From Sphingomonas brevis (GTDB lineage Bacteria; Pseudomonadota; Alphaproteobacteria; Sphingomonadales; Sphingomonadaceae), in the NCBI RefSeq assembly GCF_023516505.1, contig NZ_JAMGBB010000001.1:1488001-1552000 (forward strand): DNA of 64,000 nucleotides, given 5' to 3'. The notes beneath the pieces were generated by a model. It worked only from the letters and a program-made list of their open reading frames with translations. It was not told the origin of the DNA and made no database searches. A program made the translations under genes and the position numbers. This document shows positions 1 to 64,000 of the stretch, one piece after another (position 1 is the stretch's first letter; each line of letters starts with the position of its first letter).

Positions 1-1306
1 TCTGCCCCAGCAAGTCAACGATCATGTCGAGTTCGCCGTCGCTGACATTGTAGGGCGGCGCCAGCAGGATGTGGTCGCCTGACCGGCCGTCGACCGTGCC
101 GCCACTTGGATAGATCAGCAGACCGCGTGCGAATGCCTCGGCTTTCGCGCGCTGGTGAATGGCGAGCGCGGCATCGAACGGCGCCTTGGTCGCGCGATCG
201 GCAACCAGTTCCAGCGCAATGAGCAGGCCCCGCCCACGAATGTCGCCGACATTGCTATGCTGGCCGAAGCTCTGGCCGAGCAAATCCATGAGCCGCTCTC
301 CCGATTGCCTTACCCGCGGCAGCAGCCGCTCTTCGCGAATAACCCTTTGCACCGCGAGCGCGGCCGCGCAGCCTATGACATGAGCATTATAGGTTTGGCC
401 GTGCTTGAGTGCGCCCGATCCAGTTGCGACCGCGTCATACACTTCGCTGCTGCAGACTGCCGCTGCTATCGGCTCGTAGCCGGCCCCTAACCCCTTCCCC
501 AAGGTGACGATGTCGGGAACGACGCCATCCTGTTCGCAAGACAGGAAAGTGCCAGTGCGCCCCGAGCCGCACATGACCTCGTCAAGGATGAGGAGCATAC
601 CGTGGCGGTCGCAGATCTCGCGGATGCGCCTGAGATAGTCCGGCACGGGCGGAACCGCCCCGGCAGTCGCGCCAACCACCGTCTCGGCGACAAAGGCCAT
701 CACCCTGTCCGGGCCAATTTCCAGGATTTCCTGCTCAAGCCTGTTTGCCGCCCGCTCGCCATAGGCTTCCGCACTCTCGCCCGGCTCGGCAAACCGATAT
801 TCGAAGCAGGGATCGACCAGCGAAACGTCGATCAACAGCGGTTCGTAGGGCTTGCGCCGCCAGGCGCTGCCGCCGGCTGCCAGCGCGCCGAGCGTATTGC
901 CATGATAGCTGAGGCGGCGTGCAATTACCTTGCTCCGTCCGCTGTCGCCGCGCTCAAGATAATATTGGCGCGCGAGCTTCAGCGCGGCTTCGATCGCTTC
1001 GGAACCGCTTCCGGTGAACCAGACGCGGTCGAGCGTTCCGGGACATTGGCCGGCTATGTCGGCCGCCAGCTCCTCCGCGGCTTCCGTGGTGAAGAATCCG
1101 GTATGAACATATTCCAGGCGGCGAGCCTGCTCAGCCATTGCCGCGACCACTGCGGGATGGCCATGGCCGAGGCATGAAACCGCGGCGCCCCCGCAAGCGT
1201 CGACATAGCGCCCACCGCGATCGTCGATCACGTAGATGCCTTCACCGCGGACGGCCAGCGGCGGCCGCGCCTCGGTTGATCGGTGAAAGACGTGCTCGGC
1301 CTCCAT
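1..1306 (-). CDS. Class III PLP-dependent aminotransferase, C-terminus cut by window edge
   Basis: This gene runs off the left edge, so about 435 codons are visible and the stop is missing. The product is a fold-type I, class III aminotransferase that uses pyridoxal phosphate to move an amino group between an amino acid or amine and a 2-oxo acid in the cytoplasm. Visible family marks are the glycine-rich N-terminal sheet (GGRYVDACGGAAVSCLGHGHP), the cofactor-site motif GSGSEAIEAALKLAR, the LILDEVMCGSGRTG segment with the PLP-binding Asp, and TLGKGLGAGYEPIAA with the Schiff-base Lys. The ATG at 1306 is chosen because the nearest upstream ATG is out of frame. It lies 34 bases after the APC permease stop and is probably last in the D-amino-acid operon. 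The substrate cannot be read from the sequence. Confidence 0.9.
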   Translation of the reverse strand, partial: MEAEHVFHRSTEARPPLAVRGEGIYVIDDRGGRYVDACGGAAVSCLGHGHPAVVAAMAEQARRLEYVHTGFFTTEAAEELAADIAGQCPGTLDRVWFTGSGSEAIEAALKLARQYYLERGDSGRSKVIARRLSYHGNTLGALAAGGSAWRRKPYEPLLIDVSLVDPCFEYRFAEPGESAEAYGERAANRLEQEILEIGPDRVMAFVAETVVGATAGAVPPVPDYLRRIREICDRHGMLLILDEVMCGSGRTGTFLSCEQDGVVPDIVTLGKGLGAGYEPIAAAVCSSEVYDAVATGSGALKHGQTYNAHVIGCAAALAVQRVIREERLLPRVRQSGERLMDLLGQSFGQHSNVGDIRGRGLLIALELVADRATKAPFDAALAIHQRAKAEAFARGLLIYPSGGTVDGRSGDHILLAPPYNVSDGELDMIVDLLGQ

Positions 1307-1340
1307 CGTATCGGAACATGGTCCCCGGCGTCGTTACGGG

Positions 1341-2681
1341 TCAAGCGGTCGCTTGTTTCCGCCTTTTCTGGAAGTGAATCAGTCCGCTGATCGGGATGGC
1401 GATGGCAATCATCGCAAGCATCGCCATGCCCCCGACCGGATCGGACCAGAGGTACGCCGCAAACAAGGTGCCATCGATCGCCAGCAGCAAGATCGGCAGG
1501 TAGGGATGCCCCCGCGCCCGATACGGCCTTTCCAGGTCCGGCTCGCGATGCCGAAGCACGAAATAAGCGATGTCGGTGACGACGAAGGTGAACAGCGTCA
1601 TCGCCCCCATCAGCAGGAATACGGTTTCGAAACTTCCCGACATGGTCATGGCAATTGATGCAGCCACGGCAAGGATCGTCGACCAGTCTGGCGTTCCGCC
1701 CCGGTTTACATGCGCCGACCATTTGAAAAACAAGCCGTCGCGCCCCAGCCCGTAAATGATCCTCGGCGCGATCAGGATGTAGGCGTTGGCGCTGCTGAAC
1801 ACGACCAGCATGGCGATCGCTACCAGGATCAGCCTGCCGTCCGCTCCGATGACTCGGCCCACGACCTCGGCGGCCGGGAAATCCGAATGAGCCAATGTCG
1901 GGATATCGAGTGCCGCCACCAGCCCGAGGTTGAAGCCGATATAGACGAATGAGGCTGCGGCGATCGATCCGAATATGGCTTTGGGAATCTCCCGACCGCC
2001 GCTCTTGCTTTCGTCGCCGAAATAGCCGGGATAGGCCCAGCCGCTGTAGACGCCGTATATCAACAGATATGCCGTGATCGCACCGACGAGGTTCATCGCG
2101 CCAGGCGCCGGCGCTTTCATGGCTCCGGTGCCGGCGGCCATCAGCAAGGTCATAACGATCGCCGCAAGCATGATGGCCTTCAGCAGAGCCGTCGCCTGCT
2201 GGACGGCGCTGCCTTCACGAATGCCCAGCAGGTTGACGCCAAGGAGTAAGACCTGGACGCCAATCGCGAGTGCGACGCCATAGGGAATAAGGGCCGGGAC
2301 GATCATCCCCGCGAAGGTGGCGAAGAGGATCGTTACGGCAGCGATGGCCGCGCAGGTTTGGGCGGCATCCGCCCAACCGACGACCAGGCCGCCAAAGTCG
2401 CCGAAAGCGCGACGGGCAGTAACGAACAGCCCACCATCCCTGGGTAGCGCCGTCATTACCTCCGCGACGACATTGGCGCCGAGGAATGAGTGAAGGCTGC
2501 AGGCGGCCCAAAGCGCGACAATCAGCCAGGGTTCGGGCGTCAAAGCGGCTACGCTACCTGAAGTCTTGAGCAGGCCGCCGCCGACAACACCGCCGAAACC
2601 GATCGCCAGCCCGAATGCCAGGCCCAGGACACGATGAAGCGCCGAGCCTTTCTCCGCCGGTTGCTGAGCTTGCGACCCCAT
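1341..2681 (-). CDS. APC-superfamily amino acid permease
   Basis: This is a 446-residue inner-membrane transporter of the amino acid-polyamine-organocation superfamily, with about 12 hydrophobic helices. The first helix carries the glycine-rich unwound stretch (GFGGVVGGGLLKTSG, near residues 28-42) that contacts the substrate carboxyl group in this superfamily. The length is normal for the family. A strong GGGAGGGGG ribosome site precedes the ATG at 2681. It sits between the D-aminoacylase-like gene and the aminotransferase on the same strand, so import of an amino acid released in the periplasm is the likely role. The substrate is unknown. Confidence 0.88.
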   Translation of the reverse strand: MGSQAQQPAEKGSALHRVLGLAFGLAIGFGGVVGGGLLKTSGSVAALTPEPWLIVALWAACSLHSFLGANVVAEVMTALPRDGGLFVTARRAFGDFGGLVVGWADAAQTCAAIAAVTILFATFAGMIVPALIPYGVALAIGVQVLLLGVNLLGIREGSAVQQATALLKAIMLAAIVMTLLMAAGTGAMKAPAPGAMNLVGAITAYLLIYGVYSGWAYPGYFGDESKSGGREIPKAIFGSIAAASFVYIGFNLGLVAALDIPTLAHSDFPAAEVVGRVIGADGRLILVAIAMLVVFSSANAYILIAPRIIYGLGRDGLFFKWSAHVNRGGTPDWSTILAVAASIAMTMSGSFETVFLLMGAMTLFTFVVTDIAYFVLRHREPDLERPYRARGHPYLPILLLAIDGTLFAAYLWSDPVGGMAMLAMIAIAIPISGLIHFQKRRKQATA

Positions 2682-2756
2682 GGCTGTCCCCCTCCCGCCG
2701 ATCGCCGCGGCGTAGCACGGCCGGCAATCGAAAGCTTCAGGCCAAATCAGGCCATG

Positions 2757-4481
2757 CTAGCTCGACTTGCGGCACGCCCCGCCATCGGGCCAGCCGGTCC
2801 ATCCGGCCCCCTTCACGAACCGGCCGGGTTTTGCGCCGGTTGGGGTGCCGTCTTTAAGAACCTGGACGCCGTTGACGAATACATCTCGGACACCAGTCGC
2901 GAACTGCATTGGATTGGCGAAAGTCGAATGATCGGCGATCGTCGCCGGATCGAACAGGACGACATCGGCAACCATCCCGGCTTTCAGCTGTCCCCGGTCG
3001 CGCAATCCAAGATTGCTCGCCGGTAGCGCCGAAAGGCGTCGTACGGCCTCGGCCAGCGGCGCGACTTTCTCGTCACGGACATATTTGCCGAGGAACCGCG
3101 CGAAATTGCCATAGGCGCGCGGATGCGTGCTCGATTTCAGGAACACGCCTTCAGGCGCCGCTGCCTCGGCATCCGATCCGAAGCTGACCCATGGAAGTGC
3201 GGCCTGCCGCCTGACATTATCCTCGTTCATCAGGAAGTAGATGGCGCTCGACCGGCCCTTGTCGGCCAGCACCAGGTCGATCACCGCCTGTTCCGGGGTC
3301 ACGCCCCGCTCCTTTGCCACTTCGGCTACGGTCTTCCCCATCAGCGGCTTCAGGGACGGCTCGGTCATGCTGGCGAGAAGGACACCGTCCGGTCCCGCAT
3401 GGAGATAGAGATTTTCCCAATTGGAACCGGGCCGGAGCATTTCCTTCTTGATGCGTTCTACCGTCGCCGGATCCTTGAGCCGTCCAAGCATGGCATCGAC
3501 GCCGCCATCCTGGACCCAGGGCGGCATGGATGCAGCCAGCCCGGTACCGCCGGCCGTATAGGTGTACATGTCGGCGCTGATCTTGAGCCCGGCTGCCCGC
3601 GCCGCTTCGACTTTCGCGATCGCGGCGTCGATCTTGCCCCAATTGGCGCGGCCGACCTGTTTCAGGTGATAGATTTCGGCCGGCGCGCCCGAACGGCGCG
3701 AAATCTCGATCAGCTCGTCGATGCTTTCCAGAAGGCGATCGCCTTCGGATCGCATGTGGCTGATGTAATTTCCGCCGCATTGGGCGGCTTCAGTGGTCAG
3801 GGCGACCAGCTCGTCCGTCTCGGCGAAGCTCGCCGGCGGATAGATTAGGGACGTGCCGACGCCGAGCGCTCCTTCCTCCATCGCCTGCCGCACGAGCGCC
3901 CTCATGCGCTTCAGCTGCTCCGGATTGGGGTCGACGTCGCCGTCGCCCAGTTCATGCTGCCTGACGGTGGTGGCGCCGACGTAGGACGCCACGTTCATCG
4001 TCGTGCCCCGGCGTTCAAGGAGGCTCAGATATTCGCCCAGCGTGGTCCATTCGATCGGATATTTGAAATCGCCCTGCTGTTCGACGGCTTCCTTCTTCAT
4101 CCGGTCGTTGAGCGGGCCCATCGACCAGCCCTCGCCCATCACCTCGAGGGTGACGCCCTGCCGAAGATCGCTTTGGCCAAGCCCATCGACGAGCAGGGAT
4201 TCGGTGGCCCAGCTAAGCATGTTGATGAACCCCGGCGCGACGGCCAGGCCCTTGGCGTCGACCACCTGCTTGGCGGCCCCCGGCAAGGACTGCCCAACCG
4301 CGACGATCTTGCCGCCGCGGATCGCTACCTCGCCGCGAAACGGTACCGCGCCGCTGCCATCATAGATGGTGCCGTTGCGGATCAGCAGGTCATAGGACTC
4401 CTGCTCCGCCCCAAGCGCCGAGCTGCCCGGCAAGATCGCTGCCGCCAGTGCGGACAATGCAACTCCAGTACGCCATGCCAT
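2757..4481 (-). CDS. D-aminoacylase-like amidohydrolase with altered metal site
   Basis: This 574-residue exported protein belongs to the N-acyl-D-amino-acid deacylase branch of the amidohydrolase superfamily. A signal peptide ends near residue 24 (SSALGA). The N-terminal composite sheet begins YDLLIRNGTIYDGSG. Known D-aminoacylases bind zinc through an HxH motif, a Cys, two further His and an Asp. Here the HxH position reads GFINMLSW (residues 84-91, His replaced by Leu89 and Trp91) and the Cys position is Gly118. The later ligands look retained: His242 in ISHMRS, His272 in IYHLKQ and Asp437 in FGSDAE. The ATG at 4481 follows a GGGAGG ribosome site. It is downstream of an S12 hydrolase in the same operon. 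It could hydrolyse N-acyl-D-amino acids or a related amide, or use a single metal. The exact reaction is uncertain. Confidence 0.8.
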   Translation of the reverse strand: MAWRTGVALSALAAAILPGSSALGAEQESYDLLIRNGTIYDGSGAVPFRGEVAIRGGKIVAVGQSLPGAAKQVVDAKGLAVAPGFINMLSWATESLLVDGLGQSDLRQGVTLEVMGEGWSMGPLNDRMKKEAVEQQGDFKYPIEWTTLGEYLSLLERRGTTMNVASYVGATTVRQHELGDGDVDPNPEQLKRMRALVRQAMEEGALGVGTSLIYPPASFAETDELVALTTEAAQCGGNYISHMRSEGDRLLESIDELIEISRRSGAPAEIYHLKQVGRANWGKIDAAIAKVEAARAAGLKISADMYTYTAGGTGLAASMPPWVQDGGVDAMLGRLKDPATVERIKKEMLRPGSNWENLYLHAGPDGVLLASMTEPSLKPLMGKTVAEVAKERGVTPEQAVIDLVLADKGRSSAIYFLMNEDNVRRQAALPWVSFGSDAEAAAPEGVFLKSSTHPRAYGNFARFLGKYVRDEKVAPLAEAVRRLSALPASNLGLRDRGQLKAGMVADVVLFDPATIADHSTFANPMQFATGVRDVFVNGVQVLKDGTPTGAKPGRFVKGAGWTGWPDGGACRKSS

Positions 4482-4510
4482 GGCAGTCCCTCCCGATTCT
4501 TCGACCCGGA

Positions 4511-6082
4511 TTAGCGCGATGCAACCGGCGTGAAGTTCAAATCCTGATAGTCAAAGCTGAAATCGGCTGTCGGAGACACCGGCTTCATCGTGATCCGATC
4601 GACCTTGCCTTCGGGGTCGATCCCAAAGGTGACATAGGCCGGCTCGATCCCCTTGTCCTCGAAGCGAGCGATGAACGTGTCATATTGATAGTGCACCAGC
4701 GGGCCGCTCATCCGCGGCGTTTCGTCAAAGTTGATGCCGAGGCCGGACTTGCCCTGCGACACGGTGATCTTGCCGTACCATGGATCCTTGAATTGGCCGG
4801 CGTAGCGGTCGAGCGACAGCGACGGGCCAACTTTGGCGGGGGCGGCCGCCTTGGTTTCCACTGCTGCCTTGGCGTTGGTCAGCATCGTGGTGATCAGGCC
4901 TTTATACTTGGCCGGCCAGTCCGCGAATGGACGCCCGAGATAATGGTCGATGAGCTCGTTCGTCAGGCCGCGCCGAACGGCGCTTTCTTCCGCGTTCAGC
5001 GTGATTGCGAAGCCAACATTCTTCTCGGGAATCAGCACGACCATCGTAATGAACCCAAACACGCCGCCGGAGTGCGAAATGATCTTGGCCCCGCCATATT
5101 CGGAAACTTCCCAGCCAAGGGCATAGGCCCTGAACATCGGCTTGGTCGCTTCAAATCCAGGCGGAACCGGACCGATCGGTTCGATCGTTTCCGGATTCCA
5201 CATCGCTGCGGACGAGGCTTCGCTGAACAGCTGGCCGCCATTCTCGGTCTTGCCGTGCGACAGCTGGATCTTCAGCCACTTGGCAAGGTCGTTGGCGCTC
5301 ATCGCCAGCAGCCCCGCCGGGGTCGAAGCGGCACCGAGCTGGTCGGTTTCGTCGAGCAGCTGCAGGTCGCCAAGTCCACGAACGGGTCCGTTGATCCGTC
5401 CGTGCGGATAGGCGCGATTGACGGTTCCCAGGCGGCCCGGCTCATCGCTGGTAGCGGTCAGCAAACCGGCGGGCTTGTACACATGGTCGCGGACATAGCT
5501 TTCGTAACTCTGTCCGCTGACCGCTTCGATCAACGCGCCGGCAACCGTGTAGAGGATATTGTCATAGGCATAGCCGCTGCGGAAGCTCGTGGCCGGCTTG
5601 ATGTGCTTGAGCCCTTCGAGCATCTGGGCGCGGGTCCGCTTGCTGCGCGGAACGAACATCAGGTCGCCAGCGCCAAGGCCAAGGCCGCTGCGGTGAGTCA
5701 GCAGGTCGCGCACCGTCATTTCGCGCGTGACCCAGCTATCATACATCTGGAAACCGGGCAGCCGGTCGACCACCCTGTCGTCCCAGCCCAGCTTGCCCGC
5801 ATCCACGAGGGTCGCCAGCGCCGCAACCGTGACCGCCTTGCCGGTCGAGCCGGTCATGAAAATCGTGTCGGCGTCGACAGGGTCGGTGGTGCCGATCTTG
5901 CGGACGCCGTAGCCGCGAGCCAGGACCGTCTGGCCATTTTCGACAATGGCGATGGCCATGCCCGGAGTCTCCGACGCACGACGAAGCTGTTCGACCCGCT
6001 GGTCGAAATTGGCCGGCGGAGCGGCGAACGACGGGCAGCTTGCTGCCAGCGCGATCAGGGCAACGGAAAGGCGGGATTTCAT
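4511..6082 (-). CDS. Periplasmic serine hydrolase, beta-lactamase/D-aminopeptidase family (S12)
   Basis: This is a 523-residue exported serine hydrolase of the class C beta-lactamase / penicillin-binding-protein fold. A signal peptide covers about residues 1-20. The nucleophile motif SxxK is S79-T-G-K82, the second motif is Y173-D-N175, and a late SHSGG segment supplies the H/KxG-like motif. A C-terminal lipocalin-like extension follows the catalytic domain, as in D-aminopeptidase relatives. Its ATG overlaps the stop of the upstream permease gene (ATGA), so the two are translationally coupled. Known relatives cleave D-amino-acid peptides, esters or beta-lactams. In this operon a role on D-residue peptides is the best guess, but the substrate is inferred from context only. 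Confidence 0.88.
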   Translation of the reverse strand: MKSRLSVALIALAASCPSFAAPPANFDQRVEQLRRASETPGMAIAIVENGQTVLARGYGVRKIGTTDPVDADTIFMTGSTGKAVTVAALATLVDAGKLGWDDRVVDRLPGFQMYDSWVTREMTVRDLLTHRSGLGLGAGDLMFVPRSKRTRAQMLEGLKHIKPATSFRSGYAYDNILYTVAGALIEAVSGQSYESYVRDHVYKPAGLLTATSDEPGRLGTVNRAYPHGRINGPVRGLGDLQLLDETDQLGAASTPAGLLAMSANDLAKWLKIQLSHGKTENGGQLFSEASSAAMWNPETIEPIGPVPPGFEATKPMFRAYALGWEVSEYGGAKIISHSGGVFGFITMVVLIPEKNVGFAITLNAEESAVRRGLTNELIDHYLGRPFADWPAKYKGLITTMLTNAKAAVETKAAAPAKVGPSLSLDRYAGQFKDPWYGKITVSQGKSGLGINFDETPRMSGPLVHYQYDTFIARFEDKGIEPAYVTFGIDPEGKVDRITMKPVSPTADFSFDYQDLNFTPVASR

Positions 6083-7206
6083 TTAGCCTCCAGGGGTGTC
6101 GATTGTTGACGCCAGAGCCGCCAGACGCCGAAGGTCAGGAGCGGCAGGACAAAAACGGCGAGCAGGATATAGGCCAGCGCGCGATAGCCGTTCGCGATCA
6201 GCGCAACGAGCCCGAAGCGCTCGGCAAGGAACATGCAGAACAGAAGCATCGCGAGCGAAATCAGCAGCCGCATGCGATGGCTGAGCTCCACCCCGCGTCT
6301 GGTCTTCACGGTCTTGGCGATACGCTCGTTGATAGCGTGGACCGAGCTCGCCCCGCTCTCCAGCAGCGCCGAAAAGATCATCAGCTGGAACAGCATGTGG
6401 AACAGCGGCAAATCGAGCCTCTGAAGCATGAAGTCCGACGGCAGCGTCGCCGAAGCGATGTCGGGCAGAAAGGCGACCATGCAGGCAAAGAAGAGCGCAC
6501 CAGGCAGCATCGCCAACGGTCCTGCAAGCAGCCCGGCCACGACTGCGTCGCGATTGCTGGTGAGGTGCCTCATCACCGGCAGGATCACGACCGCCCCGAT
6601 CAGATTATAACCGGCGTAGACCGTTCCTCCGGCGGCCCAGCTGCCGACCGCAGCTTCGTTCGAAAATGCCGCCCTGATGTCATTACCGAAACGGCTGAAA
6701 GCCAGGATCACGAACAGGGCGTAGACGGCGTAGAGCAGGTAGGAGACATAGGCGAACATCCGCTCGACCGAGGCGTTGCCGAACGTCACGATCGCGATAA
6801 TCGACAGCCCCAGCGCCAGCGTGCCCCAAACATGGTTCACGCCGAACAGGGCGGTGCCGATCGATCCTGCGGCCGCGCCATAGACGGCAAGAATCAGGAC
6901 AATGAACAGGATGTAGGCGCCCTCGAACAGCACCCACCCCGGGCCGAGAAGCTGCTTGAAGAAGGTCACATAATCGCGGGCGCCGAATTGGCGTGCGAAG
7001 AGAAATGTCACGATGCAGCACAGGCTGAACAATGTCATCGACAGCGCCATGGCTGCCAGACCGCCCCAGGCCCCGCTCGGCAGGAAAAATTCCGCCAGTT
7101 CCCGGCCGGTGGCATAGCCGCCGCCGATGACGACTGCCTTGAAGGCGAATCCGGGCAGCAAATAGCGTTGAAACCAGGAAGACTTGATCGGCACGGTTGG
7201 GCTCAT
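6079..7206 (-). CDS. YkvI-family membrane transporter
   Basis: This 375-residue integral membrane protein has about ten hydrophobic helices and resembles the YkvI family, a poorly characterised branch related to the APC/LeuT-fold transporters. The first helix contains GGGYATGRELAEFF (near residues 27-40), matching the glycine-rich AGxxSGQE-like start typical of YkvI. The start ATG follows the dgcN stop by four bases, and its own stop overlaps the next start by four (ATGA). A transporter between the DUF1611 gene and a serine hydrolase suggests movement of a D-amino acid or its N-acetyl derivative. No YkvI substrate can be assigned from sequence. Confidence 0.75.
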   Translation of the reverse strand: MSPTVPIKSSWFQRYLLPGFAFKAVVIGGGYATGRELAEFFLPSGAWGGLAAMALSMTLFSLCCIVTFLFARQFGARDYVTFFKQLLGPGWVLFEGAYILFIVLILAVYGAAAGSIGTALFGVNHVWGTLALGLSIIAIVTFGNASVERMFAYVSYLLYAVYALFVILAFSRFGNDIRAAFSNEAAVGSWAAGGTVYAGYNLIGAVVILPVMRHLTSNRDAVVAGLLAGPLAMLPGALFFACMVAFLPDIASATLPSDFMLQRLDLPLFHMLFQLMIFSALLESGASSVHAINERIAKTVKTRRGVELSHRMRLLISLAMLLFCMFLAERFGLVALIANGYRALAYILLAVFVLPLLTFGVWRLWRQQSTPLEAK

Positions 7207-7210
7207 GGCC

Positions 7211-8260
7211 TTAGCCTTGGCAGCGATCGAGCAGGCGCTCGAAGGCGGGACCGCCTCTTACAGGGTCGGCCACCGGAAGGCCAAGCCGGTCGGACTCGGC
7301 CGCGATCAGCCGTTGAGCGGCTTCAACGTTCATGCCGGATGTATTCAGGCTAACGCCAACGCATCGGATATCCGGGTTGGTCAGCTTGCCGAGCACTACG
7401 GTCTGCAAAATGAGTTCTTCGATCGAGGGAAGCTGGAAACCGGAATAGCCGAGAACATGGGTCCGGCCGGGCTCGTGGCAAGCCACGAACATATCGGGCT
7501 GGCTTCCGTGCAACAGACCGAGCGACACAGCCGCATAGGCCGGGTGGAACAGCGAACCCTGGCCCTCGATCACGTCGATATGATCGGGCGGCGCATCGGG
7601 CGTCAGCATTTCGGCGGCGCCGGCGATGAAGTCGGACACGACGGCATCGATCGGGATTCCTGAACCGGCAATCATGATACCGGTCTGGCCGGTTGCGCGG
7701 AACGTCACGTCCGCACCGCGCCCTTCCAGTCCCCGAGCGATCGACAGCGCCGCATATTTCTTGCCCAGCGCGCAATCGGTGCCAACTGTAAGCAACCGCT
7801 TGCCGCAGCGCTTCCGGCCCGTCGCGATCGGAATCCTGGCCGGCGGCACTCGCACATCGATGAGGCGGCGGCCGAGCATTTCGGCTGTGGCAGCGAGCTG
7901 GGGAATGTCGTTGAGCCTGGCATGCATGCCCGACACGATATCCAGCCCGGCCTTCAGGGCGTCGAGCAGAGCCGAAATCCAATGGTGCGGGATTGCCCCG
8001 CCCGGCGTCGCGACACCAATCAGCAATGCCCGGGCGCCCTTTGCATATGCTTCGCGGCAGCTCAGCCGGGGAATGCCGGTGCTTACCGTCGCGCCTGGCA
8101 AGGCAAGCTCGCCGATGCATCGGTCCGGAGCCCAATCGCACAGGCCAAATGCGGTCTTGGCATAGCCTGGCTCGACCGTATCCCCGAGGAACAGGAGGTA
8201 GGGTTGCGGAAGCCCTACATCCTGTCCCTGCGGATCTAGCGCTCGGCTCGGTTCGGCCAC
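7211..8260 (-). CDS. dgcN: DUF1611 / DgcN-type D-glutamate N-acetyltransferase
   Basis: The 349-residue product belongs to the DUF1611 family, in which DgcN was shown in marine proteobacteria to acetylate D-glutamate as the first step of a D-Glu catabolic route. It has a Rossmann-like N-terminal domain starting PYLLFLGDT (residues 20-28) and a P-loop-like C-terminal domain with GTDCALGKK (160-168), followed by TFRATGQTG. The start is a GTG at 8260, directly after the receptor stop codon, and no internal ATG precedes the conserved core. An enolase-superfamily racemase of DgcA type is encoded 3.6 kb away on the same strand, which supports the assignment. Older annotation would simply say DUF1611 or NAD-dependent epimerase-like. 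Confidence 0.8.
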   Translation of the reverse strand: MAEPSRALDPQGQDVGLPQPYLLFLGDTVEPGYAKTAFGLCDWAPDRCIGELALPGATVSTGIPRLSCREAYAKGARALLIGVATPGGAIPHHWISALLDALKAGLDIVSGMHARLNDIPQLAATAEMLGRRLIDVRVPPARIPIATGRKRCGKRLLTVGTDCALGKKYAALSIARGLEGRGADVTFRATGQTGIMIAGSGIPIDAVVSDFIAGAAEMLTPDAPPDHIDVIEGQGSLFHPAYAAVSLGLLHGSQPDMFVACHEPGRTHVLGYSGFQLPSIEELILQTVVLGKLTNPDIRCVGVSLNTSGMNVEAAQRLIAAESDRLGLPVADPVRGGPAFERLLDRCQG

Positions 8261-10483
8261 CTAGAAACTGACCTCGGCGGCAAGTCCAATCGTCCGCGGC
8301 TGCAACGGAACCTCGTTGATGTTGATCGGACCGAAGAAGCCCGGGATGATGTTTCTGGCGATCGGCCCTCCTGAGTTCGTCAGATTACGGGCGTAGGCGC
8401 GCACCGTGTACCGATCGCCGAAGGTGACCGACCCGTTGAGATCGATTGCCGTGTAGGACCCGAGGTGAAGGGAGGTGGGGTCGCTTTCAACACTGGACCC
8501 TCGACTGCCGGTGTAGCGAAGACCACCGCCGACCGTGGCCTTGACCGATGAACTGACCGGGAAATTGTAATCGGCGGTAAGAGCACCGCTGAATTTCGGC
8601 ACGAACGGCAGCCGATCTCCGTCCTGGCCGTCGATTCCCGGAGCATCCGCAGTCAACTCAGCATTCGTGTAGGCGCCGTTTGCCCCTAACGAGAGGCCAG
8701 GCACGGGCCGCCAAAGCACGGCTGCCTCAAATCCCTGGCTGCGTGCCGTATCCCCGTTACCAAGAGCCGACCCGCCCGGGAACGCCTGCGTGACCTGGAT
8801 GTCCTCCCAATCGATTCGGAACAAGGCCAGATCAAGAGTGACCGTGCGATCGGCCAGTCGCGTCTTAAGTCCGAGTTCGTAATTCGTGACCGTATCCGGG
8901 TCGAACGTCGGCGGAATGCCGGCTGCAATGACGTTGGGTCCACCCGGCCGGTAACCGGTGGCGACCCGCGCGTAGATCATCGTGTCGTCATTGACATGAT
9001 ATTGGGGGCTGATGCTGTAGGTGACGATACTCTCATCCGACTTGTTGGGAGTATCAGTCGTCGGAAGAATCGCGCCCGCCGATTGTTGACGGAAAGTCTG
9101 CTTGTTGTGGGCCCAGCGGAGACCGCCGCTCAACAAAAATTTGTCCGTCACTCGGAACGTCGCGTTTCCGAATAATGCATACTCCTTGTACGTGGACGGT
9201 AGGCCCGCAGTTACAAACGGATCAAAACCTGCGTTGACGTTGCCATCGAAGTCCAGGCTGTTGACAACCTGGTCATTGCCAGCATCTTCGTCCGTGTAGA
9301 AGAAGCCGGCCATCCACTCGAAACGCCCCCCTGACCGTGACGTCAGGCGGACTTCTTCGGTGAGCTTCTCCATGCTGATCGTGTTCGTGAACGGAGCCAG
9401 GCCCGCGTCGACCGCGCCACCGCTGAAAAGCGGGAACAGCACACCGTAGATACGGCTCGCGTCCTGCACCTCTACGCGCTTCGCATCGGTCCATGACGTC
9501 GCCGAGGACAGTGTTGCGAAGCCGAAGTCATACTCGATCGTGCCCGCGTAATTCGTGAAGTCCGACTTCAAGGTCTCCGGGATGTAGTTCCAGTTGGAGC
9601 GGCCGTTCCCAAGTGGCGTCCCCGTCAGATCCTGGGCGATCACGGTGGCGTTATCTGAATCGATCTCCTGATGCATCGCCGATAGGCGAATGCTCAGATT
9701 GTCGGTCGGCCGCCACAGCAGGCTCCCCCGGAAACCCGTTTGATCAAACGAGTTCTGGTCGTGCTCTCCAGTCTGAACATTGTCGATCCAACCGGGTGTG
9801 TCGCGATGTGCGAAGCTGGCAGTGACTGCGAGGCGATCAGTGACCAATGGGACGTTGACCAAACCCTGCACCGCCCATCCAATGTCTCCCGCGTGAGCCA
9901 GGGTGAATCCTTCGACGCCGGCGCGGGCGCTGAAGTCATTGAGATCCGGAACGACAGTTACATATTTGAGCAGTCCGCCGACGGTGCTCGCACCATAGAG
10001 CGTGCCTTGCGGGCCGCGCAGGACTTCAATTCGAGCAATATCATACGGAAGGAGATCCACGATAAACGCGGCGCTTTCCGTGTAGACGGTGCTGGAACCA
10101 ACCGGTGCATCGTCAACATATGTTCCAACCGCCGCACCTGCGCCCAGCGGGAAAATGCCGCGCAGCGATACCTGCGTCTGGCCCGGAGCTCCGAGATTGT
10201 TGACGTGCAAGCCGGGAACATAGCCGGCGATTTCCGTGAGCTGGGTCGCTCCCTTCTCGGCCAGGTCCTCGCCGGAAACTACGCTGATCGAAATCGGCAC
10301 GTCCTGGAGGCGCTCCTCGCGCTTCTGCGCGGTCACGACGATGACCTCGCCCTCCACCGGGGCAGGCGCACTGGCTTCGGTGGCCGGCGCTTCGGCAGCG
10401 ACTTCTTGTGCCAAGGCAGGTGTGCTTGCGAGCAACGCGGCAATGCCGGACGAGAGCAGCAAAGCGGTACGGCGGTAGATCAT
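8261..10483 (-). CDS. TonB-dependent outer-membrane receptor
   Basis: This 740-residue outer-membrane beta-barrel imports large or scarce substrates using energy from TonB. A signal peptide ends near ALAQE, followed by a TonB-box-like segment (GEVIVVTAQKREERLQD), a plug domain (LTEIAGYVPGLHVNN, IEVLRGPQGTLYG) and a barrel that ends with an aromatic residue (AAEVSF). The ATG at 10483 is preferred over an upstream in-frame ATG because it has a GGGGAGGAAATT ribosome site directly before the signal peptide. It is transcribed from its own promoter region containing a copy of the cluster operator, and its stop abuts the dgcN start. I infer uptake of D-amino-acid peptides or peptidoglycan fragments. 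Confidence 0.93.
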   Translation of the reverse strand: MIYRRTALLLSSGIAALLASTPALAQEVAAEAPATEASAPAPVEGEVIVVTAQKREERLQDVPISISVVSGEDLAEKGATQLTEIAGYVPGLHVNNLGAPGQTQVSLRGIFPLGAGAAVGTYVDDAPVGSSTVYTESAAFIVDLLPYDIARIEVLRGPQGTLYGASTVGGLLKYVTVVPDLNDFSARAGVEGFTLAHAGDIGWAVQGLVNVPLVTDRLAVTASFAHRDTPGWIDNVQTGEHDQNSFDQTGFRGSLLWRPTDNLSIRLSAMHQEIDSDNATVIAQDLTGTPLGNGRSNWNYIPETLKSDFTNYAGTIEYDFGFATLSSATSWTDAKRVEVQDASRIYGVLFPLFSGGAVDAGLAPFTNTISMEKLTEEVRLTSRSGGRFEWMAGFFYTDEDAGNDQVVNSLDFDGNVNAGFDPFVTAGLPSTYKEYALFGNATFRVTDKFLLSGGLRWAHNKQTFRQQSAGAILPTTDTPNKSDESIVTYSISPQYHVNDDTMIYARVATGYRPGGPNVIAAGIPPTFDPDTVTNYELGLKTRLADRTVTLDLALFRIDWEDIQVTQAFPGGSALGNGDTARSQGFEAAVLWRPVPGLSLGANGAYTNAELTADAPGIDGQDGDRLPFVPKFSGALTADYNFPVSSSVKATVGGGLRYTGSRGSSVESDPTSLHLGSYTAIDLNGSVTFGDRYTVRAYARNLTNSGGPIARNIIPGFFGPININEVPLQPRTIGLAAEVSF

Positions 10484-10583
10484 AATTTCCTCCCCAAATT
10501 CGGTGCAGTCGGCCGGTCTCTTGCCGGCCTTGCGACCAAGGAGTCGGCATAGGACGACGCCGTCTCCATTTAATCCCAATAAA

Positions 10584-10614
10584 GACACTATTGTCCTGAT
10601 TAGAAAATTGTCAA
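10584..10614 (-). promoter_or_regulatory. Promoter/operator of the TonB receptor gene, third copy of cluster repeat
   Basis: The + strand reads GACACTATTGTCCTGATTAG at 10584-10603, almost identical to the tandem repeats at 14959-14998, and AGAAAATT follows it here as it does after the second tandem copy. The first 12 bases are also a near-perfect dyad (GACA-n-TA-n-TGTC). On the minus strand a TTGACA -35-like box lies at 10614-10609, overlapping the POT gene stop. A shared site before two leftward transcription units and beside the regulator gene points to one transcription factor. Confidence 0.65.
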
Positions 10615-11888
10615 TCCGCTTCGGCTGAAACTTTCTCAGGACGTGATGGCTCGGCAACAGTGCTCATTCCACGCAGCAGAATGGCGGCCAGGCCGGCTAT
10701 TCCCGCAAGGAGCAGGAAGTAAGCAGCGGGATCGAACTTGCTCCACAAAGTCCCGATCAGCCCGGCGCTCAGGCTGCCGCTGAAGATAACCAGGAACCAG
10801 GAGGCAACGGTGGTCGCGCCCAGGTGCGGCGGTGCGAGCCGGGCGAACAGGCCCAGGCCGGTAGGCAAGATGAACAATTCCCCGAAGGTGAAGATCAGGA
10901 AGAAAAGCGCCAGCCAGGCCCAGCCGGCCAGGGCGGCCCCGCTCAAGAGCTCAACCCCGGCGAGAAGGAGGTAAGATGCGCCAACGATCAGCGCTCCCGT
11001 AGCCATTCGCCGGATCAACGATGCGCGCGTCTCAAGGTGGATATGGCGTCGCCAGTAAGCGAGCAGCGGCGGGGTCATGATCATGACGAACAGCGGGTTC
11101 AGCGACTGGAACCAGGTCATCGGAATCTCATAGGCGCCAGCGGCGCGATCGATCCCGCTGTCGGCCCACAACGCTACCGTATTACCGACCTGCTCATAGG
11201 CTGCGCGGAACACGGTTACGCAAAGACCGATGCCGAGCAGGACCAATATGGTGTGCCGGTCGAAGCCCGTGCGGGCGCCAGCCTCCGCGGCGTTCGGTTT
11301 CGGCTGTTCCACCGGCAGGTATTTCTGCCCCGAAAGATAGATCAACAGGCCCGCCACCATGCCGACGCCGGCGGCACCGAAACCATAATGCCAGCCATAT
11401 AGCTCGCCCAGGGTCCCGCAGATCAATGGGGCGAGGAACCCGCCGATATTGATCCCGACATAATAGACGTTGAAGGCCCAGCCGCGCCGGGGGTCGTCAC
11501 GCCGATAAAGGTCGCCGACCTGGCTGGGTAGGCTTGGCAGGAACAGGCCGTTGCCAATCGCAATCGCCGCCAGCGCCGCATAGAACAGCGGCTCGAACGC
11601 CATCATGAAATGGCCCAGGGCCATGACGCTGGCGCCGATAATCACCGCCTTGCGCTTGCCAAGATAGCGGTCGGCGATGACCCCGCCGATGATCGGCGTG
11701 AAATAAGCGCAGGCCGTGTAGGTCCCGTAGATGAAGGAGGATTGGGCCTGCCCTATCAGCAGCTGCTTGGTCATATAATAGACCAGCAGCGCCCTCATCC
11801 CATAGTAAGAGAATTGCTCCCACATATTGGTGAGAAACAGGACGGTAAGGCCACGCGGCTGGCCGAACCACGTGCGCTCGTCGGTCAT
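10611..11888 (-). CDS. POT/PTR-family proton-dependent peptide transporter
   Basis: This 425-residue transporter of the proton-dependent oligopeptide (POT) branch of the major facilitator superfamily has about 12 membrane helices. The first helix holds NMWEQFSYYGMRALLVYYM (residues 21-39), matching the POT signature ExxERFxYYG, but with Asn21 for the first Glu and Gln25 for the Arg. The second family block, FNVYYVGINIGGFLAPLI, is clear. The ATG at 11888 overlaps the dgcA stop (ATGA), so I reject the 95-codon upstream extension. It probably brings di- or tripeptides released by the S12 hydrolases into the cytoplasm. Altered coupling residues could mean a changed proton mechanism. Confidence 0.88.
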   Translation of the reverse strand: MTDERTWFGQPRGLTVLFLTNMWEQFSYYGMRALLVYYMTKQLLIGQAQSSFIYGTYTACAYFTPIIGGVIADRYLGKRKAVIIGASVMALGHFMMAFEPLFYAALAAIAIGNGLFLPSLPSQVGDLYRRDDPRRGWAFNVYYVGINIGGFLAPLICGTLGELYGWHYGFGAAGVGMVAGLLIYLSGQKYLPVEQPKPNAAEAGARTGFDRHTILVLLGIGLCVTVFRAAYEQVGNTVALWADSGIDRAAGAYEIPMTWFQSLNPLFVMIMTPPLLAYWRRHIHLETRASLIRRMATGALIVGASYLLLAGVELLSGAALAGWAWLALFFLIFTFGELFILPTGLGLFARLAPPHLGATTVASWFLVIFSGSLSAGLIGTLWSKFDPAAYFLLLAGIAGLAAILLRGMSTVAEPSRPEKVSAEAD

Positions 11889-12895
11889 GCAACCGCGACC
11901 TTGCCCGAACCCCAGACTTCCGGCCCGGCAGTGATGTTGCCATCCTTGTAGACCACGCTTGGAGTCCGGTCTTCGGCGAGGAAGGTCGGGCCGTCGAGAT
12001 CGACGATGTCGCAGCCCTGGCCGAGGACGAACGCAGGTGCCATTGCAAGGCTCGAGCCGACCATATTGCCAACCATGACGCCGAGCCCGAGGCGGCGCGC
12101 CTCCGCTGCCATCAGCAGTCCTTCGGTAAGGCCGCCACACTTGTCGAGCTTGATGTTGACGACGTCGAAGCAACCGATCGCGCCAGGCAAATCTTCCAGG
12201 GTCAGCAGGCTCTCGTCGCCCGCGATGGGGACTGGAGATTTGTAGCCGTACAGATCCGATTCACGGCCGCGAGCGAGCGGCTGCTCAAGGAGCGAGACTT
12301 GCTGTTCCTCGAGGGCTGCGACCAGTTGGTCGAGCTGGTCGATGACGAAGCCCTGATTGCCATCGACGCCGAGCCACACGTCCGGACGTGCTGCGCGGAT
12401 CGCCTCCACCCGGGCAATGTCCAGGTCCAGCTCGCCGGTCAGCTTGACCTTGATCGACCGTGCATCGGCGTATCGCCGAGCGCCCTCGGCCATGACCTCA
12501 GGCTCATCCGCGCCGAGGGTGAACGTCGTCCGAAGCGGCTGTGGGTCGGCTTGGCCCGCGAGCTGCCAAACCGGCTTTCCGGCTCTTGCGGCCTCCAGTT
12601 CCCACAGTGCGCAATCGACCGCGTTGCGGGCCCCGCCGGCTGGCATGATCGAGCGCAGCTCCTCCCTGGTGGGACCCGCCTCAATTGCCGACCGGACGGC
12701 ACCGATCGAGTAAAGCATGTGGGCGACGTCATCACCGAGATAATAGACGCCGCCCCCTTCACCGCTGCCCCTCAGGTCGCCGTCCCGAAGTGTAACCACG
12801 ACGACGTCCGAACCGGTGAAGACATGCCCCGAGATCCGAAACGGCTGAGCCAGCCGCAACGTCTCTACGCTTACATCCAACTCTAGGCGTGACAT
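11885..12895 (-). CDS. dgcA: Enolase-superfamily N-acetyl-D-glutamate racemase / dipeptide epimerase
   Basis: The 336-residue product is a muconate-lactonising-type member of the enolase superfamily, close to L-Ala-D/L-Glu epimerases and the N-acetyl-D-glutamate racemase DgcA. The visible active site is complete: the general base K149-V-K151, metal ligands D178, E204 and D227, and the opposite base Lys in NIKLDKCGG (K252). The late motif DLDGP at 299-303 fits the epimerase subgroup. The ATG at 12895 overlaps the upstream stop by one base (TGATG), which excludes a 97-codon upstream extension. With dgcN in the same cluster I favour racemisation of N-acetyl-D-Glu, while the adjoining POT gene also suits L-Ala-D-Glu epimerisation. 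Both may occur. Confidence 0.85.
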   Translation of the reverse strand: MSRLELDVSVETLRLAQPFRISGHVFTGSDVVVVTLRDGDLRGSGEGGGVYYLGDDVAHMLYSIGAVRSAIEAGPTREELRSIMPAGGARNAVDCALWELEAARAGKPVWQLAGQADPQPLRTTFTLGADEPEVMAEGARRYADARSIKVKLTGELDLDIARVEAIRAARPDVWLGVDGNQGFVIDQLDQLVAALEEQQVSLLEQPLARGRESDLYGYKSPVPIAGDESLLTLEDLPGAIGCFDVVNIKLDKCGGLTEGLLMAAEARRLGLGVMVGNMVGSSLAMAPAFVLGQGCDIVDLDGPTFLAEDRTPSVVYKDGNITAGPEVWGSGKVAVA

Positions 12896-14901
12896 CAGTA
12901 GTTGGTGCCGAAGCCGACAAGGTGGAATGCGAATGCGACCCAGGCGATCACTGCCGCGGAGAGCAGCAGGGCGACGGCCCAGGCTTTGACGAACCAGCGC
13001 CGCTTCTCGAGGAACGCCTGACGCAGGTTCCAGCCCGCCAGCAAGAGCAGGCCAACGAACGCAATTGGGGTGAGCACCTGGACGGCGATCAGCAGCGGAT
13101 CGAGCGGCCCGCCGAGCAGCGAGAGGCTTGAGAAGCCAACCGATACGAAGGTGACCCAGCCGGCCAGCGTGGCAAGCGACAACCACTGCCAGCCATGCCA
13201 GATCCGCTGCATGCGGAGGCGCTTGCCTTCATGGACATTGGCGACCTTGAACCGACGTCGTGCGATCGCTCCGGCCGGCCAGGAGAGTGCAGCCAGGAGC
13301 AGCAGGCCGAGCGATACATATAGCGACGGCGCCAGCCATGCCGGATTTTTGTACCAGGGCACCCGGTCGAACACCATGAACGGCGAGACCGTGTCGAAGC
13401 TCCAGCGCGTTACCTGGCCATTCTCGACCTTGGCCGCGAGCTTCTCGCCGCTGTCCAGGTCCTTCCAGACATAGGGCGAGATTTCTTCCCACCGGCGAGG
13501 CTTGTTGCCGGTGTTGGTGACCATCGGCGCGGACAGCTTGCCATTCTCATCAGGGCCGATTGCCACTGGGCCGATCAGGTCCAGGATATGGAGAAATTTG
13601 GAGCGAATGCCGCGGCTGTTGAAATAATTGCCGGCCATCTGCTGAACATGCTTTTTCGCGGTTGCCTCATCGACCTTGGCGGTAACCGGCTGGGCGGCGA
13701 AATAACGGTTGCCGAACTCGTCGAAGAGACGCTCGCGCAGTGCACGCGGGGCGCCCTCGCCACCGGCGCTGTTGACCGAGACGAACAGGCCCACATTGTC
13801 GTCGATGAATAGCGTCAGGTCGGAGTGGAACAGGCTGGTGTCGCCGCCATGAGCAAGGCCGCGATGGCCATTGATGCCCTGCTCGTAAAAGCCGAGCGCC
13901 ATGCGATTGAGGCCCGGGATCACGTCGTAGCGATACTCGTGCATCAACTTGGCGGTTTCGGGCTTCAGCAGGCCGGCGCCATTGTTCAGGTGAGCGATCA
14001 TGAACTTGCCCATGTCGGCGCCGGATGCCGACAGGCTTCCGGCAGGCGCGGGATCCACGATCTCGAACCGCTCGGCCTTCGGTGCCGACGCGCCCTTGTA
14101 GCCCTGTGCCATGAACGGCTGCAGATTCTTGGGCAGCGGCTGCCGGAAGCTCGCATGCTGCATGTTGAGAGGCTTGAAGATGTGCTGATCGACATAATCG
14201 TCGAACGATTGTCCCGATTGGCGCTCGACGATGTAACCGGCCAGGGCAGTCGCATAGTTGGAATAGGCCGGGGTCGTGCCCGCATCGAACACGCGGTTCG
14301 GCAGGCTCACCCTCACAAACTTGTCCAGCGGAACGACGGGAACTGTATCATCGTGGATCAGGTGCCGTACCGTTTCCTCGAAACCGGCCGTATGCGTCAT
14401 GATGTTGCGCATCGTGATCGGCTTGCCGTTACGCTCCGGAATCTTGAAGTCGAGGTAGGTGTTGACGTCCTTGTCGAGGTCGATCTTGCCCTGCTCCACC
14501 AATTGCATGACCGCAGTCCAGGTGAAGAGCTTAGATATCGAGCCAGGACGGAACAGCGTGGTCTCCGGCGACACCGGCGTGCGCTTTTCGACGTTTGAGA
14601 AGCCATAGCCCCGCTCGGTCAGTACCTGGCCGTCCTTCACGACCACGACCACCGCGCCGGCAATATCGCCGCGCGCGATCGCGTAAGGCATGTAACCGTC
14701 GAGCCAGGCATCGACATCGGTCTTGTTGAGCTCATGAGTCCCGCCCAACGCCGGTAATGCAGGAGTCGCGCCGGGCGCTGCCGACGATGCCAACGGGTTG
14801 CCGACGGTCGTAACGGGACCAAGCTTGACGGCCTGCTGCGCAACCGCGGTTCCGGCGACGATCGCCGCCAATCCAAATGCTATTCCGCGCCATTTCTTCA
14901 T
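12895..14901 (-). CDS. S12 serine hydrolase with C-terminal membrane domain
   Basis: This 668-residue protein has a signal peptide (cleavage near AVAQQ), a class C beta-lactamase-like domain (about residues 60-420) and four predicted membrane helices in the last 150 residues. SxxK is S121-I-S-K124, the YxN motif is Y213-S-N215, and AHGGDTSLF supplies the third motif. The C-terminal helices would anchor the catalytic domain to the inner membrane facing the periplasm. It is the first gene of the leftward unit opposite the XRE-cupin regulator and overlaps dgcA by one base. A D-aminopeptidase or D-residue endopeptidase role fits the neighbours, but beta-lactamase or esterase activity is not excluded. 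Confidence 0.87.
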   Translation of the reverse strand: MKKWRGIAFGLAAIVAGTAVAQQAVKLGPVTTVGNPLASSAAPGATPALPALGGTHELNKTDVDAWLDGYMPYAIARGDIAGAVVVVVKDGQVLTERGYGFSNVEKRTPVSPETTLFRPGSISKLFTWTAVMQLVEQGKIDLDKDVNTYLDFKIPERNGKPITMRNIMTHTAGFEETVRHLIHDDTVPVVPLDKFVRVSLPNRVFDAGTTPAYSNYATALAGYIVERQSGQSFDDYVDQHIFKPLNMQHASFRQPLPKNLQPFMAQGYKGASAPKAERFEIVDPAPAGSLSASGADMGKFMIAHLNNGAGLLKPETAKLMHEYRYDVIPGLNRMALGFYEQGINGHRGLAHGGDTSLFHSDLTLFIDDNVGLFVSVNSAGGEGAPRALRERLFDEFGNRYFAAQPVTAKVDEATAKKHVQQMAGNYFNSRGIRSKFLHILDLIGPVAIGPDENGKLSAPMVTNTGNKPRRWEEISPYVWKDLDSGEKLAAKVENGQVTRWSFDTVSPFMVFDRVPWYKNPAWLAPSLYVSLGLLLLAALSWPAGAIARRRFKVANVHEGKRLRMQRIWHGWQWLSLATLAGWVTFVSVGFSSLSLLGGPLDPLLIAVQVLTPIAFVGLLLLAGWNLRQAFLEKRRWFVKAWAVALLLSAAVIAWVAFAFHLVGFGTNY

Positions 14902-14958
14902 GGCTTTTACCTCCCCTAATCGCCGGGATTGCCCCGGCCCGCGCCAGCCAATAAGGTT

Positions 14959-14998
14959 GATACTATTGTTCTGATTGGGACACTGTTATCCTGATTAG
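14959..14998. promoter_or_regulatory. Tandem 20-bp repeats in divergent promoter, probable regulator operator
   Basis: Two direct copies of a 20-base unit lie head to tail: GATACTATTGTTCTGATTGG at 14959-14978 and GACACTGTTATCCTGATTAG at 14979-14998. The period is close to two helical turns, so a protein could bind both on one face of the DNA. They lie between the S12 hydrolase start (14901, leftward) and the regulator start (15031, rightward). A third copy precedes the TonB receptor gene. On the minus strand a TTGACG box follows at 15010-15005. The XRE-cupin protein next door is the obvious candidate binder. Confidence 0.65.
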
Positions 14999-15030
14999 AA
15001 AATTCGTCAACTGCAAAGGAGTCCAATTTC

Positions 15031-15669
15031 ATGGCCTCGGAAGTTCCAACCTTGGGCGCACTGTTGCGCGGTGTGCGCAACCGCGAAGATTGGACCCTCA
15101 AGCAGATGAGCGAGAAGAGCGGCATCCCGGTATCGACCCTTTCCAAGGTCGAGCATGACCGGCTGACCCTGACCTATGACAAGCTCTATCAGGTAGCTCA
15201 GCGGCTTGGACTGCGTATGTCGGAGCTGTTCGCCGAATCGAGTGAGGAGGCACCGGCAGCGATCACGGCGCGCCGGAGCCTCTGCGATATCGACCATGCG
15301 GTTCGCGTCGAGACCAACAACTATGATTATTATTTCCTGTGTACCGACCTTCGACGGAAACGGATGATCCCGGTCATCTCAAAAATCCGCGCGAAAACGT
15401 CGAAAGAGTTCGGCGACCTGGTCCATCACGCAGGCGAGGAATTCGTCTACGTCCTGAGCGGCCGCGTCACCGTCAACACCGAACATTATGACGCGGTGAC
15501 CCTGGAAGTCGGTCAATCCATCTATTTCGATTCCAGCATGGGCCACGCTTATCTCGCGGCCGAGGGATGCGACGAGGCGACCGTGCTCGCGGTGATGTCC
15601 AGCGCCGACGAAGAGTTGATGCAGTCCCTGATGACGATGCACGACGGGTCGGGCAACGAAGGGATTTAG
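15031..15669 (+). CDS. XRE-family transcriptional regulator with cupin domain
   Basis: The 212-residue product has an N-terminal XRE helix-turn-helix (about residues 10-65, with TLKQMSEKSGIPVSTLSKVE) and a C-terminal cupin domain (about 120-195, with HHAGEEFVYVLSGRV and GHAYLA). In this family the cupin binds a small ligand such as an amino acid or its derivative and alters DNA binding. An AAGGAG ribosome site precedes the ATG. It is divergent from the S12-dgcA-POT unit and close to tandem 20-bp repeats, so it probably controls the cluster and itself. The ligand may be D-Glu or an N-acetyl derivative, but this is inference. Confidence 0.9.
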   Translation: MASEVPTLGALLRGVRNREDWTLKQMSEKSGIPVSTLSKVEHDRLTLTYDKLYQVAQRLGLRMSELFAESSEEAPAAITARRSLCDIDHAVRVETNNYDYYFLCTDLRRKRMIPVISKIRAKTSKEFGDLVHHAGEEFVYVLSGRVTVNTEHYDAVTLEVGQSIYFDSSMGHAYLAAEGCDEATVLAVMSSADEELMQSLMTMHDGSGNEGI

Positions 15670-15674
15670 AGTCG

Positions 15675-16703
15675 GTGGGGCCAGTTCCTGGATTCTTTGA
15701 CCTCAGGCAGCTGGCGCATGCTCCCGCCCGCGAACTGCATAATGGCGGCTGGGTCGAATATGCCGAAAAGCCTTCTCGCGCCGAGAATATCTCGGCCAGC
15801 CTGGGAGAGTTGAGCGGGGCCAAGGATTTCGGCCTGGAACCGCTACTGGCCGTTCACGACCCGGCCTATATCGACTTCCTCCGTTTGGCTTACACCGATT
15901 GGCGCGCCTCAGGGCGTGAGGGTGATGCAATTGGCTACACCTGGCCCATTGCGCACCGCCGGGACTTGAGGCTCGACCGGATCGACGCCCGGTTGGGCCG
16001 CTACAGCTATGACGCGGCAACGCCGATTGCCGAAGGCACGTGGGATGCCGCCTATTGGAGCGCGCAAACCGCACTCACGGCACTAGCCGCAATAGTCGAT
16101 GAGGGGAGGCGGACGAGCTTCGCCCTGTGCCGGCCGCCCGGCCATCATGCTGGCCGGGATTATTGCGGCGGCTATTGCTACCTCAACAACGCGGCAATTG
16201 CCGCGAGGCGGGCCCAGCAGAAAGGACTGCGGGTCGCCATCCTCGACATCGACTATCATCACGGCAACGGCACCCAGGACATCTTTCTCGAGGATCCGGA
16301 TCTTTTGTTCGTATCGATCCATGCCGACCCGGTGAACGATTACCCCTTCTTCTGGGGACATGCGGACGAGCGCGGCGACGGCAAGGGCGAGGGCAAGACG
16401 ATCAACCTGCCGCTGCCGCGCGGTACCGACATGAGTAGATATCGAGAGGCATTGGACATGGCCCTGCAAGCCGTCGGCGCGCATCGGCCGGACCTGCTGG
16501 TCCTGTCATTCGGGGCGGATACGTTCGAGGACGACCCGATATCCTTTTTCCGGCTTAGGGAAGGCGATTATCGAGAAATAGCCAGCCGCATTGCCGCCAT
16601 CGACCTACCTACGCTGATCGTCATGGAAGGCGGCTATGCAATTGATGCCCTGGGCGCCAACGTATCGGCTCTGTTGTCGGGATTCGAAAGCGCGGCAATT
16701 TGA
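15675..16703 (+). CDS. Histone-deacetylase-like amidohydrolase (acetylpolyamine amidohydrolase type)
   Basis: This 342-residue zinc hydrolase of the arginase/deacetylase fold resembles bacterial acetylpolyamine amidohydrolases, which remove acetyl groups from amines. Catalytic His157-His158 lie in RPPGHHAG, zinc ligands are D193 and H195 in DIDYHHGNG and D282 in GADTFEDD, and the transition-state Tyr is in EGGYAID. No ATG fits the conserved N-terminus, so the GTG at 15675, five bases after the regulator stop, is chosen. It is probably co-transcribed with the regulator. It could deacetylate an N-acetyl intermediate of the neighbouring pathway or act on polyamines. The substrate is not shown by the sequence. 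Confidence 0.88.
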   Translation: MGPVPGFFDLRQLAHAPARELHNGGWVEYAEKPSRAENISASLGELSGAKDFGLEPLLAVHDPAYIDFLRLAYTDWRASGREGDAIGYTWPIAHRRDLRLDRIDARLGRYSYDAATPIAEGTWDAAYWSAQTALTALAAIVDEGRRTSFALCRPPGHHAGRDYCGGYCYLNNAAIAARRAQQKGLRVAILDIDYHHGNGTQDIFLEDPDLLFVSIHADPVNDYPFFWGHADERGDGKGEGKTINLPLPRGTDMSRYREALDMALQAVGAHRPDLLVLSFGADTFEDDPISFFRLREGDYREIASRIAAIDLPTLIVMEGGYAIDALGANVSALLSGFESAAI

Positions 16704-16925
16704 GCGCCGACCGCCCGCGCTTCTTACGAACGGCACTCTAGGGTCGACGAACGGCCGATATCGCACCGGCAATCGTGCTGGACGGCCTGTGGGAGGACCC
16801 TGTATTGCCCCCGCTCACTTCAGGAGTAATCGCGGAGCGGCGACACCGGATGTCATAATTCGGAAACATCGGTCACCTTCCTGCAAAAATCCTTCGACCC
16901 AAAGAAAGAATGAGTTCCGACGGGA

Positions 16926-18101
16926 ATGCCCAAGCCGGCTTTAAAAATTGTAATCGCGTCAGCCGGAGCATTGATGCTCGCGGCGTGCGGAGCCGCTGAC
17001 TCGCAGGATGCCGCCAAGAAGGGCGCTCCCGTCCAGGTAGGCTATGTCGTCGTCCAACCTTCGTCGGTCCTCGTCCAGCAGGACTTGCCGGGGCGCGTCG
17101 CCGCCTATCAAATTTCGGAAGTCCGGCCGCAGGTTTCGGGGGTAGTCCTGCGTCGCCTGTTCACCCAGGGCGCAATGGTCCGCCAGGGCCAACCGCTCTA
17201 CGAAATCGATCCGCGCATCTATCAGACGGCAGTCGCGCAGGCGCAGGCCAACCTCAACAGCGCGCGCGCCAGCGCCCAGGCGGCAACTGCGCGCGAAGAG
17301 CGTTATCGCCCGCTCGCCAAGAGCCAATTCGTCTCGCGCCAGGCGTATGACGACGTCCTCGCTCAGTCCCGGCAAACCAGGGCGGCCGTGGCGCAGAACG
17401 AGGCGGCGTTGCAGGAAGCGCGGATCAACCTTCGCTTCACCCGCGTGCCGGCGCCGATCAGCGGGCGCGTCGGGGCATCCAATGTGACCGAAGGAGCGCT
17501 GGTTACCGCTAGTCAGACCGACGCGCTGACTACCATCACCAGGCTCGATCCGATCTATGTCGACATCCAGCAGTCGGCGCCCGAATTGCTGTCTTTGCGC
17601 CGCGACCTGGCGCGCGGGGGATCCGTACCGACCGCTGCACAGGTCCGGCTGACGCTGCCTGATGGTAGCGACTACGGCTATACGGGTACGGTCCAGTTCA
17701 CCGAAGTCGTGGTCAATCCGGACACCGGGTCGGTCACGCTGCGCGCCGAGTTCCCCAATGCACAGTCAATTCTGTTGCCGGGCATGTTCGTCCGGGCAAG
17801 GTTCGCCCAATCGATCAGCCGGACGGCCTATCTGGTGCCACAGCAAGCCATTTCACGCGATGCCAGAGGCAATGCCGCGCTGTGGGTGGTTGGGCCGGGC
17901 AACAGTGCCGTTCAGCGCACTGTGATTGCCGACCGGACGGACGGGACCAACTGGGTTGTCACGCAAGGCCTTGCGACCGGTGAAAAAGTTATCACTCAGG
18001 GTATCGGCAAGCTGAAGGAAGGGGCCAAGATCAAGCCCGTTCCGGCAGCCTCGCCGCAGCGCGCCAGCCCGCCGGCCCGCCCCGACGCTGCGGCTCGCTG
18101 A
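16926..18101 (+). CDS. RND efflux periplasmic adaptor lipoprotein
   Basis: The 391-residue protein is a membrane-fusion adaptor of the AcrA/MexE type that links an inner-membrane RND pump to an outer-membrane channel. A lipobox (LAAC, lipidated Cys21) shows it is a lipoprotein. The first lipoyl half (VRPQVSGVVLRRLFTQGAMVRQGQPLYEID fold), an alpha-helical hairpin (about 105-165) and the second half with VPAPISGRVGASNVTEG follow in the usual order. The pump gene starts six bases after the stop. No dedicated repressor gene lies beside it. The 222 bases upstream show no recognisable gene. Confidence 0.93.
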   Translation: MPKPALKIVIASAGALMLAACGAADSQDAAKKGAPVQVGYVVVQPSSVLVQQDLPGRVAAYQISEVRPQVSGVVLRRLFTQGAMVRQGQPLYEIDPRIYQTAVAQAQANLNSARASAQAATAREERYRPLAKSQFVSRQAYDDVLAQSRQTRAAVAQNEAALQEARINLRFTRVPAPISGRVGASNVTEGALVTASQTDALTTITRLDPIYVDIQQSAPELLSLRRDLARGGSVPTAAQVRLTLPDGSDYGYTGTVQFTEVVVNPDTGSVTLRAEFPNAQSILLPGMFVRARFAQSISRTAYLVPQQAISRDARGNAALWVVGPGNSAVQRTVIADRTDGTNWVVTQGLATGEKVITQGIGKLKEGAKIKPVPAASPQRASPPARPDAAAR

Positions 18102-18107
18102 TCAACC

Positions 18108-21100
18108 ATGTCAAAGCTGTTCATCGATCGCCCGATATTCGCTTGGGTGATCGCGATTATCATCATGCTGGTCGGAATTGGGTCGATCACCAAGCTGCCG
18201 ATCGCCCAGTATCCCGATGTCGCACCCCCGCAGGTCAACATCCGCGCCACCTATCCCGGCGCCTCGGCGCAGACACTGCAGGACAGCGTGACGCAAGTGC
18301 TGGAGCAATCGCTGACCGGGCTCGACGGGCTGCTCTATTTTCAATCATCGTCGAGCTCGCGCGGCCAGGCGACGATCAACGTCACCTTCGAAAAGGGAAC
18401 CGATCCCGATATCGCCCAGGTGCAGGTCCAGAACGCGGTCCAGACTGCACTGTCCCGACTTCCTCAGCAGGTCCAGCAACAAGGCCTGCGCGTTACCAAG
18501 GCGTCAAACGACTTCCTGCTGATCATCGGCGTTTACGATGATTCCGGACGAACGACCGACATGGATGTGTCGGACTGGCTGTCGAGCAACATGCAGGACC
18601 CGATTTCCCGAATCACCGGAGTCGGCGACGTCAATGTGTTCGGCGCGCCCTACGCGATGCGCATTTGGCTCGATCCCGCCAAACTGCGATCCTATTCGCT
18701 GAACCCGGCTGACATACTCAGCGCAATCAGCGCGCAGAATGTCGAGGTCGCGGCCGGAGAAGTGGGCGGCACTCCGTCGAGCCCGGGGCAAATGCTCAAC
18801 GCGACCGTCACTGCTTCGTCCCGCTTCCAGAACGTCGATCAGTTCCGCAACATCATCGTCAAGGCCGATGCTAGCGGCGCGAGAGTTGCATTGTCGGATG
18901 TGGCGCGCGTTGAGCTGGGCGCCGAAAACTATAATTCGGACCGCCGCCTCAACGGCAAGCCCGGCGCGGGAATTGCCATCTTCCTGGCACCCGGCGCCGA
19001 TGCGCTTGAAACCGCGGAGCTGGTCAAAGCCAAAGTTGAGCAAATCTCTGCCGGCTTCCCGCCCGGTTACCGCTTTGCCTACGCCTACGACACCACCGAT
19101 TTCATCAAGCTGTCGATAGACGAAGTCGTGAAGACGCTGGTCGAAGCGATGATCCTGGTACTGGTCGTGATGTTCGTGTTCCTGCAAAGCTGGCGAGCGA
19201 CGCTCGTTCCGGCGATTGCCATTCCAGTCGTCCTGCTCGGCACCTTCGGAATCCTCTACGCACTCGATTTTTCGATCAACACCATGACGCTGTTCGGATT
19301 GGTCCTGGCCGTCGGGCTGCTGGTCGATGATGCGATCGTGGTGGTCGAAAATGTCGAACGCATCCTCGAGGAAAATCCGGATCTCACGCCGCGCGAGGCA
19401 ACGATTTTGTCGATGAGCCAGATCCAAATGGCGCTGGTCGCGATCGCTTTGATCCTGTCGGCGGTATTCCTGCCAATGGTTTTCTTCGGCGGCTCGACCG
19501 GGGTTATTTACCGGCAATTCTCGGCGACGATCGTTTCCGCCATGGTCCTTTCGGTGTTCGTCGCGATGACCCTGAGCCCGGCGATTGCCGCGGCGGTCCT
19601 CCGGCGCAAGCATGTCGATCCACGCGACACCGGTTTCGGCCGACGGTTCCCCCGGGCAGCGGCCGGGATTTCCATCGCCCGCGACCGATTCAACAGCGGC
19701 TTCGACAGTCTGCGCGACTGGTATGTGCGAACGGTGACCTTCGTGGTTGACCGCAAGTGGCGGTTTCTCGGCGGCTATGCGGTCGTCTGTGTCGTCCTGG
19801 CCGTAATGTTCTTCCGCCTGCCGACCGGCTTCCTGCCGAGCGAGGACCAGGGAGCGATGCAGATCCAGTTCCGGCTTCCGGCCGGCGCAACGCTGGAGCG
19901 CACCAAGGAAATGCAGCTGGCGGTCGAAGATTATCTGATGCGCGGGCCGGACAAGGATAATTTCAAGACCTACTTCATCGTCGCCGGCGGCGGCCAGGGC
20001 GCGACCGGCCAGAATGCCGGCCAGTCGTTCATCAACCTGGCGCCATTCGACCAGCGTGAGGGCAAGGAAAATAACGCCGACGCACTGGTGCAACGGGCGA
20101 AGGACGCGTTCAACGGTTACCGGGATGCTCAGGTCTTTGCCCTGATTCCCCCGGCCATTCGCGGGCTCGGCCAATCCGGCGGCTTCAACTTGCAGCTGCA
20201 AAACAGCAGCGGCATGAGCATGGCGGATTTCGAGGCAGCCCGAGACCGGCTGCTGGACCTGGCGGCGGAAGATCCGGACCTGCAGCAAGTGCGCTTGTCC
20301 GAACTGCCCGACGTTTCGACCCTCAAGGTCAATATGAACCAGGAGCGGATTTCGGCGCTCGGTCTCAGCACCGCGGACGTCAACAGCACCCTGTCGACCG
20401 CCTGGGGCGGTCGCTACGTCAATGATTTCATCGACCGTGGACGGGTCAAGCGCGTCTATGTCCAGGGCGACGCGCCGTTCAGGTCGAAACCCGAGGACAT
20501 CGACCAATGGTCGGTCCGCAACAGCCGCGGCGAGATGGTGCCCTTTACCTCATTCGCTCAAACCGGCTGGTCGACGGCGCCCGTCAGCCTGTCGCGCTTC
20601 CTCGGCATCCAGTCCTATGAATTCCAGGGCCAGCCGGCGCCCGGCAAGAGCAGCGGCGATGCAATGAAGGCAATCGAACGGCTGGCCGCCCAAATCCCCG
20701 GGGTCGGCGTCGCTTGGTCAGGCCAGTCCTACGAGGAGCGGCTGTCGTCGGGTCAGGCGCCATTGCTTTACGCCATTTCGCTGCTGGTCGTGTTTCTTTG
20801 CCTGGCCGCCCTTTACGAAAGCTGGTCGATCCCGTTGGCGGTCATATTGGTCATTCCGCTGGGATTGGTCGGGGCGATCTTCGCGGTCACCCTCCGCGGG
20901 CTCCAGAACGATGTTTATTTGCAGATCGGGCTGCTGACAACGATGGGGCTGGCCTCCAAGAATGCGATCCTGATGGTCGAGTTCGCCGACCGCGCCGAGC
21001 GGCAGGGCAAGCGTATCATCGATGCCGCGTTGGAGGCTGCGCGAATCCGGCTGCGCCCGATCCTGATGACCAGCTTCGCTTTCATCTTTGGCGTATTGCC

Positions 21101-21296
21101 TTTGGCGCTGTCGACCGGCGCCGGCGCCAACAGCCGTATTGCAATCGGGACGTCGGTGATCGGCGGCATGCTGACCGCGACCTTGCTGGCGATATTCTAC
21201 ATTCCGATGTTCTTCGTGCTCGTCCGACGCGGCGTGCGCGACGGGCTCGGAGCGCTAAGTAAACGGCGTGCCAAGCGCCGCGAGGCGACCGCTTAG
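18108..21296 (+). CDS. RND multidrug efflux permease (AcrB/MexB/HAE1 family)
   Basis: This 1062-residue inner-membrane pump exports drugs or other hydrophobic molecules by proton antiport. It has the standard length and layout: helix 1 at the N-terminus (FIDRPIFAWVIAIIIMLVG), two large periplasmic loops, and helices 2-6 and 8-12. The proton-relay Asp pair is visible in VGLLVDDAIVVVENVER, and the second repeat shows GLASKNAILMVEFA. It forms an operon with the adaptor upstream. No outer-membrane factor gene follows, so it probably shares a TolC/OprM-type channel encoded elsewhere. The stop overlaps the convergent gene by a few bases. Confidence 0.95.
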   Translation: MSKLFIDRPIFAWVIAIIIMLVGIGSITKLPIAQYPDVAPPQVNIRATYPGASAQTLQDSVTQVLEQSLTGLDGLLYFQSSSSSRGQATINVTFEKGTDPDIAQVQVQNAVQTALSRLPQQVQQQGLRVTKASNDFLLIIGVYDDSGRTTDMDVSDWLSSNMQDPISRITGVGDVNVFGAPYAMRIWLDPAKLRSYSLNPADILSAISAQNVEVAAGEVGGTPSSPGQMLNATVTASSRFQNVDQFRNIIVKADASGARVALSDVARVELGAENYNSDRRLNGKPGAGIAIFLAPGADALETAELVKAKVEQISAGFPPGYRFAYAYDTTDFIKLSIDEVVKTLVEAMILVLVVMFVFLQSWRATLVPAIAIPVVLLGTFGILYALDFSINTMTLFGLVLAVGLLVDDAIVVVENVERILEENPDLTPREATILSMSQIQMALVAIALILSAVFLPMVFFGGSTGVIYRQFSATIVSAMVLSVFVAMTLSPAIAAAVLRRKHVDPRDTGFGRRFPRAAAGISIARDRFNSGFDSLRDWYVRTVTFVVDRKWRFLGGYAVVCVVLAVMFFRLPTGFLPSEDQGAMQIQFRLPAGATLERTKEMQLAVEDYLMRGPDKDNFKTYFIVAGGGQGATGQNAGQSFINLAPFDQREGKENNADALVQRAKDAFNGYRDAQVFALIPPAIRGLGQSGGFNLQLQNSSGMSMADFEAARDRLLDLAAEDPDLQQVRLSELPDVSTLKVNMNQERISALGLSTADVNSTLSTAWGGRYVNDFIDRGRVKRVYVQGDAPFRSKPEDIDQWSVRNSRGEMVPFTSFAQTGWSTAPVSLSRFLGIQSYEFQGQPAPGKSSGDAMKAIERLAAQIPGVGVAWSGQSYEERLSSGQAPLLYAISLLVVFLCLAALYESWSIPLAVILVIPLGLVGAIFAVTLRGLQNDVYLQIGLLTTMGLASKNAILMVEFADRAERQGKRIIDAALEAARIRLRPILMTSFAFIFGVLPLALSTGAGANSRIAIGTSVIGGMLTATLLAIFYIPMFFVLVRRGVRDGLGALSKRRAKRREATA

Positions 21297-21586
21297 TCCG
21301 GGCTGCCCTTGTCGGCCAGATAATGCATCAGCTGGGCCAAGGTCGCCTCCATCTGGTCCTGCATCTGACTGATCAACTCATTCTCGCGCATATGCTCATG
21401 GTCGAGCGGCTTGGAGTAGCTATCGGAAAAGGCATGCAGATCTTCAGCGTCGAACACGCCCTTGGCGACGAGACGGGCAAGAATCACGAGCAGGCCGTTT
21501 GTGTTGGCAATGTTGCCGGCGACCAACGCCTCATCGACCATGGTCAGCGACTGATCTTCATCGTCTTCGATAATATCTTCGGTCAT
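21293..21586 (-). CDS. Small conserved hypothetical acidic protein
   Basis: I do not recognise this 97-residue protein. It starts MTEDIIEDDEDQS, is strongly acidic at the N-terminus, lacks a signal peptide or membrane helix and looks largely helical. The ATG at 21586 overlaps the stop of the upstream DNA glycosylase gene (ATGA), which argues for a real, co-translated gene and against a longer upstream start. Its 3' end overlaps the convergent RND permease gene by four bases. Function unknown. Confidence 0.7.
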   Translation of the reverse strand: MTEDIIEDDEDQSLTMVDEALVAGNIANTNGLLVILARLVAKGVFDAEDLHAFSDSYSKPLDHEHMRENELISQMQDQMEATLAQLMHYLADKGSPD

Positions 21587-22083
21587 CGATCCAATGTGGC
21601 AGCTTCTGCCGGGCATGCAAGCGGGCCCAGCACCGACCATTTGGCCAATTTATCGGCGAAGGCGATCGTATAGGCCGGGCTTGAAGACGGAAGTTCGACG
21701 GTCTCGAGCCCGCTTAGGCCGGCCAGCGCCACCCTGCCCAGCCGTGCCGCAGTCTTGCCGTTGAATGCCACAGCGCGAAGCCGCGGATGGGTCGCAACAT
21801 ATTCCGCGAGCCGGTTAGGCGTGGCTCCCCGGATTGCGCCATCGAGGCTGCCGTGGCGTCGTGCCTCGCCGACCACATCCCATAGGGCGATCCCCCTGGC
21901 GCTCAACCGGGAAAGGCGATCCTCATAGGGCGCAAACGCCAGTTCTTCTTCAATGGCGCTGCCTAGCAATCGCCAGAATTGATTTTGCGGATGTGCATAA
22001 TAGCGCTGGGCTCGCAGTGACGCGTCACCTGGCAGACTGCCAAGGATCAGCAGCAGCGCATCGCGGGCGCCGACCGGTGCCAT
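21583..22083 (-). CDS. DNA-deoxyinosine glycosylase (uracil-DNA glycosylase superfamily)
   Basis: The product removes deaminated purine (hypoxanthine) from DNA to start base-excision repair, as judged by family 6 of the uracil-DNA glycosylase superfamily. The LLILGSLPGDASL motif, the YYAHPQNQFWRLLG segment and the LPSSSPAYT motif near the C-terminus are typical. The length is about 166 residues from the ATG at 22083. The family usually begins a few residues earlier (KxSFPPV-like, here LKRSMAPV), so initiation at an upstream TTG (22107 or 22137) is possible. It is coupled to the small acidic gene downstream. Confidence 0.85.
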   Translation of the reverse strand: MAPVGARDALLLILGSLPGDASLRAQRYYAHPQNQFWRLLGSAIEEELAFAPYEDRLSRLSARGIALWDVVGEARRHGSLDGAIRGATPNRLAEYVATHPRLRAVAFNGKTAARLGRVALAGLSGLETVELPSSSPAYTIAFADKLAKWSVLGPLACPAEAATLDR

Positions 22084-22155
22084 GGAACGCTTTAAGCTAA
22101 TCTCCAACCTCCAGCAGTTGCGATGGATACTTCCCAACCGCTAAGGGCTTGCCGA

Positions 22156-23340
22156 ATGAGGCCCGAAGAACTCCGCATCGCCCTGTTCTCGGGCAATTAT
22201 AATTATGTCCGCGATGGCGCCAACCAGGCACTGAACCGGCTGGTCGAGTATCTGTTGCGCCAGGGCGCGCAGGTCCGGGTCTATTCGCCGATCGTCAAGC
22301 GCCCGGCATTTCCGGCGACCGGCGAGATGGTCAACATCAAGGCGTTCAAGGTTCCCGGGCGCGAAGAATATCGGATCCCGTACAAATTGCCTCGATCGGC
22401 GCGGCGGGACCTGGAAGCGTTCGCGCCGAATGTCGTCCATGTGGCAAGTCCCGATTTTGTCGCGCACCGGGCGATCAGCTGGGCGCGCCGGGGCAAGGTT
22501 CCCGTGGTCGCATCGGTCCACACGCGCTTCGATACCTACCTGCAATACTATAACCTGAAATGGCTGGAGCCGGTTGCTCGCGCTATAATGCGCCGCTTCT
22601 ACCGGCGCTGTGACGCGATCGTCGTTCCGGCCGAATCCACCGCGGCAATCATGCGCGCACAGCGGATGAACAAGGATATCTCGATTTGGTCGCGCGGCGT
22701 TGATCGGGCGCAGTTCAATCCCGAACGCCGCAGCCTGGAGTGGCGCCGCGCCCATGGCATCGGCGATGACGAAATGGTCGTCTCATTTCTTGGCCGACTA
22801 GTGCTTGAGAAAGGACTCGACGTATTTGCCGATGCGGTCGACGCCGCTCGCGCCAAGGGAGTGCCGCTCAGAGTTGTCGCGATTGGCACCGGACCCGCCC
22901 ACGATTACTTCGAGGAACGGCTGCCGGATGCGATCTTCACCGGTCAGCTGACAGGCGACGAGTTGGCGATGGCGTTCGCTTCGACCGACGTCTTTCTCAA
23001 TCCCTCAATCACCGAAACCTTCGGCAACGTCACCCTGGAGGCAATGGCGTCCGGTTTGCCGGTCATGGCGGCGGCCGCGTCGGGGACTACCAGCCTGGTC
23101 CAGGACAACATTACCGGCCGGCTGGCGGAACCGGGCGATATCGATGCCATGGCCAACGAGCTGGCCGACTATCAACGCAACCCGGAATTACGGGCGAGAC
23201 ACGGCGCGGCCGGCCTTGAGTTCGCAAAGACCATGGACTGGGACGCGATCAATGCGGCCGTGATGCACGTTTACGAACGTGTCATCGAACGGCGGTGCCA
23301 CCTCAATCGTCGTCTGGGTCTTCAGGCTTTGCGTCCTTGA
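22156..23340 (+). CDS. Family 4 glycosyltransferase
   Basis: This 394-residue GT-B-fold retaining glycosyltransferase moves a sugar from a nucleotide donor to a lipid or glycan at the cytoplasmic membrane. The N-terminal domain begins LRIALFSGNYNYVRDG and carries a second conserved block around VASVHTRFDTYLQYY. The C-terminal GT4 domain has FLGRLVLEKGLDVFADA and the nucleotide-sugar motif SITETFGNVTLEAMASGLPV (EX7E). It resembles the MgtA-type glucuronosyl/mannosyltransferases of sphingomonad glycolipid synthesis. The ATG at 22156 has an AAGGG site; an in-frame ATG at 22123 is less likely. The 3' end overlaps the convergent padR gene by 38 bases. Confidence 0.88.
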   Translation: MRPEELRIALFSGNYNYVRDGANQALNRLVEYLLRQGAQVRVYSPIVKRPAFPATGEMVNIKAFKVPGREEYRIPYKLPRSARRDLEAFAPNVVHVASPDFVAHRAISWARRGKVPVVASVHTRFDTYLQYYNLKWLEPVARAIMRRFYRRCDAIVVPAESTAAIMRAQRMNKDISIWSRGVDRAQFNPERRSLEWRRAHGIGDDEMVVSFLGRLVLEKGLDVFADAVDAARAKGVPLRVVAIGTGPAHDYFEERLPDAIFTGQLTGDELAMAFASTDVFLNPSITETFGNVTLEAMASGLPVMAAAASGTTSLVQDNITGRLAEPGDIDAMANELADYQRNPELRARHGAAGLEFAKTMDWDAINAAVMHVYERVIERRCHLNRRLGLQALRP

Positions 23341-23953
23341 CTCGCTCGATCCGCTGGGCAGCCTCATCAAGGATGTCGACTACCTCTTCCAGCAGGTCTT
23401 CGTTCCAGCCCTCGTGAGCAATGCGGTTGCGGAGCGCCGTCATCAAATTGCCGATAGCCCGCCCAATCTCAGGTCGATGCCCGCGGCGGCGATGATGTCC
23501 GTGGCCTTCAAGCCGTTCGATCAGCTCGTCCACCTCATCTGAATTCTCATCCAGATGGGCACGGCCGTCGCTGGTCACTTCATAGACCTTCTTGGTGTTC
23601 TTCGACTTTGTCTCCGCGATCAGGCCCATGTCCTCAAGCATGGTGAGGGTCGGGTAGACGATGCCGGGACTGGGCGCATAGTCGCCGCCGGTCATTTCCT
23701 CGATTGCCTTGATCAGCTCATATCCATGGCGCGGCTGGTCGGCGATCAGCTTCAACAGCACGAGCCGAAGCTCGCCGCCCTCGAACATCCGCTTGCCTGC
23801 CCGGCCGCGGCGACCGCCGCCCCAGCTGCCTCGCCCGCCGCCATTGTCGAAATCAAAGTCGAAGTCGAACGGCCCGAAGCGGAACGAGCGGCTCTTGCTC
23901 ATTGCCCGCCGAATATGCCGGCCTGCGTCGTCGCAGTCGTAATGGAAATGCAT
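23303..23953 (-). CDS. PadR-family transcriptional regulator
   Basis: The 216-residue protein has a PadR winged helix (about residues 55-125, with ELRLVLLKLIADQPRHGYELIKAIEEMTGGDYAPSPGIVYPTLTMLEDMGLI) and a helical C-terminal dimerisation part. The N-terminal 50 residues are unusual: an alternating Phe-Asp run followed by a Gly/Arg-rich segment, perhaps flexible. A GAGGAGG ribosome site precedes the ATG at 23953, which lies inside one arm of an inverted repeat. A perfect 18-bp palindrome sits just upstream, so autorepression is likely. Such proteins often control efflux or stress genes. Its target here is unknown. Confidence 0.92.
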   Translation of the reverse strand: MHFHYDCDDAGRHIRRAMSKSRSFRFGPFDFDFDFDNGGGRGSWGGGRRGRAGKRMFEGGELRLVLLKLIADQPRHGYELIKAIEEMTGGDYAPSPGIVYPTLTMLEDMGLIAETKSKNTKKVYEVTSDGRAHLDENSDEVDELIERLEGHGHHRRRGHRPEIGRAIGNLMTALRNRIAHEGWNEDLLEEVVDILDEAAQRIERVKDAKPEDPDDD

Positions 23954-23996
23954 CTAATCCTCCTCGTGATAGTTCTAAGATATATCTTAGATGCAT
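23948..23996. promoter_or_regulatory. Nested palindromes, probable PadR operator
   Basis: The sequence TCTAAGATATATCTTAGA at 23974-23991 is a perfect 18-bp palindrome. In addition ATGCATCTAA (23948-23957) and TTAGATGCAT (23987-23996) form a 10-bp inverted repeat spanning the padR start codon. The AT-rich dyad stands out in GC-rich surroundings and resembles known PadR sites. It lies between padR and the divergent rarA gene. Confidence 0.7.
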
Positions 23997-24047
23997 CGCG
24001 TCAAGGATGGATGCAACTTTCTGCGAAGGCGCTTATTCCAGCGACCA

Positions 24048-25391
24048 ATGGCCGACCTGTTTGCCGATGAATTGCCGCCAGGGACGGCGCCCCGCGAGAC
24101 TTCGCTGCATGCGCCGCTAGCGGACCGGCTGCGGCCGAGCTCTCTCGACGAGGTTGTGGGACAGGCGCATCTGACCGGGCCGGAGGGGGCGATTGGTCGA
24201 ATGGTGGCGGCGGGCAAGCTAGGCTCAATGATCCTTTGGGGACCGCCAGGCACCGGCAAGACCAGCATCGCCCGGCTCCTGGCTGAAGCGGTCGGACTGA
24301 GGTTTGTCGCGCTGTCCGCGGTCTTTTCCGGCGTTGCCGACCTCAAGAAAGTTTTCGCCGAGGCGAAGGTCGCCGTGAAGGCGGGACAGAGGACTTTACT
24401 GTTCGTTGACGAGATCCATCGTTTCAACCGGTCCCAGCAGGACGGCTTCCTCCCTTATGTCGAGGACGGCACGATCACGTTGGTCGGAGCCACTACGGAA
24501 AATCCCAGTTTCGAGCTCAATGCCGCGCTGCTGTCGCGTTGCCAGGTGCTGATCCTTCACCGGCTCGACAGCGAGGCGCTGAAGCAGCTGCTCGAGCGAG
24601 CCGAGGAACTGGAGGGCAAGCCTCTGCCACTGACGCCGGAAACGAAGGACGCGCTGGTTGCAAGCGCGGACGGCGATGGCCGCTTCCTGCTCAACCAGGC
24701 CGAGACGCTGTTCGACGTGGGGCTGCAGGAGCCGCTCGACCCGGCCGGGCTGGCCAGCTTCCTGCAGCGCCGGGTTGCCGTTTACGACAAGGACCGCGAG
24801 GGCCATTACAATCTCATTTCGGCGCTACATAAGTCGATCCGCGGCTCGGATCCCCAAGCATCGCTTTATTATCTGGCGCGCATGCTGGTGGCGGGCGAAG
24901 AACCGCTGTTCCTGTTGCGCCGGCTGATCCGGGCGGCGGTCGAGGATATCGGAATGGCCGATCCCAACGCTCTTGTGCAATGCATTGCCGCCAAGGACGC
25001 CTACGATTTTCTCGGTTCGCCTGAAGGCGAGTTGGCGATTGTCCAAGCTTGCCTCTATCTCGCCACCGCTCCCAAATCGAATGCCGGTTACAAGGCCCAA
25101 GGGGCCGCGTGGCGATCGGCCATGGAAACGGGTTCACTGATGCCGCCCAAGAATATTCTGAATGCCCCGACCAAGCTGATGAAGCAGGTCGGGTACGGCA
25201 GCGGCTACGAATATGACCACAATGCCGAGGAAGGTTTTTCTGGAGCCGATTTTTGGCCCGAGGAAATGGACCCGCAGCAGTATTACGTGCCGACTGGCCG
25301 CGGCTTTGAGGCCAAGGTTGCCGAGCGGCTTGCCTATTGGGAAGAAATGCGCCGAGAGAAGCAATCAAAGGACTCGGACAAGGGGAGCTAG
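24048..25391 (+). CDS. rarA: Replication-associated recombination protein A (RarA/MgsA)
   Basis: The 447-residue AAA+ ATPase acts at stalled replication forks and is related to clamp-loader subunits. Walker A is GPPGTGKTS, Walker B is LLFVDEIHRFN, and sensor 1 is GATTENPSFELNAALLSR, all in family order. The C-terminal tetramerisation domain has YDKDREGHYNLISALHKSIRGSDPQASLYYLARM. The ATG at 24048 (MADLFADE) matches the family start; a longer reading would begin inside the padR palindrome. The next gene begins at the base after the stop (TAGATG). Confidence 0.95.
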   Translation: MADLFADELPPGTAPRETSLHAPLADRLRPSSLDEVVGQAHLTGPEGAIGRMVAAGKLGSMILWGPPGTGKTSIARLLAEAVGLRFVALSAVFSGVADLKKVFAEAKVAVKAGQRTLLFVDEIHRFNRSQQDGFLPYVEDGTITLVGATTENPSFELNAALLSRCQVLILHRLDSEALKQLLERAEELEGKPLPLTPETKDALVASADGDGRFLLNQAETLFDVGLQEPLDPAGLASFLQRRVAVYDKDREGHYNLISALHKSIRGSDPQASLYYLARMLVAGEEPLFLLRRLIRAAVEDIGMADPNALVQCIAAKDAYDFLGSPEGELAIVQACLYLATAPKSNAGYKAQGAAWRSAMETGSLMPPKNILNAPTKLMKQVGYGSGYEYDHNAEEGFSGADFWPEEMDPQQYYVPTGRGFEAKVAERLAYWEEMRREKQSKDSDKGS

Positions 25392-26699
25392 ATGTACCAG
25401 AGCACCGAACCCGCCCGTTATTGGCAGCAGCAATTGGTCGAATGGGGACCGAAGGTCCTGTTTGCCATCCTCATCCTGGTCGTCACCCATTTTGTCGCCA
25501 AGGCCGTGCAATGGGGCGTCGCCAAGGCGATCGACCGGGTGCCGGTGCTCAAGCGACACCCGGATGCGGGCGGCGACAGTATCGGCACGGAGCTTGGGCG
25601 GCTGGCCTATTGGCTGGTGTGGCTGGTTGGCCTGATCGCGGCGTTGCAGCCGCTTGGCCTTTCGGGCGTATTGACCCCGGTCACGGCGATGACCAACGAA
25701 GTTTTCGCATTTTTGCCAAGGCTGCTGGGCGCGGGACTGTTCTTCTTCGCCGGACTGATTCTGGCCCGGATCGTGCGCCATGTGATCGAAGCGGCCCTCG
25801 GCGCGCTAAACCTGGAGCAGCTGGCAGGACGCGCTGGCCTGAAATTGGCCGATGCGCCTGTGGCGGTCGACAGCGACGGGGTAGCGAGCGACGGGGTGGC
25901 ACCGGCGCGCAGCACCATCGCGCGGGCGGTCGGGATGACCGTGTCTGCTGTGATCATTATCTTCGCCGCGATCGGCGCGCTGCAAATTCTTCAGATATCC
26001 GCCATCGCCGAGCCCGCGACGAACATGTTGAACATTATCGCGCTCGCTATTCCGAAAGTATTGAACGCTCTCATCTGGCTGGCATTGGCATTCATCGTCG
26101 CGAAGTGGGTGAAGTCGCTTCTAGAGACAATCTTGCCGGGGCTCGGCTTCGACAATGCCGTACGCGCACTCGGTGTCATGCCATCTACCTCGGTGCCATC
26201 GAGAGTGGTCGGGGCAATTGCGATGACGGCCATATTGCTGGCGGCTTCCATCGAGGCAGCGCGGGCAATCGGCGGCGACAGCGTCGCGGCATTGTTGTTC
26301 CAAATCACCGAGCTCGGCGGCAAGGTGATATTCGGGACAGTGATCATCGTCGTTGGGATTTTCCTGGCTAGAATCCTTTCCAATTTGGTCGGAAGTTCGA
26401 CGGGCGAAGCGGGCTATGCCCAGACGATCGTCAAATATGCCATCATTGCGTTGTTCACAGCCATCGGGCTGACTTTCATGGGCTTAGCCGATCAGATCGT
26501 GATGATTGCATTCGGCTTGATCCTTGGCTCGGCCGCTGTGGCCACTGCCCTTGCCTTTGGCCTGGGCGGGCGGGACTATGCAGCGCGTCTGCTGGAGGAG
26601 TGGCATGAGAGCACCGCCCCGCCGCCTGTGCGCCGCGCACCTCCGCCACGGCTCAAGAAGGCCCCAAGCGAGGACGACAGCCAGCCGCCCCTGGTGTGA
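25392..26699 (+). CDS. Mechanosensitive-channel-like membrane protein with conserved TM-helix repeats
   Basis: This 435-residue inner-membrane protein has about ten hydrophobic segments arranged as repeated helix pairs separated by Gly/Ala-rich stretches, as in the conserved-TM-helix subgroup of the MscS-related family. The C-terminus has FGLGGRDYAARLLEEW, which corresponds to the pore-proximal segment of MscS-like proteins, and then a Pro-rich tail. It directly follows rarA and overlaps the next gene by four bases (GTGA). A role in osmotic or membrane-tension response is inferred from family membership. Confidence 0.8.
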   Translation: MYQSTEPARYWQQQLVEWGPKVLFAILILVVTHFVAKAVQWGVAKAIDRVPVLKRHPDAGGDSIGTELGRLAYWLVWLVGLIAALQPLGLSGVLTPVTAMTNEVFAFLPRLLGAGLFFFAGLILARIVRHVIEAALGALNLEQLAGRAGLKLADAPVAVDSDGVASDGVAPARSTIARAVGMTVSAVIIIFAAIGALQILQISAIAEPATNMLNIIALAIPKVLNALIWLALAFIVAKWVKSLLETILPGLGFDNAVRALGVMPSTSVPSRVVGAIAMTAILLAASIEAARAIGGDSVAALLFQITELGGKVIFGTVIIVVGIFLARILSNLVGSSTGEAGYAQTIVKYAIIALFTAIGLTFMGLADQIVMIAFGLILGSAAVATALAFGLGGRDYAARLLEEWHESTAPPPVRRAPPPRLKKAPSEDDSQPPLV

Positions 26700-27539
26700 C
26701 CCGCTTCGCGGCGGCTGTCGCGATCGATTGGTCGGGCGCGAAGGGCAAGCGGCACAAGGGCATTGCGATCGCCGAGGCGCGCGAGGGCAGTGCTCCGCGG
26801 CTGGTCCGACCAGGCCATGTCTGGTCCAGAACCGAGGTGCTCGAATGGCTGCTGACGCGCGCAGCCAGGGAGCCGACACTATTTGGCTTCGATTTCAGCT
26901 TTGCGCCTCCCTTTGCCGAGTGCGGATCCTATTTACCCGGTGAAAGCGGCGTGCCCGACAATGCCCGCGACTTCTGGGCCTATGTCGACGCCCTTAGTCG
27001 AAGATCTAGGAGCCGCCTCTTTCCTGGAGGAGGTGCACCGTCGCCATTTCTATTTTGGAATCGCCGACGGCGTGAAAGCCGACTTTGTGCGATTTCGCAT
27101 CTGCGATTCGCATTTGAATGCGATGGGTGGCCGCAAGACAGCGAGCGCGTTTGACGCCATCGGGGCGGCGCAGGTCGCCAAGGCCAGCTTCTCCGGAATG
27201 CGATTGCTGCACCGCCTGAATGGAAAGGTCGCCATCTGGCCGATGGACCCGCTGCCGACCAATGGCAGCGCGGTAGTCGAAATCTATACCCGCATTTACC
27301 TGCGTAACGCAGGCATGAGCGGTAAGAAATTGCGAACCCGGGTCGATCTCAACCGCGCGCTGGCCGGACTTGGAAGTAAACCAGTACGCCTAGGGTTCGA
27401 GCCCACTGACCATCAGACAGATGCCCTGGTAACTGCGGCAGGGATGCGGGCCCATCTTCAGAACCAGACCGCGTTCAATCCAGCCGGCATTACGTCGGAC
27501 CTGGCACAAACCGAGGGCTGGACGTTCGGCATCGTCTGA
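26696..27539 (+). pseudogene. Frameshifted conserved hypothetical gene (RNase H-like, DUF429-type start)
   Basis: Two overlapping frames together form one protein of about 280 residues. The first frame (GTG at 26696) gives AVAIDWSGAKGKRHKG, then DFWAYVDAL. The second frame resumes VEDLGAASFLEEVHRRHFYFGIADG and continues to the stop at 27539. The shift maps to about 26993-26996, where omission of one base (A26996) restores a continuous reading. The DWSG start and overall pattern recall predicted RNase H-like nucleases such as DUF429, but I am not certain. It is coupled to the channel gene upstream. A sequencing error, a true pseudogene or, less likely, recoding would explain the break. Confidence 0.6.
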
Positions 27540-27563
27540 AGCAAAGGGGCCGGGTACAGGTAC

Positions 27564-27638
27564 GCCGGCTTAGCACAGTGGTAGTGCAGCGGTTTTGTAA
27601 ACCGAAGGTCGGGGGTTCAAATCCCTCAGCCGGCACCA
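27564..27638 (+). tRNA. tRNA-Thr (anticodon TGT)
   Basis: The acceptor stem GCCGGCT (27564-27570) pairs with AGCCGGC (27628-27634), followed by discriminator A and an encoded CCA (27636-27638). The D arm is GCAC/GTGC, the anticodon loop is TTTGTAA with anticodon TGT, and the T arm contains GGTTCAAATCC. The acceptor end overlaps the last codons and stop of the convergent DUF2891 gene. Confidence 0.96.
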
Positions 27639-28621
27639 GCCTGCAGCGCGAGCAGCGCGAAGCTGGCCAGCCAATGTTCCCCCATATAGTCGCCGGCAAC
27701 ATGCGGCAGCGCCGCGTCCAGATGCTTCGTTGCGGCTGCCTCGGCGATCGCCTTTTCGCCGGCCGGCAACAGGGGCGCGATTGAACGCCAGCACCATGCG
27801 CGGCTGAGGTTGAGTCCATCGAGATGGGCTATCTTGCCGTCGCTTCGGTCGCTCACCGTTGCCGGAGCAAACAGCGCCTCAGGCTCACGATCTGCAAGCC
27901 GCGGCAGGAAGGCCGCGAACCATCTTGCGAAATCACCTGCTGCTAGAACACGCGCCATGCACAGCGCCTCGATCAACGCGGGCGACAGGAACTCGTCACC
28001 ACCCGGCTCCCACGCCTGGCAATCGCGGTCGTTGCTGAATTTCTCGACTGCCCAGCGGCGGATATTCCTGGCCAAGACCGCGTCAAACTGTTCGGCCCAT
28101 TCCAGTGCGAGGATCAGGGCGAAACATGTGTTGAAATGGGTGCCGACCCGGATCGGATAGGTCAGCCTGGGCAAAAAGCCATGAAGCCGGTCGGCGAAAG
28201 CGCGGGCCAGCGGCTCAAGATTGGCCGCCCACTCTTGGTTGGAATGCCGCGATGCTTCGAGATGAAGATAAAGCAGCCAGCCCCAGCCATAGGGTCGCTC
28301 GAACCCCGCCGAAAGCGGCCGGCGGAGATAGGCCAATTCGATCGCAACTTTGTCGGCGGTGAAGCTGGCGCCGGCCAGATCGGCGATGGCCTGTGCCTCA
28401 CCGGTCTCTGGGTAGAGGCGGCTAATTGTCAGCAAGGTCCACCAGCCATGGACGCAGCTGTGCCAGTCGAAACTGCCGAAAAAGATCGGGTGAAGAGCGC
28501 GAGGCGGAAGCGCGTCCTCATCGCCAAGCAGCACATGATCCATCTTGTAGGGGTATGGCTTTCCCACGTGGCTGAGCGCGATCCGCGCAAATTTCGCGGC
28601 AAGCTTTTCGTCGAGTATCAT
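27626..28621 (-). CDS. DUF2891 family protein
   Basis: The 331-residue product matches the DUF2891 family, whose function is unknown. The conserved opening HPIFFGSFDWHSCVHGWWTLL and later YPIRVGTHFNTCFALILALEWA suggest an alpha/alpha-barrel fold as in glycoside hydrolases or lyases. There is no signal peptide. The ATG at 28621 overlaps the DUF979 stop (ATGA), so it is the last gene of the 5-oxoproline operon. The stop lies inside the tRNA-Thr acceptor stem on the other strand. A link to 5-oxoproline metabolism is inferred from position only. Confidence 0.85.
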   Translation of the reverse strand: MILDEKLAAKFARIALSHVGKPYPYKMDHVLLGDEDALPPRALHPIFFGSFDWHSCVHGWWTLLTISRLYPETGEAQAIADLAGASFTADKVAIELAYLRRPLSAGFERPYGWGWLLYLHLEASRHSNQEWAANLEPLARAFADRLHGFLPRLTYPIRVGTHFNTCFALILALEWAEQFDAVLARNIRRWAVEKFSNDRDCQAWEPGGDEFLSPALIEALCMARVLAAGDFARWFAAFLPRLADREPEALFAPATVSDRSDGKIAHLDGLNLSRAWCWRSIAPLLPAGEKAIAEAAATKHLDAALPHVAGDYMGEHWLASFALLALQAGAG

Positions 28622-29571
28622 CGGTATGCGAGCCAATAGATGAGCAGGATGTTGACCAGGAGCAGCGGCAGCGCGGTCGCGAACTGGGCGCGGATCACTC
28701 CATATTGATCCTTAAGTTCGAGCAGCGCTGCCGGGACCAGGTTGAAGTTGGCTGCCATGGGGGTCATCAAGGTGCCGCAGAAGCCTGCGAGCATGCCGAT
28801 CGCGCCGACTACCGCGGGATCGCCGCCGTAGCCCTGGATCAGCAGCGGAACGCCGATTGCTGCGGTCATCACCGGGAACGCAGCGAAGGCATTTCCCATC
28901 ACCATCGTAAAGATGGCCATTCCGACACCGAACACCGCGACGGTGAGGAAGATGCTGCCCTCCGGGATCACCATGCGGGTCAGGGAGCCTATCGCATCCC
29001 CTACACCGGCGGCAGCGAACAGGACTCCAAGCGAGGCGAGCATTTGCGGCAGGACAATTGCCCAACCGATCGCGTCGATCAGGCGGCGGCCTTCCTGCAA
29101 CGGTGCGATGGCAGGCGGGCGAAGCCAGGCGAAGATGGAGCCAATGGCGAGCAACACGCCGAGGCCGAGGAAGACGTAAGTCTCACGCTTGGCCTCGATC
29201 AGGCCAAAGCTGCCGAGAGGAGTATAATTATATGCCAGCGTGCCGATAAATGCGGTCAAAGGGATGATCAGCGCCGGAAGAAACAGCTTATTGCCGAGCC
29301 TGTCCGACCAACCCTGCCGCTGCTCGACGCTGGTGGTCGGGGGATGGCTACGGCCGATAAAGCCGAAGCCGGCGAGCCCTGCCAGCCCAAGCACCAGCAA
29401 GCCGTTGCCGAAGTCGCCGATTGCGTCGCCGCCAAGCAGGCTGAGCGCCATCAATCCCCAGAAGGCGGCATTGCCGAACCGTTTGCCGTGCGACCGGTCG
29501 AGCGCCGACAGGATGGCGAAAGCGGCGAACATCGCGCCGGCCAGCGCATAGAGCCAGTGAAGCGTGATCAT
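28618..29571 (-). CDS. DUF979 membrane protein, probable permease subunit
   Basis: This 317-residue integral membrane protein has about nine hydrophobic helices and belongs to DUF979. The family is almost always paired with DUF969, and the two are thought to form one transporter. The glycine- and alanine-rich helix GFCGTLMTPMAANFNLVPAALLEL near the C-terminus looks like a substrate-binding re-entrant region. The ATG at 29571 overlaps the DUF969 stop by four bases. Next to 5-oxoprolinase, 5-oxoproline is the likely substrate, by gene-context inference. Confidence 0.87.
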   Translation of the reverse strand: MITLHWLYALAGAMFAAFAILSALDRSHGKRFGNAAFWGLMALSLLGGDAIGDFGNGLLVLGLAGLAGFGFIGRSHPPTTSVEQRQGWSDRLGNKLFLPALIIPLTAFIGTLAYNYTPLGSFGLIEAKRETYVFLGLGVLLAIGSIFAWLRPPAIAPLQEGRRLIDAIGWAIVLPQMLASLGVLFAAAGVGDAIGSLTRMVIPEGSIFLTVAVFGVGMAIFTMVMGNAFAAFPVMTAAIGVPLLIQGYGGDPAVVGAIGMLAGFCGTLMTPMAANFNLVPAALLELKDQYGVIRAQFATALPLLLVNILLIYWLAYR

Positions 29572-30242
29572 TGGCCGCGCCTCGCCAGCTTGCGATCGAA
29601 TAGCAGCAGCCGGGTCGACTGGATCAGGAATGCGGCAATCGCGCTGGGGATCGCCCATAGCGCGAGGTGCAGAGGGGCTAGATCATAGCCGTAGCCCGCT
29701 AGTATCTGCTGGATGAGCACGATCGAGCCGATCGCGAAAAAGATATCCTCGCCAAAAAAGAGCCCAACATTGTCGGTCGCGGCGGAATAGGCCTTGACCG
29801 TCTCCGCTTCCGCTTCGGTCAATTCGCCATGCTGCTTCTCGGCGGCGGCGAGCGCCATCGGCGCGACTAGCGGCCGGACCGTCTGCGCCTGCCCGGCGGT
29901 CGAATGAAGCCCGATCGCCGCGGTGATCTGCCGATAGATCAGATAAAGGATCAGCAGCTTGCCGGCGGTTGCGCTCTTCAATGAGCGAATCAGCGTGGCC
30001 GCGCGCTGTTGCAGTCCGAACCGTTCGAGCAATCCGATCACTGGCAGGACAATCCAGACGATGGCAATGATGCGGTTGTCGTTGAACGCTTTGCCGAAGG
30101 TCGAGATGACCTCGTGCCAGTCCATCCCCGCGATCAGGCCGGTAGCGATCGCCGACACGGTGACGACCAGCATCGGGTTGAACTTCAGCGCGAAGCCGAG
30201 GACCACCAGTGCGATACCGATCAGCGGCCAATAGTCGATCAT
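29568..30242 (-). CDS. DUF969 membrane protein, probable permease subunit
   Basis: The 224-residue DUF969 protein has about six hydrophobic helices and pairs with DUF979. Characteristic segments are [19 protein letters not shown] and [23 protein letters not shown]-like conserved polar residues within helices, consistent with a transporter. Its start overlaps the 5-oxoprolinase stop (ATGA) and its stop overlaps the DUF979 start, so all four operon genes are translationally coupled. The substrate is inferred to be 5-oxoproline. Confidence 0.88.
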
Positions 30243-33200
30243 GTCGGCTCCCCATATCCGCCGCCGCCCGGCGTTTCGATCACGAACCGGTCGCCAATGC
30301 CGACTTCGGCCCAGTCGGTCGCGGTCAATTGCTCGACCGAACCGTCGGCGCGCTCGACCCAGTTGCGGCCGGGAAGTGCATCGCCGCCGCCGTTCAATCC
30401 GCGCGGCGCTACGCGGCGGCGATTGGCGAGCATGTTGGCGCGCATCGGTTCGAGGAAGGTGACGCTGCGGATTACGCCGTCGCCGCCCTTATGCAGCCCC
30501 CGGCCACCGGAATGACTACGGATCGAGAATTGGTCGAGCCGCACCGGGAGGCGCGTCTCCAATATCTCGGGATCGGTCAGCCGGCTGTTTGTCATATGGG
30601 TCTGCACCGCGCTGGTTCCGTCATGATCCGGCCCGGCGCCGGAACCGCCGGCGATCGTCTCATAATATTGGTGGCGGTCATTGCCGAAAGTGAAATTGTT
30701 CATCGTGCCCTGGCTAGGCGCCAGGCGGCCGGTCGCCGCAAAAAGGGTATCGGTCACGACCTGGCTTGTCTCGACATTACCGGCGACGACCGCGGCAGGG
30801 TGATGGGGCCTAAGCATCGACCTGTCCGGCACGACCAGGCGAATTGGCCGGAGGCAACCGTCATTCATCGGGATGGCATCGTCGATCAGGGTGCGGACGA
30901 CATATAGCGAAGCGGCGCGGACGATCGAAAAAGGCGCGTTGAAATTGTCGGGCAACTGCCGGCTGGTGCCGGAGAAGTCGAAAGTTGCCGATCGCGAGGC
31001 CCGATCGATCGTTATTCTGACTGAAACGCACGCGCCATTGTCCATTTCATAGGCGAACTGGCCGTCATCGAGACGGTCGAGCAGCCGCCGGACCGACTCC
31101 TCGGCGTTGGCAAGGACGTGGTTCATGTACGCCGCGACGACGTCCGGGCCATATTCGCCGGCGGTTTGGACCAGCGTTTCGGCGCCCCGAACGCATGCGG
31201 CGAGCTGGGCGCGAAGGTCGGAGATATTGCGGTCCGGATTGCGCGCCGGGTGCTCGCCTTTGGTCAGCAGGGCGCGCATCTCGGCCTCGCGAAAATGGCC
31301 CTCGTCGACCAGCAGCACATTGTCGATCAATACGCCTTCGTCCTCGATGGTCCTGCTGTCGGGCGGCATGGAGCCGGGAGCGATCCCACCGATATCGGCA
31401 TGGTGGCCGCGCGCCGCGACGAAGGCGGATGGATCGGCCTCGTCGCCATAAAACACCGGGACGATCACCGTGATGTCGGGCAAGTGCGTGCCGCCGCGAT
31501 AGGGATCGTTGAGGACATAGGCGTCGCCACGACGAATTCCGCGCTCGTCCCTTCCCCCGCCCCGAGCGTCGATGATGGTGCGGATGCTTTCGCCCATCGA
31601 GCCCAGGTGGACCGGGATGTGCGGTGCATTGGCGATCAGCGCACCCGACCCGTTGAAAATGGCGCAGCTGAAGTCGAGCCGTTCCTTGATGTTGACCGAG
31701 GTTGCGGTCGATTGCAGCGCGACGCCCATTTCCTCGGCGATGGCCATGAACAGATTGTTGAAAATTTCGAGCCGGACTGGGTCGACTTGGGTGCCGACCG
31801 CGTGAGCGCGCTCAAGCGGCATGGCCCGGGTCAGAATGAGGGTCCCGTCCGCGGCCCGCTCCGCCCGCCAACCCGGTTCCACCACGATGGTGGAGGTGGG
31901 GTCGAAGATCAGGCCGGGGCCCATTAGCTCCTCCCCCGTCGGGGGAGGTGTCAGGTCCGAAGGAGATGACGGAGGGGGCTCTATTCCCCCTCCATCACTT
32001 CGTGGTCCCCCTCCCCCTGCGGGGGAGGAACCAATGGCATCGACGCTGAGCGTGTCGAGGACTGGCTCGGCCTCGTCGATATAACCGAAGCGCCGGCGAT
32101 GGATGGTTTCGAAAGTTGCACGCATTTCGCCGGCACTGGCGAGGTCGACGGTGATGGTTGTGTCGCTGCCCGAAGTGCGGAGGCGGGCGCGGTGCTCGAA
32201 GCGGATCTGGTCTGGGTCGAAGCCCTGGCCGAGCAGGTCATTTCGCGCCGCCGCTTCCAGCGCGTGCAGGCCGTCGGAAAAATCCTCCGTAAGCGGCTTC
32301 AGCCAGCTGGCCTCGCGCACCGCCTTTACCTCGGAGAGACCGATGCCGTAGGCCGACAGCACCCCGGCAAGCGGATGGATGAGGATCCGCTCCATGCCGA
32401 GCGCGTCGGCGACCCGGCAGGCAAGCTGGCCGCCCGCGCCGCCGAAGCAGGCCAGCGTGTAGCGGGTCACGTCATGACCCCGCGCGATCGAAATCTTGCG
32501 GATCGCGGCGGCCATATTGTCGACCGCGATATCCAGGAAGCCCTCCGCGATTTCCGCAAGCGATTTGGTACCGCCAAGAGCGTCGGCGATTTCCTGCAGC
32601 CGTGCATGTGACGCTTCGGGATCGAGCGGCTGGTCGCCGTTGGGACCGAACAGCGTGGGGAATTTGGCCGGGTCGAGCCGGCCCAGGTAAAGGTTGCAGT
32701 CGGTGACGGTTAGCGGCCCGCCGGCGCGGTAACAGGCCGGTCCCGGACGAGCCCCGGCCGATTCCGGGCCAACCCGGAAACGCATTCCGTCGAACCGGCA
32801 AATGGAGCCGCCACCGGCGGCGATCGTGTGGATCTGCATCATCGGCGCGCGGATGCGGACGCCGGCGACAAGGTTTTCGTCGCCTAGCTCATAGCTGCCG
32901 GCATAGTGGGACACGTCAGTCGAGGTGCCGCCCATATCGAAGCCGATCAAATGATCCGAGCCATGGGGGGCGCTGGCCGCAACCATGCCGACCACCCCGC
33001 CGGCCGGACCGGACAGGATCGCGTCCTTGCCGCGGAAGGCGCGGGCCCCGGTCAGGCCGCCGTTGGACTGCATGAATTGCAAACGAGTCCCGGCCCCCAG
33101 TCCGGCCGCAACCTTGCCGACGTAGCGGGTGAGGATCGGCGAGAGATAGGCGTCGACCACTGTCGTGTCGCCGCGGCCGACCAGCTTGATCAGCGGCGCC

Positions 33201-33778
33201 ACCTCATGGCTGACCGACACCTGGGTGAAGCCAAGGTCGCGGGCGATGCTTGCCAGCCGATCTTCGTGCTCGGTGAAGCGCCAGCCATGCATCAGCACGA
33301 TTGCCAAGGCGACAAAGCCCTGGGCCTTCAACGCAGAAAAATCGGCCCGCGCGCCCTCCTCGTCGAGCGGGCGGATGATCGCGCCGTCCGCCCCGACGCG
33401 CTCGTCAATTTCAACAACGGCCTCGTACAGCATCGACGGCAGCACAATATTGCGGGCGAAGATTTCGGGACGTGCCTGATAACCGATCCTCAGCGCGTCG
33501 CCGAAGCCGGCGGTGATCGCCAGCGCGGTCCGCTCGCCCTTTCGTTCGAGCAGGGCATTGGTGGCGACCGTGGTGCCCATGCGGACATCGCCAAGCGAGC
33601 CACCTTCTTCCGCCAGAACGCGGCGGATCCCTTCCACCGCGGCATCCTCATATTGGCCGGGGTTTACCGACAGCAGCTTTTGTACCCGCTGGCGGCCGTC
33701 GGTTGAGGTCGCGACGATGTCGGTGAAGGTCCCGCCGCGATCGATCGCAAAGGTCCAGCTGCGCTCCACGGCGCCCAT
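30239..33778 (-). CDS. oplAH: 5-oxoprolinase (ATP-hydrolysing), HyuA-HyuB fusion
   Basis: The 1179-residue enzyme opens 5-oxo-L-proline to L-glutamate with ATP hydrolysis. The HyuA half begins [13 protein letters not shown], the actin-like ATP-binding start, and includes [14 protein letters not shown]. The HyuB half starts near residue 660 ([18 protein letters not shown]) and contains [14 protein letters not shown] and [13 protein letters not shown]. Full length fits the fused eukaryote-like form. Residues about 582-617, in the region joining the halves, are Gly/Pro/Ser-rich and encoded by an inserted palindromic repeat (31926-32034) that keeps the frame. It heads the DUF969-DUF979-DUF2891 operon. 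Hydantoinase activity is the main alternative, but fusion and context favour 5-oxoprolinase. Confidence 0.88.
31926..32034. repeat. Palindromic REP-like element inserted in frame in oplAH
   Basis: About 108 bases hold three hairpins: CCTCCCCC-GTC-GGGGGAGG (31930-31948), GGAGGGGG-7 nt-CCCCCTCC (31971-31993) and CCTCCCCC-TGC-GGGGGAGG (32010-32028), the last flanked by TGGT...ACCA. This arrangement resembles the intergenic palindromic repeats common in sphingomonad and caulobacter genomes, but here it lies inside a gene and encodes 36 extra residues without a stop. No second copy was seen in this window. Confidence 0.75.
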
Positions 33779-33898
33779 GAAGCAAATGCCCGGTCCATGC
33801 TCAATGACAGTTTGCCGAATATTTTTTGCGGAACACGGAACTGGGAGGTGGGACGACCGTTATTATTTCGTGGTTCAAATCTTCGGAAGCGAACCATG

Positions 33899-33928
33899 GA
33901 ACCCCGGAGACTTCGGTCTCCGGGGTTT
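33899..33928 (-). terminator. UUCG-capped hairpin after threonine synthase gene
   Basis: ACCCCGGAGAC (33901-33911) pairs with GTCTCCGGGGT (33916-33926) around a TTCG tetraloop, one of the most stable RNA loops. It starts ten bases past the threonine synthase stop on the minus strand. The minus-strand RNA has only a short U run after the stem, so termination efficiency is uncertain. Confidence 0.7.
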
Positions 33929-33935
33929 ACTCGTT

Positions 33936-35138
33936 CTAGAGGCTCGTAGCGTCGATGTCGGCGAGCATCATCCGCCGCGAGCGGTCGGCCAGCGGATATT
34001 TGTTGCCGTTGGCACAGTTGAACAGGACGACGCGCTCGTCCGGACCGACCAGTTTGCGATCGAGCGCGTCGCGCCACGCGGCAAGCACTGCCCCGCCTTC
34101 CGGGCAAAGCAGCATGCCGTCGAGGCGTGCTGCATCGTCGACCGCTTCCATGATCGCTTCCTCCTGGACGGCGATCGCCGCACCGCCGCTTGTCCGAACC
34201 GCGCGAAGAATGAGGAAATCGCCGACCGCCTTGGGCACTCTTATGCCGGTGGCCATTGTCGCCGCGCCTTCCCAGCGCTCGGCGAACTCGTCGCCCGCTT
34301 CCCACGCGCGGACCATCGGCGCGCAGCCGGCGGCCTGCACCGCATACATGCGCGGACGCTTCGGCCCGATCAGTCCGATCCGCTCCAGCTCGTCGAACCC
34401 CTTCCACATGCCGATCAGGCCGGTGCCCCCACCCGTCGGGTAGAAGATGGCGTCGGGCAGTTCCCAGCTGAACTGCTCGGCCAGTTCCAGGCCCATCACC
34501 TTCTTGCCTTCCAGCCGGTAGGGCTCCTTCAGCGTCGAACAGTCGAACCACTTCCCGGCCATTGCCCCTTCCCCGACGATCCGCCCGCATTCGTCGATCT
34601 GGCCGTCGGCGACGATGACCTCGGCGCCATAGGCCGCTGTCTCGCGGATATTGATGTCGGGCGTTTCGGCGGGGCAAATGACCAGGGAACTCATCCCTGC
34701 CCGCGCGGCATAAGCGGCCAGCGCCGCGCCAGCGTTGCCGTTGGTCGGCAGCGCAATGCGGGTCACGCCGAAATGATTGGCCATGCTGACCGCCGCAGCC
34801 ATGCCGCGCGCCTTGAACGAGCCGGTTGGAAGGCGCCCCTCGTCCTTGACGATCGGTGCCTTGGTACCCTGTTTGCGACCGACATGGTCGAGCGGGATCA
34901 GCGGCGTTTCCGGCTCGCCAAGGCTGACCGGCTCGGCGCCTTCGGGCAACGGCAGCAGCTCGCGCCATTTCCACATGCCCGAAGGGCGCGAGGCCAGTTC
35001 GTCGCGGGTCAGGCGCCCCGCGACCGCGTCGAGATCGTATCGGGCGAGCAACGGCTTGCCGACTTTCGACAGGTTCTGGAGCTTGTCCGATTCATAGCGC
35101 TCGCCGGTCAGCGAACATTCGAGATGGGTCATGAACAT
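33936..35138 (-). CDS. thrC: Threonine synthase
   Basis: The 400-residue PLP enzyme of fold type II converts O-phospho-L-homoserine to L-threonine. The N-terminal block has a Cys-containing MTHLECSLTGERY start typical of this branch. The PLP lysine is K109 in PTGSFKARG, the phosphate-binding loop is LPTNGNAGAALAAYA, and PTGGGTGLIGMWKG supports the cofactor site. The ATG at 35138 has AGGCGG upstream; an ATG two codons later is equally possible. It is monocistronic, with its own terminator hairpin downstream. Relatives such as threonine dehydratase lack the long N-terminal segment seen here. Confidence 0.9.
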   Translation of the reverse strand: MFMTHLECSLTGERYESDKLQNLSKVGKPLLARYDLDAVAGRLTRDELASRPSGMWKWRELLPLPEGAEPVSLGEPETPLIPLDHVGRKQGTKAPIVKDEGRLPTGSFKARGMAAAVSMANHFGVTRIALPTNGNAGAALAAYAARAGMSSLVICPAETPDINIRETAAYGAEVIVADGQIDECGRIVGEGAMAGKWFDCSTLKEPYRLEGKKVMGLELAEQFSWELPDAIFYPTGGGTGLIGMWKGFDELERIGLIGPKRPRMYAVQAAGCAPMVRAWEAGDEFAERWEGAATMATGIRVPKAVGDFLILRAVRTSGGAAIAVQEEAIMEAVDDAARLDGMLLCPEGGAVLAAWRDALDRKLVGPDERVVLFNCANGNKYPLADRSRRMMLADIDATSL

Positions 35139-35212
35139 GGCCGCCTGGGTAACGCGACATCTCCGTCACGCAAGGCCGGGCTTTCGACGAACTGCAGTCA
35201 GGACGCGACCAA

Positions 35213-35244
35213 GGTATGGTATAACATTTGCTACATTATATCAT
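35213..35244 (+). promoter_or_regulatory. Possible Zur-type zinc operator before ZnuD-like receptor
   Basis: The AT-rich stretch GGTATGGTATAACATTTG (35213-35230), followed by CTACATTATATCAT, contains a TATAACATTT half-site like those in Zur boxes and an imperfect second half. It lies 40-70 bases before the receptor ATG. The dyad is imperfect, so this is a tentative call. Confidence 0.35.
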
Positions 35245-35284
35245 CTTGAGCTAGGCACGCGGCTCTCCCCGCTTCAGGATCATC

Positions 35285-37420
35285 ATGCGCCGCTCCGCCA
35301 CTTTTCTTGCCTTAGCCATTTCCGTTTCCCCCGCCCCGCTGCTGGCCCAGGCGATGGTGACCGATTCATCAAGTGAGGCGGTCGGAGCGACCGATTCCGC
35401 CGTATCGGCCGATGTGCCGGTGTCGGGCAGCGCGGAAGAAGCTCACCCCGACCATGAGGCGGACATCGTCGTCACCGGAGTCCGGCGGAAAGAGAATGAT
35501 GTGCTGGGCGGCGTTTCGGTGCTCGATCAGGCCGACCTCACCCGGCAGATGCGCCCAAGCATCGGCGAGACGCTGGCCAAGCAGCCTGGGGTCAGTGCGA
35601 CGAGCTTTGGCCCGACCGCCTCGGCGCCGGTACTGCGCGGCCTTTCCGGCGACCGGGTCCGGGTGCTGACCGACGGGATCGGCACCCTGGACCTGTCATC
35701 GTCCGGGCCCGACCATGCCATCGCTATCAACCCGATCACCGCCGAGCGGATCGAGGTGCTGCGCGGGCCGTCGGCCCTGTTGTTCGGATCTTCGGCGATC
35801 GGCGGCGTGGTCAATGTCATCGACACGCGCATCCCGCGTCATGAACCCGACGGTCCGATCAAGGCCGACGCTCTGCTGTCCTATGGCAGCGCCGCCAACG
35901 AGCGGTCAGCCAATGCCGCGATCGACGTGCCGGTCGGCGGGCATTTCGTGCTTCATGCCGACGGTAATTATTCGAAGAGCGACGACCTGGAGACGGGCGG
36001 CCACATCCTGTCGAAGGAATTGCGCGAACAGGCGCTGGCCAGCCCCGATGCGGAAATCCAGGCTCTTGCCGACCTTAAGGGCGAATTGCCCAATTCGGCG
36101 GCGACGTCGAAGGAAGGGGCGCTGGGCGTCGGCTATGTCGACGGCGACCTCAATGTCGGCGTGTCGGTGACGCGGCACCTCAGCAAGTATGAAGTGCCGA
36201 TCCGCTATTCGCTCGATCCGGCGATTGAGCCAGAAGCGCCGACCATCGACGTCGAGCAGACGCGTTACGACGCGCGGGCGGAGATTCCGGTCGGCGGATT
36301 CTTCAACCTGGTCCGGGCGCGGGGCGGCTACGCCAACTACCATCACGACGAGATCGAGGAGAGCGGCGAGATCGGCTCCTCCTTCTTCAGCAAGGGGGGA
36401 GAAGGCCGGGTCGAGCTGGTGCAGAGTGAGAAGTCGGGCTGGGGCGGAACCAGCGGCGTGCAATATCTCCAACGCAACGCGAAAATCCGCGGCGAAGAGA
36501 AATTCCTGCCTGACAGCCGGCAGAAACAGGCCGGCCTGTTCACCCTGCAGACCTACGTCCAGGGGCCGATCCGGATCGAGGGCGGGGTGCGGGTCGAGCA
36601 TAGCAAGCTCGACGCCGATGCCGATGCGCAGCTCGGCACGCCCGAGCGGTCGAAGAGCTTCACCACCTGGTCGGGCTCGCTGGGCGGGCAATATGAGTTC
36701 GTTCCGGGATGGCGTGCCGGCCTGTCGCTGTCGCATGCCGAGAGGGCGCCGGCGATCGACGAGCTGTTCGCCAATGGCCCGCACGGCGGCAGCCAGGCGT
36801 TTGAAATCGGAAATCCCGAGCTAGATCCGGAACGGAGCAATTCGGTCGAGCTGGGGCTGCACCACAGCAAAGGCGGACTGCACCTCACCGCGAACCTGTT
36901 CTACTCGCGCTTCTCCAACTTTATCTTCCAGGCGCCGACCGGGGAGATCGAGGACGATCTGCCGGTGCTCCAATATAGCGAGGGCAAGGCGACCTATTAT
37001 GGCTTCGAGGCTCAGGCAGAGGCGAAGCTGGGCGAGGCGCTCGGCATCAACTGGGGCGCCGAGCTGCAAGGCGACATGGTTCATGCCACGGTCAAGGATT
37101 TCGGTCCCGCACCGCTGATCCCGCCGATGCGGGTACTGGGTGCGATCACCGGCGAGAAGGGCCAGTTGGATGGGCGGGTCGAGGTCGAGCATGCATTCGA
37201 CCATGACCGCGCCGCGCCGAACGAAACGGACACGGCCGGCTATACGTTGGTCAATGCGTCGCTCGACTGGCACCCGTTCGCGGCCAAGCCGGAGCTGACC
37301 TTGTCGCTGGCGGCGAATAATTTGTTCGATGTCGAGGCGCGGCGCAGTACGTCGCTGCTCAAGGATTTTGCCCCGCTCGCCGGGCGCGACATCAGGGTGA
37401 CGGCGAGAATCGGATTCTAG
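35285..37420 (+). CDS. TonB-dependent receptor, ZnuD-like (probable zinc uptake)
   Basis: This 711-residue outer-membrane receptor has a signal peptide (end near LLAQA), a His/Asp-containing linker (AHPDHEAD), a TonB-box-like DIVVTGVRR, a plug (PGVSATSFGPTASAPVLRGLSGDRVRVLTDGIGTLDLSS) and a 22-strand-type barrel ending in IGF. The plug sequence, the loop with HILSKELREQALAS and the C-terminal SLLKDFAPLAGRDIRV resemble ZnuD zinc receptors. A candidate Zur box precedes the gene. The start ATG directly opens the signal peptide. Copper or another ligand is possible; family resemblance, not binding data, supports zinc. Confidence 0.85.
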   Translation: MRRSATFLALAISVSPAPLLAQAMVTDSSSEAVGATDSAVSADVPVSGSAEEAHPDHEADIVVTGVRRKENDVLGGVSVLDQADLTRQMRPSIGETLAKQPGVSATSFGPTASAPVLRGLSGDRVRVLTDGIGTLDLSSSGPDHAIAINPITAERIEVLRGPSALLFGSSAIGGVVNVIDTRIPRHEPDGPIKADALLSYGSAANERSANAAIDVPVGGHFVLHADGNYSKSDDLETGGHILSKELREQALASPDAEIQALADLKGELPNSAATSKEGALGVGYVDGDLNVGVSVTRHLSKYEVPIRYSLDPAIEPEAPTIDVEQTRYDARAEIPVGGFFNLVRARGGYANYHHDEIEESGEIGSSFFSKGGEGRVELVQSEKSGWGGTSGVQYLQRNAKIRGEEKFLPDSRQKQAGLFTLQTYVQGPIRIEGGVRVEHSKLDADADAQLGTPERSKSFTTWSGSLGGQYEFVPGWRAGLSLSHAERAPAIDELFANGPHGGSQAFEIGNPELDPERSNSVELGLHHSKGGLHLTANLFYSRFSNFIFQAPTGEIEDDLPVLQYSEGKATYYGFEAQAEAKLGEALGINWGAELQGDMVHATVKDFGPAPLIPPMRVLGAITGEKGQLDGRVEVEHAFDHDRAAPNETDTAGYTLVNASLDWHPFAAKPELTLSLAANNLFDVEARRSTSLLKDFAPLAGRDIRVTARIGF

Positions 37421-37457
37421 TGCAGGAACTGGATGCCCGGAGCGGCGTTCCTCGCGC

Positions 37458-37631
37458 ATGACCGACGGAAGCTATTTCGCCAGCCGCGAAGAACATGAGC
37501 GAGCGTTGAGCCGGCAGGCGGCAGATTGCCGCGCGGCCGAGGCTCATGCCGAAATGGCGGAACGTTATGAGGCGTTGGCGACGATCTTCGGAGCCAAGCG
37601 CCTGGCCAGTCCCCCGATCGACTATCTTTAG
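37458..37631 (+). CDS. Small hypothetical protein (57 aa)
   Basis: A short reading frame begins with ATG at 37458, 37 bases after the receptor stop, and ends with TAG at 37631. The product starts MTDGSYFASREEHERAL and is helical, charged and rich in Ala/Arg/Glu, with no membrane helix. Small proteins of this kind are common in sphingomonads. It is probably co-transcribed with the receptor and lies before the shared terminator. Function unknown. Confidence 0.65.
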   Translation: MTDGSYFASREEHERALSRQAADCRAAEAHAEMAERYEALATIFGAKRLASPPIDYL

Positions 37632-37646
37632 CCGCTAACTCCCGCC

Positions 37647-37687
37647 AAAAAAATTGGGCGACCTGCCGGAACCGTGACAGGCCGCCC
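37647..37687 (-). terminator. Intrinsic terminator of the psp operon
   Basis: On the minus strand a stem formed by GGGCGGCCTG and CAGGTCGCCC (37687-37656, one mismatch) is followed by AATTTTTTT, a good U tract. It lies 38 bases past the last psp gene. The same stem could stop rightward transcripts from the receptor gene with a shorter U run. Confidence 0.8.
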
Positions 37688-37724
37688 TTTGCGGGACTTG
37701 GGCTTTGGGGAAGGAAGCCCCGCT

Positions 37725-37955
37725 TTAGAGATCGATTCCGGCAGCGATCGCTTCAAGCTTGCGAACCCGTTCCTTGAGGTCCGCCAACTCGATCCGGCCG
37801 GTCGCCGGGGGAAGGCTGTGGTCGCCGGTCTGGCTTGCCAGCTCGAGCCGCTTGAAGTCGAGCCAGTTCTGCCAGCCCTTGAGACCCGCCACGGCTGCCA
37901 TGCCGGCTACAAGGAGAACGCTGACGGCGATCAGGCCGATGGACAGCGGTTCCAT
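37725..37955 (-). CDS. PspB-like small membrane protein
   Basis: The 76-residue product has one N-terminal membrane helix (about residues 5-26) and a C-terminal coiled coil (IELADLKERVRKLEAIA). This is the same plan as PspB, which in enterobacteria works with PspC to sense membrane stress and recruit PspA. Its ATG overlaps the PspC stop (TAATG). The order A-C-B differs from the enterobacterial A-B-C. Sequence identity to PspB is weak by eye, so the name is based on layout and neighbours. Confidence 0.65.
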   Translation of the reverse strand: MEPLSIGLIAVSVLLVAGMAAVAGLKGWQNWLDFKRLELASQTGDHSLPPATGRIELADLKERVRKLEAIAAGIDL

Positions 37956-38341
37956 TATTTCTCCTCCCTCAATGCTTCGATTTCGCGGGCCAGCTCATCG
38001 TTCTGGCTACTCAGATGGTGATCGATGGCCATCATCCGGCGGTCGTTGACGTCGAGCTCGGTGCGCAGCTCGTGGACCGAGGTGCGGCGCCGGCCAAGCT
38101 CGGCCATGCGCTCGAACTCCGACGGCCGTTCGCGGCTGCCAACTGCCTTGTTCTTCTGGATATGCAGATAGATGCCGGCCGCGACATAGGCGACAATCGC
38201 CAGTTTCCAGCTGATCAGCAGCGCGGCGGCGGCGAACCCCAGCCGGATGAAGGTCGGATCGATGTTGAACACATCGCCGAGGGTCGAGCAGACGCCGGCC
38301 ACCTTCTTGTCGCGGCGATTCATCGAATAACGTTCTGACAT
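37955..38341 (-). CDS. pspC: Phage shock protein C (PspC)
   Basis: The 128-residue protein carries a PspC domain: an N-terminal basic start (MNRRDKKVAGVCSTLGDVFNIDPTFIRLGF) and a membrane helix (AALLISWKLAIVAYVAAGIYLHI), followed by a charged, coiled-coil-prone tail of about 60 residues. It sits in the inner membrane and relays envelope stress. The ATG at 38341 has a GAAGGAAAAAAGGGAA purine-rich site; a GTG at 38365 overlapping the pspA stop is an alternative. It follows pspA by 20 bases. Confidence 0.88.
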   Translation of the reverse strand: MSERYSMNRRDKKVAGVCSTLGDVFNIDPTFIRLGFAAAALLISWKLAIVAYVAAGIYLHIQKNKAVGSRERPSEFERMAELGRRRTSVHELRTELDVNDRRMMAIDHHLSSQNDELAREIEALREEK

Positions 38342-38361
38342 TTCCCTTTTTTCCTTCCCGT

Positions 38362-39138
38362 TCACTTCTTCGCCGCAAGCGCGGATTTCAGTGCGTCAAG
38401 CTCGGCATCGACGGCCTCGGAGGCGCGCAGCTCGGCAATTTCTTCCTCAAGGCTTTTCGGCCCGGCGAGCGCCAGCGCGTCGGCGCGGCCTTCGGCAAAA
38501 TCGGCACGGCGCTCGAGCAGTTCGAACTTGGCGAACGCTTCCTCGGTGCGGTTGCCGTGCAGCACTTCGCTAGTGCGGGCGCGGGTGATCGCGCTCTCGA
38601 GCCGGCTGGCGATCGCGTTCTGGCGACCGCGGGCTTCGGCAAGCTTGGTCTGGAGCCGCTGGATGTCGGCCTCGTAACCGCGCAGCACCTGCTCGATCTG
38701 CGAGATCTCGGCATGCAGGCCCTCGGCCATCTCGGCTGCCTTCTGCTTCTCGCCCAGCGCGGCGCGGGCCAGGTCCTCGCGGCCCTTTTCCAGTGCCAGC
38801 GCGGCCTTCTCGGTCCAGCCATGCTGGAGGTCGTCGAGCCGGTTGCAGGCGCGGCGCATTTCCTTGATGTCGGCGATCGAGCGGGCGGCGGTTGCGCGCA
38901 CCTCGACCAGCGTTTCTTCCATCTCGACGATGATCATGCGGATCATTCGGGCCGGGTCTTCCGACCGGTCGAGCAGTTCCGACACATTCGCTGCGATAAT
39001 GTCCCGCGTACGGGTGAAGATCGGGCCCGACAGGATGCCGGAAAGCGGCGCGAAACTGATAGTCGTTTCATTCCTGTCCTCGTCCTGCCGCGGAATGCGG
39101 ATGGCCGGGCGGGCTTCGATCGGTTCAAGTTCAGGCAT
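38362..39138 (-). CDS. pspA: Phage shock protein A (PspA/IM30)
   Basis: The 258-residue protein is a peripheral membrane coiled-coil protein of the ESCRT-III-like PspA/Vipp1 family that stabilises damaged inner membrane. The core starts FTRTRDIIAANVSELLDRSEDPARMIRMIIVEMEETLVEVR and continues as long helices to the end. About 34 residues precede this core (MPELEPIEARP to LSGPI), whereas PspA normally begins only a few residues before it. No in-frame ATG lies at the usual place. The ATG at 39138 overlaps the upstream small gene by eight bases. Expression is probably from the sigma-54 promoter at 39326-39342. Confidence 0.92.
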   Translation of the reverse strand: MPELEPIEARPAIRIPRQDEDRNETTISFAPLSGILSGPIFTRTRDIIAANVSELLDRSEDPARMIRMIIVEMEETLVEVRATAARSIADIKEMRRACNRLDDLQHGWTEKAALALEKGREDLARAALGEKQKAAEMAEGLHAEISQIEQVLRGYEADIQRLQTKLAEARGRQNAIASRLESAITRARTSEVLHGNRTEEAFAKFELLERRADFAEGRADALALAGPKSLEEEIAELRASEAVDAELDALKSALAAKK

Positions 39139-39268
39139 AGGTAAGAACTTCCACAGAGGTAGCGGCCGAAACCTGGGCCGGGGCAACCGCCGCGCCGACC
39201 GCGATCGTGCTCATCAGCAGCGACGCGAACGCGACGATCAGGTGGCTTTGAAATTTCGAACCAAACAT
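39131..39268 (-). CDS. Small signal-peptide-like protein upstream of pspA (45 aa)
   Basis: A short frame starts at ATG 39268 after a GGGAGA ribosome site and ends with TGA at 39131, overlapping the pspA start. The product begins MFGSKFQSHLIVAFASLL, has one hydrophobic helix and an AxA-like site (VGAAVAPAQ), then a short tail. It is the first gene behind the sigma-54 promoter. It may be a small membrane or exported stress protein, or a leader that couples translation to pspA. I do not recognise a family. Confidence 0.65.
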   Translation of the reverse strand: MFGSKFQSHLIVAFASLLMSTIAVGAAVAPAQVSAATSVEVLTYA

Positions 39269-39325
39269 TGTTCAATCTCCCTTTTCGGACGTCGGGGCAT
39301 TCGCCCTTGGTCCTGACACATCCTT

Positions 39326-39342
39326 TACAAGGGTCGTGCCAA
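39326..39342 (-). promoter_or_regulatory. Sigma-54 promoter of the psp operon
   Basis: The minus strand reads TTGGCACGACCCTTGTA. It matches the sigma-54 -24/-12 consensus TGGCACG-N4-TTGC except for T in place of the final C, with the GG and GT elements ten bases apart. It lies about 60 bases upstream of the first psp reading frame. Sigma-54 control by PspF is established for psp operons elsewhere. Confidence 0.75.
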
Positions 39343-39397
39343 TTGGAGATTTCCGCCGAAAATGCCGCGAACAACGTTCATCGGCCGGCAAGTTGGC

Positions 39398-39415
39398 GGA
39401 ATTTCCCACCATCAG
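39398..39415 (+). repeat. Upstream copy 1 of an 18-bp repeat, possible activator site
   Basis: GGAATTTCCCACCATCAG here matches GGAATTTACCATCATCAG at 39481-39498 in 16 of 18 positions. It lies about 60 bases upstream of the sigma-54 promoter, a plausible place for an enhancer-binding protein such as PspF. Confidence 0.45.
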
Positions 39416-39480
39416 TTGGGATGTTTGACCAAATGCCGACCAGGATTGTTTCCGGACCAAATCCAGCGCCAGCTTAAGAG

Positions 39481-39498
39481 GGAATTTACCATCATCAG
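39481..39498 (+). repeat. Upstream copy 2 of the 18-bp repeat
   Basis: The second copy is 83 bases from the first and about 140 bases from the sigma-54 promoter. It also lies just before the rightward gene at 39512, so it may instead influence that gene. Confidence 0.45.
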
Positions 39499-39511
39499 CT
39501 AGCTTGGAGCC

Positions 39512-39832
39512 ATGCGAGCGATGTTCGCCAAGACGGGCCCGATGCTGATCGGGCAACTGACGCTGGGAGCGTTAGCCCTGCTGCTGGCGGCGTTCGCGCC
39601 TCCGGCCCAGGGCCGAATGCTCCTGGTGCCGCTGGACGGCGAGCCGATTGCCAGGACCACGATCGAGTCCGCCCATGCGCTGGCGCTGAAGCCGGGACCG
39701 GTAAGGGGATCGTGGGTCGTCGACGGCCAGCGCACGGCGCTCGCCGGGTTAATGTCTGAAGGAATTATCGTCCTGGCTGCCCCCGACGCAATTTGCGGCG
39801 GATTGCTATCGAACGAGGCCACTCAATCATGA
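39512..39832 (+). CDS. Hypothetical protein with N-terminal hydrophobic helix
   Basis: The 106-residue product has one hydrophobic segment ([24 protein letters not shown]) that could be a signal peptide or anchor, then a short globular part ([18 protein letters not shown] ... [15 protein letters not shown]). I recognise no family. The stop overlaps the chemoreceptor start (ATGA), and a GGAG site precedes its own ATG. The tight coupling suggests a periplasmic or membrane partner for the receptor, but this is inference. Confidence 0.6.
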
Positions 39833-41334
39833 TTCAACTGAACGATCTAAGGCTGCGTGGGCTGATGCTTCTCGCCATGTTTGGCTGGCTGTGCACCATC
39901 GCGCTGATGGGCCTGGCGCTGGTGTTCGACCTAAAGAACGAGCTTGTTCCGGTCGTACTTTCGGCCGCCGTCACGATCATCCCGACCTTCATCGCGATGC
40001 GGCCGCGCTATGACCTGTCGATCGGCATGACGTTCGCCGTCATGGCAGCGGTGCAGCCCGCGCTGCTGGTTTACATGTTGCAGGGCCATCCGTGGCAGAT
40101 GGAAGGCCATATGTATTTCTTCGTCGGCCTCGCCGCGCTGACCCTGCTCTGTGACTGGCGTCCGATGGCGGCCGCGGTCGGATTGATCGCCGCCCATCAC
40201 CTGCTGCTCAGCTTTGTCGCCCCGGAATGGGTGTTCATCGGCAGCGGCGATTTTTCCCGCGTGCTGGTCCATGCGCTGGCGGTGAGCTGGGTGCTCGCCG
40301 TGCTGGGGCCGGTCATGGTCCACATGGGCAGGCTGTTCTCCGAGCAGGCCGAGGCCCGTTCGACTAGCGAGGGTCTCGCCGCGTCGGCCCAGGCTGCGCT
40401 GGAGCAAGCCAGGGCCGCCCAGAGCGAAGTCGAGGCGGAGCGTGAGAAGCGGCTGGAGATTGAGCGTCGCGGAATGGCCGACGCGCGCCGCGGCGAGTTG
40501 ATGGCATTGGCCGAAGCGTTCGAGGGTTCGGTCGCCAACATCGTCCAGTCGGTCGCTGCCGCTGCCGAACAAATGGCTCACGCGGCGAGCAACATGCACC
40601 AGTTCGCGCATAATGCCGGCGAGCAGTCGGCCGAGGCGGCCAGGGATGCCGAAAGCGCTTCGCAAAATGCGCTTCGCGTATCCGCCGGAGTGAGCGACCT
40701 TTCGAAGTCGATCCTCAGCATCGCCAGCAACGCCGAGCAGCAGGCCAACCTCGGCGAAGCGGCGCGCGGTGCATCCAAGACCGGCGAGGAAGTGATCCGC
40801 ACCCTGTCTGAGCGGACCCAGAACATCGAGGCGTTCGTCGGCCTGATCCAGGGCGTCGCATCCCAAACCAACATGCTGGCACTAAACGCGACGATCGAGT
40901 CCGCGCGGGCTGGCGAGGCCGGGCGCGGGTTCGGCGTGGTTGCCGCCGAGGTCAAGGCGCTGGCCAACAAGGCGCACGAGGCGAGCGGCCAGATCAACCA
41001 GCTGGTGTCCGACATCGACAGCGGCGCTGCCGAGGCGGAAAACGTGATCGGACAGGTATCGCGGGCAATGACCGAACTGGCTGAATCCGCAGAGAAGATC
41101 CGCGGCGTGATCGGCGACCAGAGCAATGTCGCCTCGCTGATCGAACAGGGCGCGGTCGACAGCGCCGCCGGCGCCGACCAGATCGCCAAGCGCATCAGCG
41201 AAGTGGCGAAGGCAGCCGGCGAGGCGGTCAAGCTGTCGGACGAAGTTCATGCCTCCGCGGATGGGCTGACCAGGATAGCCCATGGCCTTCGCTCCGCGAC
41301 CGACGAATTCCTGTCGCAGCTCCGCGCTGCCTAA
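39829..41334 (+). CDS. Methyl-accepting chemotaxis protein without periplasmic domain
   Basis: The 501-residue receptor has about six N-terminal membrane helices (residues 8-170) in place of the usual periplasmic sensor, then a coiled coil (about 178-225) and the MCP signalling domain. The hairpin tip is [37 protein letters not shown], which binds CheA/CheW. No clear HAMP domain is seen. The ATG at 39829 overlaps the upstream stop (ATGA), which excludes an earlier in-frame start. No other chemotaxis gene is in the window. It may sense a membrane or energy signal and may couple to a pathway other than flagella. Confidence 0.9.
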
Positions 41335-41388
41335 GTTCGGAACGCTCTGCCCGCTCAGGCGCTGATACGACCCAGAGGAGAATCACAT

Positions 41389-41586
41389 ATGCTTGGCAAG
41401 ATTTTGGGCGGTATCGTTGGCGAAAGGGTCGCCGGACCCAATCGCAAACTGACAGGCGCGCTGGTCGGCGCCGCCATCCCAGCCATCGCCAGACGCGGCC
41501 TTGGCCCGCTGGCGCTTGTCGCGGCCGCCGGTTGGGGAGCCAAGAAGCTGCTGGATCGGCGCCGCAGCCGGCGCGACGCGGCCTAG
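41389..41586 (+). CDS. Small glycine/alanine-rich hypothetical protein (65 aa)
   Basis: The product begins MLGKILGGIVGERVAGPNRK, has one Ala/Gly-rich hydrophobic stretch (LTGALVGAAIPAIARRGLGPLALVAAAGWGA) and a basic C-terminus. GAGGAG lies about ten bases before the ATG. The pattern recalls small glycine-zipper membrane proteins. It ends one base before the convergent DUF3297 gene. Function unknown. Confidence 0.65.
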   Translation: MLGKILGGIVGERVAGPNRKLTGALVGAAIPAIARRGLGPLALVAAAGWGAKKLLDRRRSRRDAA

Positions 41587-41862
41587 CTATTCGGAAGCGG
41601 TCTCGCCCTCATAATAGGGCTCGACCTTGCCCTTGAGGGTCAGGGTCATCGGATTGCCGAAGCGGTCGCGGCTGCGACCGGCGGCGACCTTTATCCAGCC
41701 TTCCGAGATGCAATATTCCTCGACGTTGGTTTTCTCATTGTCGTTGAAGCGGATGCCGACGCCGTGGCGCAGCACTTCCTCGTCGAAATATTTGCTGCGC
41801 GGGTCGAGCGACAGGCGATCGGGCAGCGGCTTCTTGGCCTCGTTGGCTTCGGATTCTGACAT
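41587..41862 (-). CDS. DUF3297 family protein
   Basis: This 91-residue protein matches DUF3297, a small family of unknown function found in alpha- and gammaproteobacteria. Conserved segments are LPDRLSLDPRSKYFDEEVLRHGVGIRFN and GNPMTLTLKGKVEPYYE. It is soluble, acidic, and lacks a signal peptide. It is convergent with the small Gly-rich gene and divergent from the amidohydrolase gene. Confidence 0.88.
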   Translation of the reverse strand: MSESEANEAKKPLPDRLSLDPRSKYFDEEVLRHGVGIRFNDNEKTNVEEYCISEGWIKVAAGRSRDRFGNPMTLTLKGKVEPYYEGETASE

Positions 41863-41985
41863 GGCGGCGCCCCTAGCCGCTGCATGCGGGACGCGTCAAA
41901 TTCGACGAACGGCGGCGCACCTTCGTTGCGTTCGTGTGACAGCACGGCCAATCTCCCGCGCGATTCAGTGTCCAGGGGGATTTCC

Positions 41986-44900
41986 ATGCGCCAACTCAAG
42001 CTTTTCGTCGGCTGCTCGCTGCTTGCCGCCAGCGCCGCCATTGCCCAGCCCGCGCCCACGCCGCCTGTAGCCCCGCCCCCGCCGCAGCCAGGCCAAGCCG
42101 AGCCGATGACCCAGGACAAGCCCAAGGACATCGCCGCGGCCCCGGGCACGGCAGGGGCAAAGCCGCCCAAATGGGATGTCAACGCCCGCCACGGCCCGGG
42201 CCGTGATGTGCCGATCGATACCAGGAGCGGAACCTGGCTGAGCCTCGACGTGTCGCCGGACGGCCGCGAGATTGCCTTCGACCTGCTGGGCGACCTCTAC
42301 GTCATGCCGATCGGGGGCGGCGAAGCGCGTCCGCTGACCAGCGGCAACGCCTGGGACATGCAGCCGCGCTATTCGCCGGACGGGCAGGAAATCGCCTTCA
42401 CGTCCGACCGTGGCGGCGGCGACAATATCTGGACCATCCGCCGCGACGGCAGCTCCCCGCGCCAGATCACCAAGGAAGATTTCCGCCTGTTGAACCAGGC
42501 AGATTGGACGCCCGACGGGAATTTCATCGTCGCGCGCAAGCATTTCACGTCGTCCCGCTCCTTGGGGTCGGGCGAAATGTGGCTTTATCACCGCAGCGGC
42601 GCCGACAAGGGCGGCGGCGTGCAGATGACCAAGGCGCGGACCAAGCAGAAGGACACCAATGAGGCGGCCTTCTCTCCAGACGGCCGCTACCTCTATTTCT
42701 CCGACGATGCGACGCCCGGCGACATTTTCCAATATTCGAAGGACGTCAACGACCAGATCTATGTGATCCAGCGATTGGATCGGCAGACCGGCGACATCGA
42801 GACTTATGTCGACGGGCCCGGCGGCGCGATCCGCCCGACGCCCTCGCCCGACGGCAAGACCTTGGCCTTCATCAAGCGGGTCCGGTACAAATCGACGATC
42901 ATGCTGATGGACCTGGCGTCCGGACGTATCACGCCGCTGACCGATATCCTCGACCGCGACATGCAGGAGACCTGGGCCGTCCACGGCGTCTATCCCGGCA
43001 TGAGCTGGACGCCCGACGGCAAGTCGATCCTGTTCTGGGCCAAGGGCGGAATTCATCGGGTCGATGCCGTTTCACGGGCGGTCAGCGAAATCCCGTTCCA
43101 CGTCACCGGCACACGCTTTGTCGAGGATGCGGTGCGGCAGCAGAAGGATGTCGCCCCCGCCAGCTTCACGACCAAGATGGTGCGCTTCGCCCAGAAAAGC
43201 CCGGATGGGCGCCACATCGTCTATGAAGCGCTCGGCAACTTGTGGATAGCGAACGGCGACGGTAGCGCGCCCAGGCGGCTGACGCGCGGCAGCGACTTCG
43301 AAAGCTATCCGGCCTTCTCGCGAGACGGGAAGAGCATCGCCTATGTCTCCTGGGACGACGACACGGCGGCGCGGATCAAGGTGGTTGGAGTCGCGGGCGG
43401 CGACGGGCGAACCGTTACTTCCCAGCCTGGCCATTATCTGGAGCCGGCCTTCTCGCCCGACGGCAATTTGATCGCCTATCGCAAGACCAGCGACGGGTTT
43501 CTGACCACGCCGCTCTACGGCAAGGACCCCGGCATCTACGTCGTGCCGGTAAATGGCGGCACGCCGAAGAGGGTCGCAAAGGCCGGTACGCAGCCGATGT
43601 TCGGCGCGACCAGCGACCGGATATTCTACATCGCCGCCGGCGATGAGGATAAGCGGCTGCTGAAATCGGTTTCGGTGCAAGGAACCGACGAGGTCACCCA
43701 CCTTGTTTCCCAGAACGCGGCGCGGTTCGCGCTGTCGCCGGACGAGCAGTTCGTCGCCTGGACCGAACGTTACCAGGCCTATGTCATGCCCTTCACCCGA
43801 TCCGGCCGATCGATCGACATCGCGCCCGACGGCAAGGCCTTGCCTATGTCCAAGGTCAGTGCCGATGCCGGCGACTGGATCCATTGGTCGGGCGACGGGC
43901 GAAGCCTGTTCTGGAGCCAGGGGCCCAATCTTTACGGGCTGAATGTTGGGTCGTCGGGCGCATTTGCCGGCGGCAAGCTCGGCGCGGCTCCGCTGGTTGC
44001 CCAGCTGGGCGTCACCGCCAACCAGGCGAAGCCGACCGGCAGCATCGCGCTCACCGGCGCAAGGATTGTCACCATGCGGGGCGATGAGGTGATCGAGAAT
44101 GGCACGGTGCTGGTCGAAGGCGACCGGATCGTCGCGGTCGGGCCGACGGCGAGCATCACCTACCCGGCGGGAACGCGGACGATCGATGTCAGCGGCAAGA
44201 CGATTATCCCCGGCCTGATCGACGCTCACTGGCACGGGCCGATGGGCAGCGACCAGATTATCCCCAAGCAGAATTGGGTGCATGCCGCGGCGCTGGCCTA
44301 TGGCGTGACCACCGTTCACGACCCGTCGAACGACACGTTCGAAATCTTCGCCGCATCGGAATATCAGAAGGCGGGCAAGATTTTGGGGCCGAGGATCTTC
44401 TCGACCGGCACCATCCTCTATGGGGCGACGACTCCCTTTACGGTCGAGATCAACAGCCTGGACGATGCGCTGTCGCATCTTAGGCGGCTGCAGGCTTCGG
44501 GCGCCTGGTCGGTCAAGAGCTACAACCAGCCGCGGCGCGAGCAGCGGCAGATGATCATCGAGGCGGCGCGCCAGCTCGGCATGGAGGTGGTGCCCGAAGG
44601 GGGGTCATTGTTCGAGATGAACATGACGATGATCGCCGACGGCCATACGACGATCGAACATTCGCTGCCGGTGCAGAACATCTACGACGACGTGCTGCAA
44701 TATTGGAAAGGCAGCGGAACCGCTTGGACCCCGACTTTGGTGGTCGCCTACGGCGGGCCGTTCGGTGAGAATTACTGGTACCAGCACAGCAATGTCTGGG
44801 CCGAGCCGATCCTTTCCAAATGGGTGCCGCGGCCGCTGCTCGACGCCCGCGCCCGCCGACCGGTGATGAACCCGCCGGAGGAGGACAATTTGCTCAGCGT

Positions 44901-45333
44901 CGCCAAGCAGGCCAAGCAGGTCAGTGATCTTGGCATTCCGCTGTCGATCGGCGCTCACGGCCAGCGCGAGGGGCTTGGCGCTCACTGGGACATCTGGACG
45001 TTCGCGCTGGGTGGAATGACCAACATGGAAGCGCTGAGGACCGGGACGATCAATCCGGCGCGGGCGCTGGGGCTCGACAAGGACCTTGGCAGCATTGAAC
45101 CGGGCAAGCTCGCCGACATGGTGGTGCTCGACGACAATCCGCTCGAGAATATCCGCAATAGCGATCATGTCGCGATGACGATGCAGGGCGGAAAATTGTT
45201 CGACAGCAACCTGCAAATCGTCGCGGGCGGGACCGCCAATGTTCCGGCCGGCTTCAAGCCCTTCTGGTTCAACGAGCAGGCTGGCGGGGCGTTTACCGCC
45301 GGAGCGACGATCGGCGTCCCACACGAAGATTAG
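41986..45333 (+). CDS. Exported TolB-like beta-propeller amidohydrolase
   Basis: The 1115-residue protein has a signal peptide (end near AIAQPA), a Pro-rich linker, repeated PD40/TolB-like blades (residues about 80-660, with recurrent SPDGxxIAF and WTPDG motifs) and an amidohydrolase domain (about 690-1100). The latter shows GLIDAHWHGP (HxH metal motif), EHSLPVQNIYDD, GAHGQREGLGAHWD and the closing PARALGLDKDLGSIEPGKLADMVVLDDNP. This fusion is common in sphingomonads and relatives. Metal-dependent hydrolysis of an amide or peptide in the periplasm is likely, with the propeller perhaps selecting the substrate. The ATG at 41986 follows AGGGGGA. Confidence 0.9.
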   Translation: MRQLKLFVGCSLLAASAAIAQPAPTPPVAPPPPQPGQAEPMTQDKPKDIAAAPGTAGAKPPKWDVNARHGPGRDVPIDTRSGTWLSLDVSPDGREIAFDLLGDLYVMPIGGGEARPLTSGNAWDMQPRYSPDGQEIAFTSDRGGGDNIWTIRRDGSSPRQITKEDFRLLNQADWTPDGNFIVARKHFTSSRSLGSGEMWLYHRSGADKGGGVQMTKARTKQKDTNEAAFSPDGRYLYFSDDATPGDIFQYSKDVNDQIYVIQRLDRQTGDIETYVDGPGGAIRPTPSPDGKTLAFIKRVRYKSTIMLMDLASGRITPLTDILDRDMQETWAVHGVYPGMSWTPDGKSILFWAKGGIHRVDAVSRAVSEIPFHVTGTRFVEDAVRQQKDVAPASFTTKMVRFAQKSPDGRHIVYEALGNLWIANGDGSAPRRLTRGSDFESYPAFSRDGKSIAYVSWDDDTAARIKVVGVAGGDGRTVTSQPGHYLEPAFSPDGNLIAYRKTSDGFLTTPLYGKDPGIYVVPVNGGTPKRVAKAGTQPMFGATSDRIFYIAAGDEDKRLLKSVSVQGTDEVTHLVSQNAARFALSPDEQFVAWTERYQAYVMPFTRSGRSIDIAPDGKALPMSKVSADAGDWIHWSGDGRSLFWSQGPNLYGLNVGSSGAFAGGKLGAAPLVAQLGVTANQAKPTGSIALTGARIVTMRGDEVIENGTVLVEGDRIVAVGPTASITYPAGTRTIDVSGKTIIPGLIDAHWHGPMGSDQIIPKQNWVHAAALAYGVTTVHDPSNDTFEIFAASEYQKAGKILGPRIFSTGTILYGATTPFTVEINSLDDALSHLRRLQASGAWSVKSYNQPRREQRQMIIEAARQLGMEVVPEGGSLFEMNMTMIADGHTTIEHSLPVQNIYDDVLQYWKGSGTAWTPTLVVAYGGPFGENYWYQHSNVWAEPILSKWVPRPLLDARARRPVMNPPEEDNLLSVAKQAKQVSDLGIPLSIGAHGQREGLGAHWDIWTFALGGMTNMEALRTGTINPARALGLDKDLGSIEPGKLADMVVLDDNPLENIRNSDHVAMTMQGGKLFDSNLQIVAGGTANVPAGFKPFWFNEQAGGAFTAGATIGVPHED

Positions 45334-45415
45334 GCTTTGCCGTTTGCGTGAAGCGCTGTGCCGAATGGCGGCGATAGTTGCCCCTCAGCCGACTCCGCAC
45401 TAAGCGGACGGCGCA

Positions 45416-46699
45416 ATGGATAAAGCAACTTCCCGCCCGAACCGGCCGGCGCTGGCGCTGCATGTGCCAGAGCCGCCGTTCCGGCCTGGCGACACGCCCG
45501 ATTTCTCGTCGATCAAGGTTCCCAATGCCGGCGAAGCGCCGCGCCCCGACGTCGCGGCCGAGGCGGAGGAGACCTTCCCGCTTTGCACGCACCTGGTGCG
45601 GGTGCTCGACGACAGCGGCAAAGCAGTCGGACCGTGGGACCCGAAGCTGGACCCCGATACGCTGCGCAAGATGCTGCGGGACATGAAGACGGTCCGAGTC
45701 TTCGACGATCGCATGTATCGCGCCCAGCGGCAGGGCAAGACCAGCTTCTACATGAAGTGCACCGGGGAAGAGGCGATCGCCGTCGCCGCCGCAACGGCGA
45801 TGGACCCGGAAGACATGCACTTCCCGACCTATCGCCAGCAGGGGCTGCTCGTCGCGCGCGGCTATCCGCTGAAAACGATGATGTGCCAGATTTATTCGAA
45901 CGCCGGCGACCCGCTCCATGGCCGCCAGCTGCCGATCATGTATTCGGACAAGAAGCACGGCTTCTTTTCCATTTCGGGCAATCTCGGCACCCAGGTCCCG
46001 CAAGCGGTCGGCTGGGCGATGGCATCCGCGATCAAGGGCGACAGCCGCATCTGCATGGGCTGGATCGGCGATGGCGCGACGGCCGAAGGCGACTTCCACT
46101 ATGCGATGACCTTCGCGACGGTCTACCAGGCGCCGGTGATCATCGCCGTGGTCAATAACCAATGGGCGATTTCCAGCTTCTCGGGGATAGCGGGGGCCGA
46201 GCAAGCGACCTTCGCCAGCCGGGCGATCGGCTATGGCACGGCCGGCCTCAGGGTCGACGGCAATGACGCGCTGGCGGTCTATGCCGCGGTCAAATGGGCC
46301 AGCGAGCGGGCGCGCACGAACAACGGCCCGACCCTGATCGAATTCTTCACCTATCGCGCTGAGGGCCATTCGACCTCCGACGATCCGACCGGCTATCGCG
46401 CCAAGGGCGAGGCCGAGGAATGGCCGCTGGGCGACCCGATCGCGCGGCTGAAGTCGCATCTGGTTGCGCTGGGCGAATGGGACGACGACCGGGATACCGA
46501 GCTCGACAAGGAGCTCGATACGCTGGTGCGGACCGCGCAGAAGGAAGCCGAGGCGATGGGCATCCTCCCGCAGCAGGGTTTCGACAATATCCCGTCGATG
46601 TTCCACGACGTCTATCACGACACGCCGTGGCACGTTTCCGAGCAATGCGAGCAGGCCATGAACGAAGCCCGCGAGTTTCTGGGGCATGAGCCGAAATGA
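45416..46699 (+). CDS. bkdA: Branched-chain 2-oxoacid dehydrogenase E1 alpha subunit
   Basis: The 427-residue subunit binds thiamine diphosphate and decarboxylates 2-oxo acids derived from valine, leucine and isoleucine. The cofactor motif is GWIGDGATAEGDFHYAMTFATVYQAPVIIAVVNNQWAISS (GDG...NN). The phosphorylation-loop region is RAEGHSTSDDP, and FPTYRQQGLLVARGYPLKTMMCQ is typical of the branched-chain type. The N-terminal 60 residues form the extended arm of this subfamily. The next start overlaps the stop by four bases. Confidence 0.92.
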   Translation: MDKATSRPNRPALALHVPEPPFRPGDTPDFSSIKVPNAGEAPRPDVAAEAEETFPLCTHLVRVLDDSGKAVGPWDPKLDPDTLRKMLRDMKTVRVFDDRMYRAQRQGKTSFYMKCTGEEAIAVAAATAMDPEDMHFPTYRQQGLLVARGYPLKTMMCQIYSNAGDPLHGRQLPIMYSDKKHGFFSISGNLGTQVPQAVGWAMASAIKGDSRICMGWIGDGATAEGDFHYAMTFATVYQAPVIIAVVNNQWAISSFSGIAGAEQATFASRAIGYGTAGLRVDGNDALAVYAAVKWASERARTNNGPTLIEFFTYRAEGHSTSDDPTGYRAKGEAEEWPLGDPIARLKSHLVALGEWDDDRDTELDKELDTLVRTAQKEAEAMGILPQQGFDNIPSMFHDVYHDTPWHVSEQCEQAMNEAREFLGHEPK

Positions 46700-47709
46700 C
46701 CACTCGCAACATGATCGAGGCGATCAACGACGCCCACCGCGTGATGATGGCCCGCGACGAGGACATCGTCGTCTATGGCGAGGACATCGGCTATTTCGGC
46801 GGGGTGTTCCGCGCGACCGCCGGGCTGCAGAAGGAATTCGGCAAGACCCGCGTATTCGACGCGCCGATTTCGGAAGGTGGCATCGTCGGCACCGCGGTCG
46901 GTATGGCGGCCTATGGCTTGAAGCCGGTGATCGAGATTCAGTTCGCCGACTATATTTACCCAGGCTACGACCAGATCGTCAGCGAGGTAGCCCGGATGCG
47001 TTACCGCACCGCCGGCGAATGGACCATGCCGATGGTCATTCGCACGCCCTATGGCGGCGGCATCTTCGGCGGCCAGACCCACAGCCAGAGCCCCGAGGCG
47101 CTGTTCACCCATTGCGCGGGTCTGAAAGTGGTGATTCCGTCCAACCCCTATGACGCCAAGGGGCTGCTGATTTCCTCGATCGAGGACCCGGACCCGGTAA
47201 TTTTCTTCGAGCCCAAGCGGATCTACAACGGACCGTTCGACGGACATCACGACCGGCCGGTCACGCCCTGGTCGAGGCATGAGCTGAGCGAGGTTCCCGA
47301 CGGCCATTATGATGTGCCGCTGGGCAAGGCGAAGGTCGTGCGTGAGGGCGAGGCGCTGACCATCCTCACCTATGGGACGATGGTCCATGTCGCGCTGGCG
47401 GCGGTCGAGGATAATGGCATCGACGCCGAGGTGATCGACCTCCGCACCTTGGTCCCGCTCGACATCGAGACCATCGAGGAAAGCGTCAAGAAGACCGGCC
47501 GCTGCCTGGTCGTCCAGGAAGCCACCAAGACGAGCGGCTTCGGCGCCGAGCTGGCGACACTTGTCCAGGAACGCTGCTTCTATCATCTGGAAGCGCCGGT
47601 CGAGCGGGTCACCGGCTGGGACACGCCCTATCCGCACGCCTATGAATGGGTCTATTTCCCGGGCCCGATCCGAATGAAGAATGCCCTGAAGAAGGTGTTG
47701 GAGGCCTAA
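46696..47709 (+). CDS. bkdB: Branched-chain 2-oxoacid dehydrogenase E1 beta subunit
   Basis: The 337-residue partner subunit has the ThDP-activating Glu in VVYGEDIGYFGGVFRATAGLQ, FDAPISEGGIVGTAVGMAAYGLKPVIEIQF and the C-terminal transketolase domain (VIDLRTLVPLDIETIEESVKKTGR). It forms the E1 heterotetramer with the preceding product. The ATG overlaps the alpha stop (ATGA), and its own stop overlaps the E2 start (TAATG), which indicates fixed stoichiometry by translational coupling. Confidence 0.93.
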   Translation: MTTRNMIEAINDAHRVMMARDEDIVVYGEDIGYFGGVFRATAGLQKEFGKTRVFDAPISEGGIVGTAVGMAAYGLKPVIEIQFADYIYPGYDQIVSEVARMRYRTAGEWTMPMVIRTPYGGGIFGGQTHSQSPEALFTHCAGLKVVIPSNPYDAKGLLISSIEDPDPVIFFEPKRIYNGPFDGHHDRPVTPWSRHELSEVPDGHYDVPLGKAKVVREGEALTILTYGTMVHVALAAVEDNGIDAEVIDLRTLVPLDIETIEESVKKTGRCLVVQEATKTSGFGAELATLVQERCFYHLEAPVERVTGWDTPYPHAYEWVYFPGPIRMKNALKKVLEA

Positions 47710-49007
47710 TGGCGACCTATCAGTTCAAACTGCCCGATATTGGCGAAGGCATTGCCGAGGCCGAGATCGTCGCATGGCACGTCAAGGTCGGCGACAAGGT
47801 CGAGGAAGACCAGCAGCTGGCGGACATGATGACCGACAAGGCAACGGTTGAAATGGAGTCACCGGTGGCCGGCGTTGTGAAGTCGCTGGCGGGCGAGGTC
47901 GGCGACCAGATCGCGATTGGATCGGTGCTGGTCGAAATCGAGACAGAAGGCGGTGCTCAGACTGTCAAGGAAGAACCGGCCTCCGCGAGCGAAGCCGAGC
48001 AGCCGCTGGCCGATGGCGCCGAAGTTCCGACCAGGGAGCAGGAAGAAGCCATTCCGACGATGGCGACCGCGGCACCGGAACCGGCTTCCGCCCCCGCCCC
48101 GGCCCCCAAGGCATCGCCAAAGCCCGAGCCGGAAGTGGTCGAGGCACATGGCGCCAAGGTGCTGGCTTCGCCGGCGGTGCGCCAGCGCGCCCGCGACCTC
48201 GGCATCGACCTGGGCCAGGTGAAAACTGCGAGCGACCGAATCCGCCACGCCGATCTCGACGCTTACCTGCTCTACAATGGCGGCAGCGTTTCCGTCCGCG
48301 GCTCGGCACCGCGCGCCGACGAGACGATCAAGGTGGTCGGCCTTCGCCGCAAGATTGCCGAGAATATGCAGGAGGCCAAGCGGCGCATCCCGCATTTCAC
48401 TTTGGTCGAAGAGTTTGACGTCACCGCGCTGGAAGACACGCGGGCCATGATGAATGCCGACCGCGGCAGCAATCCCAAGCTGACTGTCCTCCCCTTCCTG
48501 ATCGCCGCCATGGCCAAGGCGCTGCCACAATGGCCGATGCTGAACGCCACTTTCGACGATGATGCCGGGGTGATCACCCGCCACGGAGCGCTCAACCTGG
48601 GCATGGCTACACAGACGCCCAACGGTCTGATGGTGGCGGTAATCCGCGACGCGCAAGACCAGAGCGTGTGGCAGCTGGCCCGTGAAATCTTGCGGCTGGC
48701 CGACGCCGCGCGGACCGGCAAGGCGACCCGCGAGGAACTGAGCGGCTCGTCGATCACCCTATCCAGCCTTGGCCCGATGGGCGGGGTAACCTCGACCCCG
48801 GTGATCAACCGGCCGGAAGTGGCGATCATCGCGGTCAACAAGGTCCGCGAGATGCCGGTGATCGTGGACGGCGAGCTGGAAGTCCGGAAGCTGATGAACC
48901 TGTCGCTGTCCTGCGACCATCGTGTGGTCGACGGCTGGGACGCGGCAAGCTTCATGCAGGCGCTGAAGGGTTATATCGAAAATCCGATCAGGCTGCTGTC
49001 GGCCTGA
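47709..49007 (+). CDS. Branched-chain 2-oxoacid dehydrogenase E2 (dihydrolipoyl acyltransferase)
   Basis: The 432-residue core protein transfers the acyl group to coenzyme A. One lipoyl domain (residues 1-80) carries the lipoylated Lys in MMTDKATVEME. An Ala/Pro linker follows, then the E1/E3-binding domain (VLASPAVRQRARDLGIDLGQV, about 155-190), and the catalytic domain ends with SCDHRVVDGWDAASF (HxxxDG). The ATG at 47709 is fixed by the lipoyl domain start. No E3 (lpd) gene follows, so that subunit is encoded elsewhere. Confidence 0.94.
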   Translation: MATYQFKLPDIGEGIAEAEIVAWHVKVGDKVEEDQQLADMMTDKATVEMESPVAGVVKSLAGEVGDQIAIGSVLVEIETEGGAQTVKEEPASASEAEQPLADGAEVPTREQEEAIPTMATAAPEPASAPAPAPKASPKPEPEVVEAHGAKVLASPAVRQRARDLGIDLGQVKTASDRIRHADLDAYLLYNGGSVSVRGSAPRADETIKVVGLRRKIAENMQEAKRRIPHFTLVEEFDVTALEDTRAMMNADRGSNPKLTVLPFLIAAMAKALPQWPMLNATFDDDAGVITRHGALNLGMATQTPNGLMVAVIRDAQDQSVWQLAREILRLADAARTGKATREELSGSSITLSSLGPMGGVTSTPVINRPEVAIIAVNKVREMPVIVDGELEVRKLMNLSLSCDHRVVDGWDAASFMQALKGYIENPIRLLSA

Positions 49008-49029
49008 CAGCCCGGTCTAATCGCGATCG

Positions 49030-49050
49030 GATTCCCGTGCTTGCGGGATC
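49030..49050 (+). terminator. Weak hairpin after the bkd genes
   Basis: GATTCCCG and CGGGATC around a short loop form an imperfect stem 23 bases after the E2 stop, with no U tract. It may only attenuate transcription into the receptor gene. Confidence 0.25.
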
Positions 49051-49098
49051 GTCATATTCATGCGCTAATCGCCCTCGCAAACCGGAGGGGGATTTCCG

Positions 49099-51747
49099 AT
49101 GCAATCGCGCGCCTTGTACGCGGCCGGCAGCCTGCTGGCCCTGATTTCCGCAACGCCGGCACTGGCGCAGAATGAACAGGCCCCACCGCCCGACCAGGCG
49201 GTCACGAAGGATCTGGCGGCCGACCAGGCCGCAGCCGAAGAGGAGACGATCGTCGTCACCGCCCAGCTGCGCGAACAGCGGCCGGTCGAAATTCCCTTTG
49301 CGCTGAGCACTTTCACCAGCCGGACGCTCGAGGATCTCAATATCCAGGAGTTCGAGGATCTTGCCCGCTACACGCCCGGCTTCGCGGTCCAGAACCAGTC
49401 GCCCAACAACCCGGCAATCAGCATCCGCGGCATTACCGTCGACTCCGGCTTTTCCTATTTCGAACCGCGCGTGTCGATCTACCAGGACGGCGTTTCGATC
49501 GCGAAGCCGCGCGGAGCCTATGTCGAACTATTCGACGTCGAGCGGGTCGAAATTTCCAAGGGACCGCAATCGACCCTCTATGGCCGCGGCGCCCTGATCG
49601 GCGCGGTCAACATCGTCCAGGCCAAGCCCGATCTCGACAGCACCTACGGCAGGGTTCGCGGCGAATATGGCAATTTCGACTATTGGCTGGCCGAAGCGAT
49701 GTTGAACGCGGCAATTTCGCCGCAGGTCGGGCTGCGGGTTTCCGGCCGTTACAAGAAGCGCGACGGCTATGTTGAAAGCCTGCTTCCGGGAGTCGAGGAT
49801 TTCAATTCGATCGAGACCGGCGCTGCTCGCGCCATCCTGCGCGTCGAACCATCGGACAAGCTGACGTTCGACCTGATCGGCAATTATCAGAAGGACACGC
49901 CGAGCGGGACGTCGTTCAAGTCGCTGCTCTATCGCCCGACCGATCCGGTGACCGGCGAAGTGCTGGGCGAGCTGGACGTCGGCGACGGCGCCGCTCTGGC
50001 ACCCGGCGCGGGGTTCGAGGGCGGCAAGGACCTTGGGCTCGATCGCAAGGTGTGGGGACTGACCGGACTTACCAAATATGAATTGAGCCCCTCATGGACG
50101 CTCAACGCGACTACTGCCTACCGCGAGTTCCACACGCTGGAGATCCTCGACATCGACGGAACGTCATTGCCGATCATCACCGGCGCCGAAGAATTCGACA
50201 ATAAGCAGTTCAGCCAGGATCTCAGGCTGACCTGGGACAATAAGGGCCCGGTCACCGCTTTCATCGGTGCCAGCTATTTTCACGAGAAGAGCAGCCAGCG
50301 GCAGGCGGTCCAGTTCGATGAGCGGACCGCGCTCGCCCAAATCGCCGGGGCGCTGAACGGCGGCGGACTGATCCCCGGCCGTCCCGCCACCGACCCGGCC
50401 CCACTTGGTCTGTTCGGCAATACCCTCTTCACGACCGCGCTGCTGCGCGGCGTGGCGCGGCAGGGGATCGTCAACTCGGTTCCCATCGGGACGCCCGACT
50501 TCATCATTGACGGCGTGCTCGACACGCTATTGCCCCTGCCCGTCGCGGCAGGCATCGCCGGCAACCTCAAGGCCGACCATGGCGAGCAGGACATCAACCG
50601 GTCCAAGACGGAGGCGTTTGATATCTTCGGCGATGTGACGTGGAAGGTATCGGATCAGTTCGAGCTTGGCGCGGGCCTGAGGTGGACCCACGATGACAAG
50701 AGCACGAGCATCAGCGACAGCGTGCTCAATGGCCGTTCCATCCTGGGCGGCTTCCTGGGAGCACTGCAAACGCCGGGGCTGAGCGACGCCGAGCGCATTG
50801 GCTTGCTCCAGGCTCTGGCGGTACCGGGCGCGGCTACCATTCCGCCGTCGATCTTATATCCCGTCCCCCTGTTCGGCCTGACCTTCCAGCCGACCGCCAA
50901 CAATGGCGACGAGCTTGAGGCCAAGAACAAGGACAATGGATTCACGTGGCGCCTGTTCGGCCGCTATGCGCCGAACGATGACACCAGCTTCTATGCGATT
51001 TACGCGCGCGGTCGCCGGCCGGAAGTATTGTCCGCGCTGAACCCGGCCGTGCCATTCGGCGATCCGCGCTTCACGCTGGTCGATGCCGAAACCGTCGATA
51101 GCTTCGAAGTCGGCGCAAAGGCGACTTTGGTGGATCGCAAGCTCTACCTCGATGCCTCTCTATTCTATTATAAATATGATAATTTCCAGACACTTGAGCA
51201 GGTTGGCACGACCTTCATCACGACCAATGCGGGCAAGGCCAAAAGCTATGGCCTGGAGGCGCAGCTGCGCTACGAGCCGAACCGCAACCTGAGGATGTTC
51301 GCCAATTACGCATTCAACCATGCGCGGTTCAAAACCGGGGTGCTTGACGGAAACCGGTTCCGCCTGGCGCCGGAGCATAGCTTCTCGGCCGGCTTCACCT
51401 GGGCCGCCAATGCCGGGCCTGGCCGGATCGATTTCACGCCGGCCATTACTTACCAGTCGAAGGTGTTCTTCGACGACAACAACGACCGGCCCGAGCTGCA
51501 ACAGCCGCCGGCGACCTTGTTGCCCGACTTCGTCCAGGACGAGTTCCAAAAGGGCTATGCACTTGTCAGTGCCCGGCTCGGCTACGGCTTGCTGGCGGAC
51601 AAATATCGCGTCGAGCTGTTTATCGAGAATGCGCTGGACAAGGAGTATATCAAGGACGCCGGCAACAGCGGCGATGCGCTGGGGCTGCCGACGTTCATCG
51701 CCGGCGAGCCGCGGACCTACGGCATCCAGCTGACCGCGCGATTCTAG
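49099..51747 (+). CDS. TonB-dependent outer-membrane receptor
   Basis: This 882-residue receptor has a signal peptide (end near ALAQN), a TonB-box-like segment ETIVVTAQLREQRPVEIPF, a plug (YTPGFAVQNQSPNNPAISIRGITVDSG, VEISKGPQSTLYGRGALIGAVNIV) and a large barrel ending RTYGIQLTARF. GGAGGGGG precedes the ATG. It starts 91 bases after the E2 gene but appears to have its own expression. The barrel carries two long loop insertions around residues 410-490 and 540-610. The substrate is unknown; sphingomonads encode many such receptors for sugars, siderophores and aromatic compounds. Confidence 0.93.
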   Translation: MQSRALYAAGSLLALISATPALAQNEQAPPPDQAVTKDLAADQAAAEEETIVVTAQLREQRPVEIPFALSTFTSRTLEDLNIQEFEDLARYTPGFAVQNQSPNNPAISIRGITVDSGFSYFEPRVSIYQDGVSIAKPRGAYVELFDVERVEISKGPQSTLYGRGALIGAVNIVQAKPDLDSTYGRVRGEYGNFDYWLAEAMLNAAISPQVGLRVSGRYKKRDGYVESLLPGVEDFNSIETGAARAILRVEPSDKLTFDLIGNYQKDTPSGTSFKSLLYRPTDPVTGEVLGELDVGDGAALAPGAGFEGGKDLGLDRKVWGLTGLTKYELSPSWTLNATTAYREFHTLEILDIDGTSLPIITGAEEFDNKQFSQDLRLTWDNKGPVTAFIGASYFHEKSSQRQAVQFDERTALAQIAGALNGGGLIPGRPATDPAPLGLFGNTLFTTALLRGVARQGIVNSVPIGTPDFIIDGVLDTLLPLPVAAGIAGNLKADHGEQDINRSKTEAFDIFGDVTWKVSDQFELGAGLRWTHDDKSTSISDSVLNGRSILGGFLGALQTPGLSDAERIGLLQALAVPGAATIPPSILYPVPLFGLTFQPTANNGDELEAKNKDNGFTWRLFGRYAPNDDTSFYAIYARGRRPEVLSALNPAVPFGDPRFTLVDAETVDSFEVGAKATLVDRKLYLDASLFYYKYDNFQTLEQVGTTFITTNAGKAKSYGLEAQLRYEPNRNLRMFANYAFNHARFKTGVLDGNRFRLAPEHSFSAGFTWAANAGPGRIDFTPAITYQSKVFFDDNNDRPELQQPPATLLPDFVQDEFQKGYALVSARLGYGLLADKYRVELFIENALDKEYIKDAGNSGDALGLPTFIAGEPRTYGIQLTARF

Positions 51748-51771
51748 CCCCGGCCTCGCCGCAGGACCGAT

Positions 51772-51801
51772 CCCGGCTCCCTGCGACGGAAAGGAGCCGG
51801 G
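51772..51801. terminator. Hairpin between convergent receptor and azoreductase genes
   Basis: CCCGGCTCC (51772-51780) pairs perfectly with GGAGCCGGG (51793-51801) around a 12-base loop. It lies between two convergent stops (51747 and 51815), so it probably ends both transcripts, although a U tract is lacking. Confidence 0.6.
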
Positions 51802-51814
51802 GCCGGACCAAGAG

Positions 51815-52366
51815 TCAGGCTGCAAGCAGCACGACCTCGCCAATCGCCTGCTTGAGCGAGTTTTCGCGGTGCTCGGGGCTGATTCCGAGCCCTTCGGCGA
51901 TGACGAATTCGGGCTCGACGCCAATGAAGTTGAACACGCCCTTCAAATAGGTTTCGACATGCTCGAGCGATGCCGCCGGCGCGCCGTCGCCGTAAAAGCC
52001 ACCGCGGGCCAGGGCGACGATCACGCGCTTGCCCTTGACCAGTCCTTCCGGTCCGTCGGCGGTATAGTGGAAGGTCTTGCCGGCAACCGCGATGCGGTCG
52101 ATCCACGCCTTGAGCTGGCTCGGGACCGAGAAATTATACATCGGCGCGCCGATCACGACGACATCGGCGGCGAGAAATTCGTCGAGCACCGACGAGTCGG
52201 CGAAAGCATCGAGCGTCAGGTGCGGCAGCGGGCTGGAAACCAGGTCGCGAGTGACGAGCTGCTCGCCCAAATTGGCGGCCTTGAGCTGCCCGATGATCGA
52301 GTCGGTGAGGGTGCGGCTGGCGCTGTTTTCGCCATTGATGCTGCTGTCGATTCGAAGGATAGTCAT
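51815..52366 (-). CDS. azoR: FMN-dependent NADH:quinone oxidoreductase / azoreductase
   Basis: The 183-residue flavodoxin-fold enzyme reduces quinones and azo compounds with NADH using FMN. The FMN phosphate-binding start IDSSINGENSASRTLTDSI, the VVIGAPMYNFSVPSQLKAWIDR block and GGFYGDG are typical of AzoR. It is divergent from an HxlR regulator gene, a very common pairing in which the regulator senses quinones or aldehydes by a Cys. The start ATG lies at 52366. Confidence 0.9.
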   Translation of the reverse strand: MTILRIDSSINGENSASRTLTDSIIGQLKAANLGEQLVTRDLVSSPLPHLTLDAFADSSVLDEFLAADVVVIGAPMYNFSVPSQLKAWIDRIAVAGKTFHYTADGPEGLVKGKRVIVALARGGFYGDGAPAASLEHVETYLKGVFNFIGVEPEFVIAEGLGISPEHRENSLKQAIGEVVLLAA

Positions 52367-52436
52367 TTTTTGGTCCTTGGTATTGATTTGTTACTGAGAC
52401 ACTTTAAATAACTACCCTATAAAGCCCTGCAAGAAC

Positions 52437-52469
52437 GCACTTTTTTGGTTCTCACGAACAAATTTGTGC
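52437..52469. promoter_or_regulatory. Dyad between azoR and HxlR genes, probable operator
   Basis: TTGGTTC (52445-52451) and GAACAAA (52456-52462) are nearly inverted around TCAC, and GCAC (52437-52440) with GTGC (52466-52469) continue the symmetry. The site lies in the divergent promoter region and is the natural target for the HxlR protein. Confidence 0.5.
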
Positions 52470-52501
52470 GGTGGGAACATGAATGTGACCGGAGACAGAC
52501 A

Positions 52502-52876
52502 ATGAGAGATCCCAGCAACCCGGTGTGCCGCACGATCAGTACGTTGCTGGCCCGGATCGGCGACAAATGGACTGTGCTGGTAGTGCAGACCCTGGGGGCC
52601 GGCCCGAAGCGGTTCAACGAGCTTCGCCGCGAGATTCCGAGCGTGTCGCAGCGCATGCTGACGCTGACCCTGCGCAACCTGGAGCGCGACGGCCTGGTCA
52701 GCCGGACGGTGACTCCGTCGATCCCCCCGCGCGTCGATTATGAACTGACCGAACTTGGCCAGTCGCTGCAAAAGCCGATCTGCGGGCTTGCCACCTGGGC
52801 AATGGACAATGTGGAGGCGATCCACGGCGCCCAAACGCGCTTCGATGCCGAGCGCGACGACAGTATCGCAGCTTAA
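52502..52876 (+). CDS. HxlR-family transcriptional regulator
   Basis: The 124-residue protein is a compact winged helix of the HxlR family: NPVCRTISTLLARIGDKWTVLVVQTLG, then FNELRREIPSVSQRMLTLTLRNLERDGLVSRTV and the YELTELGQSL wing-helix end. The Cys before the first helix (in NPVC, residue 8) matches the redox or quinone sensing Cys of related QorR/YodB proteins. GGAG precedes the ATG at 52502; the upstream in-frame start would run through the operator. It probably represses azoR and itself. Confidence 0.9.
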   Translation: MRDPSNPVCRTISTLLARIGDKWTVLVVQTLGAGPKRFNELRREIPSVSQRMLTLTLRNLERDGLVSRTVTPSIPPRVDYELTELGQSLQKPICGLATWAMDNVEAIHGAQTRFDAERDDSIAA

Positions 52877-52937
52877 CCCCTTTCCCTCCGTCGCCGCCGG
52901 TGCAATGCTGCGCCACTGCCCAGGGGGAGGATCGTTC

Positions 52938-53381
52938 ATGTCGAAGTTCATCATGTTAGGCGCCCTGGCGATACTCGCGCTTCCGGCAGCCGCGACGGCC
53001 AAGGACAAGGTCGATCCGCGCATCGCCAAGTCGCTCCAATGCACGACAATCGCCGACGGAGCGCAACGGCTGGCCTGCTATGACGAGGCCATGGCCGGCC
53101 TCAAGCAAGCGCTTGAAGAAGGCGAGTTGATGTCGACCGCGCAGTTCAAGCCCAAGGCGCTCGAAGGAACAGTGGTCGCGTCGGGTGGAATGGGATTTAT
53201 GCGCTTCTGGGTGGAGCTCGATACGGGCGACCGCTGGGAGTTGATCGCGGATTCGATGACTGACTCGCCGCCAAGGAAGGGCGCCAAGGCCAAGCTGCGC
53301 AAGAGCCTGATGCGCAACTACTTCTATACCGACACTTATTCGCCCGATTTCCAGGCCCGGTTCCTCGGGCGGCGCGACTAG
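52938..53381 (+). CDS. Exported hypothetical protein
   Basis: This 147-residue protein has a signal peptide (cleavage near ATAKDK) and a short conserved-looking part, DPRIAKSLQCTTIADGAQRLACYDEAMAGLKQAL. The C-x(n)-RLACYDE pattern is like the N-terminal motif found in type VI accessory and other secreted proteins of proteobacteria. The second half forms a beta-rich domain (LEGTVVASGGMGFMRFWVELDTGDRWELIAD). GGGGGAGG precedes the ATG at 52938. Two Cys may form a disulfide. Role unknown. Confidence 0.75.
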   Translation: MSKFIMLGALAILALPAAATAKDKVDPRIAKSLQCTTIADGAQRLACYDEAMAGLKQALEEGELMSTAQFKPKALEGTVVASGGMGFMRFWVELDTGDRWELIADSMTDSPPRKGAKAKLRKSLMRNYFYTDTYSPDFQARFLGRRD

Positions 53382-53429
53382 CACAAGCGGCATTTGTCGG
53401 CCCGGCAAGTCGGCGCTAGGGGCAGGGCC

Positions 53430-55760
53430 ATGCTTAAGACGGTTTCGCCCGATATCGCATCGTTGAAATTGCTCGACGACCGGCTGCGCTTCCTGTCGTC
53501 CTGGACGATTCACCACGCCAACCACATCCGGACAAGCGCCGACGGGCTGAAGGTCGGTGGGCACCAAGCGAGCTGCGCGTCGATGACGGCGATCATGGCC
53601 GCGCTCTATTTCCATGCGCTCGGCCCCAATGACCGAGTGGCGGTGAAGCCGCACGCCGGTCCGGTGTTGCACGCGATCCATTATCTCCTGGGTTCGCAGA
53701 GCCTCGAGCAGCTGCAGAATTTCCGCGGGCTGGGCGGGATGCAGAGCTACCCGAGCCGGACAAAGGACAAGATCCCCGTCGATTTCTCGACCGGATCGGT
53801 CGGGCTCGGCGTGGCGATCACGGCCTTTGCCAGCCTGGTGCAGGATTATCTGAGCGCGCATGGCATGATGGCCGACGAGGACCGCGGGCGGTTCGTGGCG
53901 CTGATCGGCGATGCCGAGCTCGACGAAGGCAATATCTACGAATGCCTGATCGAGGCCTACAAGCACGACATCCGAAATTGCTGGTGGATCGTCGACTATA
54001 ACCGGCAAAGCCTCGACGCGACGTCGGCCGATCGGATGTTCGAACGGTTCGACGAGATTTTCCGCTCGTGCGGCTGGCGCACTGTCGAACTGCGCTACGG
54101 CAAGAAATTGTCGGCGGCACTGGCCAATCATCCTGCAATTGGGGAGTGGCTCGAAGCGCTGCCCAACGCCGATCATTCGGCGCTGCTGTATCAGGGCGGC
54201 GCGGCCTGGCGGGCGCGAATCGACGCCGACCTCGGCAGGAAGGCCGCGGCGTTCCTCAACGCCCATGACGACGCGGCGCTTGGCGCGCTGATGAGCGACC
54301 TGGGCGGCCATTGCATGGAGACGCTGACGCAGGCGTTCGACCAGGCGCAGGACGATATCCCGACATTGTTCGTCGCCTGGACGGTCAAGGGCTTTGGCCT
54401 GCCCTTCGCCGGTCACAAGGACAATCATGCAGGGCTTATGAACCCGACCCAGGCACATGCGCTGCGCGACGCGATGGGGGTCAAGGAAGGCGAGGAATGG
54501 GATCCGCTGGCCGGCCTTGGCGGCAATGAGCGGCCGGGCGTCGAAGCGGTGATCGAGCGCAGCCGGATCGCGCGCGAAAAGCGCGGCCGGGCGTTCGGAC
54601 AGCTGAGCGTTCCTGCGATTCCCGCCCCCCAGGGCGAGGAACAGTCGACCCAGGCTGCGTTCGGGCGGATCCTGCTCGACCTGGCCAAGTCGGGCGCGCC
54701 CATCGCCGACCGGATCATCACCACCTCGCCCGACGTCACCGTGTCGACCAACCTCGGCGCCTGGGTCAATCAGCGCGGACTGTTCAGGCGGCGAGAAATG
54801 GCTGACATTTTCGCCAAGGCAAAGATTCCATCGGCGCAAAAGTGGTCAGGCAACAATAAAGGCCAGCATATCGAGCTGGGGATCGCGGAATCCAATCTTT
54901 TCCTGATGTTAGCGGCGCTCGGCCTGTCCGGCGACCTGTTCGGGGAGCGGCTGATTCCGATCGGAACGCTCTACGATCCGTTCATCGCGCGTGGCCTCGA
55001 TAGCCTCAACTATGCTTGCTACCAGGACGCCCGATTCCTGCTGGTCGCGACACCATCGGGCCTAACTTTGGGACCGGAAGGCGGCGCTCACCAATCGATC
55101 AATCCGCCGCTGATCGCTCTCGGCCAGCCGGGCCTGCGCCATTACGAACCCGCCTATGCCGACGAGCTGGCTGCGATGATGGAAGAAGCGTTCCGGCTGA
55201 TCGACGACCCCAATGGCGAGTCGACCTATTTGCGCCTTTCGACCCGTTCGATCGACCAGGTCGAGCGCGCGGACGACGACTGGAAGGACGGCGCGCTTCA
55301 GGGCGGTTATTGGCTCAAGCAGCCGGCCCCATATGCCGAGGCCGCGATCGTCGCCATGGGCGCACTGATGCCCGAGGCGCTGGCCGCTTGGGAGGAGCTA
55401 AGCGCCGACATCCCCGGGCTCGGCCTGCTCAGCATCACCTCGCCCGACCTGCTTCATCGCGGCTGGACCGCAGCCCAGGCAGCGCGCTGGAGCGGCAGGC
55501 GCGAGCCGAGCCATGTCGAGCAGCTGCTGTCCGGCCTCGCGCCCCGGGCCGGGCTCGTTACGCTGTGTGACGCAGCGCCGGCTTCGCTTAGCTGGCTAGG
55601 CGGCGTGCTCGGCCAGCGGGTCGCGCCCCTCGGGGTCGAGCGCTTCGGACAGACCGGCAGTCTGCCCGACCTTTACGCCGCCTATCGGCTTGACGGGGCG
55701 GCCATCACCGAGGCGGCGGCCGAAATTCTGCTCCAAAATGACCCAAAAATGGTTCCTTAA
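53430..55760 (+). CDS. Transketolase-like / pyruvate dehydrogenase E1-type enzyme
   Basis: The 776-residue thiamine-diphosphate enzyme has the order of a transketolase or homodimeric E1: N-terminal ThDP domain (HAGPVLHAIHYLLGSQS, FSTGSVGLGVAITAF, ALIGDAELDEGNIYECLIEAYK...NCWWIVDYNRQSLD), a pyrimidine-binding domain (about 420-600) and a C-terminal domain. The segment GDAELDEGN resembles AceE more than classical transketolase. No E2 or E3 gene is adjacent, so its partner is unknown. It could be a homodimeric pyruvate or 2-oxoacid dehydrogenase E1 or a ketolase of uncertain substrate. The ATG at 53430 follows AGGGGCAGGG. Confidence 0.85.
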   Translation: MLKTVSPDIASLKLLDDRLRFLSSWTIHHANHIRTSADGLKVGGHQASCASMTAIMAALYFHALGPNDRVAVKPHAGPVLHAIHYLLGSQSLEQLQNFRGLGGMQSYPSRTKDKIPVDFSTGSVGLGVAITAFASLVQDYLSAHGMMADEDRGRFVALIGDAELDEGNIYECLIEAYKHDIRNCWWIVDYNRQSLDATSADRMFERFDEIFRSCGWRTVELRYGKKLSAALANHPAIGEWLEALPNADHSALLYQGGAAWRARIDADLGRKAAAFLNAHDDAALGALMSDLGGHCMETLTQAFDQAQDDIPTLFVAWTVKGFGLPFAGHKDNHAGLMNPTQAHALRDAMGVKEGEEWDPLAGLGGNERPGVEAVIERSRIAREKRGRAFGQLSVPAIPAPQGEEQSTQAAFGRILLDLAKSGAPIADRIITTSPDVTVSTNLGAWVNQRGLFRRREMADIFAKAKIPSAQKWSGNNKGQHIELGIAESNLFLMLAALGLSGDLFGERLIPIGTLYDPFIARGLDSLNYACYQDARFLLVATPSGLTLGPEGGAHQSINPPLIALGQPGLRHYEPAYADELAAMMEEAFRLIDDPNGESTYLRLSTRSIDQVERADDDWKDGALQGGYWLKQPAPYAEAAIVAMGALMPEALAAWEELSADIPGLGLLSITSPDLLHRGWTAAQAARWSGRREPSHVEQLLSGLAPRAGLVTLCDAAPASLSWLGGVLGQRVAPLGVERFGQTGSLPDLYAAYRLDGAAITEAAAEILLQNDPKMVP

Positions 55761-55786
55761 CCGCGTCCCGTTTATGGCAGGTTGAT

Positions 55787-56269
55787 GTGAAGGCCGCCGG
55801 TTCGCGGCCGCCAATCTTCGGGAGTACCGCCACGGTGAGCGGTCAAAATTATCTCGGCGCTCCAGCCCATCTTCGGCGAGAGCAAGCCATTTGCGACTCG
55901 ATCCAGCAAGAATATCGCGCGGAACAGCAGTGCGGCGCAGGCAAGTCGATTCGGCGCGAAAATGCGCCGCCGGTCGATCCCGCGTTAACCCCAACCGACG
56001 ACCAGCTGCGGCTGCGGCTGGCCGAGGAACTGGATTATGCCAGGCGGATGCTCGACGCGATGGGCGACGAGCTTGCAACCGATATGAGCGTCGTCATGCG
56101 TCACGCCGTAGCCCTGCAAAGCGTCGACATCGTCGGCCAGATGCTCGGCCATATTGCCGCGGTGACTCGCTCGGCCGCGCCAAAGGCGGCAGTCCAGCGC
56201 ATCGGCATGTGCGAGCTGAAGGCTCGCCTGACCCGCCGCGGCACCGTCGATGGCGGTTTCGAACCCTGA
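55787..56269 (+). CDS. Hypothetical protein
   Basis: I recognise no family in this 160-residue reading frame. The convincing part is the C-terminal 90 residues, which are helical and start at TPTDDQLRLRLAEELDYARRMLDAMGDELATDMSVVMRH; the first 60 residues are low in complexity and may not be translated. A GTG at 55835 or a later start is possible. It lies between the transketolase-like gene and the MaoC gene on the same strand. Confidence 0.5.
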   Translation: MKAAGSRPPIFGSTATVSGQNYLGAPAHLRREQAICDSIQQEYRAEQQCGAGKSIRRENAPPVDPALTPTDDQLRLRLAEELDYARRMLDAMGDELATDMSVVMRHAVALQSVDIVGQMLGHIAAVTRSAAPKAAVQRIGMCELKARLTRRGTVDGGFEP

Positions 56270-56306
56270 CCTTGGCAGAATATGGCGCGCCGCTTAAGGC
56301 GGGTCC

Positions 56307-56759
56307 ATGGCAGGACGCTATTTCGACGAGTGGCAAGTCGGCGACACCGTCGCTCATGCCATCACCCGCACCGTTACCGAGACCGACAATGTGCTGGTCT
56401 CCGCCCTCACCCACAATCCGCAGCCGATGCACCTCGACCATGAAGTCGCGGCGGCGAGCGAGTTCGGCCGGCCGCTGGTCAATTCAATCTACACCTTCGG
56501 CCTGATGGTCGGAGTATCGGTCGGCGACACGACGCTCGGCACGTTGGTTGCGAACCTGGGTTACGACAGACTGGTGTTTCCGGCGCCGGTGTTCGTCGGA
56601 GACACGCTGCGCAGCGAAAGCGAGTGCCTGGAGGTCCGGCCAAGCAAGTCGCGACCCAATGCCGGCATCGTCACTTGGGAGCATCGCAGCTTCAACCAAC
56701 GCAATGAGCTGGTTTGCAAATGCAGCCGCTCGGCGCTGCTGCTGAAGAAACCGGCATGA
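56307..56759 (+). CDS. MaoC-family (hotdog) acyl-CoA dehydratase/hydratase
   Basis: The 150-residue single-hotdog protein matches MaoC-like enoyl-CoA or methylmalyl/mesaconyl-CoA hydratases. The motif [29 protein letters not shown] carries the hydratase-type N-x-P-x-H-x-D residues. Its stop overlaps the start of the CitE-family lyase gene (ATGA). A hydratase followed by a CoA-ester lyase is the arrangement used for itaconyl- or mesaconyl-CoA and malyl-CoA type reactions. The precise acyl-CoA is not determined. Confidence 0.88.
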
Positions 56760-57607
56760 CCGAGAGCGGTCCCGCACCGCGCAGCTGGCTGTTCGTTCCG
56801 GCTGACAGCAACAAGAAGATGATGAAGGCGATCGCCAGCGAGGCCGACGCGGTGATTTTCGACCTGGAAGACAGCGTCGTCCCCGGCCAGAAGGCGATGG
56901 CCCGGGAACTGCTCGGCCTGCTGCCCGATCGAAGCGATGGCGGGCCTGAGCGCTGGCTGCGAATCAACCCGATCGGCACGGACTCGCATCGCGACGATCT
57001 GGAATTGCTGGAAGAGCTGGATGTCGACGGAGTTGTGCTGCCCAAGGCGGAATGCGGCGACGATGTCGCCGATCTTGCCGCCGCGTTGGCGCCGCGCAGC
57101 CTGCCGATCCATGCCATCGTCACCGAAACGGCCAAGTCGCTGTTCGGATTGCTCAGCTACAATGATTGCTGCTCCAGCCTGGCGGCGATGAGCTGGGGAG
57201 CGGAGGATTTGTCCGCAGCGCTTGGCGCTTCGTCGAAATATACGGCGAGCGGTGAACTGGCCTTCACCTACCGGATGGCGCGTTCGCTGTGCCTCGCCGG
57301 CGCAGTGGCTGCCGAGGTCCAGCCGGTTGACGGTGTGTTCGCCGATTTCCGCGACGAGGCGGGCTTGATCGCCGAAGCCCGTGCCGCAGCGTTGGAAGGC
57401 TTTACCGGAAAGCTGGCGATCCATCCGGCCCAGGTCGGGCCGATCAACGCTGCTTTCACCCCGTCGAGCGCCGAAATCGACCATGCCCTGGCGATCGTCG
57501 CCGCGTTTGAGGCAGAGCCCGGCGCAGGGGTACTTTCGGTCGGCGGCAAAATGGTCGACCGCCCCCACCTCGTTCAAGCTAGGCGCGTACTGGCCCGGTC
57601 CCGATAG
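56756..57607 (+). CDS. CitE/HpcH-family CoA-ester lyase
   Basis: The 283-residue TIM-barrel enzyme belongs to the CitE/malyl-CoA lyase family. [35 protein letters not shown] is the N-terminal signature, LRINPIGT binds the CoA substrate region, the metal-binding Glu lies in [10 protein letters not shown], and [10 protein letters not shown] and [14 protein letters not shown] follow. It is coupled to the MaoC gene. Possible reactions are cleavage of malyl-, methylmalyl- or citramalyl-CoA, or malyl-CoA thioesterase activity. The ATG at 56756 is fixed by the overlap. Confidence 0.9.
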
Positions 57608-57616
57608 GAGGCTTCC

Positions 57617-58714
57617 ATGGCAACGACCCACCCCGACACCGCCAATTCGCCCGAATCCGCCGCGGGACCGACCGCCGCCAAGGGCTGGGGCACCGATGCC
57701 GCCGACCAGCCGCTAAGATTGATGGAGTTCGAGCGGCGCGCCTTGAGGCCCAACGACGTCGCGATCGACATCACCTACGCCGGCATTTGCCACAGCGACC
57801 TTCACACCTGCCGCAACGACTGGGGCGGCAGCCGCTATCCGGTCATTCCCGGCCATGAAATCGTCGGCACGGTCACCGCAATCGGTAACGAGGTCACCCG
57901 CCACCGCATCGGCGACACCGTCGCTGTGGGCTGCATGGTCGACAGCTGCATGGAGTGCGACCAGTGCCTGGAAGGCTGGGAAGTCTTCTGCCGCAAGGGC
58001 TGCGTCCAGACCTATAACAGCGCCGACTATCATGACGGGACGATCAGCAAGGGCGGCTATACCGACCATATCGTCGTCCGCGACCATTTCGTCTGCAAGG
58101 TACCAGGCGGAATGGACGCCAGCCGCGTCGCGCCATTGCTGTGCGCCGGAATCACCACCTACTCGCCGCTTCGCCAATATGGCGTAGGGCCCGGTACGAA
58201 AATGGCGGTCGTCGGTCTCGGCGGCCTCGGCCATATGGGGGTCAAGCTCGGCGTCGCGATGGGCGCCGACGTGACCATGATCACGACCACGCCGAGCAAA
58301 GGGCAGGACGCCCGCGAACTTGGCGCCAGCGACTTCATCATCTCGACCGACGCCGCGCAGATGCGCGCCGCGGCGACTCGGTTCGACTTCATCCTCAACA
58401 CCATTCCCGTCAGCCATGAGATCGACGGCTATCTCCAGCTGCTCGGTCGCGCTGGGCGCATGGTCATCGTCGGCGCGCTGACGCCGATGCCGGGCTTCAC
58501 CGGGTTCAACATCATCTGGTGGAACAGGGCAGTCGGCGGATCGGCGATCGGCGGCATTCCGGAAACGCAGGAAATGCTGGAATTCTGCGCCGCCAAGGAC
58601 ATCTACCCGGATGTCGAATTCATTCGCATGGACCAGGTCAACGAAGCTTATGAGCGGCTGCTGAAGAACGACGTCCGCTACCGCTTCGTGATCGACATGG
58701 CGCACGGAATGTGA
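57617..58714 (+). CDS. Zinc-dependent NAD(P) alcohol dehydrogenase (CAD/YahK type)
   Basis: The 365-residue medium-chain dehydrogenase binds catalytic zinc in GICHSDLHTCRNDWGGSRYPVIPGHEIVG and structural zinc by a four-Cys lobe (VDSCMECDQCLEGWEVFCRKG). The Rossmann motif is VVGLGGLGHMGVKLG. It resembles cinnamyl-alcohol/YahK-type aldehyde reductases that use NADP(H), though Thr-rich TTTPSK at the end of the second strand fits NADP. It starts ten bases after the lyase stop and overlaps the next gene (TGATG), so it is in the same operon. Confidence 0.92.
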   Translation: MATTHPDTANSPESAAGPTAAKGWGTDAADQPLRLMEFERRALRPNDVAIDITYAGICHSDLHTCRNDWGGSRYPVIPGHEIVGTVTAIGNEVTRHRIGDTVAVGCMVDSCMECDQCLEGWEVFCRKGCVQTYNSADYHDGTISKGGYTDHIVVRDHFVCKVPGGMDASRVAPLLCAGITTYSPLRQYGVGPGTKMAVVGLGGLGHMGVKLGVAMGADVTMITTTPSKGQDARELGASDFIISTDAAQMRAAATRFDFILNTIPVSHEIDGYLQLLGRAGRMVIVGALTPMPGFTGFNIIWWNRAVGGSAIGGIPETQEMLEFCAAKDIYPDVEFIRMDQVNEAYERLLKNDVRYRFVIDMAHGM

Positions 58715-59199
58715 TGCGGGTTGGCGCCACTGCAATCGTGGTGGCGCTGGCCACTGGAAGCGCGTCCGCCGAGGCGCCTCAGCAGTTCGACCCGGTCAGC
58801 TTCTTCACCGGCGTCAGCCATGGCGAAGGCCGGCTGAAGGAAGCATTGAAACGCGAACGGAAGGTGACGACCGACAGCGTGGGCCATGCCGAAAAGGACG
58901 GCCTGTTGGTCCTTGACCAGAAAATGCAGGTCGAGGGCGATCCGATGCGCATCCGTCGCTGGCGGCTGCGCGAGGCCGGACCCGGCCGCTACACCGGCAC
59001 GCTCACCGACGCGATCGGCCCGGTCGAGGCACAGGTGATCGGGCGCTCGATCCGGATCCGCTACACGATGAAGGGCGGCCTCAAGGTCGAGAGCCATCTG
59101 GCACCCTTGCCCGGCGGGCGAGCCTTCAGCAATGACACCAGGATTACGAAATGGGGAATGAAGGTCGCGACTCTCACGGAGCGGATCGACAAGCGCTGA
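58714..59199 (+). CDS. DUF3833 family exported protein
   Basis: The 161-residue product has a signal peptide (cleavage near ASAEAP) and matches DUF3833: FDPVSFFTGVSHGEGRLKEALKRERK, then RIRRWRLREAGPGRYTGTLTDAIGPVEAQVIGRSIRIRYTMKG. The family is often annotated as a lipoprotein, but I see no lipobox here. The ATG at 58714 overlaps the upstream stop (TGATG); a GTG at 58711 is an alternative. Function unknown, perhaps a lipocalin-like periplasmic binder. Confidence 0.88.
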   Translation: MRVGATAIVVALATGSASAEAPQQFDPVSFFTGVSHGEGRLKEALKRERKVTTDSVGHAEKDGLLVLDQKMQVEGDPMRIRRWRLREAGPGRYTGTLTDAIGPVEAQVIGRSIRIRYTMKGGLKVESHLAPLPGGRAFSNDTRITKWGMKVATLTERIDKR

Positions 59200-59247
59200 C
59201 TTGCGCGCTGTGCCCGTCCCGCTATCCCTGCCGCTAGGGGAGACAGA

Positions 59248-60903
59248 ATGGCGACACTGGCCGACACACCGCAGCGCAAACCATGGTCAATGGCCCGCGT
59301 CGTCACCGCCAGTTCGGCGGGCACAGCTTTCGAATGGTATGACTTTTTCATCTTCGGATCGCTGACCCCGGTCATCGCAAAGGTATTCCTGGCCGGGCTC
59401 GATCCGACGTCCGCGCTTGTCGCGGCGCTGGCGCTGTTCGCGGTCGGATTCGCGTTCCGGCCGCTGGGCGCGATCATCTTCGGCGCCATGGGCGACCGGG
59501 TCGGGCGCAAGGCGACTTTCCTTACCACCGTCAGCCTGATGGGCGGCGCGACCTTCGCCATCGGCCTGCTGCCAACCTACGAGCAGGTCGGCCTGCTGGC
59601 TCCGGTGCTGCTGATATTCCTGCGCATCTGCCAGGGAACGGCACTGGGCGGCGAATATGGCGGAGCGGCAATCTATGTCGCCGAGCATGCGCCCAACGAC
59701 CGGCGCGGCGCGGCGACCGGCTGGATCCAGTCGTCGGCCTCATTCGGGCTGCTGGCCGCGCTGCTGATCATCTTCGCGACGCGCAGCTGGCTGGGCGAAG
59801 AGGCGTTCGGCTTTTGGGGCTGGCGGATCCCCTTCCTGATGTCGGTCGTGCTGCTGGCAATCTCGGTCTGGATGCGGGTCAAGCTTGCCGAGAGTCCTCA
59901 CTTCGCCAAGATCAAGGAAGAGGGCGAAACCAGCAAGACGCCGCTCCGCGAAGCCTTTGCGCGAAAGGAAAGCCTCAAGAATGTAGCAATCGCCTTTTTC
60001 GGGATCATGTGCGCGCAAGGCGCGGTTTGGTATTTCGCATTCTTCTACATGCAGGTCTTTCTGGAGAAATCGCTCGGCGTTCCGGGCGCGACCAAGGACA
60101 TGCTGCTGATCGTGATGACGGTAGTGAGCGCACCCCTCTACGTCTTCTTCGGCTGGCTGAGCGACCGGATCGGAAGAAAGCCGGTAATGCTGGCGGGAAT
60201 GCTGCTGGCACTGGCACTCTACTTTCCCGGATCGCATTTGATCGCCCAGGCCGCCAATCCCGACCGGGTCGCCGCGCGCGAGGCGATGCCGGTGATCGTC
60301 GAGACCGACCCGGCGACCTGTTCGGCTCAGTTCGACCCGACCGGCACGGCCAAGTTCGTTACCGCCTGCGACATCGCCAAAAGCGCGCTGATCGGCCGCG
60401 GCGTATCGTACAAGACGCGTGCGTCGGCGGATGGGATGACCAGCGTCCATGCCGGCCCGAACAAGACGCTGATTGCCGATGGCGAAGGGCTGCCGGGCGC
60501 GGACTTGAAGGCGCTCAAGGCCAAGTCGGCGACGGATATCGATGCCGTGCTGGCGGCAGCCCATTATCCGACCTCGGCCGATCCAGCGAAGATGAACATG
60601 CCGCTGCTGATTGCCGTCCTGCTGCTGTTCGTGGTCGCGGCGACCGCGCTCTATGGTCCGCAGGCAGCGGCGCTGGTCGAGATGTTCCCGACCCGCATCC
60701 GCTACACGGCGATGAGCCTGCCCTATCATGTCGGCACCGGCTGGGTCGGCGGCTTCCTGCCGGTCACCAGCTTTGCGATCGTCGCACTGACCGGGGATAT
60801 CTTTGCCGGGCTCTGGTATTCGGTCGCGTTTACCGCCCTGTCAGCGGTGGTGATGATATTCTTCTTCAAGGAAACTCGCGGCAAGCCGCTGGAGGAATGC
60901 TGA
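59248..60903 (+). CDS. MHS-family MFS transporter with periplasmic insert
   Basis: The 551-residue transporter belongs to the metabolite:H+ symporter branch of the major facilitator superfamily (FEWYDFFIFGSLTPVIAKVF, GAMGDRVGRKATF, RICQGTALGGEYGGAAIYVAEHAP). Twelve helices are interrupted by about 115 residues (60252-60600) after SHLIAQAANPDRV, a periplasmic insert holding two Cys (in DPATCSAQF and VTACDIAK) that could form a disulfide. The helix pair resumes with MPLLIAVLLLFVVAATALYGPQ. Typical substrates are mono- or dicarboxylates. With MaoC/CitE genes upstream, an organic acid is a plausible cargo. Confidence 0.9.
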   Translation: MATLADTPQRKPWSMARVVTASSAGTAFEWYDFFIFGSLTPVIAKVFLAGLDPTSALVAALALFAVGFAFRPLGAIIFGAMGDRVGRKATFLTTVSLMGGATFAIGLLPTYEQVGLLAPVLLIFLRICQGTALGGEYGGAAIYVAEHAPNDRRGAATGWIQSSASFGLLAALLIIFATRSWLGEEAFGFWGWRIPFLMSVVLLAISVWMRVKLAESPHFAKIKEEGETSKTPLREAFARKESLKNVAIAFFGIMCAQGAVWYFAFFYMQVFLEKSLGVPGATKDMLLIVMTVVSAPLYVFFGWLSDRIGRKPVMLAGMLLALALYFPGSHLIAQAANPDRVAAREAMPVIVETDPATCSAQFDPTGTAKFVTACDIAKSALIGRGVSYKTRASADGMTSVHAGPNKTLIADGEGLPGADLKALKAKSATDIDAVLAAAHYPTSADPAKMNMPLLIAVLLLFVVAATALYGPQAAALVEMFPTRIRYTAMSLPYHVGTGWVGGFLPVTSFAIVALTGDIFAGLWYSVAFTALSAVVMIFFFKETRGKPLEEC

Positions 60904-61002
60904 GCTGCGCGAAGGGTCCGGTCTTGACCCAAATGCGGCTATATGGATTGCGTTGAGCCAAGCGATCATCAGGCCGACCAAACTCAGACGAAAGGCCAAC
61001 GC

Positions 61003-61395
61003 ATGACCGAAGTCCGCCGCGAACCGATCCTTCGCATTATGCCTGGACATGCCGACATCAATGCCAACGGCCACATTTTCGGTGGCTGGGTCTTGAGTCA
61101 GATGGACATGGCGGCCGGTATCGTCGCGCGGCTTCATTCGGGTGGGCCGGTTGCCACGGTTGCGATCGACCGGATGGAGTTCATCACACCCATCCACTTG
61201 CGCGATCTAATCTCGGTCTATGCGGAAGTTGAAAGCGTCGGCCGCACCTCGATGAAAGTGAGAATCGAGGTGATGGCCTGGCGGAACAGCGGCGCGATCC
61301 GGGTCAAGGTAACCGAAGGTCTTTTCACCTTTGTCGCGATCGACGACCAAGCCCGACCGCGGGCCGTTGCCGGCCTGCCAAAATCTGAGAAATAG
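61003..61395 (+). CDS. Acyl-CoA thioesterase (YciA-type hotdog)
   Basis: The 130-residue hotdog protein hydrolyses acyl-CoA. LRIMPGHADINANGHIFGGWVLSQMDMAAGIVARL holds the family N-ANGHIFGGW-DMA motif, and VATVAIDRMEFITPIHLRDLISVYAEV is the second block. It fits the YciA/acyl-CoA thioesterase 7 group, usually hexameric and CoA-inhibited. The ATG at 61003 is preferred to 60943 because the upstream residues are not conserved-looking. About 100 bases separate it from the transporter gene. Confidence 0.9.
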   Translation: MTEVRREPILRIMPGHADINANGHIFGGWVLSQMDMAAGIVARLHSGGPVATVAIDRMEFITPIHLRDLISVYAEVESVGRTSMKVRIEVMAWRNSGAIRVKVTEGLFTFVAIDDQARPRAVAGLPKSEK

Positions 61396-61415
61396 CGCCC
61401 GAAATTCTCACACCG

Positions 61416-61438
61416 GTCGACTAGCCGCGCCAGTCGAC
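61416..61438. terminator. Hairpin between convergent thioesterase and pgl genes
   Basis: GTCGACT (61416-61422) pairs with AGTCGAC (61432-61438) around nine bases. It lies between convergent stops and has no good U tract, so it is a modest terminator candidate. Confidence 0.45.
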
Positions 61439-61446
61439 TCGGGCGC

Positions 61447-62148
61447 TCAGGGCGCCCAATGAATGTCGATCGGCTGCTCGGCTTCTGCGAGCACGCGGCC
61501 AATCGGCAGTTTCGACGAATGGCCATCCTCGATCGCCCGTTCGAGCAGTTCCTTCTTCGCTTCGCCGGTGACGGTAATCAGCACCGTGCGCGCCGACAGG
61601 ATCGCCGAACGGGTTAGCGTGATGCGCGGCACAGGCGCTTCGGCCGGCATCGGATCGGGCATCACCCCGACGGCGTGGCGGCCCTTGGGGGCGTTCAATG
61701 CTTCGTCGAGGTCTGGGCCCGCGAAAATAGATGCCGTGTGGCCGTCGGCGCCGACCCCGAGCCAGGCGAGATCGAGCGGAAATCTAAGGTCTGAGAGCTT
61801 GGCGTTGGCCGAATTGCCGGCGAGCTTATAGTCGGTGATGTCGCTGCTGATCGGATAGACGCGAGCGCCCGACGGCAAGAACGCCTGGGCGATGGCGCGG
61901 ATGTTCGACTTTTCATCGGTCAGCGGCACCAGCCGCTCGTCGGTTGGAATGATGGTGACCTTCTTCCAGTTCAATTTGGCCTGGGCCAGCTTGGCGAACA
62001 CCGGCAGGGGGGTCTTGCCGCCGGGGAGCGCGATCAGCGCCTCGCCGCGGGCGTCGAGCGCGCTTTCGATGATGAAGCCGATATCGCCGGCGACCGCGTC
62101 CGCCATTTCCTCGACGCTGTCATAGTCCCACCATTCGGCTTCGATCAT
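61447..62148 (-). CDS. pgl: 6-phosphogluconolactonase
   Basis: The 233-residue enzyme hydrolyses 6-phosphogluconolactone in the oxidative pentose-phosphate/Entner-Doudoroff route. The GGKTPLPVFAKLA and WKKVTIIPTDERLVPLTDEKSN motifs contain the family phosphate-binding and catalytic residues, and LGVGADGHTASIF is the conserved third block. It is in the same leftward group as the ROK kinase and the zwf gene end, which fits glucose catabolism, although a tonB gene lies between. Confidence 0.92.
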   Translation of the reverse strand: MIEAEWWDYDSVEEMADAVAGDIGFIIESALDARGEALIALPGGKTPLPVFAKLAQAKLNWKKVTIIPTDERLVPLTDEKSNIRAIAQAFLPSGARVYPISSDITDYKLAGNSANAKLSDLRFPLDLAWLGVGADGHTASIFAGPDLDEALNAPKGRHAVGVMPDPMPAEAPVPRITLTRSAILSARTVLITVTGEAKKELLERAIEDGHSSKLPIGRVLAEAEQPIDIHWAP

Positions 62149-62199
62149 TTGCGGCTCCTTTTCGCGTGCCGCGCCTTTGCCGGAAGCGGGAGGAAAAGG

Positions 62200-62940
62200 C
62201 TAGCGCCGTTCCTGCTGGACATAGCCGAACCAGGCGGCCACCGGACGTCCGCTGGTGTCAGTGGCAGGGCGGAATTGGGCGCGCTGCTCGACCAGGCGGC
62301 AAGTCCATTGATCGATTGCGGGGACGCCGATCGACTTGTTGATCTTGCAGTCGGTCGCGCGGCCGTTGGGGAGAACGCGCACCGCGACGAACACCGCCCC
62401 GCCCCGTGGCCAGTAGCGCGCGACTTCGTCGGGATAATCGCGACTGGTGATGCCGCGGACGACTATCGGTCGAGTGGCAATGCCGCCGCTCCCGCCGCCG
62501 CCGGTGCCGTTGCCCGATCCGCCGCTACCGGTACCGGTTCCCTGCCCGCCTGCCCCGGTGCCGGGTCCAATGACATTAGACGCCCCCTGGGTATTCTGAT
62601 TGCCGCTGTTGGGCGTGGTCGTGGCGGGCTTGGGCTCGGGAACGGGGAGCTGGATGCGCGGCTTGGGCTGGACCACCGGAGTTGCCTTGCTTTCGATATT
62701 CCTGGCGGAGGCGGCACCCTCCTCGCGCTTGGGCTTGGACTGGTCTTTCTCGGGCTGAAGCTCGACTACCGGCGGCGGTGGCGGCTCGGTGATGCTCAAG
62801 AGGTCGACCACTTCTTCGGGCAATTGCTGGCGGGCGGCGGGCGAAATGTTGATCAGCACGAAGGCCAGGACGACGTGAATCGCCACCACCATCAGGGCGG
62901 TTAGGGCGCGGTCGCGGCGGGTCAGCTGCTCGTGATACAT
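62200..62940 (-). CDS. tonB: TonB-family energy transducer
   Basis: The 246-residue protein has an N-terminal anchor helix (ALTALMVVAIHVVLAFVLINI, near 13-33), a Pro-rich and charged periplasmic spacer (EPPPPPVVELQPEKDQSKPK), a long Gly/Thr/Ser linker (residues about 115-150) and a C-terminal domain (YPDEVARYWPRGGAVFVAVRVLPNGR...TCRLVEQRAQFRPA). It carries ExbB/ExbD energy to outer-membrane receptors such as those in this window. No exbB or exbD gene is adjacent. The C-terminal domain has two Cys about 35 residues apart (C195 and C216 approximately). Confidence 0.88.
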   Translation of the reverse strand: MYHEQLTRRDRALTALMVVAIHVVLAFVLINISPAARQQLPEEVVDLLSITEPPPPPVVELQPEKDQSKPKREEGAASARNIESKATPVVQPKPRIQLPVPEPKPATTTPNSGNQNTQGASNVIGPGTGAGGQGTGTGSGGSGNGTGGGGSGGIATRPIVVRGITSRDYPDEVARYWPRGGAVFVAVRVLPNGRATDCKINKSIGVPAIDQWTCRLVEQRAQFRPATDTSGRPVAAWFGYVQQERR

Positions 62941-62975
62941 GGCGCACCAACGTTAGCGCATGCGAACCGGTTTCG

Positions 62976-63860
62976 TTACGCCCGCGATTGCAGCGCCTGC
63001 TCGGCCAGGATCAGGGCGCCGCGCTGCCCTGCATCGGCGCCCAGCCGCGCCGCGACGATTGGCGCGCGCTCGCCGATATAAGGCAGATAGCCACCGAGCT
63101 TTGCGGCGGTCTTGAACGCAATCTCCTCGACCAGCCAGTGACGCTGGTTGATGACTCCGCCGCCCAGCACGATCCGCTCGCTGGCAAGGGTCAGGAATAT
63201 GCTGGAACAGCCTTCGGCCAGGGCGTCGATCACCGGCGGCCACACAGGGCTGTCGTCGCTGACTTCATCGCCCGGCTGGCGGGCGCGGGTGGCGACCGCG
63301 GAGCCGGACGCCAGCCCCTCAAGACAATCCTCATGGTATGAGCAGACCCCGCCGAAGCTGTCGCCCTCCATGCGGCGGACACGAAGGTGGCCGGCTTCGG
63401 GATGGAGCGAGGCGACCACCGGCCTTCCGCCGACGATGATCCCCATGCCGATGCCGGTACCGACAGTGACATAGACGAAATCGTGGCAGCCTATCGCCGA
63501 GCCATACGCCCCCTCGGCCAGCGCAGCGCCAGTGACATCGGTGTGGATCCTGGCCGGGCAGCCGATCGCCCGCTCCAGCGTGCCAAGCACATCGGCGCCG
63601 TCCCAGCCCGGCTTCACCGTGGCGACGACATGGCCATAGTCGGGCTGACCGCTATCGAGCTGGAGCGGGCCGAAGCTGGCGATGCCGAGCGCTTCGATCG
63701 GCTCCCGCTCGTGCCATTGCAGTAGCTGGCCAGCGACGCGGGCCAGCGTGTCGGCCCCGTCGGTGACCGGGAGCCGGCAGCGTTCGACAATCTCCCTTGG
63801 GGTACCCAGCACCAGGTTGGCGTTGGTCCCTCCAAGCTCGAGCCCGGCAAGCCTGGTCAT
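62976..63860 (-). CDS. ROK-family sugar kinase (fructokinase/glucokinase)
   Basis: The 294-residue kinase phosphorylates a hexose with ATP in the cytoplasm. GLELGGTNANLVLG is the phosphate-binding start, VTVGTGIGMGIIVGGRPV holds the catalytic region, and HLRVRRMEGDSFGGVCSYHEDCLEGLASG carries the ROK His-Cys zinc motif of the fructokinase-like branch. The short length fits fructokinase (ScrK/Mak). It lies nine bases after the zwf stop, so it acts in the glucose-to-6-phosphogluconate route or in sugar entry to it. Confidence 0.9.
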   Translation of the reverse strand: MTRLAGLELGGTNANLVLGTPREIVERCRLPVTDGADTLARVAGQLLQWHEREPIEALGIASFGPLQLDSGQPDYGHVVATVKPGWDGADVLGTLERAIGCPARIHTDVTGAALAEGAYGSAIGCHDFVYVTVGTGIGMGIIVGGRPVVASLHPEAGHLRVRRMEGDSFGGVCSYHEDCLEGLASGSAVATRARQPGDEVSDDSPVWPPVIDALAEGCSSIFLTLASERIVLGGGVINQRHWLVEEIAFKTAAKLGGYLPYIGERAPIVAARLGADAGQRGALILAEQALQSRA

Positions 63861-63869
63861 GCCCCAACC

Positions 63870-64000
63870 TTAATCATGCCAATGCACGCCGTCGCGTTCG
63901 GTCAGCGCGATCGCCGCCGACGGTCCCCAGCTACCGGCGCCATAGGGCTTGGGCGTCAGCCCGGCCCCTTCCCAGGCTGCGCGAACACCGTCGATCCACT
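63870..64000 (-). CDS. zwf: Glucose-6-phosphate dehydrogenase, C-terminus only (cut by window edge)
   Basis: The last 43 codons are visible on the minus strand. They read WIDGVRAAWEGAG, then PYGAGSWGPSAAIALTERDGVHWHD and a TAA stop at 63870-63872. The PKxYxAGxWGPSAA tail is diagnostic of Zwf, which oxidises glucose 6-phosphate with NAD(P). The ROK kinase gene follows on the same strand. Confidence 0.85.
   Translation of the reverse strand, partial: WIDGVRAAWEGAGLTPKPYGAGSWGPSAAIALTERDGVHWHD

Follow-up and report, generated by a model that had tools for sequence, protein, structure and literature searches.

A putative TonB-fed locus for D-amino-acid peptides with a divergent DgcN-DgcA pair in Sphingomonas brevis

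The window analysed here is a 64,000-nucleotide stretch of the Sphingomonas brevis contig NZ_JAMGBB010000001.1. Open frames for all twelve gene types that a first-pass annotation had claimed were found at window positions 1-16703 with Pfam and NCBIfam profile matches. The permease at 6079..7206, which we take to be YkvI-like, matched no Pfam or NCBIfam family; its structural model has a LeuT/APC fold with a bacterial asc transporter as the best match. Some of the listed open reading frames are over-long, and the likely starts are 10483 for the TonB-dependent receptor (TBDR), 11888 for the POT transporter and 12895 for the DgcA-like protein. Occurrence of each gene type was counted in 71 deduplicated clade-A loci, 21 clade-B loci and 16 other loci, where clade A is the group to which the DgcN-like protein of the window belongs. 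The features are as follows.

2..1306, minus strand: class III aminotransferase, truncated at the edge of the window
1341..2681, minus strand: APC-family amino acid permease, between two cassettes
2757..4481, minus strand: D-aminoacylase-like amidohydrolase with a hydrophobic N-terminus; best NCBIfam match PRK09061 (207.7 bits, cut-off of 340 not reached)
4511..6082, minus strand: S12a, an S12 serine hydrolase with DUF3471 and a hydrophobic N-terminus; 45/71 clade-A, 0/21 clade-B loci
6079..7206, minus strand: YkvI-like permease; 53/71 clade-A, 0/21 clade-B loci
7211..8260, minus strand: DgcN-like (DUF1611) N-acetyltransferase, clade A, with Ala at position 44, from profile matches and alignment
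8261..10483, minus strand: TonB-dependent outer-membrane receptor, from profile matches
10584..10614, no strand assigned: operator copy 2, before the TBDR-DgcN-YkvI-S12a unit; position weight matrix (PWM) score 45.2
10611..11888, minus strand: POT/PTR2 oligopeptide transporter; 25/71 clade-A, 0/21 clade-B loci
11885..12895, minus strand: DgcA-like racemase/epimerase (enolase superfamily) with lid residues G23/F26/Y52, from profile, alignment and structure comparison
12895..14901, minus strand: S12b, an S12 serine hydrolase (beta-lactamase fold) with a long C-terminal part and a hydrophobic N-terminus; 62/71 clade-A, 5/21 clade-B loci
14979..15009, no strand assigned: operator copy 1, between the regulator and the S12b operon; PWM score 34.5
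15031..15669, plus strand: XRE-cupin transcriptional regulator (HTH_3 and Cupin_2, from Pfam/NCBIfam); 56/71 clade-A, 0/21 clade-B loci
15666..16703, plus strand: HDAC-like deacetylase of the acetylpolyamine amidohydrolase group, accessory, start codon uncertain

Genes on the minus strand are nearly contiguous from 14901 to 2, with gaps of -4 to 127 bp, and the same-strand run extends about 8 kb left of base 1 through an OYE-type oxidoreductase, an S58 peptidase, an aldehyde dehydrogenase (ALDH), a CoA-transferase subunit A and a TolB-propeller/CehA amidohydrolase. An operon end at base 1 was ruled out by this leftward continuation. In the closest named relative, S. caseinilyticus (L108), DNA synteny covers window positions 2766-16639, and because it starts at 2766 the aminotransferase and the APC permease fall outside the conserved core. 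A second homology block, shared with locus L101 of genome G011, covers window positions -4839 to 1294. As these two blocks do not overlap, the single theme that had been proposed for all twelve genes was rejected. Judged from these alignments, the aminotransferase is the first gene of another cassette, inherited separately, which extends beyond the left end of the window (OYE, S58 and ALDH lie further left). The APC permease lies in neither block, and the HDAC-like gene is found in four of the 71 clade-A loci.

The core conserved locus, as delimited by sequence comparison, is 2757-16703. It comprises the XRE-cupin regulator, two S12 hydrolases, the DgcA-like racemase, the POT transporter, the TonB receptor, the DgcN-like acetyltransferase, the LeuT-fold permease and the D-aminoacylase-like protein, and is found again in sphingomonads as well as in certain other Proteobacteria. 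The claim of the first-pass annotation that uptake and peptide cleavage are coupled to DgcN-DgcA was borne out as one conserved unit with a shared operator motif: the XRE-cupin gene, both S12 types, DgcA and YkvI occur all together in 38/71 clade-A loci. DgcA is present in 55/71, with none found within 9 kb in the other 16, and M19 membrane dipeptidases accompany 45/71 clade-A and 0/21 clade-B loci. A LysR gene adjoins DgcN-DgcA in 19/21 clade-B loci and 0/71 clade-A loci, the window having an XRE-cupin gene instead, and an SDF dicarboxylate symporter is found in 12/21 and 0/71, respectively. The TonB receptor is 41% identical to its S. caseinilyticus counterpart, and the remaining nine genes in common have identities of 73-92%.

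The XRE-cupin gene is divergent from the adjoining operon, and its product has distant similarity to PuuR, far under the cut-off of the PuuR model. A single operator motif (consensus GACATAATGATCCTGATTAGAAAATTGTCAA) precedes both transcription units. Motif matches were found upstream of the XRE-cupin gene in 42 of 56 sequences, the window included; shuffled sets gave 0 or 1. In total, 106 sites (training sites count among these, as do duplicate places and a few divergent loci) were detected in 65/89 loci taken as clade A, and none in the 21 clade-B loci. Two sites occur in the 64 kb window, and the 15-base core of the operator is exact in the genome at copies 1 and 2 only. Copy 2 overlaps a promoter-like site, TTGACA-N16-AATAGT on the minus strand, although such sites overall were not above shuffles in our promoter scan. 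Conservation shows the motif itself; the XRE-cupin protein would control both units through the shared operator.

Both enzymes of the DgcN-DgcA pair score below the curated NCBI equivalog cut-offs, as do two further pairs tested. The window DgcN reaches 439.4 bits against the NF041892 cut-off of 480, and the window DgcA 361.4 bits (362.3 in a second search) against the NF042940 cut-off of 400, whereas all three clade-B controls pass for DgcN (496.3-514.8 bits) and likewise for DgcA (425.8-438.9 bits). The acyltransferase matches DUF1611 Pfam families only and retains many invariant DgcN residues. At position 44, however, 89/89 clade-A rows have a non-basic residue (A, V, I or L), while 35/38 clade-B and over-cut-off-linked rows, with intermediate rows not counted, have R. 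The catalytic and metal residues of DgcA (K151, K252, D178, E204 and E228) are kept in the window and in 60/60 clade-A proteins. Lid positions 23/26/52 are G, F or I, and Y or F in the same 60/60, versus R, R or K, and R in 30/30 over-cut-off DgcA (the 30 best-scoring proteins of the profile search); R23 and R52 are present in 19/19 clade-B DgcA.

Over 118 loci, DgcA position 52 and DgcN position 44 are both non-basic in 67 and both basic in 42; a non-basic DgcA52 is combined with a basic DgcN44 in eight, and the reverse is found in one. A test for co-change of the DgcA lid and DgcN44 in these loci had only 1-2 independent pairs and no statistical power. The losses of the lid Arg and of DgcN Arg44 rest on very few independent events.

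The window DgcA has the fold of the MLE subgroup of the enolase superfamily, with TM-scores of 0.88 to 1jpd and 0.92-0.93 to 4gfi, and its Lys/Lys acid-base pair is present. It lacks the 20s-loop Arg of L-Ala-D/L-Glu epimerase (AEE), presumably the residue for the Glu side chain (Arg24 in AEE), and scores 223.3 bits against the NF011708 cut-off of 343 for that enzyme. Among the solved enzymes whose 20s loop was compared, this Arg is present in the L-Ala-D/L-Glu epimerases 1jpd and 1jpm, in 3ijq with L-Ala-D-Glu bound, in the DgcA-like 4gfi and likewise in 3r0k, and absent from 3jva, 3q45 (D-Ala-L-Val bound) and the N-succinyl Arg/Lys racemase 2p88. The lid loops of the window DgcA are closer to 3jva than to 1jpd. 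Position 52 alone proves nothing, because the 50s loop of the L-Ala-D-Glu-binding 3ijq is Tyr-Leu-Gly-Glu. We infer a neutral D-amino acid as the substrate of this DgcN-DgcA pair.

The elements of a TonB-fed locus are found together: a receptor, putative periplasmic hydrolases (secretion was judged from hydrophobic N-termini only), an inner-membrane transporter, a local regulator and a shared operator motif. We lean towards a TonB-fed utilisation locus for D-amino-acid peptides, with a D-amino acid that is probably neutral or hydrophobic and not D-Glu. The TonB receptor would import the peptide and the periplasmic S12 hydrolases would cut it, in relatives often together with an M19 dipeptidase. 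The YkvI-like permease and POT may carry the D-amino acid and small peptides inward, where DgcN would acetylate the D-amino acid, DgcA would racemise the N-acetyl-D- to the N-acetyl-L-amino acid and a deacetylase would release the L-amino acid. If periplasmic, the D-aminoacylase-like protein would free the D-amino acid from N-acyl forms outside and, with DgcN in the cytosol, no futile cycle would therefore arise. Its PDB score is higher with D-aminoacylase (248 bits) than with N-acyl-D-glutamate deacylase (206 bits), which favours a substrate other than D-Glu, but both matches are distant, and at such identities the specificity of the S12 and D-aminoacylase-like enzymes is not predictable from sequence.

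Degradation of peptidoglycan peptides, with DgcN and DgcA handling D-glutamate as in the marine pathway, would fit the best NCBIfam matches of the pair, which are DgcN and DgcA, and S12 and M19 enzymes suit D-containing peptides. We consider it unlikely. The scores under both cut-offs and the loss of the basic lid residues and of DgcN Arg44 count against D-Glu, the substrate first assumed, as does the absence of an SDF symporter or LysR gene from all 71 clade-A loci. Among the locus genes scanned there is no LD-carboxypeptidase or gamma-D-Glu-DAP peptidase family, and three Asp/Glu racemase-family matches lie elsewhere in the genome.

Alternatively, DgcA may be a dipeptide epimerase that converts L-X-D-Y dipeptides imported by POT to L-L dipeptides for ordinary dipeptidases, with DgcN separately serving free D-amino acids. 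This is partly compatible with the D-peptide utilisation route but improbable overall. S12b, DgcA and POT share a strand and overlap at their ends, the nearest structures are dipeptide epimerases, and hydrophobic-specificity dipeptide epimerases are known (PMC13338154). The D-x-D motif (D299, D301) is kept in 60/60 clade-A DgcA, but also in 30/30 over-cut-off DgcA; being kept in every group, it does not discriminate dipeptide epimerases from N-acetyl racemases and was discarded as a marker. DgcA occurs in 55/71 and POT in 25/71 clade-A loci, and so DgcA is often without POT. Very unlikely, in our estimate, is an operon for beta-peptides or other odd peptides whose substrate is set by the BapA-like S58, the aminotransferase, the aldehyde dehydrogenase and the CoA-transferase, DgcN-DgcA being secondary. 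The S58 protein is indeed closest to a solved beta-peptidyl aminopeptidase (338.9 bits versus 268.6 for the 1b65 aminopeptidase), and core and left genes share one orientation, the PWM scan placing no operator site between the two sets. However, left-cassette genes lie near DgcN in 0/71 clade-A and 0/21 clade-B loci, with S58 in 1/16 others; in G011, aminotransferase, OYE, S58 and ALDH stand side by side and the stretch examined has no DgcN; and OYE homologues (E 1e-120) are found in 4/199 genomes, that of the window included.

The DgcN-DgcA D-glutamate pathway was reportedly described by Yu et al. in 2023 (ISME J), and its regulator DgcR is, we assume, of LysR type. As far as we know, the substrates described for this route are D-Glu and acidic D-amino acids related to it. 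The locus under study shares its two enzyme families, with DgcA catalytic and metal residues and many DgcN invariant residues kept, but differs in its sub-cut-off pair, changed lid residues, XRE-cupin regulator, use of YkvI, POT and a TBDR in place of an SDF symporter, and S12 and M19 hydrolases. The pathway is treated in PMC12363236 and PMC10845958. L-Ala-D/L-Glu and other enolase-superfamily dipeptide epimerases share the DgcA fold, Lys pair and DxD motif; the window DgcA lies below NF011708 and has no lid Arg.

Geobacillus converts D- to L-amino acids irreversibly with an N-succinyltransferase, an N-succinylamino acid racemase and a desuccinylase. The logic of N-acylation, racemisation and deacylation is the same, but here the acyltransferase is of the DUF1611 type only, and TonB uptake, putatively secreted hydrolases and a dedicated regulator are added. 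N-succinylamino acid racemase chemistry is covered in PMC8142540. The mlr microcystin-degradation cluster of sphingomonads also has an S12 peptidase and a POT-type transporter; the MlrC N-domain PF07364 had no match in the genome, which speaks weakly against mlr, the control also being without a match anywhere. Among the matches listed in our literature searches, no paper describing an XRE-cupin/S12/DgcN locus was found. The word DUF1611 occurs in two of the listed papers, each of which names Dickeya in its title, and a search of the text of PMC3605383 found no residue terms.

Within organic matter, peptides rich in D-amino acids form a fraction that turns over slowly. We give an even chance to a second, so far unrecognised DgcN-DgcA branch for the inversion of neutral or hydrophobic D-amino acids by N-acetylation and racemisation, coupled to TonB import and secreted D-peptide hydrolases within an XRE-cupin regulon. 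Horizontal transfer would have carried it through sphingomonads and into other Proteobacteria, with several copies and diverging receptors in some genomes, like a polysaccharide utilisation locus. If clade A does invert neutral D-amino acids, many genomes would carry a wrong annotation of these genes as D-Glu enzymes. The locus would then be a complete, directly testable system from uptake to inversion whose operator motif is defined, and that motif could be used in a ligand screen to name the substrate.

All twelve gene types named in the first-pass annotation are present in the window (G000:C1:1488001–1552000; genome of 2.59 Mb in two contigs), and its main idea, a D-amino-acid peptide system centred on DgcN and DgcA, stands. 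Successive minus-strand genes run from 14901 to 2, spaced −4 to 127 bp apart, and the XRE-cupin regulator and HDAC-like gene lie divergently on the plus strand. Left of the window the same-strand run continues with the remainder of the aminotransferase, an OYE/FadH-like oxidoreductase, an S58 peptidase, and an aldehyde dehydrogenase, and still further with CoA-transferase subunit A and a TolB-propeller/CehA amidohydrolase. Features referred to by position are:

2757–4481, minus strand: D-aminoacylase-like protein
6079–7206, minus strand: permease
8261–10483, minus strand: TonB receptor (TBDR)
16926–21296: HlyD-type adaptor and AcrB-type RND efflux pump, adjoining the HDAC-like gene downstream, outside the conserved core
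27626–35138, one strand: DUF2891, DUF979, DUF969, fused hydantoinase A/B (5-oxoprolinase-like), and PLP enzyme, perhaps a 5-oxoproline pathway, ~11 kb from the locus

The permease, which we take to be YkvI-like, gave no match in Pfam and NCBIfam searches; its AlphaFold model (mean pLDDT 89) has a LeuT/APC fold, with a bacterial asc transporter as best structural match (TM-score 0.72 by query length). Aligned by HMMER with D-aminoacylase structures, the D-aminoacylase-like protein has neither their Cys nor the His-x-His of their first metal-site strand, presumably metal ligands, so its metal site may differ from theirs.

DgcN has homologues in 50 of 199 family genomes, our own counted; within the genus the locus is present in G197, and G077 and G145 gave no DgcN match. 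Some genomes hold several matches (seven in G085 and six in G140, fragments counted). Of 83 matched places in other genomes of the family we sampled 60, together with 79 named loci from among the matches listed, and kept 108 of these 139 after dropping duplicates, flanks below 8 kb, and loci with no scored DgcN. Two kinds of DgcN locus appear in this sample, and we classed loci by DgcN identity to the window protein as clade A (at least 59%, n = 71), clade B (<52.5%, n = 21), or in between (n = 16). Each gene within 9 kb took its name from its best BLASTP match among proteins of the window and of a few neighbours, at 35% identity or more (28% for TBDR and S12 hydrolases).

Clade A loci contain S12b (62 of 71), XRE-cupin (56), TBDR (56), DgcA (55), YkvI (53), S12a (45), M19 dipeptidase (45), D-aminoacylase-like (29), POT (25), and HDAC (4) genes, and 38 hold the full set of XRE-cupin, both S12 types, DgcA, and YkvI; LysR and SDF were found in none by BLASTP within 9 kb. 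Clade B loci contain DgcA (21 of 21), LysR (19), D-aminoacylase-like (15), TBDR (13), SDF symporter (12), and S12b (5) genes, and the same search found XRE-cupin, YkvI, S12a, M19, and POT in none. TBDR frequency did not differ significantly between the clades (p = 0.15). Most of the core recurs in named hosts including Sphingomonas, Sphingopyxis, Novosphingobium, Xanthomonas, Pseudoxanthomonas, Rudaea, and Povalibacter, and in Duganella without a YkvI match. Identity to the window is uneven in the G197 locus (S12a 87% and D-aminoacylase-like 85% versus DgcN 69%, YkvI 63%, and S12b 50%), a mosaic that suggests gene replacement inside the locus.

The synteny check proposed in the first-pass annotation left the core unbroken: a Sphingomonas caseinilyticus locus is collinear with 2766–16639 (core genes plus HDAC) and has no match to the window left of 2766. 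Protein identity is 73–92% in nine shared genes versus 41% in the TonB receptor, as if the receptor had been swapped or evolved fast while the enzymes stayed. The proposal that all twelve genes form one system holds for the core set and fails for two genes outside it. A second cassette (window 1–1306 plus L003:6904–16306, the adjoining left stretch) comprises the class III aminotransferase, OYE-type oxidoreductase, BapA-like S58 peptidase, which is most similar to beta-peptidyl aminopeptidase, and aldehyde dehydrogenase. This order is conserved in G011, where a locus matches −4839 to 1294; the stretches fetched from that genome contain no DgcN, its sole DgcN match lying on another contig, and hydantoinase A and B genes also occur near its cassette. 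At E 1e-120 or better, an OYE homologue is present in 4 of the 199 genomes of the family, own counted. Left-cassette genes lie near DgcN in 0 of 71 clade A and 0 of 21 clade B loci, and S58 does so in one of 16 in-between loci (Pseudohaliea). No subunit B was seen adjoining the CoA-transferase subunit A after the cassette.

Of 56 non-duplicate sequences lying upstream of XRE-cupin, 42 match GACATAATGATCCTGATTAGAAAATTGTCAA, a seed derived from those same sequences, at 19 or more of 31 positions; plain shuffles gave no match in nineteen of 20 sets and one in the other. A weight matrix built from these matches and scanned over the loci placed 106 sites in 65 of the 89 loci treated as clade A (totals that count the training sites, a few divergent loci, and some duplicate places); most of them precede XRE-cupin/S12b, TBDR, M19, and DgcN. 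The matrix found none in 21 clade B loci (420 kb). Its only sites in the window are at 10584 and 14979, with none in the 27 kb to the left. The exact 15-base operator core occurs twice in the genome, both at the locus, and a third place has two mismatches. Site 10584 overlaps a promoter-like TTGACA-N16-AATAGT, although such sites as a whole are no more frequent than in shuffled sequence. Because the motif precedes both transcription units, a single regulator probably controls both.

The earlier suggestion that the substrate is D-Glu from peptidoglycan is disfavoured, because both enzymes score below the NCBI equivalog cut-offs (DgcN 439.4 bits against 480, DgcA 361.4 against 400), DgcA has lost the basic residues of its lid (positions 23 and 26 in the 20s loop, 52 in the 50s loop), and DgcN has lost Arg44. 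Among ten further proteins tested, those of clade B pass (DgcA 3/3, DgcN 3/3) and those of clade A fail (2/2 and 2/2). In all 60 clade A DgcA proteins (at least 55% identical to the window protein, which is counted) K151, K252, D178, E204, E228, D299, and D301 are kept, and the lid reads G23 (60), F26 (58) or I26 (2), and Y52 (56) or F52 (4). The best 30 over-cut-off controls by score (81 of 299 genomes pass the DgcA cut-off) have R23 (30), R26 (19) or K26 (11), and R52 (30); clade B (n = 19) has R23 (19), K26 (16), R26 (2) or T26 (1), and R52 (19); intermediate proteins (n = 23) are mixed (R23 16, G23 5; Y52 15, R52 6). Arg24 of the E. coli enzyme binds the Glu carboxylate. The 20s-loop Arg is present in the solved enzymes 1jpd, 1jpm, and 3ijq, in DgcA-like 4gfi, and in 3r0k, and absent from 3jva, 3q45, and 2p88; 3ijq lacks the 50s-loop Arg. 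The 3jva enzyme favours hydrophobic residues.

DgcN position 44 is A (84), V (2), I (2), or L (1) in 89 clade A rows and R (35), H (1), A (1), or V (1) in 38 clade B and over-cut-off-linked rows; it is R in the DgcN structure 7xrj. Lid and position 44 states agree in 67 + 42 of 118 two-protein loci and disagree in 9, representing only one or two independent pairs. In a quick DgcA tree with lid columns removed (105 rows, with 45 of 59 other clade A rows, counted ahead of the removal of copies, and half of the 30 controls), a branch with SH-aLRT 99 separates off the clade A rows (47 rows, among them locus L164 with D23); G23 with Y/F52 recurs in five further rows elsewhere, making three changes in total. 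The Pseudohaliea rubra locus, outside clade A, may be a case of convergence: its DgcA has the clade A lid (GFY, non-basic), and M19, S58, and D-aminoacylase-like genes accompany it along with a YkvI-like permease (38%). Its DgcN retains Arg44.

What the sequence shows directly is the set of genes, the operator motif, and the altered residues; from these we infer every reaction of the following route. Hydrophobic, signal-like N-termini are seen in the receptor, both S12 enzymes, and the D-aminoacylase-like protein but not in DgcN, which, with the permeases, DgcN, and DgcA, suggests import by the receptor, cleavage by the S12 enzymes, passage through the permeases, N-acetylation by DgcN, and racemisation by DgcA. 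M19 dipeptidases, near DgcN in 45 of 71 clade A relatives, have three matches in this genome, all outside the locus. Deacetylation might fall to the HDAC-like protein, a member of the acetylpolyamine amidohydrolase group, or to one of the genome's M20-family proteins (13 matches).
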